Source of the DNA: Punica granatum
Lineage: Eukaryota > Streptophyta > Magnoliopsida > Myrtales > Lythraceae
Assembly (NCBI RefSeq): GCF_007655135.1
Contig: NC_045130.1
Location: 13,206,001-13,270,000, forward strand
Direction of reading: 5' to 3'
DNA: 64,000 nucleotides
Part shown: positions 1 through 64,000 of the stretch, piece after piece
Numbering within the stretch: the first letter of the stretch is position 1
How the letters are laid out: each line of letters starts with the position of its first letter
Translations under genes and position numbers: made by a program
Notes under the pieces: model-generated
The model's input: only the letters and a program-made list of their open reading frames with translations
Database searches by the model: none
Told to the model about the DNA's origin: nothing

Positions 1-84
1 ATGTAAAGCTAAAAATATTCAGTCTGTTATTTTGAATCGATAAATGTCCTTTTGAAAATCAAGGAAAAGTTAGAGGAGACGAAC

Positions 85-208
85 CACCGGAGAGAAGACG
101 GCTGGCAGAGGCCAGTTGGAGGAGGCAGAGGAGAACGACTGAGAGCACGAAGACCCGAATTGCCAAAAACGATGGAGTAGTTGTTGTAAACGCCACAGCT
201 TTCTTCAT
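85..208 (-). CDS. g1: first exon of a small secreted peptide gene (partial)
   Basis: This is exon 1 of the gene family that recurs through the window; later exons lie beyond the left edge. The start codon is at 208-206. The exon encodes 41 codons plus one base, so the following intron is phase 1. The N-terminus begins MKKAVAFTTTTPSF and continues through a hydrophobic core (VLSVVLLCLLQLASA) to the residues SRLLSG. This is a classical secretory signal peptide with an Ala-x-Ala cleavage site (ASA before SRLL), better formed than in the sister copies. The exon is followed by a GT donor (G/GTTCGT). Its length matches g2 and g7 exactly. The family is not one I recognise. The exon is real-looking; whether the whole gene is intact cannot be judged here. 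Confidence 0.6.
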
Positions 209-330
209 CGATTCCCCTTTCCTCCTCTACCTCTCTCTCTCTCTCTCTCTCTTTCTTTGTGTGTGATATGATCGGATGGATTCAGCTTAACAGCTCTATA
301 CTAGCTCTATCGGGTTGGTGACTATTCGAT

Positions 331-339
331 GTTATTTAA
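331..339 (-). promoter_or_regulatory. TATA-like box of g1
   Basis: On the minus strand this reads TTAAATAAC, about 125 bp upstream of the g1 ATG. The same position in g2, g3, g5 and g7 holds a canonical TATATAA, so this is a weakened version. Between it and the ATG lies a (CT)11 tract at 231-252 (GA-rich in the transcript), also present in the paralogues. Confidence 0.4.
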
Positions 340-1224
340 GCCGTGATCTCGCTTGGTCATTAGTTGTTATAGGTGGAAAGCTGCGTGGATCATTTGGCTG
401 GATTATCAGTTTTCCAAGAGGTTTGGTTTATTAAGTCAATTAATTGTGATTTATTTGAAAGTGGCTATACGTAGCGACAGATAAAAAAATCAATGCCAAT
501 GCTTCAAACTGTTGACCGAAGCTGCATCATTTTCGTGGAAGCATCACGAAGGAGAAAAACTGAGGTTCCTTTTATTTTTAATTACCTTTATGCATACAAC
601 GTATGGAAGTCGACATGTTAAATAAATGTATAGGTCAATTCTCGACGACTTTGATTCTTGCTTGTGGACTCCAGAGAGGTGGATTACGAATTTGGACTGG
701 CCATGTATTAAAAGTATATCTATTAAGATATAAATACTAATATAACACTGGTGTTCGTGCGATATCCGGGCGAGTGGGAAAAGAGTCACGGACTCTCACT
801 ATTGTTGTTTTAAATTACTTTAATAAATTATTTTATTATATTATATCTTTTATTTAATCTTTGGCAAATAATTAATAAAAAGAAATATAAATACTAATAC
901 AACACTACAGTTTCGTGTGATATTCGGGAGAATGGGAAAAGATTTACGTACTCTCACGATTGTTGTCTGTTTTAAATTATTTCAATAATTTTTTATTATA
1001 TTGTATATTTTATTTAATCATTGACGAATTAATTAAATAAAGTAACTTTCGCTATAATTATGAAAATGCTAGTGTCAAGTAAGGTAATAAAGCACAGTCA
1101 TTGCATGCGGAGAATACCTTTGAACATATGATTCTATAAGACCTTATTATGTAACAGCTCTTCCATGCTTTAGCCGATAGAAAGCAAAAGAATTTTGTCC
1201 CTAGTACTTTTTTTATTAGGTGAT

Positions 1225-1684
1225 ATTGAGACACATTGTACCACATGAAAAAACTAAAAAAGAAATTCACGGATTTATAAGTGATTGAGTTGCACAACTA
1301 ATTAGCTCGAACTTTTGGATTGGAGATGAGTCAAATCGCTTATAAGTCCAATGGTGTTTTACATGGTATCGGAACAGGTTATGCTTTCGCGCGCACATGT
1401 GGGCTCACACCACGTTAAGTATAGTTCGAGGTAGCCAGATTGCACCTCATCTTAATCCGGTCCAATTGTAGCCTCATTATCAATTATTCCCCTCCTCTCG
1501 CTTGAGGTGTACGGAGAAGTCCACCTCGTGGTTAAGTCTCGAGCACGGAAGTCCAATCTCTACTCGTAGTCAGTTCTTGAGGGCGGGTGTTCAAGTCCAC
1601 ATGGCACGTGTAGGTGAAACATCAAAGAACTTTTGGATTGAAGATGGATCCAATCGTTTATAGGCCCAATGGTATTTTACGGGC
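1225..1684 (+). mobile_element. TRIM-like LTR fragment
   Basis: Compared with the equivalent stretches at about 10190 and 60970, g1's upstream region carries an insertion of about 460 bp flanked by GATAT on both sides. Two related copies of about 60 bp (around 1309-1363 and 1630-1684, each starting GAACTTTTGGATTG) flank a non-coding middle. The first copy ends in TTTTACA and is followed by TGGTATCGGAACAGG, which is close to the initiator-Met primer site TGGTATCAGAGCAGG. The second copy follows a purine-rich GAGGGCGGG stretch. This fits a TRIM or a deleted LTR element, but the two repeats align over only part of their length, so the exact ends are unsure. Confidence 0.35.
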
Positions 1685-2316
1685 GATATAAAAGTATTCG
1701 TGAAAAAACGAAACGGTTAATCTCATTTCCTTGTCTTGTTGGGCTAGATTCTCCCCGTTACTTTTCTCTCCGATCCATGATTACTTAGTGCTTGAGCTAT
1801 TAAGGGTTAGGTCAACTGATTATGTCTGTTGGTAGTGATTGTTGGTAGGATCTTGCGCTCGGATATCGGCTCAAGATACCCTTACTATGCTACTTCATTA
1901 TGGAGTAGAATTTCATAGTGGAATTATGATGTCATTCTTCCCAATTACTATTGGGGTCAATGATGAAATATTGTAGCAGATAGTGGTCGGAGCTAATAGT
2001 TTCAAGATAGCAAACTATAATTGTATCGGTTATTCTTTGATATTTTCTCCTTTTATCCTTTGAAGTTTGCCCAATGAATGAACCGTTAATTTCCATTCTT
2101 GTAATTTTTGAGCGAGCATTTTACTTGTATCCTTTTTTGCCGTGGATTAATGAATGGATCCACTTGACAGCCTTAGCAAAAAAGAAAAAAGGTATACCTT
2201 TTTGGATACGAATTCATAGATGCATGAGAAGCCTCTCTTCCCCATTTATGTTGAGCATAAAACTCACAGATGAGGAACCTATTATCTTTTGTGCTTTGGG
2301 CTTTTTCTGTAATCAG

Positions 2317-2739
2317 AGGGATGTAATCTAGCCAAGTTGAGCTCTAGTATAGGCAAGCTCAACTTGACTCGAATTGGGAGTGTTGAGCTCGAGCTTGGTT
2401 GAGCTTTGAAATCCCAGCTTGAGCCTGACTCGAAATGCAATCGAGCAATTTGAGCGCGGCTCGGTTAAGCTCGCACTAGAATTCCAGCCCAATTTCGCAT
2501 AAAAGATATAAAGTACGGGATTCGGTCATTCATAAGAAGATTCATATGTAATTTTTACATGAGAACCTGGTTAAGCTCGTGAGCTAGACGAGTCGAGCAC
2601 TACTAAGCTTGACCTCAGCTCACTCAAATAAGAAGCTTGATTTGAGCTTGGCCTCGAGCTCGACAAGGCCGAGTCGGGTTTGAGTATCATATCATCAATC
2701 CCGAGTAGCTCACAAGTAGCTTGTCCTACTTACAACCCT
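2317..2739. mobile_element. hAT-like MITE
   Basis: The ends form imperfect terminal inverted repeats: AGGGATGTAATCTAGCCAAG at the left, and at the right (complement) AGGGTTGTAAGTAGGACAAG. The interior is full of AGCTCGAGCTTG-type motifs. AGGG-x-TGTAA ends and GAGCTCGAGC-rich interiors are familiar from plant hAT-type miniature elements. No transposase frame is present. An 8-bp target duplication is not clear because another MITE abuts the right end. Confidence 0.45.
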
Positions 2740-2740
2740 A

Positions 2741-3394
2741 CTCTTAGGCTTCGTTTGTTTCGGGAAAGATAATTTATAGGAAAGTGGATTGCTGATTTTC
2801 CTACATTTGGTAACACAAAATCCTTTGGTCAACGGGAAAGAGTTTTCGGTCATACAAACTAAAGGCAACGGTACCCATTTGTTTGGTTTTATAACTTATT
2901 TTTAACTCTACTCCACATATTTTTAATTCAACAACACAATTATTATTTTTTCCTTTTTCTTCAATTTTTTAAACCATTAAATTCAATTTTTAATACTAAA
3001 TTCCATCAACTATTCATTACTTTTTCTACAATTTAACAACATAGTCACTACTTTCTCTCAACTATTCATTATTCTTTTATATTTTTTCTCATAATTCAAT
3101 AACATAATCATTACAATCTAATTAATTTATATATGTTCAAAGTTAAAATATATTTAAGTTAAAACTCAACTCAAATGCCAAACAAAAATATTTTTAGAAT
3201 TCATTTTCTGGGCTACACTACTGTTTCTCTCTCTTACCTAGGGCCACCGGACGCATCTCTCCAAACACATAGAGATTATTTTCTTGATATCCTCCCAAAC
3301 ATAGAAAAAATAAATTATTTTCTCGAAAATTGCTTTTCATGTAAATAATTTTTCCTTGGAAAAGAATTTAGGTGAAATAAACAAAGCCTAAGAG
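2741..3394. mobile_element. TIR MITE with CTCTTAGGC ends (long copy)
   Basis: Begins CTCTTAGGCTTCGTTTGTTT and ends in the complement (GAAATAAACAAAGCCTAAGAG region). The interior has a stem-like pair (GGGAAAGATAATTT and AAATAATTTTTCC) and no coding capacity. It is 654 bp, against 360 bp for its partner at 4532-4891. Confidence 0.5.
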
Positions 3395-4108
3395 TGGTTG
3401 CTATCTATCACAATACTGTTAGTGCAAATAATTTATTTGTTAATTATTTTTTCTTAATTATGTTAATATTTCAAATGCTTTTTCTTAAACGAAACAGATC
3501 ACATTTATTTTTTTATTTTTAATTTGCTTATCGATACAACGCATGGCAGTGGACATCTTTAACTAAATACCTAGGTCAATTTTCATAGATGTATGGTAGG
3601 ATCTTGCGCTTGGATACCTGCTCGAGATACTCCGATTACCCTATTTCATTATGGAGTAGAATTTCATAGTGGATTTAGAATGTCCTCCTTCCTGATTATT
3701 GTTGGGGTCCACGATGAAATATTGTTAGCAAGTAGTGATCTAAGTTAATGGTTTCAAGATAGCAAACTACAATTGTATCTGTTATTCTTTGATGTTTTCT
3801 CCTTCTATCCTTTGTAGTTTGCTCGATAGATAAACTGTTTATTTCCGTTCTTGTAATTTTTGATCGGGCATTTTACCTATATCCATTTTTTCCGTGGATT
3901 AATGAATGGATCCACTTGATTACTGGAGCAAAAAAAAAAGAAAAGAAAAAAAAGTATACCTTTGGGATTTGGATACGAATTCATAGATGCATGAGAAGCC
4001 TGTCCTTCCCATTTGTGTTTGGGCATAAAACTCATAGATCAGGAACCTATTATCTCTTGGGTTTTTGTTTTTGTTTTGTTTTGTTTTTATATTTTTTTTC
4101 TGTAATCA

Positions 4109-4530
4109 AGGGGGTGTAATCTAGCCAAGTGGAGCTCGAGTATAGGCAAGCCCAACTTGACTTGAATCAAGGATGTTGAGCTCGAGCTTGGTCAAGCTTT
4201 GAAATCCCAGCTTAAGCCTGACTCGAAATGCAATCAAGCAATTTGAGCATGGCTCGGTTAAGCTCGCTCTAGAATTCCATCCCAAATTTGCATAAAAGAT
4301 ATAAGTATGGGCTTTGGCCATTCATAAGAGGATTCATATGTAATTTTTACACGAGAACTTGGTTAAGCTAGTTAGCTAGACGAGTTGAGCACTACTAAGC
4401 TTGAGCTCAGCTTGCTCAAATAAAAGCTTGATTCGAGCTTGGCCTCGAGCTCAACAAGGCCGAGTCGGGTTTGAGTATCATCAAATCGATCCTGAATAGC
4501 TCACAAGTAGTTCGTCTTACTTACAACCCT
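4109..4530. mobile_element. hAT-like MITE, second copy
   Basis: Parallel copy of the 2317-2739 element within the second tandem unit, with the same AGGG...TGTAATCTAGCC left end and CTTACAACCCT right end. It arose by duplication of the whole unit, not by independent insertion. Confidence 0.45.
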
Positions 4531-4531
4531 A

Positions 4532-4891
4532 CTCTTAGGCTTTGTTTGTTTCGGGAAAGATAATTTACAGGAAAGTGAATTACTCATTTTCCTATATTTG
4601 GTAACACAAAATCTTTTGGTCAATGGGAAAGCGTTTTCGGCCAAACTACAAACTAAAGGCAAAAATGAGGAAAATGAATCATGTAAAAATTTTCAGAATT
4701 CATTTTTTGGATTGCACTGCTCTTTCTCTCTCTTACCTGGGGCCACCCGACACATCTCTTCAAACATGCAGAGATGATTTCCTTGATATCCTCCCAAACA
4801 TAGAAAAATAATTATTTTTCTGAAAATTGCTTTTCATGTAAATAATTTTTCCTTGGAAAACAATTTACACGAAATAAACAAAGCCTAAGAG
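4532..4891. mobile_element. TIR MITE with CTCTTAGGC ends (short copy)
   Basis: Same termini as 2741-3394 (CTCTTAGGCTTTGTTTGTTT and its complement) but lacking about 290 internal bases. No coding capacity. Confidence 0.5.
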
Positions 4892-5018
4892 TGGTTGCTA
4901 TCTATCACAATACTGTTAGTGAAAATTATTTAATTGTTAATTATTTTTCTTAATCATGTTAATATTTCAAATGCGATTTCTTAAAAGAAAAAAATCACAT
5001 TTAATTTTTTATTTTTAA

Positions 5019-6270
5019 TAATTTTATCTCGCGGTAGTTTACTAAAATGAAGAATTATTTCAAAAAATAATCAAAATTTATTTCTAAAAAATAAATTATT
5101 TTTTAAAAACTGTATACTTTGGTTGCCATATTCTTTTATTACTTTTAATAATACTTTTATATATTAACAATCTATACTCTATATAAAAAATATGAATGAT
5201 ATATCCATTGGCTTAGAATTCTTTTAGCTGCAAACCATCCAAAAAGATGTTTCCTTTTACTATCGCAACAGCTCCTGCATTTCTATTCCATTCCATGCCG
5301 TTTCCTTTCCTTTGGTTGCCCTTCGCCTCCCAGCATTTGTTGCATTCCTTTGAGGCTCTCGCTTAAGCTGCCTGCCCAGTGAGTGCCTTCTTCTCCCCCA
5401 GCTTGTCCTTTGCAGGTATCCCCCTCTCTCCCTGTTCTTTGTCCTCATTCAAGATTCTGTTCAAACTCCATTTTCTTTTACCTTTTCCCAAGTCTTCTTT
5501 GCATTCCAATCCCACCTGACTTCTATTCTTTAGAAGACTAGTTGATTGCTTGCCGTCGAATGCACGACTTGTATGGAATCATTATTCATGCTCTGTTCGG
5601 CCTTGAACTATTCGATTGATCGATTATCCTTCTTTCGTTATCTGTACGCTTGCCACTTGTTTGACAAAATGCCCAAATGGTTTGTCTATGCATAATATGT
5701 AGGGTCCTGATAAAGTCCCCCTTTTTTTTTTTAATTAACTTGGTTTTGAAATGAAAGTTCTCAGCTATAATGCTCGTCTTTTGATAGTCCTTTGTTAACA
5801 CTCTCAACATTATTCGGAGATTGCCAAAATTAAAAGAACTAGTATATTATATATTTGGTTGCAATATGTCATCATCTCTTTGTTCCTCCATTAGCAGCTT
5901 CCACATTAATCAAGTGGAAAAAGTGATGGACGTTTTACTGATAAGAGGTTATGGAAATTTCTTATGAAATGATTGCTATTCCGTAATAACAAACCCTTAA
6001 ACAGAAAGGGAAATTGCAGTTCCTGTTTTGGAGGATAAGGCTCCGACCCCCTCACTGACTTAAAAATGCCTTTGATATTCAATATAATTATCAAAATGCC
6101 ACATGAGTCTCAGTCAAAATGGGGGAACTCTAAACTAATATTTGAATTGTCATAATTAACAAATTGAAGAAACTGCAAAAGTTTGTGCATAAGTTTGTCC
6201 ATTGCTTAAATGATTAAAGCAGAATGTTCGGAAGGAAATAATGGAGCACTTCTCTTTGACTTCAAGGATT
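5019..6270. other. Unassigned intergenic stretch
   Basis: AT-rich, with a C/T-rich section around 5230-5560. I find no conserved frame, no paired splice sites that build a gene, and no repeat ends. Short open frames on the minus strand at 5260-5448 and 5586-5810 have no recognisable content and no second copy in the window to test them against. Confidence 0.5.
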
Positions 6271-6639
6271 ATAAGTTACCCCCTATAAGTTTACTTTCAA
6301 TTAAAATATGGCCCTATAAGTTTTGAAAAAAAAAAGATATTTTTGGTCCTATAGGTCATGAAATAGATCAAAATTGCCTTATGAATCAAACATATTGAAC
6401 TAATTCGACACTTTTAAACCTTAGAGGATCAAAATTGACCGAAGGCTAAACTTATAAGATAAAAAATGTCTCTTTCCCGTTTTTAGTTACCCAATTGATT
6501 ATGAATTCCCTTCTATATGATATGTGCAAGAGCATAAGGTTGATGATCTTTCCTTCCACTTGATGCACGTGCTGTTCCCAGTAAAGAGGAAGAATAATGT
6601 ACATAATACAATGTCTTTCCCTCGGTGTTTTACTTGAAA

Positions 6640-6765
6640 ATGGCAAAGGTCGAAACACCCGAGAGCATTTTTAGCACCAAAAAAATATATCTTAATTACG
6701 ATACTCTTCCTCCTGTTTCTACTAAAAAATTATTCGTTAGTTATCAACCAGTATTTGGCACACAG
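6640..6765 (+). CDS. Exon-like open segment ending at a splice donor (unrecognised)
   Basis: A 42-codon open segment starting ATGGCAAAGGTC reads MAKVETPESIFST... and ends ...QPVFGTQ at CAG/GTAATT. The second copy (58229-58354) has the same length and the perfect donor CAG/GTAAGT. The frame stays open upstream to 6607, so the ATG may be internal. Differences between copies are single substitutions with no frame change. The encoded piece (LNYDTLPPVSTKK, VSYQPVFGT) looks protein-like but matches no family I know, and no partner exons were found. It could be a captured exon or chance. Confidence 0.25.
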
Positions 6766-7729
6766 GTAATTCTAGTACATTATTGTGACAGTGGATAGAA
6801 CCCCTTTACTTGACAATACAGCGAATTGTAATGATGATTATGCATGGCATGTCCATTCGGATTTTTTCTTTTTCTTGGTGCTTTAGGATATTTTTTTTAC
6901 AATAATAGCACGTCATATCTCTTTGTTATTTCTTTGTTAGGCTATATTTTTACTTTCCATATATCTTGAGGGATTTTCCTTCTCCCACAAGCTTGTAACC
7001 TCTACATATTACGTTGAGGAGGTAATGAATGAGATAGCTTTTCCAGCTCAAACGATTATTGACAGATTGAGTAGTGCACCCAATAAACTCCCAAACTCGA
7101 GCTTTTGAAATGGAAATATGCCCAACCATTTCGTGAAATTGTTTTTTTGAAACTTGATGCTTCAAAGCTAGTATTATCATTGAATTGACTTGTTAAATAA
7201 CAGCTACAATCGTTTAGTAAATAAATTACTGGTATGAGAATATGTGGACAGCTGCTTAAATAAGTATATGCTTGTTTGGACCCGCGGGTTGGGGATGATT
7301 TGTCACTGTTCAATACTAAAGACAACTTGTTATTTTGTATTGCACTTTATATTGTAAGCCTTATTTGTAAGCTCCTCACATGTAGAATCGAGAACATAAG
7401 AACTACGAATTTCTCGGATGTCACACTTATTGCATGATCTTAGAACTACAATTGTGTAAAAAGCGTCGCAAACATCATCTGACAAGACAAAGCATAATAC
7501 TTTAACTTCGTGATATATGTTCTTATTACTAGCTTTGGGGGCATAGTTGACATTAACACGTACGACATGGTGCCTGCAGAGCCGAAAATAGCACATATGA
7601 TGCTCATAAGTACGTAATAGCTTAATTTTAATTCCCTAGCTAAACTTTCCTATCTACACGCAAAAATATACTAGCACGTACGCCTTAATTATAGGGGCAA
7701 AAAAAAAGAGAGAGTACCTGGTTGGAGCT

Positions 7730-9398
7730 TTAGGGGTGATGATGCCCATCTCCACGTATTGGACTTCCACCCACTCCTCCAAGATCTTCATTATAATCAT
7801 TTGGCAAGTGAAATTAGATATAAATCCCAATTAAGAAATCAAAATGATGTTATAAAGGCGCAATTGCACGTTTTAGAGAACAATCTATATAATTTTTTTT
7901 TTCTGAACAATCTATACATAAAAAGAGTGGGAAATTCATTATTGTGTTTATTGGTTTTTCATAATTTTCACTGTACCCCTCATATAAAAACTAATTCAGC
8001 TAATTTAACGTACGTGGACAATCTTGTAATCTTTATTCCAAGCTTTCAATGCATGGAAAGAATATTTCAAACAATACCTCTTAATTATCACGAAAATACT
8101 ACCCTTCAGTTTAATGGTGTCTTTTCATTAAATATGACCGTTCATTAATGCAACTAAAAACTAAATGATAGTTTTTTTTCCAATAATTCACTTTCTTTTA
8201 CAATAAAATTTTATGTTTAGAAAGCAACATTTTTCTAATTTTAACCTCATAAAAAAATTCAATTAGATATTATCCTGTATAACTTATATTTATTTTTAAT
8301 TATTTATTTTAAACTAATACTATGCAATTGTATAATGCATATGTTTAAATGAAAATTATGCTTAGGCAATTTCTTTTATTTAAGTTACTTGCAATACATC
8401 ACATATGTTATATCATGTTTAGATTTTACTGTATATATCTCAAACAACGTTAAAATATTAAATTTATTGAACATATTGGATCTATAGTTTTAATATAACC
8501 AATTTCAAGTTTTAGAATCAATTCGTGTATTTTATGGGTGAAACTGTCAACTAACTTCTCCTTAAGTTCAACCAGTCTTATTGGATCTAACTATACTTGT
8601 GAAACTAACAGATATCGATATAATAAATTGATATGCTTCAATGCTTCCTTAATTTATGAATAATATATGAGAATTTACTATAATTTACAACATCTTATAA
8701 TAACTGATTAACATTATTGTATTTCTTAACAAGCTGTTAATCAAATTAAGCTAAAAACTTAATTTTCCGTATGTCATGGAAGTGAAATTACATCTCTTTA
8801 ACAATCGAGAAAACTATCTTACACTAATTTATATAGATAATACATGACATTGTATAATTGATTTTATCAATTGATTTTTTTCTTAATCTATCTAACTATA
8901 TAATTTTCTATATTCTCAATTTGTTGATGTGCTCTCACGCGTAACGCATGTGAATTATACTGGTTCTGGTCCAAAATTGGGAGACAAGACTAGCTTACTT
9001 TTTTTGGGTGAATAGAGACTAGCATACTTAACTGCGTGCAACTGCTGGACCAGCTAGATACGGGAGAACTCCATTTCCGTGCACATCTTCTATGGAAACA
9101 TCATTAATTTCCGTCAGGAACAGATAATTAAAAGATGTTACTGAAATTGAAAAGAATAATTAAAAGACAATCGTGGGGCTTATAACCACCCATGTAAAGC
9201 TAAAATATTCAGTCTGTCATTTTGAATCGATAAATGTCCATCTGAAAATCAACGAAAAGTTGGAGGAGACGAACCACCGGAGAGAAGACGGCTGGTAAAT
9301 GCCAGTTGGAGGAGGCAGAGGAGAACGACTGAGAGCATGAAGATGCGAAAGGCCAAAAACGATGGAATAGCAGTCGTAAATACCACAGCTTTCTTCAT
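7730..9398 (-). CDS. g2: three-exon gene for a small secreted peptide (78 aa)
   Basis: Complete family member. Exons: 9398-9275 (124 nt), 9089-9033 (57 nt), 7785-7730 (56 nt with TAA). Introns are 185 and 1247 nt, both GT-AG and both phase 1. Exon 1 gives a signal peptide (MKKAVVFTTAIPSF, then a Leu/Val-rich core) ending near SRLLSG. Exon 2 encodes EDVHGNGVLPYLAGPAVAR. Exon 3 encodes NLGGVGGSPIRGDGHHHP and stops. The predicted mature part is about 40 aa, has no cysteine, and is rich in Gly, Pro and His at the C-terminus. Twelve nt after the stop is another good donor (CAG/GTACTC), with an acceptor at TCTGCAG/GC (about 7573), so the 3' UTR seems spliced. The P-x-x-G-x-G-H end recalls CEP/PIP signalling peptides, but I cannot assign it. 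Conserved exon lengths across copies are the main support. Confidence 0.65.
8133..8825. other. AT-rich segment present only in copy A (intron 2 of g2)
   Basis: Copy B joins directly from TTCATTAAATA to CTAATTTATAT, so this stretch of about 690 bp was either inserted in A or lost from B. It has no terminal repeats I can see, no flanking duplication and no coding capacity. It lies inside intron 2 of g2 and accounts for most of the difference in that intron's length from g7. Confidence 0.55.
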
Positions 9399-9508
9399 CG
9401 ATTCCCCTTTCCTCCTCTACCTCTCTCTCTTTCTTTGTGTATGATATGATCGGATGGATTCGACTTAACAGCTCTATACTAGCTCTATTGGGTTGGTGAC
9501 TATTCGAT

Positions 9509-9517
9509 GTTATATAG
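9509..9517 (-). promoter_or_regulatory. TATA box of g2
   Basis: CTATATAAC on the minus strand, about 111 bp upstream of the g2 ATG. The intervening presumed 5' leader is GA-rich. The same block is conserved in g3, g5, g6 and g7. Confidence 0.55.
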
Positions 9518-9789
9518 GCCGTGATATCGCCTGGTCATTAGTTGTTATAGGTGGAAAGCTGCGTGGATCATCTGGCTGGATTATCAGTTTTCCAAGAGGT
9601 TTGGTTTATTAAGTCAATTAATTGTGATTTATTTGAAAGTGGCTATACGCTAGCGACAGATAAAAAATCAATGCCAATGCTTCAAAATCTTGACCGGGTC
9701 TGCATCATTTTCGTGGAAGCATCACGGAGGAGAAAAACTGAGGTTCCTTTTATTTTTAATTACCTTCATGCATGTTAACATGTCGACTT

Positions 9790-11255
9790 CCAGAGAGGTG
9801 GATTACGAGTTTGGATTGGCCATGCATTAAAAGTATATCTATGAGATATAAATACTAATATAACACTGGAGTTCGTGCGATATCTGGGGGAATGGGAAAA
9901 GAGTCAAGTACTCTCGCGATTGTTGTTTGTTTAAATTACTTTAATAAATTATTTTATTATAATATATCTTTTATTTAATTTTTGGCAAATAAATTAATAA
10001 AAAGAAATTTAAATACTAATATAACACTACAGTTTCATTAAATATTCGAGAGAGTGAGAAAAGATTTACGTACTCTCGTGATTGTTGTCCATTTTAAATT
10101 ATTTCAATAATTTATTTTATCATATTGTATATTTTATTTAATCATTGACGAATAAATTAAATAAAAGAAAAAAAAACGTCCCTAGTACTTGTTTTATTAG
10201 GCCACCCTATAATTATTCGTCAAAAAACGAAACAATTAGTCTCATTACCTTCTCTTGTCGTCCTCGATTCTCCTCGTTACTTTTCTCGTCAAAATATAGA
10301 AAAGTAAAAATTGAGAAATATGTATGTTACTTTGCCTCACGTGCTCTTCAACCCCTCCCCCCCCTTTAAGTTTTGTGTTCCTGTAAACATGATTCACATT
10401 ATCATACACTACTTTGTCCGTGTATTTTTTATCTTAAGAGAAACTTCTTTTCACTTTTAATATAATCTTCCATCCTTTATTTGATTGTTGCTATTTTCAA
10501 TTCAGTTTTGTGCTTTATTTTGTTAATATAGGAGTTTGCAAGTTAAATTTACACAAAATTCTTCTACATATTAAAAGTGTAAAGCTCATTTGAATGTTTC
10601 TCCGCATTTACATTCCAAAAATGCCCTTTGTCTTTTTAAGTTCCATAAATATCCTTCCTCATAATAAAATTCTTAACATCTCTCTTCCACCTTTATTCTT
10701 TTAAGTGGTTATTATGTGGATATCAAAAATGTCTGGTTTCAATATACTATTCACCCTTAATATATAATCAATTACACTGATCGTATTCATCATGCATGAT
10801 GAATATATGCAAGAATTTTTTTCCTTCCTCTTTAATTTTTCAAATCAATGATATTTTTTTATTCAGAATTTCGTTAAAAGTTACTTATGATCCAATTGTT
10901 TTTCCACTTATGAATGATTTGTGTTATGCCATCGCCGTTGGTTTTTCTCTTAGATCAGGAGGACAACATGCACAATTAGACCGCCCTTATTAATGAGGAC
11001 AAGAACTTGAAATTTGAGAACAGTTATAATTTGTTTGGTTATTTGTACATTATTAATTATAAAGTTCTTGGTTACCACGATGTGGTCAAATAATATCTTT
11101 TGGGCCGGGATGCATTTTAGGAAAGGTGCAGTAGTTATTTTTATCGCTTACAAAAAAATCTCTATGTACATGAAAGATCCATGAACTGTATACCTATATA
11201 TTATGTGAATCGTGCACTACTCATGTTCCGAAAGGCCACCATACTATTTTTCCCC
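9790..11255. other. Upstream region of g2, duplicated, no gene seen
   Basis: AT-rich sequence shared with 60720-62045. It contains paired stretches of about 120 bp (from 9845 and 10010) that resemble each other, a C-rich tract near 10351-10365 that has expanded in copy B, and an open frame at 10796-10993 that is kept in B but contains nothing recognisable. I cannot support a gene here. Confidence 0.5.
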
Positions 11256-11261
11256 CAGCAG

Positions 11262-11775
11262 AGGGTTAATTATTCCGGGAGAGCATAAAGTTTCTAAAGT
11301 GTAACACTTTGAGGCAACAAGAAAAAAATTATAACAATCCGGTTTGGGAATTCTCCCAATTTCGATGGATGGAGTCTCGATCCCGGCTACTACCCCGATT
11401 GGAATTGTCGGTACCCTCTGGGGTCACCAGCGATCCCAACTGGGATAGTGGTGGTCGGAATCTAGGCCCTCTCATCTCTTTGTCTTCCGATTTTTTTTGA
11501 ATTTTTTATTATTTTTATTTTTTCTTGTTTTCTAGAATAATTTTTATTAAAATATTTCTATAAATCTCACTCGACCTATCATGATGAGCCACGTTAGATA
11601 AGTACTAGCACGTCATAAGTCGCATAAACATTGGACTGACGGTTTCTGGAGATGATGAATTGATTTTGATTGAAACATTTTCCAAACCTTCTGCATTAAA
11701 TTGTTACAATTTTTTATTTTACTTCAAAATGTCACACTTTATAAACTTTTCGCCCTTCTCGAGTAATTTACCCTT
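11262..11775. mobile_element. Long-TIR (MULE-like or foldback) element, copy A
   Basis: Terminal inverted repeats of about 85 bp: the left starts AGGGTTAATTATTCCGG, and the right complement starts AAGGGTAAATTACTCGAG. They share an internal block around AAAGTGTAACACTTTGA. The element is flanked by CAGCAG on both sides (11256-11261 and 11776-11781). The centre is GC-rich and partly palindromic (GGGGTCACCAGCGATCCC). There is no transposase frame, so it is non-autonomous. Confidence 0.55.
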
Positions 11776-12062
11776 CAGCAGACACCTTCTTTTTGATAGG
11801 TACTCTCTAACAGACACCTTCTAATAGATACAAATCTTATAACCGCCAATTGAAGCACCTGCTTTCCTCGCACTCTCTTTCCTTCTCGCCTACCGCCATG
11901 AATGCTCCATTACCCTTTTTTTTTTCTCTTTCATTTATTTCTTTCTAATACTATCTTTTATCAGCTTTACTATTGATGTTCACTCAAGATACATTGATCT
12001 CCATTTCCATCTCTTTCTATCAAATTGCCGAATTGTCTAGCGATTCTCTTCTAATTCATTAC

Positions 12063-12206
12063 TGAATAATACAACGGTTTATATTACATCTCAAAGAGAA
12101 GCTAAAATAAGTAATCTCTAACCTTCCATCTTGGCCTCTAATACTATGGAATATAATACAGGAAAATAATATCCTAAATATGGTCTAATATTATACAATA
12201 TCTTCA
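12063..12206 (-). mobile_element. Ty1/copia LTR (144 bp), copy A
   Basis: On the minus strand it runs TGAAGATATTG...ATTATTCA, with TGAA/TTCA inverted ends. It is preceded by a purine-rich tract (AAGGGGGAGTAC), the expected position of a polypurine tract downstream of pol. It therefore represents the 3' LTR of the copia fragment at 12217-13460. A matching 5' LTR is not seen. Confidence 0.5.
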
Positions 12207-12216
12207 GTACTCCCCC

Positions 12217-13460
12217 TTAAGTTGGCGCATGTATGTCAATAGTGCCCAACTTGCGAAGAAGAGCCTGAAACCGATCCTGTCCTAGAGCCTTTGTAAATAT
12301 GTCTGCGAGGTGGTGGCTACTCGACAAGTACCGTGTGATAATGTGGCCCTTCTTGAGATGATCACGAACGAAATGACAGTCTATTTCTATGTGCTTCGTT
12401 CGCTTGTGGAAGACGGGATTGGCTACAATGTATATTGCTGCTTGGTTATCAGAATGTAGCTCTGTAGGTTGGGACTGATCCACACCAAGCGAGCACAGAA
12501 GTCCTCGAAGCCAAACCAACTTGGCTGTTGGGATGGCCATAGAATGATACTCCGCTTCAGCTGAGGATCTACGAACAGTGGTCTGCTTCTTGGCCTTCCA
12601 AGAGATGGGGCAGCCACCTAGTGTCACAGAGTAGCCCATAATGGATTGTCGAGTCATTGGACACTCTACCCATTCCGCATCACAATACGCCCGTAGCTGT
12701 AGGTCACCTGAGTGTGCGAACAAGATTCCTTGCCCGGACTCTGCTTGAGGTACTTAAGAACTCCCAGAGCAGCTTCCCAATGCAGTTGTTTCGGTGATTG
12801 CAAGAACTGCGAGAGGATATTCACCGAGTAACGTAACTCTGGTCGTGTAATAGTCAAAAAAATCAACCGACTTATAAAACGCCGATAGCGTTCCGGTTCA
12901 AGGAACGGTTTACCGGAATCCTCCCGAAGTCGATGCTGCTGCTCCATCAGTAATAAGGATGGATTGTTGCCAAGCTTTCCACATTCGAATAAAATATCCA
13001 TAGTGTATTTCATTTGAGACAGGAAAATCTCATTGGGCTTTCGAGCTACCTCAATCCCTAGGAAATATTTCAACAACCTAAGGTCCTTGATACGAAATTG
13101 TTATGCCAAATAATCCTTGAAGGCCGAGCAAGCATCTGAATTATTACTTGCCAATATCATGTCGTCAACATAGATCAACACAACGAATGAGATATCTCCA
13201 TGAAATTAAGTAAACAACTAATGATCTGCCTCCGATTGTTGAAAGCCATATGCAATAAAAGCGGAAGCAAACTTGACATAACAATTGCGGGAGGCTTGCC
13301 GAAGTCCTTAGAGCAATTTATGTAGATGACAAACTTGACCACTAATATTCGATTGAAAACCCAATGGCAGCTACATGTACACCTCCTCATCGAGCTCTCC
13401 ATGCAGGTAAGCGTTATGTACATCAAGCTGGTGAAGCTCCTAATCACGAGCAAGAGAGAT
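12217..13460 (-). pseudogene. pol: Ty1/copia pol fragment: end of reverse transcriptase plus RNase H
   Basis: The RNase H part (12723-12217) is recognisable from YCDAEW, the SSAEAEYHSMA segment, SDNQAA and KRTKHIEIDCHFVRD, followed by DIFTKALG near the end. Catalytic Asp and Glu positions are kept. Upstream, KYFLGIEVAR and TRPELRYSVNILSQF mark the end of the RT, and YVDDM (about 13170) is the RT active-site box. The frame is broken: there is a stop within the segment after the YVDDM box (near 13103), a frame change near 12700, and degraded sequence above about 13300. Integrase and gag are absent. This is a dead fragment, duplicated at 63084-64000. Confidence 0.8.
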
Positions 13461-13499
13461 TGCGAGTAGACAACGAACAGTAAACAATTTGGCTACCAG

Positions 13500-15380
13500 A
13501 GCAAATTGACTGTCCATTACAATTGACTGTAACCCTGTTCAAGAAAGAAAATGGGCCTGTGCAGTTATTCATAATTGGTTCAACTTCATTGATTTGCTAA
13601 ATTATCTAGAAAGAAGGGAAAATGAAGGAATTATGTCAAACATGGTCTGAGCGTCAAAGTTAGGGAGGCTGGTTAAAATGTCGAATGAATGTAATAGCAA
13701 TGAAACGCGACGTAGAGAGCAACAGGGCATTATTTAGATAGAGATGCCTAACAGAAATTTCACTATGAACATTAATTGGATTGGCTATTTAAGCACTAAT
13801 CTATATGGCAAAAAGTGCAAGAAAGAAGGATCAGAGAATTTACCTTTAGTATTCTGCCAATAGTATGGTGGAATAGACTAATAAGTAGCACCAGTATGAG
13901 CAAGTGGAATCGCAGTGCTGATAATTTGAGTAGCCTATTCATGGCAAGAAATTCAGCCAGAACAACGGCGAAGGCAACACCAACCTTGTCGTCAAATTGC
14001 ATTTACAGGATGAGAAGTACCATCAGCACAAAGAGGACATCGGAAGAAGCCACATGGCGGATATCAGATAGGAGACATAGGAAGGAAAGAAATAAGAACA
14101 ATAGAGAGTAAGAAGAAAAGGCATAGAAAGGAAAACGAATGCAGATGAAGATACATGAGTTTTAGAACGAGAAAGTAATAACATTAGATACTATGACTGT
14201 TGGCAAAGGGAGGCATTTGGCATTTGCCAGCCTACAATAGGTGGTGGGTGAGGAGGTTCACGCATTTGTATTTCTTTCAAAAAAAAAAATAGCAATAAGA
14301 TAATTCTTTGGTGTAGATCTGAATACGGTAGATAAGACATAGTACAACTACAGATAAAGATAGCCTAACTCAGACAGCAGAAAAGTATATTACCATTTTC
14401 CTGGACTCTCATTTTTCTATGTCATCCTTACATCTGCATTTCAAGCCTCAAACTCTTCTATGTTCATCATAGGTGAAGGAGAGAATAAATGCTTATATTC
14501 TATGCTGAATATGGCAAGATCTCTATAAAATTGGAAAGCTTTTTAATCAGCTCAAAAGCCTAGAATAGACAATATAGGTGCATGATGATATAAGAACCTA
14601 GAAAAGACGGCTTATTCTAAAAAAAAAAAAAAAGAAAACTCGTTTTACAATATAAATCAACCAGCATTCTATTTAAATCAACCTAGCGTTCACAGACAAA
14701 ACCTTTAGAAGGAAATGGAGGCGTGATGATATAAGCTTGAGCAGATATAAGAACCTAGAAAAGACGACGTATTCTTAAAAAAAAAAAATCGTTTTACAAC
14801 ATAAATCAACCAGCATTCTATATAAATCAACCTAGCACTCACAGACAAAACCTTTAGAAGGAAATGGAGGAGTGATGATATAAGCTTGAGTAGTTATAGA
14901 TCCTAAGGATGCAACGGTCAAAACGGCATGTGTAGACAGCCCATTCATGGTAACATTGGCATTAGCACACAGACCCATAGATCCGTCCATTTTAGGCGCA
15001 TTCAATCTCAATAAGGATTAAAACCAAACTGTTCAAGAGGCAACATGTAGTTCTTAGCAACAAGATCCTCTAGGATTCTCCACCGCAATTCTGTGAATTC
15101 CATAATTTAATTATATTATTAGTAAGAAACAAAGATTCATTATACTTATAAGTAGGTTACAACAATGCGACAAGATTTTCATTTATGAACTTTTGACGAA
15201 TTAAAATAACACCATTTCATAAAAAAAATGTATATAAAAGGCAAGAGACAAACCATTAGGAACTTTCTTAGCAGACTTCTTGTGGTCGTAATTACGACGC
15301 TACTTGAAGTACATTGTAAAGACTCTATATACTTAAATCTATCTGAAATATGAACATGTCAACTCCAGCAGCTCGACTGA
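13500..15380. other. Unassigned stretch with a 157-bp tandem repeat
   Basis: No complete gene is evident. At 14592-14905 a unit of about 157 bp occurs twice (AAGAACCTAGAAAAGAC at 14592 and 14749), each with a poly-A run and the block ACAGACAAAACCTTTAGAAG. On the minus strand 14990-14832 is open for 52 codons (starts MDGSMGLCANAN, includes ITPPFPSKGF), and part of it recurs in the neighbouring repeat unit. I do not recognise it. A/G-rich sequence at 13815-14160 leaves frames open on both strands without meaning. Confidence 0.4.
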
Positions 15381-15549
15381 ACATTACCAATAATGGATGG
15401 AGGAAAAGAAGTGGGCACATAAAGATGCTACGAAGGTAGAAATGAAGAAGGAAGGAAGGTTGGAGAATGGGGTTGGACGCAATTCGTAGGTTGCCCGTGG
15501 GGAAGGGTTAGACAGATTTGGTCGGCGCTTTGGGGGGAAGGGGGGGAAG

Positions 15550-16000
15550 TGATGCGGTAGAAGACCTGACAAGTCGGTATTTGGAGAAAAATAGGTTATG
15601 ACGACCCTATTTCGAAGGAAACGGCCTCCGGAGCAAAACTCACCGCTTTGCCGTGATTTTTCGATATTTAAAGCAAATTCCATCGTCTATGGCTTCAAAC
15701 AGGTAATTTTTTGTTAATTAGGGTGTTTTTACAATTTTAGAAAAGTTTAGTTCTTTTTATACAATTTAATTTTTCTTAAACCCTATTTAAGAAACGCGTA
15801 AGCCCTAGGGTTAAAGCCGTCGTCTTTTGGATTATCAATAAAATTCAGAGCTTTCGTGTTTTGTCCAATCTCGGATCGATTCAAGTTTGATGCCTATTTC
15901 CTGGTATTCGTAGAATCAACAGGTATAAAAGGTCGTAGTTCCGGTATTCGTGCGCGAATCAACAGGTCTGTGATGGTTACTCGCATTGTACGCTGCGTCA
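15550..16000 (+). mobile_element. Solo LTR of the CRM-like family, with target duplication
   Basis: This 451-bp LTR starts TGATGCGGTAGAAGACC and ends GTACGCTGCGTCA. It matches the LTR of the internal-bearing element at 25663-30790 in the opposite orientation. GGAAG occurs immediately before (15545-15549) and after (16001-16005), a perfect 5-bp target duplication. There is no internal sequence, so it is a product of LTR-LTR recombination. Confidence 0.9.
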
Positions 16001-16005
16001 GGAAG

Positions 16006-17500
16006 GCAGGCAGGGGAATATATATGAAACAGAGTGTTCCTCTAAGGCGAGGAGGCACAATGAAATCACAAGTCAGTTTGCTAGGCCTTTGTTATTTTAA
16101 GTACCGAAAAGGCCCAAAAAAAAAAAGTGAAAACACACGAAGGAACTTCTCCCTTTTTATATAGAGTAATAGATTTATGACCGGCAATCACAATTTAGTA
16201 AATAAATCAATATATATATAAAATTAAGCTAGCACCAAGTTTCTCCATGTCTTATATAAAGTGGTCGCACCACTAAATTGGGTAAATTTTTTATCAGTGA
16301 ATTTGATATAACTAGATCACTGACTTCAGGGAAAAGGAAAATATCAAGTTATACTCCAGTAATAGGATTAATTTAATGTAAGATATCCCGAAAGAGCTCT
16401 TAAATTTTCAACTTTCGGATCTTGTATTCTGATACCTCAATTTCTGATCTGTGTATGCATTGTATGACATCTGCAAACAGCATTTATAAGCCTCATTAAA
16501 TTTAAAATTTAAAAGAAAAAGGAAGAATAAAAATTTAAATAAAGATAATTCTCAGTACGCAACGCGGGTGCATATCTATTAGTATAATACAAATAAATGG
16601 ATATATATGCAAATATATTAGACAGTGATGTGCCCGTAACTAATAAAGTAAACTGTGCATGCACGGGAAACCCACCTAGTATAAGATAAATAAACATCCA
16701 TCTAAACTTGAATAAGGAAATATGTGTCCTACTCCACATCCATGATCCATGCATGAAATCTACACACTGCTTGCGTGTTTCAGCTATAAGAAGCTTTTGA
16801 AGGATATCATCGTTCACATCAGTGTCTTCTGAAATCATGTACGTTCTATTTCCTGGTGTTCAGAACATATATCATGTATTTAATTTAATTGGCTATTTAT
16901 TCCGTTAGACTGACTTTTAACTGTAGCCCTGAAAGTATGAACTCTTGCAATTTTGCCCCACAGCTATCTCTTACTTTTCCAAATTTTCCCTTTTATTCAA
17001 TTTTTTTCATGATTATTATATATCCGCATAATCACAGTTTCAAATGGAGATTTATTCTTTCATTTTCTTTTTTCTAATATACAATCCACATTACACAATA
17101 ATGTTTAATATGAAACATTTGATAAAGCAATTGATATTATATATAGTGCATGTGCAGCATACATGCACAATACTAATGTTATCGAGATAATATTTACAGA
17201 CAAACACAATGGACGAAAGAAGGTGGGGGAACAAGTCCTATATTACCTATCAAAAGGGGATAAAAACCAAAAAAGCCAACATCAATCAGTTCATGTAACA
17301 GGTGGTGATTATCTTCGACTAGGGGCACCTAAAAAGTTTAATTTTCGGGGCCCTTTAAACATGGTTGATGCATCACAGGTTATCCGGCGATCGTCAATGA
17401 AGTGACTTGTTAAATGACGGGTACGACAGTTCAGTAACTTCATTACTGGCATGAAAATAACTGGATAACTTACTATTCAACCTTAAGAAATTTAATTATT
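16006..17500. other. Flank of the g3 unit, no gene supported
   Basis: AT-rich. The stretch 16686-16850 is related to 21780-22190 and 36320-36740, which places it at the 3' end of a peptide-gene unit. On the minus strand it opens as a frame starting MISEDTDVNDD and containing ETRKQCV, but the aligned copies have length changes that break frame, so I treat it as non-coding. The plus-strand frame at 17163-17405 has no second copy and no recognisable motif. Confidence 0.4.
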
Positions 17501-17912
17501 TTGTAAATTATCATACACAAAATGGGTGAGAAACCGAAAACCTTGTTTATAAGCTCCTTATATTAACTACTTATTTAAACGTACATCTTACATGTAGAAT
17601 GTAAGAACTACGGATTTCTCAGATCTCACACTTTCGGCATGATCTTGGAAGAGAGAGTTGTAAAAATCACCCACTGGGACGAAACTTGATAGAATTAATA
17701 CTTTAGCTTTGTATACATAATCCGTTTTTAATTACTAGCTCCTCGGGCAGTTGATCATGTGAATGAAATAGTGACTGCAAAAAATAGCATATTATGATGT
17801 TCATCATCAGTACGCATTAATGTCATTCTTCCCTAGCTAAACTTTCTTGTGCATGCAAAAATATACTAGCTTGCCTTGTAAGGGAAATGAGAGAGTACCG
17901 TCTTTAGGAACT

Positions 17913-19871
17913 TTAATGTTGTGGGCCATGTCCCCCATCTCCATGAAATGGACCTCCACCCACATTTCCTAGATCTTCATTATAATCATTTGGCAAGTGA
18001 AATTTAGATATATATCACAATTGAGAAATCAAAATCATGCTACATACCAAGATGCAATTGGACTAATTTGGATAAAAGAGCTTGCATAGGTTTTTGTGAA
18101 CTAATTAATCTCCAAAAGTGCCACCCCATATATCTCTTTCGGCTAGCTTAATTCACGTCCTAATGTGAAGAAATTATCCAACTGAAGACAAAAAACTAGA
18201 AAGATGCAAGTTTCTTTTGGTGAATCAAAATAGGAAAGTATCCCTTTTATTAGATTTATTGAACATATATTTTTAAATCATTTCTCATTATTTTTATAAA
18301 TCAAGATATGTCCAAATTCTCGAAGTAAATCATCAGATTGGTCGTTCAGTTGCGTAAAAAGAGGAATTATAATCAGATCATATACGCGTTGATTTAGTTA
18401 GTTGCAATCTAATTTCATGGAATTATCCAAGTTGGTATTTATTTATTTATTTACTTATATGAACTAATATTTTTTTAGTTTCACAAACACCGATGGATCC
18501 ATTAAAAATTTACAGCTTCAGCAATCCCTCTGATTCAATTCTAAAACTGGTAACTGATTATATTGAACCTATATATATTATAAGTTTGATCAATTTAATA
18601 ATTTAAAATAGTATGAGATATACACAATAAAACCTGAATATATAATTTAGCTATAAATTTTGTGAATGTTAGTTAGAATGATGCAGGCACAAGTTTAAAA
18701 GGAATTTGATGGATAATGATGTGCAAAAGGTCTTTCTATTATGATAATTTCACTCTTAAAAGTACTACAATTTCATCCACTTTTTGTAGTTTTGTCACCA
18801 TGACAAATTGTCATGGTAGAATTCCATAATATATATATATATATATATGGAGGAAAATCATTGGGTAGGAAAAGTTTACGTTGAGAAGCCAATTTGCCAA
18901 TGTCCCACACTAGACAAGTACGACAAAATGAATGGATAAGGGGAATTGGGTTTCACCACTTCTCTGCTTAAACTTTTGGATTTATAATGTCGATGCATGC
19001 AACAAACTTTTTGTTTTCCTTTTGTTTTCTTTGTTATATAGCTAGAGTTTGTTTGTGTATAGAATAGAAGAGGGAGATGAGTATACTTAACTGCGTGCGA
19101 CTGCTTGGCCAGCTGTCGAAGGAAGAAATCTGTGCCCGTACACATCTTCTGTAAAACATCACCAATCTCCGTTGATAACAAATATAAAAGATATTACTGA
19201 TATTTAAGATAGAATAATTAGAAGATATTCATGACACTTATTTACTGATATTTTGATCTCATCCATCCATTATTTACATATTTTACCATAGTTTTCTAAT
19301 CTTTTACATTTTTTATTTCATAATTTTCGCCTACAATATTATACCACTGTTCTCGAATCTTGCCGCCACATGTACCAATCACATTCCGCCATGTTACCCA
19401 TCATCGTCACATTACCAAATTGGACCATAAAAATCGATTTTTTTAAAAAAAAAAACATGTGTAATATAAGCCGGGCATGTTAGTGGCACGTCATCGACAT
19501 GTAAGCGGATTTTAATTTACATACACATCGACACGTCAATGACACGCCATCGACACGTAAACGACCTTCTAATTTTATTGTACTTTACATGTAACCCGAT
19601 GAATTTGCGATGCCATTGAAAGGTTTATGGACAAAAATATTGTCTTTAATACTAAAAGGACTAGAAAAAAAAAAACTAGCATTCCACCATTGTTGAATTT
19701 GCCAATGAACAATAGAACAATTAGAAGATATTCACGCTTATAACGACCCAACCCATGTTAGCTCAATGTTTTGATATGTAGTTTTGAATCGGAATGTTGA
19801 TATAAAAATCAAGGAAAAGTTAGTTCTCTTCCATATTTGCAAAATTCATTTCAGTAATCCCTTGTATGTGT

Positions 19872-19926
<55 letters not shown>

Positions 19927-20064
19927 AGAATAACCCCTATCGAGAAGACTACGGGCGCCAAAAGCCAGCGGGGGGAGGTACAGTAGAATGATAGCGAGAA
20001 CCGTAAAGATCCGAATAGCCACAAACAACGGAGTTGCAGTCGTAAATGTTGCAGCTTTCTTCAT
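17913..20064 (-). CDS. g3: three-exon gene for a small secreted peptide (82 aa)
   Basis: Complete lineage II member. Exons: 20064-19935 (130 nt), 19148-19092 (57 nt), 17974-17913 (62 nt with TAA). Introns are 786 and 1117 nt, GT-AG, phase 1. Exon 1 gives MKKAATFTTATPLF, a hydrophobic core (VLAIILLYLPPLAFG) and ARSLLDR. Exon 2 encodes EDVYGHRFLPSTAGQAVAR, and exon 3 NLGNVGGGPFHGDGGHGPQH. Against g2, exon 1 is two codons longer, exon 2 has equal length, and exon 3 is two codons longer before the stop. Just after the stop the alignment shifts by 2 nt, so frame is kept only up to the stop. Intron 1 holds a (GA)25 tract next to the donor and a MITE. A donor 14 nt after the stop and the acceptor TTTTTTGCAG suggest the same 3' UTR intron. 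No cysteine in the mature part; function unknown. Confidence 0.65.
19251..19697. mobile_element. TIR MITE in intron 1 of g3 (5'-truncated)
   Basis: Matches the fuller copies at 33631-34127 and 55422-55921 (TTCTACAATGG ... CCATTGTAGAA) but starts inside, at TTTTGATCTC. Non-coding. All three direct copies sit at the same place in intron 1, so the insertion predates duplication of the unit. Confidence 0.5.
19873..19922. repeat. (AG)25 microsatellite beside the exon 1 donor of g3
   Basis: Perfect dinucleotide tract of 50 bp lying about 13 bp inside intron 1. On the minus strand it would read Ser-Leu repeats if intron 1 were retained, which could mislead gene predictors into a one-exon model. In g5 the same tract is only about 9 repeats. 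Confidence 0.9.
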
Positions 20065-20184
20065 CGATCCTTCCTTCTCCTCCTCTACCTCTCTATATCT
20101 CTCTTTCTCTCTGCGTGTGATACGATCAGTTGGATTCGACTTACAGCTCTATACTAGCTCTACGGGGTTTGTGATGATTCGATA

Positions 20185-20192
20185 TTATATAA
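20185..20192 (-). promoter_or_regulatory. TATA box of g3
   Basis: TTATATAA on the minus strand, about 120 bp upstream of the g3 ATG, within a block conserved in every family member of this window. Confidence 0.55.
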
Positions 20193-20452
20193 GCTGGGAT
20201 CTGGCTTGGTCAATAATTTTTATAGGTTGAAAGCTGCGTGGATCATCTGGCTAGATAATCAGTGGGCCAAGAGGTTTGGTTCATGAAGTCAAATTAATTG
20301 AATATGATATTTGAAAGTCGCTATAAGCGACGGGCAAAATTTAATGCAATATGCTTCAAAGTCTTTAGCGTGGCTTCAATTATCTTCGTGGAAGCATCAC
20401 GAGAAGATAAAATTTCCGAGGTTCCTTTGATTTTTAATTTGCTTATTCATAC

Positions 20453-21641
20453 AACTACTAAAAATTAAGGGATTACCGAGGATGGTTTCCTCGGTAAATC
20501 CCTCAGTAACTTCGTGTTTTTATTGAAAAAATACACCAACTACCTCTCTCATGTCTAACTTGCATTTTTTAAGTCTTGAACCCAAGACCTCCCACCCCCT
20601 ATTTGCCCGTCCCGCATGCCATCTCCTTAACCGTTAAGTTACCAGCACTGTTCTTATCATTTCTCCACACTTAATTATATTTGTATTACTTGTCTTTATA
20701 TTTTCATTTTTAAAAAATCAAAAACTTGTAATAATAACAAATTTGCATTGATAATATATACATTTAATAATAAATTCAACATTATTTATCTATGTAATGC
20801 ATGTGATATTTAATTGAAAATAACCACATAATTATTTGACCGATTTAAATAGATTTTCATGTAACATAATCGAGAATTTTATAAACTCTCCCTTACGAGT
20901 TTGAACATGCTTTCCACTACTATCTATTTTGAGGTTTTATTTCTAATACTATTTATTTCATTCATTCTTTATTTTTAAATTTTCATGTACAATATTAAAA
21001 TGGTAAGTAACTATTAAATGCATCTATTTATGACTCATGCTCCGAGCATAAACATAATTTTAGTTATAATTTTTTTGCGCTCCAAGCGTAAACATTATAT
21101 TTATATACTAATATATATTTTTTTGCAAAAACTCAAAATTTTAAATATTCAAATTAATTAATTTCATATTTACTATAAATATTTAACACTTTCAATCCTA
21201 ATTTAAATTAATTTTATATTTAACTAAAATATAATATTCTCTTCGAGAAATATAATTTATATGTGATATATATCTCTACAATTATCATTGTAAATAAAAT
21301 ATTAATTTTCTAATTTGATATTATTATTTTTTTTACTTTTTATTAGAAAACGTTGAACTTTTTAATTTATCGACAGATTTTCCCTCGGTAATATAACCGA
21401 GAGAAAAATCCCTCTGTAAATTATTTTTTTAAAAAAAAGATTTTAACTTTACCAAGGGATTTTTCCCTCGGTAATTTATTTTTAAAAAAAATAAAATTTA
21501 TTTTATTTTACCGAGGGAATTACCGAGGGATTTTCCCTCAATAATCCCTTGGTAATTTTTCCGAGGGATTACCAAGGGAATTTTACCGAGGGACACAATC
21601 CCCTGCTAAATCCTTTGGTAATCCCGGTATTTTTAGTAGTG
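20453..21641. mobile_element. Non-autonomous CACTA element upstream of g3
   Basis: The right end is TTTTTAGTAGTG. The left end is AACTACTAAAAA, a one-base variant of CACTACTAAAAA. TAC flanks both sides (20450-20452 and 21642-21644), the 3-bp duplication expected of CACTA transposons. The uninterrupted target is seen at 3531 and at about 592. Subterminal regions carry many copies of TTACCGAGGGATT and its complement, as expected for transposase-binding repeats. The middle is AT-rich with no transposase. It lies about 260 bp upstream of the g3 TATA box. Confidence 0.75.
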
Positions 21642-21644
21642 TAC

Positions 21645-23275
21645 GATCTATGGCAGTGGACATCTTAACTAAACATATAGGTCAATTTTTTTTCTAAGAC
21701 TTTGATTCTTGCTCTTGGCCACGAGAGAAGTGGATTACCAATTTGGACTGACCATCTATATATTTAAAAATATATATATTAGATAAATAAACATCGGTTG
21801 TAATCTTGAATTTGCGGAAATATATTTCCTACGACTTCTCTTTTTGATAAGTATGTTATTACGGGACTATGGGGATTATGGGATCCTCTTTTTATATATG
21901 GACATCTGTATATTAGGATAGTCTAAAATTATTTAGCTAGTCTGACATATTTAGTCCAGAGAATCCCGTAGATTTTCTTTTGTTTCCTTATTTTGTAGGG
22001 CTGATGTGCCTATTTGTATTCGGTTTTGCGTATCAATGAATTCAAGCTTGAAGCTGCTAATCGTATTATATGTCCTACCACATCTCATCCATGCATGAAA
22101 TACACATTGTTTGCACGTTTCAGAAACTTTTTTGTGAAATGAATATCCAGGATTTTGTATATCTGAGTGGAAATCCTGATGTTCATGAGTTGTTGGTTAC
22201 TGTTCATCATTCAACGAACCTGAAGAAATGCATTACTGTTTTTTATTTTTATTTTTTAGAGCATTACTGCATGGTTATTTAAAAAAAATGACAGCACAGT
22301 ATGAAATTCATAATTAGAAGAGAATATTTGCAAATGTTCGAGACGAATTTTATAAAAGTTGGTTTGTATTTTAAAAGAAGGACAATTTTTAAAATTATTA
22401 AGCCCTTGAAAATTTTTAAAATCTGAAAATTAAAATTTGAATTACTCATTCTCCGTTAAGTACGTAGGGGCAAAATATTACTCGAGTACATGTGAAAGAG
22501 CTAAACACAAGTCATGTCCGTCCACTCTTGTGGATTCTATCTTCTTAACTGGATCTCCAGAACGTAAGGATAGGGTCAGAAAACTAAGTAATTAATTAAG
22601 CCGCAGCAAAGTCCACGGTGCATGGATTTTCTCGGTTGACGCAAGTAAAAGCGATTGATCAATTGGCCCCAATGAGAGCGAAAGGAGTGGAATCGGTCCT
22701 CCTGGAAAAACATGGTCCACGTAATACTGAATCCCCCCGATGATATGCGGTGCCAAGCAGTGGTCTCGAATTTACATCTTGGAACTTTGTATCGAGTCCC
22801 CTGGAAATATTCCATGGGGATCGACCATGTACGAAGCACAGCGATTGATCAATTGGCCCTAATGAGAGCGAAAGGAGTGGACTCGGTCCTCCTGGAAAAA
22901 CATGGTCCACGTAATACTTAATTCCACCGATGATATACGGTGCCGAGCAGTGGTCTCGAATACCTACACAAACATGACGAGAAACATCACGGTGATAGAC
23001 GCTCTTAATAATTCGTCCATTATTCTCCCTTGTGAATATGCAGTTTTATTCCTCACACATTAGGAGTGTAAATAGTGGTCAATGAATTCAATAGAGAATC
23101 ATAGAGGGTGTAACGCAAGAGCTGAAGGTTACAAACCGAAACTCTTCATCAATCGAGTGGCGAGTTCTCATGACAGATCATTGTTAGCTACTATGAGAAA
23201 GTTATTTCAATGAGATTATTTATTTCAAATGACATATAATTGTTAGCTATTATGAGAAAGTTATGCCAATAAAAA
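21645..23275. repeat. Near-identical duplicated block (partner 36186-37783)
   Basis: Follows the CACTA element and is matched almost base for base by 36186-37783. It includes a possible LTR-like insertion (21845-22044, starting TGATAAGTATG) relative to the older version at about 16690, and a 190-bp direct repeat at 22651-22964. No gene is supported; minus-strand frames through the 190-bp repeat are products of the repetition. Confidence 0.7.
22651..22964. repeat. Direct repeat, 190-bp period
   Basis: GCGATTGATCAATTGGCC starts at 22651 and again at 22841. The repeats run through AAAGGAGTGG, CCTCCTGGAAAAACATGG and GGTCTCGAAT. The same pair is at 37205-37497, where the second unit has lost some 25 bp. 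Confidence 0.75.
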
Positions 23276-23458
23276 TGTGAAAGGTAAATAAAAATAGAGG
23301 AAATCATGTTGATATATGAAAGAAAATATATCAATCAAGAATTTGATATTTGGCCGATGCCCTTAGCATAATGACAATTTAATGTACATAAATTATCATG
23401 ATAAATATGTGTATTAATTAATTTACTATCAAAGGAATGCTCGTTTTAGATTACATAA

Positions 23459-24110
23459 GATATTACCAATTAAATTATATAGACATCAAATATTGCCCTG
23501 TTAAATTACTCGTATCCCTTTATTAAATATTAGAATTTATATTGCATTGTATTGGGACATCGGTCTCCCTCGTAACCAAAAAAATGAATTCAATAGAGAG
23601 AGATGGGTTCTAAATTCAAAACGGAACCCCATGCTCTTGGGCTATGTTTGGTCGCGAAGATGAGATGGGTTCTGAATACATGTTATAAATATAGTGTTTT
23701 TTTTCTTCAATAATCCATGAAAGTGGTTTTTTCTCGAAAGGTATGCAAGTTAATTTTTAGAAAATTATAAATATAGACATCAAATATATGTAGAAAATTA
23801 CGTAAAATATTACCTGTGAAATTATATAGACATCAAATATTATCCAGTTAAATTACCCGTATCTCTTTATTAAATATTAAAATTTTTATTTTATTGTATT
23901 AGACTATCAGCATCCCTTATAACCAGAAAAGAAATGAATTCAATAGAGAGAGGGGGGTTTCGAATTCAAAACCAGACCCCATGCTCTTGGGCTATGTTTG
24001 GTCGCAAAGATGAGATGGGTTCTGAATTCATGTTATAAATATAATATTTTTTCCTCAATAATCCATGAAAGTGGTTTTTCCCCGAAAAGTGTGCAAGTTA
24101 ACTTTTAGGA
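23459..24110. repeat. Tandem duplication, about 347-bp period
   Basis: Two units of about 300 bp share TATATAGACATCAAATATT, GAATTCAATAGAGAGAG, CATGCTCTTGGGCTATG and AATCCATGAAAGTGG in the same order. They are diverged by substitutions and small indels. No coding content is seen. Confidence 0.7.
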
Positions 24111-25020
24111 AAAGTGATGAATTATAACCATCATTTTAGAATCCATTTATTTATATCTTACTCATTAACATTAGGGCGGCAATATATATAATTTAGAAAA
24201 ATCCATATATACATATATATTAAGGAAATGGTTTGCATTGCAATTTTTTGCTTGTTCTCTTGGGAAATTAATTATTGCATATATATATATATATATTTTC
24301 ACATATTTCATTTGTTTTTATTTCAAATTATTTTTCATTCTCCTAATCTTTTCATTCTCATTTTAGGGGTTCTCTTTTCTTTTCTTTTTTGTGAAGGGTT
24401 CTATGTTTTTGCATCAGAAGAAAAACACCACCTCCCCTAACCAAAAACTCTTCGGTGCTTAATTATTTTCATGGAAAATTACGAAAAACAGTAATGGATT
24501 AACGAATGAATGATTAACTGAGAGATCCGAATGAATTATATATTTGTGCGAGTACTAGCAAGCTCCTTCTGCCTCTTTGGGTAATACTAGTTGAAGTCCT
24601 TGTGCATTAATTGCAAGTGGAGCTCATCTTTTGTTGAGAATATACCAATTTAAAACAATGTAGAGACATACAAAATAGAAATACCAATTAGATAATTCCT
24701 TAAAATCATAAAATAGACTTTATCTTAAGAAGAAAGTCAACTTTTTAATTATTAGTCATTAATAAAATATCTAAATGCATATTCTTCCAATAGATCCTAG
24801 AGACTTTTGGCAATTGGACGATATATAATTAGACTTATTATAATTACATTAACTCTAAAAAGAATAGAAATGACAAAAAAGAAAAACTCAGTATATCACT
24901 GAAAAATATAATTATTTCATTTCTTGAACTCAATAGCATATTCTCTTGAAAACTTATTTTTTAGATTAAATAAACATAAATGCGCATCTATTGTAATTTT
25001 AGTTCGATCTGGAGTGCTGC
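24111..25020. other. AT-rich stretch, nothing recognised
   Basis: Contains an (AT)n run near 24280 and long A/T-rich tracts. No conserved frame, repeat ends or RNA-like structure that I can support. From about 25025 the sequence becomes homologous to intron 2 of g3, so this marks a breakpoint in the gene family. Confidence 0.5.
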
Positions 25021-25437
25021 TATAGCTAATATCTCTTTCGGATAGCTTAATTCACGTTCTAATGTGAAGAAATCATCCAACTGAAGATTAAAAAAAAATC
25101 GAAAGATGCAAGTTTCTTTTGGTTAATCAAAATAGGAAAGTATCCTTTTTATTAGATTTATTGAACATATATTTTTAAATCATTTCTAATTATTTTTATA
25201 AATCAAGATATGTCCACATTTTTAATCCAAATGTGTTATGTATTTATGAATAACAATAGAGGAGTTTGACGGATGTACGTTGAGACTGTTGAAAATCATT
25301 TGGGAGGAAACATCTATGTGATAAAAAATGGACCACAACATGTCTATTCAGCAACCTATATCGTCTATATAAGATATATAATTTGCAAGTATATATTTAT
25401 TGGGAAAAGGAAGACTAGGAAGGCTAGTATACGTAAC

Positions 25438-25494
25438 TGCGTGCGACTGCTTGGCCAGCTAAGGACGGAAAAGGTCCTTGCAGATGCACATCTT
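25438..25494 (-). pseudogene. g4: orphan second exon of the secreted peptide family
   Basis: Exactly 57 nt, between an acceptor (CATGCAG/AA) and a donor (CGCA/GTTACGTA). It encodes EDVHLQGPFPSLAGQAVAR in the family phase. Sequence from about 25025 to 25437 matches intron 2 of g3, but homology stops before exon 3. On the upstream side a retrotransposon begins at 25663, and no signal-peptide exon is found beyond it up to 32.8 kb. The exon itself is undamaged, while the gene appears decapitated and tailless. Confidence 0.6.
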
Positions 25495-25662
25495 CTGCAT
25501 GACATCGTTGGTAACCATCAAAAGATAAATATTTAGTAGACATTAATGAAATTGAAAAGAATAATTAGGAGACGCCCATATGGCTTATAATATTAAAATT
25601 ATAACATATGTGCAAGAGAGAAGTCAAACAAAAATATATAATCCATCATTCCACCCAAAGAA

Positions 25663-26114
25663 TGACGCAGCGTACACGCAAGTATCCTATCACAGACACA
25701 TCGATTGGCCCACGAATACCAGAACTATGACCTTTTATATTTGTTGATTCTACGAATACTAAGAAATAGGCATCAAACTCGAATCGATCCGAGGTTGGAC
25801 AAAGCACGAAAGCTCTTAATTTTATTCACTTATGAAAAGACAACTGCTTTAACCCTAGGGCTTACACGTTTCTTAAATAGGGTTTAAGAAAACCTAAATT
25901 GCATAAAAAGAACTAAACTTTTTTAAAATTACAAAAACACCCTAATAAACAAAAAAATTGCCTGTTTGAAGCTCTCAACGATGGAATTTGCCTTAAATAT
26001 CGAAAAATCACAGCAAAGTAGTGAGTTTTGCTCCGGAGGCCATTTCCTTCGAAATAGGATCGTCATAGCCTATTTTTCTCCAGGTACCGACTTGCCAGGT
26101 CTTCTGCCGCATCA
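25663..26114 (-). mobile_element. 3' LTR of the CRM-like element
   Basis: On the minus strand it starts TGATGCGGCAGAAGACC after the polypurine tract CAGGGGAGAA (26124-26115) and ends GTACACGCTGCGTCA. It is 452 bp and full length by comparison with the solo LTRs at 15550-16000 and 63487-63935. The last codons of the pol frame run into it. Confidence 0.85.
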
Positions 26115-29100
26115 TTCTCCCCTGGGTGGAGAGAATTCGACCTCGAATCGTCATCGTCCGAGCTATCACATATGTAGGGAACCAGGTGCTTCACATAAAA
26201 TATATCGGCAGTACGAATGTGGCTGGGAAGTTTAAGCCGATAGGCGTTTGAATTGATCTTCTCAATGACCTCCATAGGACCAATCTTTCTAGCAGCGAGC
26301 TTGTGGTAGTGACTGGCAGAAAATCGGTCCTTCGTAAGGACAGCCCAAACAAAATCGCCAACTTCAAACTCCACATGCCTTCTCCTTCGATCAGCAACAG
26401 CCTTGTATTTCATGGCAGCATTCTGCAAATTATTCTGCACAGCCTCATGAATCGCCTGCAGCCCGTGAACGAAGTCAGCCACCTTACCATGAACCCTGGT
26501 CTTATCTGGCACGGGTAACAAATCAAGGGGTCCCCAGGGAGTAACAGAATAGACCACCTGCAAGGGACTGAAACCAGTGCTGCGATTAACAGCGTGATTG
26601 TGCGCAAACTCTGCCTCACTTAACTTCTGATCCTAGCTCTTCACATGCTTCCCTACTAAACCTCTCAACAGATTGCTCAAGGACCTGTTAACCACTCCTG
26701 TTTGTCCGTCTGTCTGCGGGTGATACGCTGTACTGAAGTTCAGCTGGGTGTTCACCATTTTCCAAAGGCTCCGCCAGAAATGACTCAGGAAACGGGTGTC
26801 CCTATCAGACACAATAGAGACTGGCAGACCATACAGACGGTATACCTCCCGAAAATACAACTGAGCAACTCGCACAGCATCAGTGGTCTTCTTGCACGGA
26901 ATAAAGTGTGCCATTTTCGAGAACCTGTCGACGATCACATATATAGAATCATTACCTCTTTGGGTACGGGGCAAGCCGAGGACGAAATCCATACTGATAT
27001 CCACCCATGGCTACGAGGGAATCGGCAGAGGCATGTACAACCTCGCGTTAGTTGCTGTACCCTTGGACACTTGACAAACCTTACAGCGTTGCACATACTT
27101 CTCCACTTCTTTACAAATTATAGGCCAGAAATACAATGACTGGACCAGCTGCAAGGTCCTGTCTCTTCCCACATGACCCTCGCCGTGTAGCTGCTGAATA
27201 ATGTGGGCTCGCAAACTACAATCAGGGTTATAGAGCTGATTTTTCCTGAAAAGAAAACCATCCTGCAACACGAATTCCGTTCTTTCTCACAGAAAAATAG
27301 GGGTTGACATCAAGCAACTCAGCAAAAGAACTAAAATCAAGTACCTCAACTGTCATCCTGCTCAGAATGCTACGCCTCCGACTAAGAGCATCAGCAACGT
27401 GATTAGTGACTCCGCTCTTGTGCTTTACCACGAAAGTAAAACGCTCCAGGTAAGCTACCCATGATGCATGACGAGCTGACACCTTATCTTGGATATGGAG
27501 GTGCTTCAAGGCCTCATGGTTGGTGCACAAGATGAACTCCTTGTGGAAAAGATAATGTCGCCAATGCTTCACCGCTTGCATTACAGCATAGAATTCCACG
27601 TCGTATGTGTTGTATCTCACTTTCGCCCCCGTCAGCTTCTCACTGAAAAAAACAATTGACTTGTTGTTCTGGTTTAAGACTGCTCCAATCCCCACCTTCG
27701 ATGCATTAGAATGCAGCTCAAAGGGCTGCTAAAAATCCGGCAGGACAAGAATCGGGGCGGTCGTCAAACGCTCATTAATCTTCTGGAATACCGTTTTTGC
27801 CCCTTCAGTCTACTCGAATTTGCCTCCCTTCATGCAGCAAGTTAAGGCAGCCATAATACTATTGAAATGGAGTATAAATTGCCTATAAAAGGAGGCTAAC
27901 CCATAGAAACTCTTGACTTTAGTAATGCACGTTGGTCTAAGCCACTGCCTGACTGCCTCGACCTTGGACGAGTCAACCCTCAAACCATCAGCAGCAATAA
28001 CATAATCAAGAAAAAGAACTTCTCACCTCATAAAAACACACTTCTTCAACGCCGCATATAGTTTCTCGCGTCGAAGGACAGAGAGGACTTCGCGCAAGTC
28101 GGCCAAGTGTTGCTCGGGGTCGGCGTTGTAGATCAAGACGTCATCAAAATACACAACCACACACCGACCAATGAAAGGGCGTAGAATCTGGTTCATCACT
28201 CTCATGAACGTACTCGGCGCATTCGACATCCCAAACGGCATTACCAGTCATTCATATAACCCTTCCCTAGTCTTGAATGCGGTCTTCCATTCATCTCCAA
28301 CACGAATCCGAATCTGGTGATAGCCACTCTTCAAGTCCAGCTTCGTAAAAATCTTGGCACCACTTAGCTGGTCAAGCAGATCATCCAAGCGAGAAATGGG
28401 AAAACGATACCTGATCGTTATCTTATTGATGGCTCGACTGTCTACACATATATGCCATGATTCATCCTTCTTAGGCACTAGAAGTGCAGGGACAGCACAC
28501 GGGCTCATACTCTCCCGAATAAACCCTTTCGAGATCAGCTCCTCCACTTGTCTCCTTAACTCTTCATGTTCAACCGGGCTCATCCTGCAGTGTGGTCTGT
28601 TCGGAAGGGCCGCACCAAGCTGCAGGTCGATATGGTGCTGGATATCCCGCAAGGGTGGTAGACCATTTGGCAGCTCCTCAGGAAAGACATCCTGAAATTC
28701 TTTCAAGATTGGTAAGGACTCACAAGATGTAAGACCCTCCTCCACAACCTCCCTGCCCACGAAAGCAAACATAAACTCTGCATCATGCAACTCCTCCTGA
28801 AATCGAGCAAGGGACAGCAAGTTAGTTGCGGTAACCGGATCCGCAGGTTCGGTCTCAAAGGCGCCCCAATCCCTATTCGGTACCAGTACAATCTTTATTT
28901 CCTTATGCGTGAAGTTGTACTTATTGGTCCGTCCATCATGGCTCTCGCGCTCCTATCAAACTGCCAAGGCCTTCCCAACAAGTGACACGCGTCCATCATG
29001 ACAACATCACACCACACATAGTCTCTATACCGGGAGCCAATAGAGAAGGTAACCAGCGCACGCTTTGACACACTCACTTCACATCCTTTCTTCAACCATG

Positions 29101-29443
29101 CCAGCTTATACGGTTTGGGATGTGGCTCATTTCGCAGGCTCAACTTCTGCAGGGCCTCAACAGATACGATGTTCTCGCAGCTGCCCGAGTCTATCATGAA
29201 ACGACAGATTCTATTTTCGATGGTGCAGGTGGACTGGAAGATGTTGTTACGCGACCATTCTTCGTCCGTAGCTCTCGGGGTCATACACGACCTCCTCACC
29301 GCCAGATTGGGCACTCCATCTCCTGTCACAATCTCTTCCTCCTCGTCAAACTCTACCTCTCCATCGCCTCCATCTACATAAACTGCATCATCAGACAAAT
29401 CTTCTTCAATAAATATCGCCCTTTTTTTTCCCCTTTTCTGCAT
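26063..29443 (-). pseudogene. pol: Ty3/gypsy pol of the CRM-like element (PR-RT-RNaseH-IN), broken
   Basis: Domains in order: aspartic protease (DSGS, near 29200); RT (28820-28023), with YFDDVLIY; RNase H (27695-27228), ending in the VADALSRR segment; integrase zinc finger of HHCC type (27271-27011); integrase core (27004-26633), with MDFVLGLP and SDRDTRF; and the C-terminal domain (26563-26063). Damage seen: a stop codon at 28250-28248 just before the MPFG segment, where Trp is usual; several frame changes; Asn in place of the usual Asp in the RNase H CTNHEALK box (27521-27519); and Gly in place of the usual catalytic Glu in the integrase core (26698-26696). The end of the frame has the CRM-like Asp/Ser-rich tail and stops inside the LTR. 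Confidence 0.85.
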
Positions 29444-30398
29444 TCAGATTGTCGATGCTCGGGCTCTCCACACTTGAAGCATTTCGGCCCGCTACTGCTC
29501 GGCCCAATGTTGGCAGGCCCCGTGGGACGTCCAGGAACAACACCACTACCGCCAGCTCGGGTAGCCCCACCGGTTCCTGCAATGGCAACACCTCCACTGA
29601 ACATCTCGCTGCCATCTCGCTTCTGCTGTCTTTCGACAATCAGGGCTCTCTGACGGGCGGAAGACACGTTAACAGGGTCGAACAAATTAACCGTGTCCTG
29701 TAGCTGCATTCTCAGTCCGCCAATATATCTGGCCACCAGCTGATCCTCGGTTTCCTGAAGCTCATTACTAGCAACCAACTGGAAGAACTCGTTGGTGTAT
29801 TCATCCACCGACCTAGTGCTCTTCCTTAAGTTCTGCAGGCGCTGGTACATGATCCTCTGAAAGTTATAGGGCAGAAAGGTAGCCCTCATCTTTTTCTTCA
29901 TCTTTTCCCACGACGTGATCTTAGGTTTGCCCATCCTGCTGCGGGTAAGCTTCACCTGCTGCAACCAAGCCAGTCGCCCTACCACGCAACCGAGTCGTCA
30001 CAAGCTGTACCCGCTTAGTCTCAGGTACCCCCCTTGAACTCCAAAACCTCTTCTACCATCGCTAGCCAATCTAGAAACTCTTCTGGCTGCAAGCCCCCAT
30101 GGAATTCGGGAATATCGGTCTGAATGCCCGTCTCTTATCGCTGCCTGTCTTTCTCGATTGGGCCCCATTGCTGTCTTCGTGGAATATCAACAAAGTAATT
30201 CTCTCCTTCCGACCCCTCTTCAGTTTCCTCTCGATCAAGGTCGGAATTCGGATTAGGGTTTCTCCGATTCTGGTTTTCCATAAGTGTAGCCATCTGGTGA
30301 GTTAGCTGCTCCATCATACGATCCATCCTCTGCTCCAGATGTCGCAGATTGTCACGGTCATGAGCATCTTCCACACGATCCCTCCTCCTGGGCGGCAT
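29374..30398 (-). pseudogene. gag: Ty3/gypsy gag of the CRM-like element, frameshifted
   Basis: Starts at MPPRRRDR (30398), followed by a charged, helical N-terminal part (EQRMDRMMEQLTHQ). Between about 30135 and 29985 the reading frame shifts more than once, although the gag core signature (PEFHGGLQPEEFLDWL region) can be followed across frames. The frame then stays open through the retrotransposon gag domain to a zinc knuckle of the form C-x2-C-x4-H-x4-C (CFKCGEPEHRQSEC). It packages and structures the element's particle in active relatives; here it cannot be translated whole. Confidence 0.8.
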
Positions 30399-30415
30399 CG
30401 TTAATCCAAGATCAA

Positions 30416-30431
30416 CCTGGCTCTGATACCA
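30416..30431 (-). promoter_or_regulatory. Primer binding site of the CRM-like element
   Basis: On the minus strand TGGTATCAGAGCCAGG begins 2 nt after the 5' LTR end. It matches the usual initiator-Met tRNA primer site of plant LTR elements. Confidence 0.85.
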
Positions 30432-30433
30432 AC

Positions 30434-30790
30434 TGATGCAGTGTACACGCGAGTAACCTATCACAGACCCGTTGATTCGCGCATGAATACCGGAACTACG
30501 ACCTTCTATACCTGTTGATTCTACGAATACTAGGAAATAGGCATCAAACTCGAATCGATCCGAGATTGGACAAAGCACGAAAGCTCTGAATTTTATTCAC
30601 TTATGAAAAGACAACTACTTTAACCCTAGGGCTTACACGTTTCTTAAATAGGGTTTAAGAAAACCTAAATTGCATAAAAAGAACTAAACTTTTGTAAAAT
30701 TGCAAAAACACCATAATTAACAAAAAAATTGCATGTTTGAAGCCCTAAATGATGAAATTTGCCTTAAATATCGAAAAATCACGACGAAGC
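30434..30790 (-). mobile_element. 5' LTR of the CRM-like element (truncated)
   Basis: Parallel to 25663-26114 but ends abruptly after ATCACGACGAAGC. The outer 95 bp or so (the U3 start) is missing and is replaced by unrelated sequence. Its loss would remove the left part of the promoter. Confidence 0.8.
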
Positions 30791-31258
30791 CAAATCAGCC
30801 CATTAAGGAATAAAGTTCTCTCAATGTAGAATTTTCAATTCACAAGACTATAACCCAATACCTTTTTTAAGAATAAAAAGCATCAAACTGCTTTAACTAA
30901 CACATATTAGTTATATATATATATATACATATATAAAAGTATGAAGCTCAATATTGTGTTTCTCGATTTTTCATAATTCCCATTTTATCCTTCAATGTAT
31001 GTAGACAATTATTATAATTTATATTTTATCCATTTGATATATTTGGATATCCAAGAAACTCTATCAATTCTTCCAATGTATTTAGACGTATTTTCTATGA
31101 ATATTTCGATTATGATAAAACACGATCCTTTGTAATAGTTTCTAGTAAGAAGAAAGTTATATCTTGTAATAATTTAGAAATATGATGAATCGATGTCTTT
31201 TTGCTGTGTTGTGATTTGCCCAGATATTTTATACATCATAGTATAAAGGCAACGTCAA

Positions 31259-31740
31259 ATTATGTTCAATGGTGGAACGTTAGCTTTCCTTAGTCCTTTT
31301 AATATTAGAGACAATATTTTGGCCCATAGATTTTTCAATGACTTCACAAATCCATCGGGCCACATGTAAAATACAATAAAATTGGAGGGTTGTTTACACA
31401 TTAATGGAGTGTTGTTGACGTGTCCATAAATTAAAACCTGCTTCCATGCTGATAATGTATCGCTAACGTGCTCGGCTTATATTAAACTGATTTTTATGGT
31501 CCGGTTCGGTGATGTAGTGAAGATGGGCGACATGGCGGAATGTGATTGGTACGTGTGGCGGAAAGATTCGGAATAGTGGTATAGTCTTGTAGGGAAAAAT
31601 TGTAAAATAAAAATGTGAAGGACTAAAAATAGTAGGGGCAAAATATGTAAATAATTAACATATGAGATTAAAAATTGGTGGGATCTAATGGCTGAAATAA
31701 TATTCTATTATGGAACACAAATTGGGGTCCCATTATAGAA
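31259..31740 (-). mobile_element. TIR MITE, inverted solitary copy
   Basis: The reverse complement of the MITE in intron 1 of g3, g5 and g6, complete to both ends (TTCAATGGTGGAACG at left, CCCATTATAGAA at right). It is the only copy outside a peptide gene and in the opposite orientation, so it is an independent insertion. Confidence 0.55.
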
Positions 31741-32800
31741 TCTACCAAGTAACAAAACCTCTTTATAATTACCACCATGATATTCTTTTTTTTTTAAGCT
31801 ACGAAAGTGGCCCATGAATTTATAATGAAATTGAAATACTAATAACTAATTAAGAGGCATGAAAATTTGAAACCTCTTGATTACCAATTGAGTGAGTATG
31901 ACACTGCACAATGTCACGTAGTATACCCATTCTACATAAGATATCCTATTCGAGAGCTGAAATGTGTCCCTTCCATTTTAAGCGGGCCGTCTCGGTGAGT
32001 AATTACAATTTACTTATCATATATATTAACAGAGAATCCAATAATGAACAATAGCATCTAATTAAAGATATGGATATAGTTAACCAGAAAAAAAGGATAT
32101 AAAAAGAAGAAGGGGGATTAGTGCAATCACGTAAGTCATCGACTCAGAACTAAAAAGTCTTGATTTCTTTTTTGTTACAAGGGAAACATGTAGGTCTAGT
32201 ACAATGAAATAAAAATATTAATAATTAATGAAGGGCACAGGTACGCCAACAAAGACGTATATTACTGCACTATACCCCTTTTATTATTTAAAAAATTTTT
32301 CGAATTTAATTTTCGTCAGTGCAACTTTCCATGGTCCTTTGTCTTACTTTCTTTATTTTCCGAGGCTAAAATCCTATATGCTTAATCCAGGCAAAGCCTT
32401 AAGGAATACAAGGGCATTGCTTTGGAGGCGGATGACCCACAACAGTAACTGCACAGACAAATCATTCGTTAGCTCAATCTTGTGTCAAAAAACATGGAAT
32501 CAGTGAGGAGATTTTATGTTACAAAATCAGTAGAAATCATCGCACCATACAATATTACAATAAAATAAATTACTAAATATTAAAGTAAAAGCCAAATACT
32601 TTATTAAAACTTCAGCAAACAATTTCGAAATTTGTGTAATTTATTTTAAAATAGTATAAAATTTATTTGTTATTAAGTTATTAAAAAAATTGGTGAAATT
32701 AAGTTATTAGAAATTCAAGTAATATAATTATTACAAATTGAAGTAATTTTTTCTGATTGTATGGTGGAATATTTTTAAGTGTTGCACAGCAGCTTCCGGG
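31741..32800. other. AT-rich stretch, nothing recognised
   Basis: No family member, repeat end or conserved frame. An open frame at 32228-32506 has no second copy. From about 32805 the sequence is shared with 54601 onward, the start of the truncated g5/g6 unit. Confidence 0.5.
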
Positions 32801-32922
32801 GTAAATATATAATAAAGCTTAATGAGCTAACTATATGCTCGTCAAACTGTTCAAAAAGAAATGGTCATAGAAATCTGATTCAAGTCAACCATGTAGACTG
32901 AAATTATAAAATTCAACTTGGT

Positions 32923-34462
32923 TCAATGGCGTGACGGCACTGCGTAGTACACATCTTCTGTAAATCATCACCAATCTCCGTTGTGAACAAATAGGAAAGA
33001 AATAATGTTTGGCCCTCGACCTTTTCTAAACCTATTTTTTTTGTTCAATTCTATCTCTAACGTTACATAATTTGTTCATATTAGTCCTACCATTAATTTT
33101 TTTCTTCAAAAAACTATTTTTCCATCCATAATATTTTTAAAATATATTATTTCATTGCATATTAATTTTAAGATTTCTTTTAAAAAAAAGGAAATTGGGA
33201 GATCCCAGTTCGACTGGATCTCTTGACTCCGGAGGAAGGAGGCCTCGTCGACGGCCACTACTCCCTCTCCGAGGTCACCTAGGACCTCTGCCTCTGTCGC
33301 TGGCAGGGCCTTCTTCCTTCGGAATCGGGAGATCCTAGCCAAATTGGGATCTCTCGATTACCTTTTTTTTTCTTTTTATTTTAATTTTTTGGTATTATTG
33401 AAATTAATTTGTAATAAAATAACATATTTTTAAAGTATTTTGTATGAAAAATAGTTTTTTGACGGAAAAATTAACAATAGGATTAAAACAAACAAATTAT
33501 GTAACGTTTAGGGATAGAATTGAACGAAAATACAGGTTTTGGAGGATTAAAAAAACGAAAAGGTGGAGGACCAAAAATAGCTTTTCCCTTAGTAAATATT
33601 GAATGAAAGATATATTACCAATATTAAAAGTTCTACAATGGAACCACAACTTGTGTTCCATTATCGAACATTAATTTCAGCCATTAAATCCTACCAACTT
33701 TTGATCTCATCAATTCATTATTTACATATTTTACCATAGTATTTCTAGTCTTTACATTTTTATTTTACAATTTTCGGTATAATATTATACCACTGTTCTC
33801 GAATCTTTCCGCCACATGTACCAATCACATTTTGTCACGTCACCCATCATCGTCACGTCACCAAAGTGGACCATAAAAATCAATTTTTAAAGAAAACCGG
33901 TCTAATATAAGCCGGACATGTTAGTGACACGTCATCGACATGTAAGCGGATTTTAATTTACATAAACATCAATGACACGCCATCGACACGTAAACGGCCC
34001 TCCAATTTTATTGTAATTTACATGTGGCCCGATGAATTTGTGACGCTATTGAAAGGTCTATGGGTCAAGAAGTTGTCTTTAATATTAAAATGACTAGAAA
34101 AAAAACTAGTGTTCCACCATTGTAGAATTTGCCAATGAACAATAGAACAATTAGAAGATATTCACGCTTATAACGACCCAACCCATGTTAGCTCAATGTT
34201 TTGATATGTAGTTTTGAATCGGAATGTTGATGTAAAAATCAAGGAAAAGTTAGTTCTCTTCCATATTTGCAAAATTAATTTCAGTAATCGCCTGTATGTG
34301 TTAGAGAGAGAGAGAGAGAGATGAAAAATAACCCTTATCGAGAAGACGACGGGCGCCACAAGCCAGCGGGGGGAGGTACAGTAGAATGATAGCGAGAACC
34401 GTAAAGATCCGAATAGCCACAAACAACGGAGTTGCAGTCGTGAATGTTGCAGCTTTCTCCAT
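32923..34462 (-). CDS. g5: shortened secreted peptide gene (54 aa predicted)
   Basis: Exon 1 (34462-34333, 130 nt) is intact and starts MEKAATFTTATPLF, with the same hydrophobic core as g3 and the end ARRLLDK. Intron 1 (1375 nt) carries two transposons. The acceptor TTTACAG/AA is kept, but exon 2 (32957-32923) diverges after EDVYY to read AVPSRH and a stop. g6 has the same length and stop (EDVYYTELSRH), so the change is ancestral to both. No third exon follows. It may encode a secreted 11-residue variant tail or may be a pseudogene; the intact signal exon and TATA box favour expression, the lost exon 3 argues against family function. Confidence 0.4.
32994..33588. mobile_element. Long-TIR (MULE-like) element in intron 1 of g5
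   Basis: Inverted arms of about 180 bp: the left starts GGAAAGAAATAATG, and the right complement starts GGGAAAAGCTATTTTTGG. The arms share AATTCTATC, CGTTACATAATTTGTT and AAACTATTTTTC. The loop of about 170 bp is GC-rich and contains GGGAGATCCCAGTTCG and GGGAGATCCTAGCC. Flanking 9-mers (GAACAAATA and TAGTAAATA) match at 6 of 9 positions. It is absent from g3 and present in g6, which dates it between those duplications. Confidence 0.6.
33631..34127. mobile_element. TIR MITE in intron 1 of g5
   Basis: Starts TTCTACAATGGAACC and ends GGTTCCACC-like sequence at CCATTGTAGAA. It is 497 bp and non-coding, with inner motifs GACACGTCATCGACATG and GACACGCCATCGACACG as near repeats. Confidence 0.55.
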
Positions 34463-34582
34463 CGATCCTTCCTTCTCCTCCTCTACCTCTCTATATCTCT
34501 CTTTCTCTCTGCGTGTGATACGATCAATTGGATTCGACTTACAGCTCTATACTAGCTCTACCGGGTTTGTGATGAATCGATG

Positions 34583-34590
34583 TTATATAA
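34583..34590 (-). promoter_or_regulatory. TATA box of g5
   Basis: TTATATAA on the minus strand about 120 bp upstream of the g5 ATG, identical in setting to g3. Confidence 0.5.
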
Positions 34591-34850
34591 ACTGTGATCT
34601 GGCTTGGTCATTAATTTTTATAGATTGAAAGGTGCGTGGATCATCTGGCTGGATTATCAGTGGGCCAAGAGGTTTGGTTTATGAAGTCAAATTAATTGAA
34701 TATGATATTTGAAAGTGCCTATAAGCGGCGGGCAAAATTTAATGCAAGATGCTTCAAAGCCTTTACCGTGGCTTCAATTATTTTCGTGGAAGCATCACGA
34801 GAAGAGAAAATCTCTGAGGTTTCTTTGATTTTGAATTTTCTTATCCATAC

Positions 34851-36182
34851 CACTACTAAAAATATTCAGTCAAAAAAAATACCCCTACTAAAAATTAAGG
34901 GATTACCGAGGGGCGGATCCCTCAATAAATCGGGCCTCGGTAAATTTAGCGAGGAATTTGTCTGAAGGAGGTAATCCCTCAGTAATCTCTTGGTATACCG
35001 AGGGATTACCACTTGGTATTTCCCAAAAAAAATTACCAACGGATTACGGAGGGATTTATCCCTTGGTAACTTCGTGTTTTTGTTAAAAAATACACCGGCT
35101 ACTCCACCCTCTTTCCCTTCCCCTCCCACCCCCCATCCGCCCATCGCGCATGCCACCTCCTTAACCGTCGAGCTACGAGCATTGTTCTTATTATTTCTCT
35201 ACACTTAATTATATTTGTATTACTTGTCTTTATATTTTCATTTTTAAAAAATCAAAAACTGTAATATTAACAAATTTGCATTGATAATATATAGATTTAA
35301 TAATAAATTGAACATTATTTATCTATATAATGCATGTGATATTAATTGAAAATAACCACATAGTTTATTTGATCGATCTAAATAGATTTTAAATTAACAT
35401 AATCGAAAATTTTATAGACTCTCACTTACGAGTTCGAACATGCTTTCCACTACTATCTATTTTGAGGTTTTATTTCTGATACTATTTATTTCATTCTTTC
35501 TTTCTTTTTTTAATTTTCATGCACAATATTAAAATGGTAAGTGACTATAAAATGCATATATTTATGAATCGTGCTCCGAGTATAAACATAATCTTATTAT
35601 AATGTTTACGCGCTCCGAGCGTAAACATTATATTTACATACCAATATCAAATTGTATTTTTCAAAAAATCAAAATTTTAAATATTCAAATTAATTAATTT
35701 CATATTTACTATAAATATTTAACACTTTCAATCCTAAATTAAATTAATTTTATATTTAACTAACAATATAATATTCTCTTCGAGAAATATAATTTATATG
35801 TGATATATATCTCTACAATTATTATTGTAAATAAAATATTAATTTTGTAATTTGATATTTTATTCTTTATATTTTTATTGGAAAACGTTAAACTTTTTAA
35901 TTTACCGAGGGATTTTCCCTCGGTAATATAACCGAGAGAAAAATCCCTTGGTAAATTATTTTTTTATAAAAAAAGATTTTAACTTTATCAAGGGATTTTT
36001 CCCTCGGTAATTTATTTTTAAAAAAGAATCTTTAAATTTTTGTTAAAATTTTACCAAGGGAATTACGGAGGGATTTCCTCAGTAATTCCTTGGTAAATTT
36101 TCTGGGGGATTATCAAGGGAATTTTATCGAGGGACGCAATCCCCTGCTAAATCCTTCGGTAACCCCGATATTTTTAGTAGTG
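34851..36182. mobile_element. Non-autonomous CACTA element upstream of g5
   Basis: Left end CACTACTAAAAATA preceded by TAC; right end TTTTTAGTAGTG followed by CAC (a one-base variant of TAC). Best-preserved left terminus of the three copies. Near the left end a second partial terminus (CTACTAAAAATTAAGG at about 34885) follows a short insertion. Subterminal TTACCGAGGGATT repeats as in the g3 copy. Confidence 0.75.
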
Positions 36183-36185
36183 CAC

Positions 36186-37783
36186 GACCTATGGTAGTGG
36201 ACATCTTAACTAAACATATAGGTCAATTTTTTTCTAAGACTTTGATTCTTGCTCTTGGCCGCGAGAGAAGTGGATTACCAATTTGGACTGACCATCTATA
36301 TATTAAAAATATATATATTAGATAAATAAACATCTGTTGTAATCTTGAATTTGCGGAAATATATTTCCTACGACTTCTCTTTTTGATAAGTATGTTATTA
36401 CGGGATTATGGGGATTATGGGATCCTCTTTTTATATATGGACATCTGTATATTAGGATAGTCTAAAATTATTTAGCTAGTCTGACATATTTAGTCCAGAG
36501 AATCCCGTAGATTTTCTTTTGTTTCCTTATTTTGTAGGGCTGATGTGCCTATTTGTATTCGGTTTTGCATATCAATGAATTCAAGCTTGAAGCTGCTAAT
36601 CGTATTATATGTCCGACCACATCTCATCCATGCATGAAATACACATTGTTTGCACGTTTCAGAAACTTTTTTGTGAAATAAGGTAATAGGAAGAGAATAT
36701 CCAGGATTTTGTATATCTGAGTGGAAATACTGATGTTCATGAGTTGTTGGTTACTGTTCATCATTCAACGAACCTGAAGAAATGCATTACTGTTTTTTAT
36801 TTTTATTTTTTTAGAGCATTACTGCATGGTTATTTAAAAAAAATGACAGCACAGTATGAAATTCATAATTAGAAGAGAATATATGCAAATGTTCGAGACG
36901 AATTTTATAAAAGTTGGTTTGTATTTTAAAAGAAGGACAATTTTTAAAATTATTAAGCTCTTGAAAATTTTTAAAATCTGAAAATTAAAATTTGAATTAC
37001 TCATTCTCCGTTAAGTACGTAGGGGCAAAATATTACTCGAGTACATGTGAAAGAGCTAAACACAAGTCATGTCCGTCCACCCTTGTGGATTCTATCTTCT
37101 TAACTGGATCTCCAGAACGTAAGGATAGGGTCAGAAAACTAAGTAATTAATTAAGCCGCAGCAAAGTCCACGGTGCATGGATTTTCTCGGTTGACGCAAG
37201 TAAAAGCGATTGATCAATTGGCCCCAATGAGAGCGAAAGGAGTGGAATCGGTCCTCCTGGAAAAACATGGTCCACGTAATACTGAATCCCCCCGATGATA
37301 TGCGGTGCCAAGCAGTGGTCTCGAATTTACATCTTGGAACTTTGTATCGAGTCCCCTAGAAATATTCCATGGGGATCGACCATGTACGAAGCACAGCGAT
37401 TGATCAATTGGCCCTAATGAGAGCGAAAGGAGTGGACTCGGTCCTCCTGGAAAAACATGGTCCACGTAATACTTAATTCCACCGATGTTTGTGTGGTCTC
37501 GAATACCTACACAAACATGACGAGAAACATCTCGGTGATAGACGCTCTTAATAATTCGTCCATTATTCTCTCTTGTGAATATGCAGTTTTATTCCTCACA
37601 CATTAGGAGTGTAAATAGTGGTCAATGAATTCAATAGAGAATCATAAAGGGTGTAACGCAAGAGTTGAAGGTTACAAACCGAAACTCTTCATCAATCGAG
37701 TGGCGAGTTCTCATGACAGATCATTGTTAGCTACTATGAGAAAGTTATTTCAATGAGATTATTTATTTCAAATGACATATAAT
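36186..37783. repeat. Near-identical duplicated block (partner 21645-23275)
   Basis: Collinear with 21645-23275, including the 190-bp direct repeat (37205-37497). It is cut off at 37783 by the giant-LTR element. No gene is supported. Confidence 0.7.
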
Positions 37784-40700
37784 TGTTAGCACCCGAATTT
37801 AATCTCGCCGGGGCACGCATGCGCGAAGCCTATGCAATGTGGCTTGGGAGTGTCCACCTTCCCGGGAACGCACGACGGACACGCGTGAGAAGGAGTCGCC
37901 ACTTACTGTTTACGACCCATAAGTCGAGGGCCGTTGAGTCGCCCGGGTCTAGGGGTACGGGGTACACCTAAATACTAAGGCAATGGTCATGCGGAGCCGA
38001 AAATTCCGAATTCGGGAGTTCTATTACGTGCGGGCCTATATCCCGCACGCCCTTTCGGTACTCTAATTTGCTAAGCTTGTCGTTTTGTTTATTTACCGCG
38101 TGATATAGGGTTACACTTAACTCACCCATTTTGACACCGTAAAGTTGATGAATTGATCAAGTTGGGCCAAGGATCCGAAAGATGAGTAGGCTTGTGCGTC
38201 GAGGAATCGGTTCACTATCTTAGCGTTACAGTTCATTGAACCGTGATGGTCGATTCCCTGCGCGAACCGAAGCCGCGAGTATTCGAGCTTACTCATCTAT
38301 TGGTAACAATAGACCGACTTGACCGGTTCGACACTCGGACCTCTCGCTCGCCGATCGGGGATCCTTACAAATGAATGAGTGAGTGTACAGATAAAATCCT
38401 CACAATGTTCTCTCGAATAATTACAAAGTGTAACTGAATAAGTAAATGGATCCCGATCGGTTTGCATTGGACCAATATTCCGCTCCGGCTTACCGTGTGT
38501 TTTGAATAACCGATAAATAAATTAAGGCAACGCGGGCTCAAAGAGCCGGGGGTCGGGTCCAATCGAACCGACGGTTTGCAGGAGAACCGATTGGTTCCCA
38601 CTGTAACCGTTGGACCGATCGAGCTCCCGGGTGATATCTAAACACGTTTCACACATCCAATCCAAATTGCCTTCCACATAGGCCATATTTGGAGTGTGAT
38701 GGTGACTCGAGGCTAGATCCCATTCCGCACTCGGGTTGCACGCACTCAGTGAGTTAGGAGGCATTGGACCTCGTGCTCGGTGATTTGGGGCGTTGGACCC
38801 CGTGCAACACGTAACCTATGGGCTCAGACCCGAACCGCAGCAAATCAGCAAAAGCAAATGGAAAACAGAAGAAAACTGATAAAATTGATGGAAAACAGAT
38901 AACAACTAACAAATGTAGGTGAATACAGACAAGTTGTGTATTAAGTCGAATGTACGTGGTTTAATCAGTTATCGACCGGGTTGATTTGCAAACAATGTGT
39001 CTAGCCTAGGCAAACATAGATGGTGGGTTAAAATATGGCTCTAAGCCCATTACATGTGTGAATTTGTTTTAGAATCCTTATTTAGTGAGATGACACTGCG
39101 GTTTCACCGAATTAACCAAACTCGTATCTTGACTCTAGATTGGAATCTAATATTCTACCTACCCATTATCTAATGTTCGTTTAAGTCGAGTGTATGATTA
39201 ATGCGGTTCTTCGTATTTTGTAACTGAAATAAAATGTTCACCACCGAATTTACGATAGGAAGATAGAAACACCGAAAGTGAACGAAATGGGCCGTGCGAA
39301 TGAAACTCGTACCCGAACGGGTTGCCCTTTCTCGCCCGTAAATCGAGGTGTTTCCAACTCCCTAACGCCTAGGGTATCGGTGAATCACGGAATAATGATT
39401 ATGCCCTTGGATAATAAAACGTGTGATGTTCGTGTACAAATTGAAGATCGTGTGACACGAAGAAGTCTAGGAAGGACTCGCGCCTCCCGACTCGAGCCGC
39501 ATCAAATCGGGCCCGGACTCAAGTCATAGCACGCGAGTACTCGCTAGACGTTGATTTTATTCGTGTTACACGTCTTAGTGTTTTGAAATTGTGGTCTTTT
39601 TAAGGAAAAGGACATTCTCGCCGTTCCGTGAGCCATCGACGCGCTTACGAATTAATAATCAATTTATCCAATTATTTAGTCCAATATGATTTAATTAACC
39701 GAATGATACGTCCCGTTTCTCCCATTTGTGGAATGGTTTAATGATTGAGATCTCAAACCTCAATTGTTATGGATCAATGAAACGTTTGTTCGATATTAAC
39801 TTATCTAGCATACGAATTAACATGAAACCAACGATTAAATGAAAATGGTGATTACAATCAATTCCAAGAATCGGTTTTGACCGTTTCTTGCATGCATAAA
39901 ACATCAAACACGATGACAACGTACATTTTTTTACATAGCCGGTGCCGCCATGATCTTGGGAACGTAATTAAACATACAAACAAGCACAAACACGATATTT
40001 AGAGAAATCGATAAAACGACACCGACTCATCGGAGTGAAAAATGTAAAAACTCGGAAAACGACTTGAATCGGGGAAAGGAGGCCATCCATGGCCCGAGGA
40101 TGCCAAGAGGGGCTCTCGGCCACCTCCCTTGGGGTGAGGCCGAGAGGCTCCTTTGGCTTGCCCGATCCAACGATGTCTCCTCGACTCCGATTCAAGCTAT
40201 TTCCCGACATGCTAGCACTATATACGATGATGACATGCATAATACGATGTAAAAACACATAAAAAACATAAACTTGCATGCGAATCGGTCATGGACCGCC
40301 TTATCGCCCCACAAACGCAAGGAAAACGTAAAAGTCCTAACTTCTCTGAGTTGGGAATGATTATACCTAGCCCCGGGATGCGGGAAAAGTCGAGGAAAGC
40401 CAGAAAAAGGGCTTGGGAAGTCGGTTCTGCCCCCTGGAATGAACAGACCCGAATCAGTGAAGTTGGGTCGGCGGCAGACCCGACTGGCAGTCCGGTTTGT
40501 CGAGGCTGTACCGATTGATCGGGATAGAATTTTGCGCGGGCCAGTTTCGTTGGATTCCCAAGAGACTAAGGATTGCGTCTGCGGTGGTTTCCGGAGGAGA
40601 CCACGCGTAGATTTTCTGGAAATAAAAAACAAAGTCGGGTCAGTAAAAAAAAGACAGACCCAGTCGGGTCAACACAGACCCGACTGGCACCCGATGAAGA

Positions 40701-43180
40701 AATGGCTCCACAGGAGGCTCCCGGTGGTCTTTTGATGCGACGTCGGTGGCATTGGACTCCTAACTGACTGAGGACCACGGTGATAGGTGGCACGTAGCAA
40801 GATTCAGCCCGAGCTAACCTGTACATTCCTGCAAATTTTGGGTTAGAAAAGACGACCAGAGGAACAAACCCGACTCACACCCCGGTGTAGAAACGACTAT
40901 ACGGGAGGCTCCCGGTGGTCTTTTGGTGCAAGATCGGTGGCATTGGACTTCTAACTGACTGAGGATCATGACTGCGGTGGTTTCATGAGGTTTGGACATG
41001 TATATTTTCCGTATGCTCCTGCAAAGTTCCGGTCAAAAAAGTAAATGAGAGGGAGAGACCCGACTGGGCTGTTTGGGTAGAAACGGCTGTAAAGGGGGGC
41101 TCCGGGTGTTGCACCGAGCTGGCTCGAGTTCCTCCAATTCCTAAGGGACTGCTCTTGGTGTTCATGACTAGTTTGTGGCGTGCGCACGACTGATTTCAAT
41201 CGGAAATGCAAAGAGAAACCGATAAAGACTATGAAAACCCATGAAAGAAAAAGATTGGAAAAGGGGCGGTCTCGCGCGGTTGAGCGGCTCTCGGCACATG
41301 ACCACCTCGTCATGGGGGAGAGTGAGGGTCATGAGGAACACTTAGAAAGTGATGGCACGACTCGCCATGGTCGTGGGAAGGAGTGGCGTCGAAGAAGCCC
41401 AGAAACCCGTGAAACCCTATGGAACTCGATTCTGGACAGAGCTGGTTCGGCAAGCTGGAAGCTTCAAATCGCAAAACTAACACCGGAAATGGACTCGGGA
41501 GGTCGAATACATATGGGATATGAAGTTTGGTCGAGCTTGCTTAAGTCGAGAATGAAGAACTCGCTTAGAAACCGGGAAAACGCCCTAGGGACCCGAATCT
41601 GGACAGAGCTGGAACGATGTGCTGGGAGCTTCAAATGAAAAATCTAAGGTCGGAAATGGACTTAGGAGGTCGAAAACATGTGGGATATGAAGTTTGGTCA
41701 AGTTTGGATCGGGTTGGATGGCTGTCGCCGGAAAACGGTTGAGTTTTCCGGCATTTTCGGCCTTGGACGGGGCTGTGCTTGGGCTGAACGACCAGGGCTG
41801 ATTGCTGGAGTTTGAGAGGGTTTTGGAGGTTCTCCTAGAGTGAGAAAGGTTGAGAGAAAATGAAAATTGAGTTGTGATTAAATTAATGACCCAAGAGGCT
41901 TATATAAGAAGCCTAATGATGCAAAATTAGTGAAATTAAGTGTGATTTTGGGGGGGTTTATGGGGCCGCCGAATTTTTGAAGAGGGGTTAGAATGGGGAA
42001 ATGTCACTTAGAGTGTGGGGGAAGCAAGAGGAGAAGTGATGGGAAGTGATGGATGGGAGATATGTGTAAGAAGGTGTAAGAGATATTTGAATTTGTGTGG
42101 TGGAGGGAGCTTCTTGAGTTTGAGCCACCGAATTGAGCCGTGGCTTGGGGTTGAGCCGTGGCTTGGGGTTGAGCCGCGGCTTGGAGGCTTGGCTTGGCTG
42201 AGCTATGGGTCCCATTTGACTGAGAGAAAAGCCGGGAAAAGCTCAAGACTTGATTGAACGCGCGCCCGATCTCCGATGTCCGATTAATTTATAGATTTGG
42301 AATGCTTGAATGAAGAGGATTTGAATGAGCCTAATATCGCCATACGTCGCGTGAACGAGTGCTCGGAAGACTCGGCGCCTCCAGAGTCGGTTTTGTCTCG
42401 TCTGGGTGTTCAGAGTGGAATTAACCGTCTCTGTTCTCCGATTGCTCCTTTGTGCGTTGTAGTGCTTGTCTCGATGAGCTTTTTGCCTCGTAGGGGATCG
42501 TTGGATCGTCGTCTCCGACCGAAGACCGTTGGCCCGGGAAGACCTAGGGACTTGTTACCGGGGCTTTCTGAGTGTTCCCTGAATGTCTCGAGGTGTTCGG
42601 GGATCGTTTTGATCTCTGTTTTCCATGAATGTGCCCCGAAGATTTACCAGGAGGCGTTTGCTACCACTGAAACGTCACTCGGGGAGCCCCGTAGAGTTCC
42701 GAAAGGTCGTCTAAAGCTTGTTCCACGACCCCGGTGGTCCCTGAGTGCCTGTAAGTCCGTTTTGGGGTGCCGTTTACTTGTCAGTGGAGCGGGCCCCGGG
42801 AGCCCTGTCAGAAAAGGCGTCTGTGAGAGATCGGGGGTGTTCCGGCCTAAGTGGTATGCCCCCGAAACGCACCTGGACGCGTCGTTAGTCACTTTGGCAC
42901 TGAGAGGGATTTTTAGAGTGCCATATTGGGCACCTTTCGGTGCTTTGGTGACTTGGTGATGAATAGTGCCACAGTGCCGGCTCTGCCGTTTTCGGAATTC
43001 CGCATTTGTCTGTTCTTCTGACGGCTCTCCTCTGCTTTTCTCGGTGGACCATGCTTTTCTCCCGCAATCCATGACTCTGTGCCCGCATGTTTGCCTCCGA
43101 TTTCCCGATTGTGAATGGTATCCCGAGCTTTGGTCGGAAGTCCTCCGTTGGAACCGGTGGACCAAAATGGGGTGCTGACA
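37784..43180 (-). mobile_element. 3' LTR of the giant-LTR element (5397 bp)
   Basis: Carries internal degenerate repeats: three related blocks between about 40540 and 41180 (sharing CAGACCCGACTGG, GGAGGCTCCCGGTGGTC, GGCATTGGACT and TAACTGACTGAGGA), two blocks around 41430-41690 (TCTGGACAGAGCTGG), and three 18-bp units of TGAGCCGTGGCTTGGGGT at 42132-42187. It keeps about 65 bp near 38795-38860 that the other LTR lacks. Open frames within it are shared by both LTRs but show no known domain. Confidence 0.8.
41899..41908 (-). promoter_or_regulatory. TATA box in the 3' LTR of the giant-LTR element
   Basis: Palindromic CTTATATAAG, the only strong TATA motif seen in this part of the LTR and conserved at 53301-53310. 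It would give a U3 of about 1.3 kb and an R-U5 of about 4.1 kb for minus-strand transcription. Confidence 0.45.
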
Positions 43181-43194
43181 ACTTGCCCCTCTTT
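43181..43194 (-). promoter_or_regulatory. Polypurine tract of the giant-LTR element
   Basis: AAAGAGGGGCAAGT on the minus strand, directly abutting TGTCAGCA of the 3' LTR; the site where plus-strand DNA synthesis would be primed. Confidence 0.65.
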
Positions 43195-43419
43195 GGTTGC
43201 GTGCTCGATTAGAGGAGGTAGCCAAAGATCATGAAAAATAACCCTTTTTGGTCCCGGCGACCGCTTCGACCTCACTCGCGATGGCCACTGGTTCCTGAGC
43301 TTTGAATGCGTGGGAAGGAATTAAGCATACGTACCTAAATGTATCGAATAGATGTCAGAATCAGCGAATAAGAAGAAAGGGAGTCAGATTTAAAGCAATA
43401 AATTGTGGGTTCATGGAAA

Positions 43420-44722
43420 GTAAGAACACGGGTTTATGGGCCCGTGCGGTGCAAGAAAAGTAAGACAGGGGTTTATGGGCCCGTGCTGTGCAAGAAAAGT
43501 AAGACACGGGTTTATGGGCTCGTGCAGCAGGAAAAGCAAATACACGGGTTTACGGGCCCGTACAGCAGGAAAAGTAAGACTCGGGTTTACGGGCCCGTGC
43601 AGCAGGAAAAGTAAAGGCACGGGTTTATGGGCCCGTGCGGTGCAAGAAAAGTAAGACACGGGTTTATGAGCCCGTGCAGTAGGAAAAGTAAAGGCACGGG
43701 TTTATGGGCCCGTGCAGTGCAAGAAAAGTAAGACACGGGTTTATGGGCCCGTGCGGTGCAAGAAAAGTAAAGACACGGTTTATGGGCCCGTGCAGCAGGA
43801 AAAGTAAGACACGAGTTTATGGGCCCGTACAGCAGGAAAAGTAAGACACGGGTTTACGGGCCCGTGCAGCAGGAAAAGTAAAAGCACGGGTTTACGGGCC
43901 CGTACAGCAGGAAAAGTAAGACACGAGTTTATGGGCCCGTGCAGCAGGAAAAGTAAACGCACGGGTTTATGGGCCCGGGCAGCAGGAAAAGTAAGACACG
44001 GTTTTATGGGCCCGTGCGGTGCGAGAAAAGTAAAGACACGGATTTATGGGCCCGTGCAGCAGGAAAAGTAAAGACACGGGTTTATGGGCCCGTGCAGCAG
44101 GAAAAGTAAGACACGGGTTTAGGGGCCCGTGCAGCAGGAAAAGTAAGACTCGGGTTTACGGGCCCGTGCAACAGGAAAAGTAAAGGCACGGGTTTATGGG
44201 CCCGTGTGGTGCAAGAAAAGTAAGGATACGGGTTTATGGGCCCGTGCAGCAGGAAAAGTAAGGACACGGGTTTATGGGCCCGTGCAGCAGGAAAAGTAAA
44301 GACACGGGCTTATGGGCCCGTGCGATGCAAGAAAAGTAAGACAAGGGTTTATGGACCCGTGCAGCAGGAAAAGTAAGACACATGTTTATGGGCCCGTGCA
44401 GCAGGAAAAGTAAAGACACGGGTTTACGGGCCCGTGCAGCAGGAAAAGTAATACACAGGTTTACGGGCTCGTGCAACAGGAAAAGTAAAGGTAAGGGTTT
44501 ATGGGTCCGTGCGGTGCAAGAAAAGTAAGGACACGGGTTCATGGGCTCGTGCAGTAGGAAAAGTAAGACACGGATTTACGGGCCCGTGCAGCAGGAAAAG
44601 TAAGACACGGGTTTACGGGCCCGTGCAGCAGGAAATGTAAGACACGGGTTTACGGACCCGTGCAACAGGAAAAGTAAAGGCACGGATTTATGAGCCCGTG
44701 CGGTGCAAGAAAAGTAAGACAC
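43420..44722. repeat. Hairpin-forming minisatellite, 34 units of about 38 bp
   Basis: Each unit holds CACGGGTTTATGGGCCCGTG, an inverted repeat (CACGGG and CCCGTG) that can form a hairpin. A spacer follows in one of two forms, CAGCAGGAAAAGTAAGA or CGGTGCAAGAAAAGTAAGA. I count 34 units, with scattered point changes (TTTAC/TTTAT, CGTAC/CGTGC). It lies near the 3' end of the element's centre. Several frames stay open through it on both strands simply because the unit lacks stops; this is not evidence of protein coding. Confidence 0.95.
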
Positions 44723-47700
44723 GCATGGAATGCAAGATCAAAGATCAATGTTAAGGAATGGCGCTTAGTGCTGGAAGGACAGTTCGCTTGACACTCGGCC
44801 AAAACCGCACAGGGTGATGCAGTGGAGATTATGGCTTGCGAATCGTCGTGTGACCGAGGTGCTTGTTTGATGACGGTGTCATGCATGGCCCCGAGGTCTT
44901 CGGTTTGTCGAGGATCGGACTCGCACTGAGGCGGCTGTTTCGTTGGGGATACCCCGGTCGTGCGATGAGGGGAACGAGCTCTGGGGTAGAGCGCCTATGT
45001 GTCCCGAGGGATCGAGAATCAGAGTCTGTCGTAGTTCTCGCGTTTGTTGTACATGTGATCCAAACATCATTAGTAAGTCATGGGATTACTAGCGATTTGT
45101 AAGCACGGGTAAAAGGAAGGGTTTGTGACGCATGCTCTTCAGTTTCGGGTCGCCGTGAAGAGTTTTTGCTTTGATGATGTGAATGGTGGTCCCGCTTTCA
45201 GAGGCCCCGATGTGAGGCCTCCGGGGCTCCTGTTGGCCTTGCATGGGCATATCGAGACGTTCTCAAAGGTGCCCAAGCGGCTCTATCGGTTGTTCGACGC
45301 GCCCGTGAACTTAAGACCCTTCTTATCAAGGTGTCGTAGGGCGGCTGCATTTGTAACCTGCATGGGGAATTTTTGTCCAAATTTGGTCAGGTCTCGGTCT
45401 AGTCATTTCCAAAGTGTTATGACTAGACTCCCGGAAAGAAATGTCTAAGATTTTGGCTTTGTGGTAGCCGATGGAAGGGTGGCTGTGACCCATTTCGGAG
45501 TTGTGCGATGATAAAGAGAAAAGAGAAAGCTTGGGGAGTACGTTGTCCAAGGCTGAAAGGATACACGGGTTCACGCTTGTCGTGAGATGTACTACCCCTT
45601 CTCTTCCGTCCTTCGATCGGTGTTGGCTGTCTTGAACTGTTTGGATTGCGTGCTTGGTCGCCCGCTGTGCTCGAAGAAGAATCCGCCTTGGACGGTTGAG
45701 TTAGGTAGGAGAGCCGATCGAGGATCGTGTTGGAGTAGATAACCTGGCCATTTCTCTTGGGGATCCCTGGTCCGCGCAGTGTGCGAAGGCCCAAGGTGAC
45801 TGTTTTGTTTATCTCTCATTTTACTCTCCTTTTGCTATGGTCACCCGCCTCGGAGCCGTACCTCTCAACCTAAAGGGGATGAACTCTCCTTTTGCCACGA
45901 CCGCCTGCCTCGGGATTTTCAGTCGTGCCTCTCTTTTGCCCTAACTTTTGCCTAGGCCGCCCCGAAAAGGGGTTTTCGACCTAGCGGGCTCGATTTTTTT
46001 GTCTCTCGAGTTTGCAAGGGCGAAGGGATCGAATAATTCGACCTCCGAGTGCGTTACATTCTGTCTCCGTCGAGGAGTTGCGTCTGCTGCTCTCCCCTTT
46101 TTTTCGGGGTTTGTTGATTTCTTTTTCGAATTGGCGGTGCCGGAGTTTTATATCTCAGCGGTGCCTTATTTTGTTCATTGGCGGGTTTTTTCCGCATCTT
46201 TTCTCTATCTTCATTGGCAAATTTTTCCCGCTTCTTTTTGCTCTGTTTTTTTTCTTGCAGCTGGGGTCTGTATTGTGCCCCTTGTATTTGTTTGAAACTC
46301 CTCGACTTTGCATCATCGAGGCTGCTTTTGTTTGCTTCGCCCCATGGAGACTTGATGTACTTTGTTGTCCTAACCCAATTTTGTGAGAGCTGATTTTCTC
46401 AGAAGTCTGATACTTGTGCACTCAAAAGCCGAACTTCGCGTCTTTCGTCCTTGCAAATTTTACAAGTCCTTTCCCCTATTGTCTAAAAAGAAAACAAAAT
46501 TGCCCTAGGAGTGTGTGACCGAGGTTGTCATGATGCTTGCCATGGAAGATGCCCATTCTTGATGCGAATGACTAGGAGCGTTCCAGTGTTGTTTGTTGGA
46601 GTGACCCACTATGGCGACCTCAGGGTGAACTTTAACCAGGGATGCCCCAGTGTACGTCACTTGCCGAGGTCGTGTTGTCGCAAGCTTCAACCGGGGATGC
46701 CCCAGCGTACGTTGCTTGGAAATGCTCATCGTGGCCGGATAATGTTCGAGGTGGTCTTGGTTTGAACGACGAACGTGAATGCCCCTATCTTCATTGTTAA
46801 TGTGACCTGTGGTGGGCGCCTTGTACAATTATCGTCCCCGATCGTGCTTGTGGCTCTAGCATCAGTCGTACACTGGAGAGGTGTGCTCTCGAAGCCGATG
46901 GGCATTCTTGTTTGTCGATTGAGACGGTTGCGCTGAAGGCATACGGCTCGTTTGAATGCTTCCGTCGTCGGCTTTATAGGGGGTACCTCCTTGTCGGGCC
47001 CTTCCCTGCTGAAGTATAGGAAAAAAGACTCGATAGGAGTTCTCGAGGAGGTGTGAACCCGCGCATCGCTCTTCGCCCGCGACTGGCATTTCCCTGTGAA
47101 GGATGACAGAGAGGATGATACATTAGGCGATTATGCGGTGGAATATGCTGTAAGAAATGTAAGGTGGACCCATGGGAAATTCCTTCGTCTAGCGCACGAC
47201 CCATGGGGTGCCGCGCGTGAGGGACACTCAATTCCGAGAGTCTAGTCATCACCACCCTGGAGTGGTCAGACCGTGACTAGAGGCCGCATAGGTGTACTTT
47301 CCTCGATTACGAATTGGCATGCGCAGTCATCCTAGGGAAAGCTCGGGGAGCTGGGTCCCATGAGGACAGGCGAGTCGAACATGCCCGAAAGAACTAATAG
47401 GGGATCGTTGGGATTGTTCTAATGCTCACTTGAATGGTTCGTTCTAGTCGGGAGCTTGTTTGGGAATGCATATAAATAAATGTAAAAGAGAGTTTAGGGA
47501 AGAGTGCACGTTGCCCCAGTGGCTGGTTGATGGCCACAGCGGAGGGTGGGGTGGGTCCATTCTCCGGTCGGAGATGCAATCGTGCAAATTATTTTTACGG
47601 CGGGTGGGGAGGGCCATGCTCTATTAGTCGGAGCTGTCGCTTGTGATCTTTTGCGGAGGGAGGGTTGGGACTCAGTGTCGAAGTTCCAAGGTGCTGGACG

Positions 47701-49234
47701 GGAAGTGTTCATTGTCCTAATTGTGGTCGTTCCAGGTCTAAGTTGCCTTCTTGTCGGTTATTTCCTGCAATGGGAAGAAGAACGGCAATCAAGGAACAAG
47801 AACTATTCGTAATTTGAATGCAACAGTGTAGGGGAGCGAACTAGCCTGGTAGACGTCATGCAAGCACACTGAGAGACATGTACAAGGTGTGTCGAGGATG
47901 CGTGCATGGGCAAGGTAGGGGTGTGCTCGCACGACGCGGAAATGGCACACTGTTGTGCTGATGGAAGCACTTGTAGCATGGAGGGACGTGTGCTCAACCA
48001 TGTAATGATGTAATCGATTGCGCGGGATTAATGGGGAGTTAGTGTTGCTTGGATGGTTGGCCCTTGAGCTACTAATCGTCTCGCCGTGGAGGAAGGGTGA
48101 GGACCACGAGAGGTCCACCTGCAAAGGCGGTCACAACTTTGTCTACCGTGTGGTAGTGTTAATTATCGTGTAAAACAATAAATGGATAGGATGCATGCAG
48201 TGCGTGAGTTTTCAAAAGCTAATGTTGTCGTTCACATTGACTCGAAAAGTTCAAAGTACAATGCAAATTTTGTAAAATAGAGCCTTAAGCTGATTTACCA
48301 CCACACTCGGGGTTTGAGCGAGCGCGGCCTCGGAAAGCACCGGGTCTAGGCGAGGGCCTTGCGAAGACATCTATCCTAGAGTGCATGCGTGGGTCTTCAT
48401 GAGGCCCTTTCCTAGACCTCTCCAGGGCGACGTTCGCTCAAGCGAGCTCCTGACCGCATCTCTGTATCTTAGCACGGGTTTGGGAGAGCTCCCTCTGAGG
48501 TGGTTGGCCGGCGAGTTCTTCGTCTCTCAGCGACCTCTCGGTGATCGAACCTAGTGTTGATGAGGTCGATCATGTTGTCCCGGAATATAATCCATTCGCC
48601 TTCTGTGGCGGGTCGGTGAGGTCCTCGTGTGTTGGTGGGCTCTGTCGAGGCGCGGGCAGGAGGCCAAGCAAGGCGTCCCTTACCAAGACGATAAGAAAAT
48701 CTGCTTAGGACTTCTCAATGTGAACGACATCCTAGTGTATTTTGAAAACTGCATGATGCATATGTGCAGAGAAAAGTAAATGCCCACGGCTTAGTACAAA
48801 TTACAAGGTACATCGCTCTTGAAATAGAAAAGACTCAAGTGGCACGCAGGCCGACTCGATGGACTGTTGTCGGCGTCGGGTTGAAGGCTTGCATGGAGGC
48901 ATAGCACGATGCATGGTTCGGTGCTACAAGGACTGTGCTATCTATGGATGGGGGCTCCCGACTCAAGGGTGTGAATTCCTTGAAATCGAACGAGGATCTT
49001 TGGGGGCCAGTTCGGTGGCATAGCCGACTCGATCCGTTCCCTTACTCGGAACCTCTGACTAACCTAGCTTCCTATTTTGGCGCCCGTGGGATTTCGGACA
49101 AGGCACCTAAAGCTAGCATGATATGTAATGCATGCGTGAAATAAATGTGCGTAAGTCGATAAGCGGTAAACGACGGAAAGCAGTAAATAAACAAGCAAGC
49201 AAGCAAACGGGATTGAGCCCGAACCCTCTAGATG
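44723..49234. other. Non-coding centre of the giant-LTR element
   Basis: Searched on both strands for zinc knuckle, protease DSG, RT YxDD, RNase H and integrase HHCC/DDE signatures; none found. Moderately GC-rich, with short open frames (for example 45423-45794 and 47789-48124, minus strand) of no recognisable content. One short repeat (CAACCGGGGATGCCCCAGCGTACG and a near copy) is at about 46635-46715. It could hold packaging signals or a captured host fragment, but nothing shows it. Confidence 0.6.
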
Positions 49235-49252
49235 TCCCCTGTGGAGTCGCCA
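49235..49252 (-). promoter_or_regulatory. Primer binding site of the giant-LTR element
   Basis: TGGCGACTCCACAGGGGA on the minus strand, 3 nt inside the 5' LTR end. It resembles the primer sites of Tat/Ogre elements (an Arg-tRNA type as I recall), not the initiator-Met type used by the CRM-like element. Confidence 0.7.
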
Positions 49253-49255
49253 AGC

Positions 49256-52200
49256 TGTGCGCACCCGAATTTAATCTCGTCGGGGCACGCATGCGCGAAG
49301 CCTATGCAATGCGGCTTAGGAGTGTCCACCTTCCAGGGGACGCGCGACGGACACGTGTGAGAAGGAGTCGCCAATTATTGTTTGCGACCCGTAGGTAGAG
49401 GGCCGTTGAGTCGCCCGGGTCTAGGGGTACGGGGTACACCTAAATGCTAAGGCAATGGTCATGCGGAGCCGAAAATTCTGAATTCGGGGGTTCCATTACG
49501 TGCGGGCCTATATCCCGCACGCCCTTTCCGTACTCTAGTTTGCTAGGCTTGCCGTTTTGTTTATTTACCGTGTGATTTAGGGTTACACTTGACTCACCCG
49601 TTTTGACACCGTAAAGTCGATGAATTGATCAAGTTGGGCCAAGGATCCGAAAGATGAGTAGGCGTATGCGTCGAGGAATCGGCTCACTATCTTAGCGTTA
49701 CAGTTCATTGAACCGTGATGGTCGATTCCCTGCGCGAACCGAAGCCGCAAGTATTCGAGCTTACTCATCTCTTGGTAACAATAGACCGACCTGACCGGTT
49801 CGACACTCGGACCTCTCTCTCGCTGATCGGGAATCCTTACAAATGAATGAGTGAGTGTACAGATAAAATCCTCACAATGTTCTCTCGAATAATTACAAAG
49901 TGTAACTGAATAAGTAAATGGATCCCAATCGGTTTGCATTAGACCAATATTCCGCTCCGGCTCACCGTGTGTTTTGAATAACCGATAAATAAATTAAGGC
50001 AACGCGGGCTCAAAGAGCCGGGGGTCGGGTCCAATCAAACCGACGATTTGTAGGAGAACCGATTGGTTCCCACTGTAATCGTTGGACCGATCGAGCTCCC
50101 GGGTGATATCTAAACACGTTTCACACATCTAATCCAAATTGCCTTCCACATAGGCCATATTTGGAGTGTGATGGTGACTCGAGGCTAGATCCCATTCCGC
50201 ACTCGGGTTGCACGCACTCAGTGAGTTAGGAGGCATTGGACCTCGTGTTCGGTGATTTGGGGCGTTGGAAAACAGAAGAAAACTGACAAAACTGATGGAA
50301 AACAGATAACAACTGACAAACGTAGGTGAATACAGACAAGTTGTGTATTAAGTCGAATGTACGTGATTTAATCAGTTATCGACTGGGGTTGATTTGCAAA
50401 CAATGTGTCTAGCCTAGGCAAACATAGATAGTGGGCTAAAGTATGACTCTAAGCCGATTACATGTGTGAATTTGTTTTAGAATCCTGATTCAGTGAGATG
50501 ACACTGCGATTTTACCGAATTAACCAAACTCGTATCTTGACTCTAGATTGGAATCTAATATTCCACCTACCCATTATCTAATGTTCGTTTAAGTCGAGTG
50601 CATGATTAATGCGGTTCTTCGTATTTTGTAACTGAAATAAAATGTTCACCACCGAATCTACGATAGGAAGATAGAAACACCGAAAGTGAACGAAATGGGC
50701 CGTGCGAATGAAACTCGTACCCGAACGGGTTGCCCTTTCTCGCCCGTAGATCGAGGTGTTTCCAACTCCCTAACGCCTAGGGTATCGGTGAATCACGAAA
50801 TGACGATTATGCCCTTTGATAATAAAACGTGTGATGTTCGTGTACAAATTGAAGATCGTGTGACACGAAGAAGTCCAGGAAGGACTCGCGTGTCCCGACT
50901 CGAGCAGCCTCAAATCGGGCCCGGACTCGAGTCATAGCACGCGAGTTTCGCTAGACGTTGATTCTATTCGTGTTACACGTCTTGGTGTTTTGAAATTGTG
51001 GGCCTATTAAGGAAAAGGGCATTCTTGCCGTTCCGTGAGCCATCGACGCGCTTACGAATTAATAATCAATTTATCCAATTATTTAGTCCAAGATGATTTA
51101 ATTAACCGAATGATACGTCCCGTTTCTCCCATTTGTGGAATGGTTTAATGATTGAGACCTCAAACCTCAATTGTTATGGATCAATGAAACGTTTGTTCGA
51201 TATTAACTTATCTAGCATACGAATTAACATGAAACCAACGATTAAATGAAAATGGTGATTACAATCAATTCCAAGAATCGGTTTTGACCGTTTCTTGCAT
51301 GCATAAAACATCAAAGACAATGACAACGTACATTTTTTTACATAGCCGATGCCGCCATGATTTTGAGAACGCAATTAAACATACAAACAAGCACAAACAC
51401 GATATTTAGAGGAATCGATAAAACGACACCGACTCATGGGAGTGAAAAATGTAAAAACTCGGGAAACGACTTGAATCGGGGAAAGGAGGCCATCCATGGC
51501 CCGAGGATGCCAAGAGGGGCTCTCGGCCACCTCCCTTGGGGTGAGGCCGAGAGGCTCCTTTGGCTTGCCCGATCCAACGATGTCTCCTCGACTCCGATTC
51601 AAGCTATTTCCCGACATGCTAGCACTATATACGATGATGACATGCATAATACAATGTAAAAACACAAAAAAAACATAAACTTGCATGCGAATCGGTCATG
51701 GACCGCCTTATCGCCCCACAAACGCAAGGAAAACGTAAAAGGCCTAACTTCTCTGAGTTGAGAATGATTATACCTAGCCCCGGGATGCGGGAAAAGTCGA
51801 GGAAAGCCAGAAAAAGGGCTTGGGAAGTCGGTTCTACCCCCGGGAATGAACAGACTCGAATCAATGAAGTCGAGTCGGCGGTAGACCCGACTGGCAGTCC
51901 GGTTTGTCGAGGCTGTACCGGTTGATCAGGATAGCATTTTTGCGCGGGGCCAGTTTCGTTGGATTCCCAAGAGATTAATGATCGCGTCTGCAGTGGTTTC
52001 GGGAGGAGAGCACGCGTAGATTTTCTGGAAATCAAAAACAAAGTCGGGTCAGTAAAAAAAAAAGACAGACCCAGTCGGGTCAAAACAGACCCGACTGGCA
52101 CCCGATGAAGAAATGGCTCCACAGGAGGCTCCCGGTGGTCGTTTGATGCGAGGTCGGTGGCATTGGACTCCTAACTGACTGGTGATAGGTGGCTCGTAGC

Positions 52201-54600
52201 AAGATTCAGCTCGAGCTGACCTGTACGTTCCTGCAAATTTTAGGTTAAAAAAGACGACCAGAGGATCAAACCCGACTGACACCCCGATGTAGAAACGACT
52301 CTACGAGAGGCTCCCGGTGGTCTTTTGGTGCAAGATCGGTGGCATTGGACTCCTAACTGACTGAGAATCATGCTTGAGGTGGTTTCATGAGGATTGGACA
52401 TGTATATTTTCTGTATGCTCCTGCAAAGTTCCGGTCAGAAAAGAAAATCAGAGGGACAGACCCGACTGGGCTGTTTGGGTAGAATCGGCTGCAAAGGGGG
52501 GCTCCGGGTGTTGCACCGAGCTGGCTCGAGTTCCTCCGATTCCTAAGGGACTGCTCTTGGTGTTCATGACCAGTTTGTGGCGTGCGCACGACTGATTTCA
52601 ACCGGAAATGCAAAAAGAATCCGATAAAGACTATGAAAACCCGGTAAAGAAAAAGATTGGAAAAGGGGCGGTCTTGCGCGGTTGAGCGGCTCTCGGCACG
52701 TGACCACCTCGTCACAGGGGAGAGTGAGGGTCATGAGGAACCCTTAGAAAGTGATGGCACGACTCTCCATGGTCGTGGGAAGGAGTGGCGTCGAAGAAGC
52801 CGGGAAAGCCATGAAACCCTATGGAACTCGGTTCTGGACAGAGCTGGTTCGACAAGCTGGAAGCTTCAAATCGCAAAACTAACACAGAAAATGGACTCGG
52901 GAGGTCGAATACATATGGAATATGAAGTTTGGTCGAGCTTGCTTAAGTCGAGAAGGAAGAACTCGCTTAGAAACTGGGAAAACGCCCTAGGGACCCGAAT
53001 CTGGACAGAGCTGGAACGATATGCTGGGAGCTTCAAATGAAAAATCTAAGGTCGAAAATGGACTTAGGAGGTCGAAAACATGTGGGATATGAAGTTTTGT
53101 CAAGTTTGGATCGGCTTGGATGGCGGTCGCCGGAAAACGGTTGAGTTTTGCAGCATTTTCGGCCTTGGACGGGGCTGTGCTTGGGCTGAACGACCAGGGC
53201 TGATTGCTGGAGTTTGAGAGGGTTTTGGAGGTTCTCCTAGAGTGAGAAAGCTTGAGAGAGAATGGAAATTGAGTTGTGATTAAGTTAATGACCCGAGAGG
53301 CTTATATAAGAAGGCTAATGATGCAAAATTAGTGAAATTAAGTGTGATTTTGGGGGGGTTTATGGGGCTGCCGAATTTTTGAAGAGGGGTTAGAATGGGA
53401 AATGTCACTTAGAGTATGGGGGAAGCAAGAGGAGAAGTGATGGGAAGTGATGGATGGGATATATGTGTAAGAAGGTGTAAGAGATATTTGAATTTGTGTG
53501 GTGGAGGGAGCTTCTTGAGTTTGAGCCACCGAATTGAGCCGTGGCTTAGGGATTGAGCCATGGCTTGGGGTTGAGCCGTGGCTTGGGGTTGAGCCGCGGC
53601 TTGGAGGTTTGGCTTGGCTGAGCTGTGGGTCCCATTTGACTAAGAGAAAAGTCGGGAAAAGCTCGGGACTTGATTGAACGCGCGCCCGATCTCCGATGTC
53701 CGATTAATTTATAGATTTGGAATGCTTGAACGAAGAGGATTTGAATGAGCCTAATATCGCCATACGTTGCGTGAACGAGTGTTCGGGCGACTCGGCGCCT
53801 CGAGAGTCGGTTTTGTCTCGTCTGGGTGTTCAGAGTGGAATTAACCGTCTCTGTTCTCCGATTGCTCCTTTGTGCGTTGTAGTGCTTGTCTCGATGAGCT
53901 TTTTGCCTCGTGAGGGATCATTGGCTCATCGTCCCCGACCGAAGACCGTTGGCCCGGGAAGACCTAGAGACTTGTGACCGGGGCTTTCTGAGTGTTCCCT
54001 GAATGTCTCGAGGTGTTCGGGGATCGTTGTGATCTCTGTTTTCCATGAATGTGCCCCGAAGATTTACCGGGAGGCGTTTGCTACCACTGAAACGTCACTC
54101 GGGGAGCCCCGTAGAGTTCCGAAAGGTCGTCTGAAACTTGTTCCACGACCCCGGTGGTCCCTGGGTGCCTGTAGGTCCGTTTTGGAGTGCCGTTTACTTG
54201 TTAGTGGAGCGGGCCCCGGGAGCCCTGTCAGAAAAGGCGTCTGTGAGAGATCGGGGGTTTCCCGGCCTAAGCGGTATGCCCCCGAAACGCGCCTGGACGT
54301 GTCGTTGGTCACTTTGGCACAGAGAGGGATTTTTAGAGTCCCATATTGGGCACCTTTCGGTGCTTCGATGACTCGGTGATGAATAGTGCCACTGTGCCGG
54401 CTCTGTCGTTTTCGGAATTCCTCGTTTATCTGTTCTTCTGACGGCTCTTCTCTGCTTTTCTCGGTGGACCATGCTTTTCTCCCGCAATCCATGACTCTGT
54501 GCCCGCATGTTTGCCTCCGGTTTCCCGATTGTGAGTAGTGTCCCGAGCTTTGGTCGGAAGTCCTCCGTTGGAACCGGTGGACCAAAATGGTGTGCTGACA
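49256..54600 (-). mobile_element. 5' LTR of the giant-LTR element (5345 bp)
   Basis: Parallel to 37784-43180. It has four copies, not three, of the 18-bp TGAGCCGTGGCTTGGGGT unit (about 53525-53605) and a deletion of about 65 bp near 50270 between short matching sequences. In the first 580 aligned bases I count about 35 differences from the other LTR; elsewhere the two look closer. Confidence 0.8.
53301..53310 (-). promoter_or_regulatory. TATA box in the 5' LTR of the giant-LTR element
   Basis: CTTATATAAG, identical to 41899-41908. As the 5' LTR on the minus strand, this copy would drive genomic RNA of the element. Confidence 0.45.
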
Positions 54601-54789
54601 ATATGTAATAAAGCTTAATTAGCTAACTATATGCTCGTCCAACTGTTAAAAAAGAAATGGTCATAGAAATTATATTCAAGTCAACCATGTAGACTGAATT
54701 TATAAAATTCGACTTCGTTCAATGTCGTGACAGCTCTGTGTAATACACATCTTCTGTAAAACATCACCAATCTCCGTTGTGAACAAATA

Positions 54790-55380
54790 GGAAAGAAAAA
54801 AATTTTAGCCCTAAACCTTTTCTAAACATATTTTCCATTCAATTTTTATCTCAAACATTACATAATTTGTTCATATTAGTCCTACCGTTATATTTTCCAT
54901 CAAAAATATTTTTCCATCCAAAATATTTTTAAAATATCTTATTTCATTGCATATTAATTTTAAGATTAGAATTTAAAAAAAAATTGGGAGATCCTAGTTC
55001 GGCTGGATCTCTTGATTACGAGGGAAGGAGGCCTCGTCAATGGCCACCACTACCTCTTCGAGGTCGCCTAGGACATTTGCCTCTGCCGTTGGCAGGGCCT
55101 TCTTCCTCCGGAATCGGGAGATCCTAGCAGAATTGGGATCTCTCGATTACCTTTTTTTTTCTTTTTTTGTATTTTAAAAATTAATTTGTAATAAAATAAC
55201 ATTTTTAAAAGTATTTTGGACAAAAAATAGCTTCTTTTTTTATAGAAAAATTAATGGTAGGATTAAAACAAACAAATTATGTAACGTTTAGGATATAATT
55301 TTGTGAAAATATAGGTTTTCGATGATAAAAGAAAACAAAGTTAGGTGGAGGACCAAAAATAGCTTTTCCCCTAATAAATT
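54790..55380. mobile_element. Long-TIR (MULE-like) element in intron 1 of g6
   Basis: Same position, arms and GC-rich loop as 32994-33588; diverged by substitutions and indels. Inherited with the unit. Confidence 0.6.
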
Positions 55381-55421
55381 TTGAAATGAAAGATATATTA
55401 GCGATATTAAAAAATGGTAGA

Positions 55422-55921
55422 TTTTACAATGGAACCACAATTTGTATTTTATTATCGAACATTAATTTCAACTATTAGATCCTACCAATTTTTTTATCTC
55501 ATTCATCCATTATTACATATTTTACCATAGTATTTCTAGTCCTTTACATTTTCATTTCACAATTTTTTCCTACAATACTATATCACTGTTCTCGAATCTT
55601 ATCACCACATGTACCAATTATATTTCGCCACGTCACCCATCATCGTCACGTTACCAAACTGGACCATAAAAATCGTATATTAAAGAAAACTGGTCTAATA
55701 TAAGCTGGGCATGTTAGTTATACGTCAACGACATGTAAGCGGGTTTTAATTTACATATACATCAATGACACGCTATCGACACGTAAATGACTCTCCAATT
55801 TTATTGTACTTTACATGTGGCCCGATGAATTTGTGACGCCATTGAAATGTCTATGAGTCAAAACGTTGTCTTTAATATTAAAAAGACTAGAAAAAAAATT
55901 AGCGTTCCACCATTGTTGAAT
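55422..55921. mobile_element. TIR MITE in intron 1 of g6
   Basis: Same position and termini as the copy at 33631-34127, with TTTTACAATGG and CCATTGTTGAA ends. Inherited with the unit. Confidence 0.55.
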
Positions 55922-56254
55922 TTACCAATGAAAAATAGAACAATTAGAAGAAATTCAGGCTTTTAACGACCCAACCAATGTTAGCTCAACGATTTGATAT
56001 GTCATTTCGAATCGGAATGTTGATATAAAAATCAAGGAAAAGTTAGTTCTCTTCCATATTTGCAAAATTAATTTCAGTAATTGTGTGTATGTGTTGGAGG
56101 GAGAGAGAGAGAGAGACTACCCACATTCATCGATCCTTCCTTCTCCTCCTCTACCTCTCTATTTCTCTCTTTCTCTCTGCTTGTGATAAGATCAGTTGGA
56201 TTCGACTTACAGCTCTATACTAGCTCTACTGGCCGGGTTTGTGATGATTCGATG

Positions 56255-56262
56255 TTATATAA
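56255..56262 (-). promoter_or_regulatory. TATA box of g6
   Basis: TTATATAA on the minus strand in the conserved family promoter block, left intact although exon 1 is deleted. Confidence 0.45.
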
Positions 56263-56476
56263 GCTGTAATCTGGCTTGGTCATTAATTTTTATAGTTTGG
56301 CCACGAGGTTCGGTTTATAATGGGAATATGATCTTTGAAAGAGGCTATAAGCGACGGGCAAAATTTAATGCAATATGCTTCAAAGTCTTTACGGTGGCTT
56401 CAATTATCTTCGGGGAAGCATCACGAGAAGAGAAAATCTCCGAGGTTCCTTTGACTTTTAATTTGCTTGTTCACAC

Positions 56477-57766
56477 CCTTACTAAAAATTAAGGGATTAC
56501 CGAGGGGCAGATCCCTCGATAAATTTACTGATAAATTACAGAGGAATTTTTTATCGAGGGATTACCACTCAATTTTTCCAAATAAAAAAAATACCAATGG
56601 ATTACTGAGGGATAAATCCCTCGGTATTTCCGGTTTCTTTTACCGAGGGATTACTGCTGGGTATTTCCAAAAAAAAATTTCCAACGGATTACCATAACTC
56701 CTTGTTTTTGTTATAAAAAAAATAGGCCTACTACCCCTCTCTCTCTCTCTCATTTCCCCTCCCACTACTCTTATATTTTTCTGGCATTTTTGAAGTCTCC
56801 AACACGAGACGAGACATCCCCACCCCATCTGCCCTCCCCACATGCCATCTCCTGAACCGTTGAGCTACGAGAATTGCTCTTATCGTTTCTATATTTGTAT
56901 TACTTGTCTTTATATTTTCATTTTTAAAAACCAAAAACCTGTAATATTAACAAATTTGCATTGATAATATATACGTTTAATAATAAATTCAACATTATTT
57001 ATCTATATAATAAATTTGTGATATTTAATTGAAAATAATCACATAATTTATTTCCACTATTATCTATTTTGAGGTTTTATTTCTAATACTATTTATTTCA
57101 TTCTTTCTTTTTTTAAAAATTTTGATGTACAATATTAAAATGGTAAGTAACCATAAAATGCATTTATTTATGACTCGTGCTCCGAGCATAAACATAATCT
57201 TAATTATAATGTTTACCTGCTAATATTATATTTATATACTAATATCTATATATATTTTTCAAAAACTCAAAATTTTAAATATTCAAATTAATTAATTTCA
57301 TATTTACTATAAATATTTAACACTTTCAATTCTAAATTAAATTAATTTTATATTTAACTTACAATATAATATTCTCTTCTAGAAATATAATTTATATGTG
57401 ATATATATCTCTACAATTATTATTGTAAAATAAATATTAATTTCCTTATTTGATATTTTTTTTACTTTTTATTAGAAAACTTTAAACTTTTAAATTTACC
57501 CAGGGATTTTTCCTCGTCAAATCTCTCGGTAATATTACCGAGGGAAAAGTCCCTCAGTATATTATTTAAAAAAAATAATTTCTTTTTAATTTTACCAAGA
57601 TAAAAATCCCTCAGTAAATTATTTAAAATTTTTAATTTTTTTAATTTTTTAATTTTACTGAGGGATTTTTCCATCGGTAATACCTCAATGATTTTTTAAA
57701 AAAATAATTTTTTGTTTATTTTATCGAGGGATTTTCCCCTTGGTAATCCCGGTATTTTTAGTAGTG
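56477..57766. mobile_element. Non-autonomous CACTA element upstream of g6
   Basis: Third copy at the same target. Left end CCTTACTAAAAATT (two changes from CACTACTAAAAA) preceded by CAC; right end TTTTTAGTAGTG followed by TAC. Subterminal TTACCGAGGGATT repeats are present but more eroded. Confidence 0.7.
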
Positions 57767-58228
57767 TACGACGTATGGCAGTGGAAAAAGACATTTAAAA
57801 CTACCGAATCAATTCTATATGTTTGCTCCGTAAAAAAATTCGGTCCTATAAGTTTGAAAAAGACATTTTTGATCATAAAAATTTGCTTTCGATTAAAATA
57901 TGCTCCTATAAGTTTTGAAAAAGAAAGCCATTTTTTGTCATATAAGTCATGAAATAGACCAAAATTGTCCTGCGAATAAAACGGATAGGACTAATGCACT
58001 TTTAAAACTTAGAGGATCAAAATTGACCGAATGCTAAATTTATAGGACCAAAGATGTTTTTTTTCTTATTTTTAATTACCCAATTGATCATTTATTCCCT
58101 TCTTTATGATATGTGCAAGGGAATAAAGTTGATGATTTTTCCTTCCACTTGATGCACGTGCTGTTCCCAGTAAAGAAGAAGAATAACGTACACAGTACAA
58201 TGTCTTTCCCTCGGTGTTTTACTTGAAA

Positions 58229-58354
58229 ATGGAAAATGTCGAAACACCCGAGAGCATTTTTAGTACAAAAATACTTTATCTTAATTACGATACTCTTCCT
58301 CCGGTTTCTACTAAAAAAGTATTCGTTAGTTATCGACCAGTATTTGGCACACAG
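58229..58354 (+). CDS. Exon-like open segment, copy B (unrecognised)
   Basis: Counterpart of 6640-6765 with equal length (42 codons, starting MENVETPESIF) and a consensus donor CAG/GTAAGT. If not spliced, the frame continues 18 codons further to a TAG at 58411. About 60 bp present after the donor in copy A are missing here. No other exons were found, so the gene, if any, is incomplete or elsewhere. Confidence 0.25.
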
Positions 58355-59261
58355 GTAAGTGATGATTATGCATGGAATGTCCATCCGGATTTTATTTTCT
58401 TGGTGCATTAGGATATTTTTGTACAATAATAGCATGTCATATCTCTTTGCTAGGCTAGATTTTTATTTTCCATATATCTTGAGGAATTTTCCTTCTCCCA
58501 CAAGCTTTTAACCTGTACATATTACGTTGAGGAGGTAATGAATGAGATAGCTTTTCCAGCTCAAACGATTATTGACAGATTGGGTAGTACATCCAATAAA
58601 CTCCAAAACTCGAGCTTTTGAAATGGAAATATGCCCAACCGTTTCGTGAAATTGTTTTTTTGAAACTTGATGCTTCAAAGCTAGTATTATCATTGAATTG
58701 ACTTGTTAAATAACAGCTACAATCGTTTAGCAAATAAATTACTGGTATGAGAATATGTGGACAGCTGCTTAAATAAGCATATGCTTGTTTGAACCGGCGG
58801 GTTGGGGATGATTTGTCACTGTTCAATACTAAAGACAACTTGTTATTTTGTATTGCACTTTATATTATACAAAATGGTGAGAAATTATTTGTAAGCTCCT
58901 TACATGTAGAATCGAGAACATAAGAACTACGAATTTCTCGGATGTCACACTTATTGCATGATCTTAGAACTACAATTGTGTAAAAAGCGTCGTAAACATC
59001 ATCTGGCGAGACAAAGCATAATACTTTAACTTCGTGATATATGTTCTTATTACTAGCTTTGGGGGCATAGTTGACATTGAACACGTACGACATGGGGCCT
59101 GCAGAGCCAAAAATAGCACATATGATGCTCATAAGTACGTAATAGCTTAATTTTAATTCCCTAGCTAAACTTTCCTATCTACACGCAAAAATATACTAGC
59201 ACGTACGCCTTAATTATAGGGGGAAAAAAAAGAGAGAGAGAGAGAGTACCTGGTTGGAGCT

Positions 59262-60239
59262 TTAGGGGTGATGATGCCCATCTCCACGTATTGGACTTCC
59301 ACCCACTCCTCCAAGATCTTCATTATAATCATTTGGCAAGTGAAATTAGATATAAATCCCAATTAAGAAATCAAAATGATGTTATAAAGGCGCAATTGCA
59401 CGTTTTAGAGAACAATCTATATAATTTTTTTGCTGAACAATCTATACATAAAAAGAGTGGGAAATTCATTATTGTGTTTATTGGTTTTTCATAGTTTTTA
59501 TTGTACCCCTCATATAAAAACTAATTCAGCTAATTTAACGTACGTGGACAATCTTGTAATCTTTATTCCAAGCTTTCAATGCATGGAAAGAATATTTCAA
59601 ACAATACCTCTTAATTATCACGAAAATATTACCCTTCAGTTTAATGATGTCTTTTCATTAAATACTAATTTATATAAATAATACATGATATTGTATAATT
59701 GATTTTTATCAATTGATTTTTTTCTTAATCTATCTAACTATATAATTTTCTATATTCTCAACAAAAGGACGTGCTCTCACGTGTAACGCATGTGAATTAT
59801 ACTGGCACAGGTCCAAAATTGGGAGACTAGACTAGCTTACTTTTTTGGGTGAATAGAGACTAGCATACTTAACTGCGTGCGACTGCTGGACCAGCTAGAT
59901 ACGGTAGACCTCCATTTCCGTGCACATCTTCTATGGAAACATCATTAATCTCCGTCAGGAACAGATAATTAAAAGATGTTTATGAAATTGAAAAGAATAA
60001 TTAAGGGACATTCGTGGGGCTTATAACCACCCATGTAAAGCTAAAATCTTCAGTCTGTCCTTTTGAATCGATAAATGTCCATCTAAAAATCAACAAAAAG
60101 TTGGAGGAGACGAACCACCGGAGAGAAGACGGCTGGTAAATGCCAGTTGGAGGAGGCAGAGGAGAACGACTGAGAGCATGAAGATGCGAAAGGCCAAAAA
60201 CGATGGAATAGTAGTCGTAAATACCACAGCTTTCTTCAT
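59262..60239 (-). CDS. g7: three-exon gene for a small secreted peptide (78 aa)
   Basis: Complete, and the closest sister of g2. Exons: 60239-60116 (124 nt), 59930-59874 (57 nt), 59317-59262 (56 nt with TAA). Introns are 185 and 556 nt, GT-AG, phase 1. The signal exon differs from g2 by Ala to Thr at codon 10; exon 2 encodes EDVHGNGGLPYLAGPAVAR (Val to Gly at one site); exon 3 is identical to g2 (NLGGVGGSPIRGDGHHHP). The 3' UTR donor and acceptor seen in g2 are also kept. No frame damage despite about 690 bp lost from intron 2, which suggests the coding part has been maintained. Function unknown. Confidence 0.65.
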
Positions 60240-60353
60240 CGATTCCCCTTTCCTCCTCTACCTCTCTATCTCTCTTTCTTTGTGTATGATATGATCGGAT
60301 GGATTCGACTTAACAGCTCTATACTAGCTCTATCGGGTTGGTGACTATTCGAT

Positions 60354-60362
60354 GTTATATAG
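60354..60362 (-). promoter_or_regulatory. TATA box of g7
   Basis: CTATATAAC on the minus strand, about 115 bp upstream of the g7 ATG, as in g2. Confidence 0.55.
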
Positions 60363-61130
60363 GCTGTGATATCGCCTGGTCATTAGTTGTTATAGGTGGA
60401 AAGCTGCGTGGATCATCTGGCTGGATTATCAGTCTTCCAAGAGGTTTGGTTTATTAAGTCAATTAATTGCGATTTATTTGAAAGTGGCTATAAGCTAGCG
60501 ACCGATAAAAAATCAATGCCAATGCTTCAAACTCTTGACCGGGGCTGCATCATTTTCGTGGAAGCATCACGAAGGAGAAAAACTGAGGTTCCTTTTATTT
60601 TTAATTACCTTTATGCATACAACGTATGGAAGTCGACATGTTAAATAAATGTATGGGTTTATTTTCGAAGACTCTGATTCTTGCTTGTGGACTCCAGAGA
60701 GGTGGATTACGACTTTGGACTGGCCATGCATTAAAAGTATATCTATGAGATATAAATACTAATATAACACTGGAGTTCGTGCGATATCTGGGGGAATGGG
60801 AAAAGAGTCAAGTACTCTCGCGATTGTTGTTTGTTTAAATTACTTTAATAAATTATTTTATTATAATATATCTTTTATTTAATTTTTGGCAAATAAATTA
60901 ATAAAAAGAAATATAAACACTAATATAACACTACAGTTTCATTAAATCGTCCCTAGTACTTGTTTTATTAGGCGATATAAAATTATTCGTCAAAAAACGA
61001 AACAATTAGTCTCATTACCTTCTCTTGTCGTGCTCGATTCTCCTCGTTACTTTTATCGCCAAAATATAGAAAAGTAAAAATTGAGAAATATGTATGTTAC
61101 TTTGCCTCATGTGCTCTTCAACCCCCCCAA

Positions 61131-61154
61131 CCCCCCCCCCCCCCCCCCCCCCCC
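61131..61154. repeat. Poly-C tract (24 bp)
   Basis: An unbroken run of 24 C preceded by AA and seven more C. Copy A has only about 15 C-rich bases interrupted by T at 10351-10365. Could form an i-motif or G-quadruplex; run length may be affected by assembly error. Confidence 0.9.
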
Positions 61155-62057
61155 AAGCAAGTTTTGTGTTCCTGTAAACATGATTCCATCTCATCTTGTT
61201 CAACTAGTCCGTGTATTATTTTTTTTATCTTAAGAGAAACTTCTTTTCACTTTTAATATAATCTTCCATCCTTTATTTGATTGTTGCTATTTTCAATTCA
61301 GTATTGTGCTTTATTTTGTTAATATAGGAGTTTGCAAGTTAAATTTACACAAAATTCTTCTACATATTAAAAGTGTGAAGCTCATTTGAATGTTTCTCCG
61401 CATTTACATTCCAAAAATGCCCTTTTTCTTTTTAAGTTCCATAAATATCCTTCCTCATAATAAAATTCTTAACATCTCTCTTCCACCTTTATTCTTTTAA
61501 GTGGTTATTATGTGGATATAAAAAATGTCTGGTTTCAATATACTATTCACCCTTAATATATAATCCATTACACTGATCGTATTCATCATGCATGATGAAT
61601 ATATGCAAGTATTCTTTTCCTTCCTCTTTAATTTTTCAAATCAATGATATTTTTTTATTCAGAATTTCGTCAAAAGTTACTTATGATCCAATTGTTTTTC
61701 CACTTATGAATGATTTGTGTTATGCCATCGCCGCTGGTTTTTCTCTTAGATCAGGAGGACAACATGCACGATTAGACCGCCCTTATTAATGAGGACAAGA
61801 ACTTGAAATTTGAGAACAGTTATAATTTGTTTGGTTATTTGTACATTATTAATTATAAAGTTCTTGGTTACCACGATGTGGTCAAATAATATCTTTTGGG
61901 CCGGGATGCATTTTAGGAAAGGTGCAGTAGTTATTTTTATCGCATATAAAAAAATCTCTATGTACATGAAAGATCCGTGAACTATATACATATATATTGT
62001 GTGAATCGTGCACTACTCATGTTCCGAAAGGCCACCATACTGTTTTTCCCCCAGCAG

Positions 62058-62578
62058 AGGGTTAATTATACCGGGAGAGCATAAAGTTCCTAAAGTGTAA
62101 CACTTTGAGGCAACAAGAAAAAAATTATAACAATCCGGTTTAGGAATTCTCCCGATTTCGATGGATGGAGCCTCGATCCCGGCTACCACCCCCCGATTGG
62201 AATTGTCGGTACCCTCTGGGGTCACCAGCGATCCCAACTGGGATAGTGGTGGTCGGAATCGAGGCCCTCTCATCTCTTTATCTTCTGATTTTTTTTTGAA
62301 TTTTTTTATTATTTTTATTTTTTCCTGTTTTCTAGAATAATTTTTATTAAAATATTTCTATAAGCCTCACCCGACCTATAATGATGAGCCACGTTAGATA
62401 AGTACTGACACGTAATAAGTCACGTAAACATTGGGCTGACGGTTCAATCTGGAAATGATGAATTGATTTTGCCTGAAACATTTTCGAAACCTTATGCATT
62501 AAATTGTTACAATTTTTTATTTTACTTCAAAATGTCACACTTCATAAACTTTTTGCCCTTCTCGAGTAATTAACCCTT
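62058..62578. mobile_element. Long-TIR (MULE-like or foldback) element, copy B
   Basis: Counterpart of 11262-11775, again flanked by CAGCAG (62052-62057 and 62579-62584), with the same arms and GC-rich centre. Inherited by the segmental duplication. Confidence 0.55.
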
Positions 62579-62929
62579 CAGCAGACACCTTCTTTTTGAT
62601 AGGTACTCTCTAACAGACACCTTCTAATAGATACAAATCTTATAGCCGCCAATTGAAGTACCTGCTTTCCTCTCACTCCTATATAAGCCTTTGAATATAT
62701 ATATATATATATATATACACCCCACGTATACTGGCGCAGTCTCTCTTTCCTTCTCGCCTACGCCATGAATGCTCCATTACCTTTTTTTTTCTCTCTTTCC
62801 TTTATTTCTTTCTAATACTATCTTTTATCAGCTTTACTATTGATGTTCACTCAAGATACACTGATCTCCATTTCCATCTCTTTCTATCAAATTGCCGAAT
62901 TGTCTAGCGATTCTCTTCTAATTCATTAC

Positions 62930-63073
62930 TGAATAATACAACGGTTTATATTACATCTCAAAGAGAAGCTAAAATAAGTAATCTCTAACCTTCCATCTTG
63001 GCCTCTAATACTATGGAATATAATACAGGAAAATAATATCCTAAATATGGTCTAATATTATACAATATCTTCA
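62930..63073 (-). mobile_element. Ty1/copia LTR (144 bp), copy B
   Basis: Same length and ends (TGAA...TTCA) as 12063-12206, with the purine tract CTTGAGGAGGAGTAC upstream on the minus strand. Confidence 0.5.
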
Positions 63074-63083
63074 GTACTCCTCC

Positions 63084-64000
63084 TCAAGTTGGCGCATGTA
63101 TGTCAATAGTGCCCAACTTGCGAAGAAGAGCCTGAAACCAATCCCGTCCTAGAGCCTTTGTAAATATGTCTGCGAGGTGGTGGCTACTCGACAAGTACCG
63201 TGTGATAATGTGGCCCTTCTTGAGATGATCACGAACGAAATGACAGTCTATTTCTATGTGCTTCGTTCGCTTGTGGAAGACGAGATTGGCCGCAATGTAT
63301 ATTGCTGCTTGGTTATCACAATGTAGCTCCGTAGGTTGGGACTGATCCACACCAAGCGAGCGCAGAAGTCCTCGAAGCCAAACCAACTCAGCTATTGGGA
63401 TGGCCATAGAGTGATACTTCGCTTCAGCTGAGGATCTACGAACAGTGGTCTGCTTCTTGGCCTTCCAAGAGATGGGATAGCCACCTTGATGTGGCAGAAG
63501 ACCTGGCAAGTCAGTATCTGGAGAAAATTAGGTTCTAACGACCCTATTTTGAAGGAAATGGCCTCCGGAACAAAACTCACAGCTTTGCTGTGATTTTTCG
63601 ATATTTAAGGCAAATTTCATCGCTTAGGGCCTCAAATAGGCAATTTATGTTAATTAGGGTGTTTTTGCAATTTTAGAAAAGTTTAGTTCTTTTTATGCAA
63701 TTTAGGTTTTCTTAAACCCTATTTAAGTTTTGTGTAAGCCCTATGGCTGAAGAGTGGTTTTTTGGATTATCAATAAAATTCAGACCTTTCGTGCTTTGTC
63801 CAATCTCGGATCGATTCGAGTTTGATGCCTATTTCCTGGTATTCGTAGAATCAACAGGTATAGAAGATCGTACTTTCGGTATTCGTGTGCGAATCAACGG
63901 GTTTGTGACCGTTACTCGCGTTGTACGCTGCGTCACACCTACTGTCACAAAGTAGCCCATAATGGATTGTTGAGTCATTGGACACTCTACCCATTCCACA
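63084..64000 (-). pseudogene. pol: Ty1/copia RNase H fragment, copy B, split by a solo LTR
   Basis: Carries the RNase H signatures SSAEAKYHSMA (Lys where copy A has Glu at one site), CDNQAA and KRTKHIEIDCHFVRD. At 63487 the frame is interrupted by an LTR and resumes at 63941. It runs off the right edge. Non-functional. Confidence 0.8.
63487..63935 (+). mobile_element. Solo LTR of the CRM-like family inside the copia fragment
   Basis: 449 bp, TGATGTGGCAGAAGACC to GTACGCTGCGTCA. CACCT lies on both sides (63482-63486 and 63936-63940). The empty site is visible in copy A (GCCACCTAGTGTCACAG, near 12612), confirming a 5-bp target duplication and an insertion after the segmental duplication. Confidence 0.92.

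Follow-up and report, generated by a model that had tools for sequence, protein, structure and literature searches.

A tandem cluster of candidate small secreted-peptide genes with a three-exon design in pomegranate

Described peptide families and the pomegranate cluster

Family-restricted secreted peptides, such as the SCOOPs, are potent immune signals. The PROSCOOP/SCOOP genes of the Brassicaceae, whose receptor is MIK2, are described as encoding small signal-peptide precursors without cysteine in two or three exons, and as lying in tandem arrays with transposon remnants, restricted to one plant family and with some members unannotated (PMC6382344, PMC8448819). The CLV3/CLE40 branch is described as having three exons, two introns, a signal peptide and a C-terminal candidate peptide (PMC10436580, PMC3871822).

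Here we analyzed a window of 64,000 nucleotides from pomegranate (Punica granatum), which holds part of a tandem cluster of putative small secreted-peptide genes. The family looks real, and computation establishes its open frames, its homologues, and the duplication and decay of the cluster. This kind of gene family is a familiar one in plants, and the predicted peptides themselves fall outside every known family tested. The cluster genes resemble SCOOP in their small precursors, signal peptide, absence of cysteine, exon count, tandem array, transposons, family restriction and missed members. They differ in plant family and in the absence of SxS, the C-terminal motif of SCOOP, from the post-signal part of all seven full proteins considered (from copies g2, g3 and g7 and database records P0001, P0002, P0003 and P0005), and we found no sequence relation between these peptides and SCOOP. 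We think it probable that the cluster encodes processed secreted signal peptides, so far confined to Lythraceae, with a SCOOP-like architecture and a sequence unlike SCOOP. If so, the pomegranate lineage would have a tandemly duplicated ligand family with a short conserved core that is unrelated to SCOOP, and this second case would serve well to test the origin of such ligands.

Other families were compared by motif. Like the CLV3/CLE40 branch, the cluster genes have three exons, two introns, a signal peptide and a C-terminal candidate peptide; unlike CLE, they lack the central GP pair and the 12-residue CLE motif, and their Trapa relative lacks the tail altogether. Five of the seven proteins reach the maximum of 5 of 10 constrained CLE positions with the tail SPxRGDGxH[HN]. 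We rejected a CLE-like tail (P...D..H[HN]) because 347-831 of 5000 shuffles equal it in the four proteins tested, which is chance level. The cluster genes share with PIP/PIPL, IDA/IDL and CEP short secreted precursors, an Arg soon after the signal peptide and a Gly/His-bearing C-terminal part. A PIP-like GxGH was likewise rejected, as it occurs (as GDGH) in g2 and g7 only and away from the C-terminus, a C-terminal GxGH being found in 0 of 7 proteins. The S(G/A/V)PS core of IDA/IDL and PIP/PIPL, the C-terminal SPG(I/V)GH of CEP and the DY of the PSY Asp-Tyr sulfation site are each absent from all seven, and IDA/IDL and PIP/PIPL are defined by intronless genes, whereas the models of g2, g3 and g7 have two introns. 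No Pfam family scored above its gathering threshold in the three proteins scanned (P0001, g3 and g2); g3 gave two sub-threshold matches (E 0.25 and 2.8), and a PDB profile search returned weak matches only (best E 0.23).

Gene copies and their database relatives

A sequence-only reading had proposed seven units with a common three-exon design. This description holds for g2, g3 and g7, the intact-looking copies (three of seven with all three exons), and fails for g4, g5 and g6, which are plainly broken relics (three of seven); g1, cut by the window edge, shows exon 1 only. All features lie on the minus strand. In g2, exon 1 (9275..9398) encodes the predicted signal peptide MKKAVVFTTAIPSFLAFRIFMLSVVLLCLLQLAFTSRLLSG, with a hydropathy peak of 2.76 over 14 residues; exon 2 (9033..9089) encodes EDVHGNGVLPYLAGPAVAR, whose residues are identical in the public record P0001; and exon 3 (7730..7785) encodes NLGGVGGSPIRGDGHHHP and the stop. 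Before the ATG lie a conserved promoter with TATATAA and a purine-rich leader (9399..9758; 78% identity to g3, 96% to g1). The corresponding exons of g3 are found at 19935..20064, 19092..19148 (EDVYGHRFLPSTAGQAVAR) and 17913..17974 (NLGNVGGGPFHGDGGHGPQH and the stop). A recent duplicate of g2, g7 has exon 1 at 60116..60239, exon 2 at 59874..59930 (EDVHGNGGLPYLAGPAVAR) and an exon 3 at 59262..59317 identical to that of g2.

The architecture described earlier was recovered throughout these copies. Exon 1 measures 124 nt (g1, g2, g7) or 130 nt (g3, g5), in every case with ATG at its start and GT directly after its end; exon 2 is exactly 57 nt in g2, g3, g4 and g7, and the three exon-2 peptides quoted earlier are as read in the sequence; exon 3 including the stop is 56 nt (g2, g7) or 62 nt (g3). 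The phase-1 junctions hold when checked in the sequence, and the introns 9275/9089, 9033/7785, 19935/19148 and 19092/17974 start with GT and end with AG. An alternative frame of g2 exon 3 (MKILEEWVEVQYVEMGI...), open in g2, was rejected for an in-frame TAG at the homologous position of g3.

The remaining units are partial. Exon 1 of g1 (85..208) shares 97.5% identity with P0001 across 40 aa, and the remainder of the gene lies beyond the window. Only exon 2 of g4 is present (25438..25494, EDVHLQGPFPSLAGQAVAR), with a retrotransposon upstream and P0002 as the nearest record (80% over 20 aa); we looked for exons 1 and 3 of g4 and did not find them, and homology to g3 ends at 25029, before exon 3. 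In g5, exon 1 (34333..34462) is 96% identical to that of g3, and exon 2 (32923..32957) is broken, reading EDVY, then unrelated residues and a stop (EDVYYAVPSRH-stop). A break common to g5 is seen in exon 2 of g6 (54719..54753, EDVYYTELSRH-stop), whose exon 1 is lost directly after the ATG (56126..56130) with leader and promoter partly retained. The family has expanded by local duplication, with part of the copies broken and retrotransposons interspersed among them.

Three P. granatum hypothetical proteins in the protein database, CDL15_Pgr028795, 796 and 798, belong to the same family. P0001 (Pgr028798) aligns with the full length (100%) of the g2 protein at 83% identity (E 1.6e-32), and two more Punica records match with E 3.9e-29 and 1.7e-17. 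At the protein level, the residues of P0001 are compatible with the exon 2 and exon 3 junctions of g2; at the exon 1/2 join it has one Gly fewer than the model of the sequence-only reading, as with a splice 3 nt earlier (between SRLLS and EDV). A diverged relative, SAY87_000408, occurs in Trapa incisa, also of the Lythraceae (profile E 1.9e-9). When its post-signal part was compared with the six Punica peptides in turn, the true sequence outscored all 2000 shuffles every time. For the part after AVAR alone, 12-19 of 2000 shuffles were as good against g2, g7 and P0002, compared with 78, 458 and 706 against P0001, g3 and P0003, and this part is significant against some copies only. P0004 (52 aa) was excluded from the mature-part test and motif counts because it ends shortly past exon 1. 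The public relatives may be ab initio models.

The end-to-end match of P0001 to the joined g2 exons, together with the two other Punica records and the Trapa record, supports the assignment to small secreted-peptide genes of three exons. The cluster had also been called undescribed and its genes easily missed. The name Pgr028798 appears in no paper in our literature search, which tested the absence of the family from print lightly, but the family was not entirely missed because three members already have public database entries as hypothetical proteins. None of the matches in the database searched is the protein of g2, g3 or g7 itself, intact-looking copies with very short exons.

Constraint between copies and the end of exon 2

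In the g2-g3 comparison, exons 1 to 3 have identities of 0.72, 0.74 and 0.73. Outside the exons, identity is 0.78 over the 360 bases preceding the ATG, 0.73 over the final 70 bases of intron 1, 0.95 over the final 60 of intron 2 and 0.69 over the 110 bases past the stop; the sole clearly lower stretch is the opening 100 bases of intron 2, directly after exon 2 (0.43). The exon DNA is therefore no better conserved than the promoter, which counts against a simple conservation argument. As the sequence-only reading had it, g2-g3 length changes in exons 1 and 3 are whole codons (3 nt and 3 nt in exon 1, 6 nt in exon 3), and frame-breaking indels begin just past the stop, where the first is 2 nt. 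Indels in multiples of three thus make up 3 of 3 in exons vs 2 of 15 (internal) in the non-coding stretches examined.

From g2 to g3 we counted 30 amino-acid differences vs 38.1 under neutral simulation, and 23 of 5000 simulations went that low (26 of 5000 in the opposite direction); 7 of 5000 were as low and also stop-free (10 of 5000 in the opposite direction), and dN/dS is 0.57. Tests of single exons are weak: exon 1 gives 261, exon 2 gives 1066 and exon 3 gives 222 of 5000. By Nei-Gojobori count, dN exceeds dS in g2-g3 exon 3 (0.33 and 0.29) and g3-g4 exon 2 (0.29 and 0.24), and dN/dS is 1.53 for g3-g5 exon 1, based on five changes. Neutral simulation gave no significant constraint on g1 exon 1 against g2 (2053 of 5000) or g3 (482 of 5000).

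These values bear on whether the cluster is simply decaying, with most or all copies pseudogenes or sources of a non-coding transcript and the common frame inherited from a recent ancestral gene. The three plainly broken units, the exon conservation not above that of the promoter, the weak donors and the weak exon-by-exon constraint would all fit such decay. We nevertheless consider it improbable given the three intact units with public relatives, the core conserved in a second genus, g2-g3 amino-acid changes below neutral and the well-conserved promoter.

The junction at the end of exon 2 has a weak donor. In g2, g3 and g7, donor 2 (GCA/GTTAAG) scores below the window's median GT, and each time it is outscored by a GT that lies five bases further along, at 3.7 (g2, g7) and 1.3 (g3) vs 0.9 for the claimed donor; these scores are approximate. 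In support of the model, the sequence ahead of acceptor 2 is free of AG for 97, 63 and 97 bases in g2, g3 and g7, the acceptor being the first AG to follow. Alternatively, intron 2 could be spliced at the later GT (TAA/GTATG) or retained, so that the true protein ends ...AVARS-stop and exon 3 is 3' UTR. Besides the donor scores, an AGT TAA stop intact in g2, g3 and g7 and the g2-g3 exon 3 dN above dS favor this shorter product. We regard it as unlikely, because g2-g3 exon 3 stays in frame despite a 6-nt indel, its amino-acid changes number 6 vs 8.6 expected (222 of 5000), all four records that reach this point (three Punica and Trapa) run past AVAR into LG, and TAC replaces the stop in g4, though g4 is a relic. 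The long and AVARS-stop forms could coexist as splice isoforms. In a bolder reading, which we also consider unlikely, these would be phytocytokines specific to Lythraceae. The family would have an epitope of its own, G-[QP]-AVAR-[NS]-LG, and by implication a receptor pairing peculiar to the lineage; two 5' splice sites separated by five bases where exon 2 ends would switch between the full peptide and a form cut short within the epitope (AVARS-stop).

Predicted peptides and their proposed action

Under the favored reading, for which we infer splicing, secretion, cleavage and receptor signaling alike, each intact gene would yield an mRNA with three coding exons and a precursor of about 80 residues. 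Predicted lengths are 77-82 aa (g2, g7, g3, P0001, P0002) and 66 aa (P0003, P0005), and the general secreted-peptide kind, defined by a precursor below about 120 aa with a predicted N-terminal signal peptide, accommodates them. In the five long proteins (g2, g7, g3, P0001 and P0002), hydropathy peaks at 2.76-3.14 between residues 15 and 34. The exon 1 signal peptide would direct the precursor to the secretory pathway and be cleaved off immediately ahead of S-R-L-L or its counterpart. This would release outside the cell a largely unstructured remainder of about 40 residues, free of cysteine, which subtilase-type proteases would most likely trim further. A structure model of P0001 (mean pLDDT 61.6, pTM 0.31) has a high-confidence N-terminal signal helix and a remainder at pLDDT of about 48. 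The earlier proposal of a processed peptide signal and not a defensin fits the low-confidence, mostly unstructured post-signal part and its lack of cysteine, with 0 Cys in all seven proteins; the signaling function itself is suggested by analogy.

The peptide would act as a short extracellular signal through S-L-x-G-[QP]-A-V-A-R-[NS]-L-G at the exon 2/3 junction; beyond this core comes a Gly/Asp/His tail that changes faster. The G-x-AVAR-x-LG core, split by intron 2, is present in 7 of 7 full proteins, and the core peptide reads SLAGQAVARNLGGVGG. Synthetic core peptides make the signaling idea directly testable.

A directly acting defense peptide, antimicrobial or metal-binding via histidines, in place of a receptor ligand is an alternative to which we give little weight. 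In its favor, the products are small and predicted to be secreted, and the copy number of the cluster turns over. Four His lie past residue 35 in g2, g7 and g3, but the Trapa protein has none there. K+R exceeds D+E in P0002 (4 vs 2) and P0003 (5 vs 1), yet charge is balanced in g2 and g7 (3 and 3) and g3 (4 and 4), and the peptides have no cysteine and no confident fold past the signal peptide.

The window was also scanned for non-coding RNA. It contains no predicted tRNA and no Rfam match at gathering score. Five Rfam matches at E <=0.1, all below gathering score, were taken as chance; four of them (mir-2363 twice, mir-186 and MIR399) lie at 35895-36005, in a self-inverted repeat.

Gene units and splice sites

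The sequence-only reading proposed seven minus-strand units (g1 to g7) built from three exons, a design that is complete in three of them and incomplete in g1, g4, g5 and g6. Exons 1, 2 and 3 lie on the minus strand at 9398-9275, 9089-9033 and 7785-7730 in g2, at 20064-19935, 19148-19092 and 17974-17913 in g3, and at 60239-60116, 59930-59874 and 59317-59262 in g7; the proposed phase-1 junctions and open frames were recovered when re-derived, giving 78, 82 and 78 residues, respectively. Also on the minus strand, g1 is represented by exon 1 (208-85), with the remainder cut off by the window edge; g4 by exon 2 only; g5 by exon 1 and an exon 2 broken past EDVY; and g6 by its leader and part of its promoter, with a loss directly after the ATG and the same exon 2 break as g5. 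When the translated window was searched using the family proteins as queries (E up to 1), all hits outside g1-g7 had E values of 0.13 or worse.

In g2, g3 and g7 the stretch leading to acceptor 2 is free of AG for 97, 63 and 97 bases, and a CTAAT branch-like site lies 32 bases upstream of this acceptor in g2 and g7, with no CTAAT-type pattern near it in g3. Acceptor 1 follows 49, 16 and 17 AG-free bases, with a CTGAC branch-like site in g2 and g7 and no branch-like pattern in g3. The donors, scored with an approximate matrix, are weaker than the acceptors. Exon 1 of g2 has two in-frame donors 3 nt apart, scoring 5.6 and 6.1; the database protein P0001 (CDL15_Pgr028798) is consistent with the first, and the sequence-only model used the second. 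For g3 exon 1, the donor of that model (5.0) is the sole GT of comparable score, the next scoring 1.8. The exon 2 donor of the three-exon model, GCA/GTTAAG, scores 0.9, below the window median of 1.4 for GT, whereas a GT five bases further on scores 3.7 in g2 and g7 (TAA/GTATG) and 1.3 in g3 (TAA/GTATAC); in g2 and g7, another GT located 18 bases upstream reaches 3.5. Splicing at the GT five bases on would end the protein at AVARS followed by a stop, and this short form is a conceivable product. However, all four public relatives that reach the exon 2/3 point (P0001, P0002 and P0003 from Punica, and P0005 from Trapa incisa) continue through exon 3, and we therefore favor the long form.

Conservation and coding constraint

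DNA conservation by itself does not indicate coding. Identity between g2 and g3 is 0.78 over the 360 bases upstream of the ATG and 0.72, 0.74 and 0.73 in exons 1, 2 and 3. The final 70 bases of intron 1 give 0.73; within intron 2, the opening 100 bases give 0.43 and the final 60 give 0.95; and 110 bases past the stop give 0.69. The 95% identical end of intron 2 (7786-7845 in g2; 17975-18034 in g3) adjoins an exon 3 that is 73% identical. The promoter and leader (9399-9758 in g2; 20065-20424 in g3) show no less conservation than exon 1 (96% versus 89% for g1-g2; 78% versus 72% for g2-g3), which suggests common regulation or a rapidly changing coding sequence.

From g2 to g3 we counted 30 amino-acid differences, compared with 38.1 expected in neutral simulation. 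As few arose in 23 of 5,000 neutral runs (26 of 5,000 in the reverse direction), and in 7 of 5,000 (10 of 5,000 in reverse) the run was also stop-free; dN/dS for this pair is 0.57. Exon by exon the constraint signal is weak, with 261, 1066 and 222 of 5,000 runs for exons 1, 2 and 3 of g2-g3, and exon 1 of g1 gave 2053 of 5,000 against g2 and 482 of 5,000 against g3. By the Nei-Gojobori method, dN is higher than dS in exon 3 of g2-g3 (0.33 versus 0.29), exon 2 of g3-g4 (0.29 versus 0.24) and exon 1 of g3-g5 (dN/dS 1.53, five changes). Taken with the weak per-exon and g1 exon 1 results, these exons argue against strong constraint. The earlier claim that exons 1 and 3 change length by whole codons agrees with the g2-g3 comparison, in which the three exon indels (3, 3 and 6 nt) are all multiples of three, the 6-nt indel being internal in one alignment and placed at the end by a second aligner. 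Outside exons, 2 of 15 internal indels are multiples of three; the chance of this split, calculated by hand, is about 0.012, from aligned stretches of equal length, a procedure that can create indels. On balance, we regard this as a real protein-coding family.

The encoded peptide and its relatives

The joined g2 protein had one match in the protein database, Punica granatum CDL15_Pgr028798 (E = 1.6e-32), to which g1 exon 1 is 97.5% identical over 40 residues, the single difference being R in the window and W in the record; these matches point to pomegranate or a very close relative as the probable source of the window. A profile search added two Punica proteins, P0002 and P0003, and with these in the profile a 66-aa Trapa incisa protein was matched (P0005, SAY87_000408; E = 1.9e-9) among the 7983 scored candidates, those sharing most words. 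Trapa and Punica are both Lythraceae. Compared with each of the six Punica peptides, the post-signal part of the Trapa protein reaches scores of 63-78, equaled by 0 of 2,000 shuffles in each comparison. For the part past AVAR alone, the similarity is significant against some copies only (shuffles of 2,000: g2, 19; g7, 14; g3, 458; P0001, 78; P0002, 12; P0003, 706). Because the relatives in the one protein database searched come from Punica and Trapa only, plus the 52-aa record P0004, restriction of the family to Lythraceae is provisional.

The precursor has a predicted signal peptide of about 35 residues and an MKKA start, the latter missing in the shorter record P0003. As the sequence-only reading stated, the mature part lacks cysteine, here across the 40-odd post-signal residues of all seven full proteins (g2, g3, g7, P0001, P0002, P0003 and P0005). 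G-x-AVAR-x-LG is invariant in these seven, which makes this core, interrupted by intron 2, the part conserved most widely. P-x-x-GDG occurs in all six Punica proteins and is absent in Trapa, making the GDG tail exclusive to Punica among the proteins compared. The P0001 structure model has a confident signal helix; from residue 41 on, pLDDT is about 48, including a low-confidence helix at 50-60. Past residue 35, K+R/D+E counts are 3/3 in g2 and g7, 4/4 in g3, 4/3 in P0001, 4/2 in P0002, 5/1 in P0003 and 4/5 in Trapa; this mostly balanced charge, which P0003 fits least, disfavors a strongly cationic antimicrobial peptide.

We infer that the precursor would be secreted and trimmed, in the secretory path or outside, and that the trimmed peptide would act as an extracellular signal. 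Just past the signal peptide, six of seven proteins carry R-L-L or R-x-L (P0003 has HFL there), sites that would presumably fit subtilase-type cutting. The SCOOP family of Arabidopsis provides a precedent: one account describes 14 genes of two or three exons encoding proteins of 72-117 aa without cysteine, partly unannotated and in tandem clusters with transposon vestiges (PMC6382344), and a later one shows SCOOPs to be MIK2 ligands (PMC8448819). The SCOOP SxS motif is absent from the seven full proteins compared here, and the likeness is therefore one of gene and precursor architecture, not of membership. The g1-g7 genes and their relatives, with their putative signaling function, would be a new family within a well-known kind.

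Duplicated blocks and transposons

Blocks in the window fall into two kinds, one holding g1, g2 and g7 and the other g3, g5 and g6. Those of the first kind share stretches 86-98% identical (e.g., 8823-9773 and 59664-60618, 95%). Among the second kind, for example, the g3 and g5 blocks match at 19251-20465 and 33699-34863 (89%) and at 20588-23247 and 35122-37790 (94%), and the g5 and g6 blocks at 32804-34321 and 54600-56114 (87%). Intron 1 of g5 and g6 carries a self-complementary insert (33028-33539 and 54828-55312), an inverted repeat of about 500 bp with arms 69-71% identical and a GC-rich center.

Transposons occupy much of the window outside these blocks. A minus-strand Gypsy-type retrotransposon (25663-30790) lies immediately upstream of the isolated exon 2 of g4; it has matches to gag, reverse transcriptase and RNase H, and its paired ends (25663-26011 and 30434-30782) are 92% identical. 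A large LTR-type element (37789-54601), whose direct ends measure about 5.4 kb and are 95-96% identical, encloses a 37-bp tandem array (43417-44723), and the 7 frames tested in it matched no Pfam family; the element appears to resemble the large retrotransposon derivatives that one report describes as expanded in pomegranate (PMC5999313). The g7 block holds a single LTR-like insert (63487-63935), 86% identical to 25663-26114, which the g2 block lacks at the corresponding position (around 12615-12619). The fragment 12666-13100 resembles RVT_2, the Copia-type reverse transcriptase family, at a sub-threshold level (E = 0.00055).
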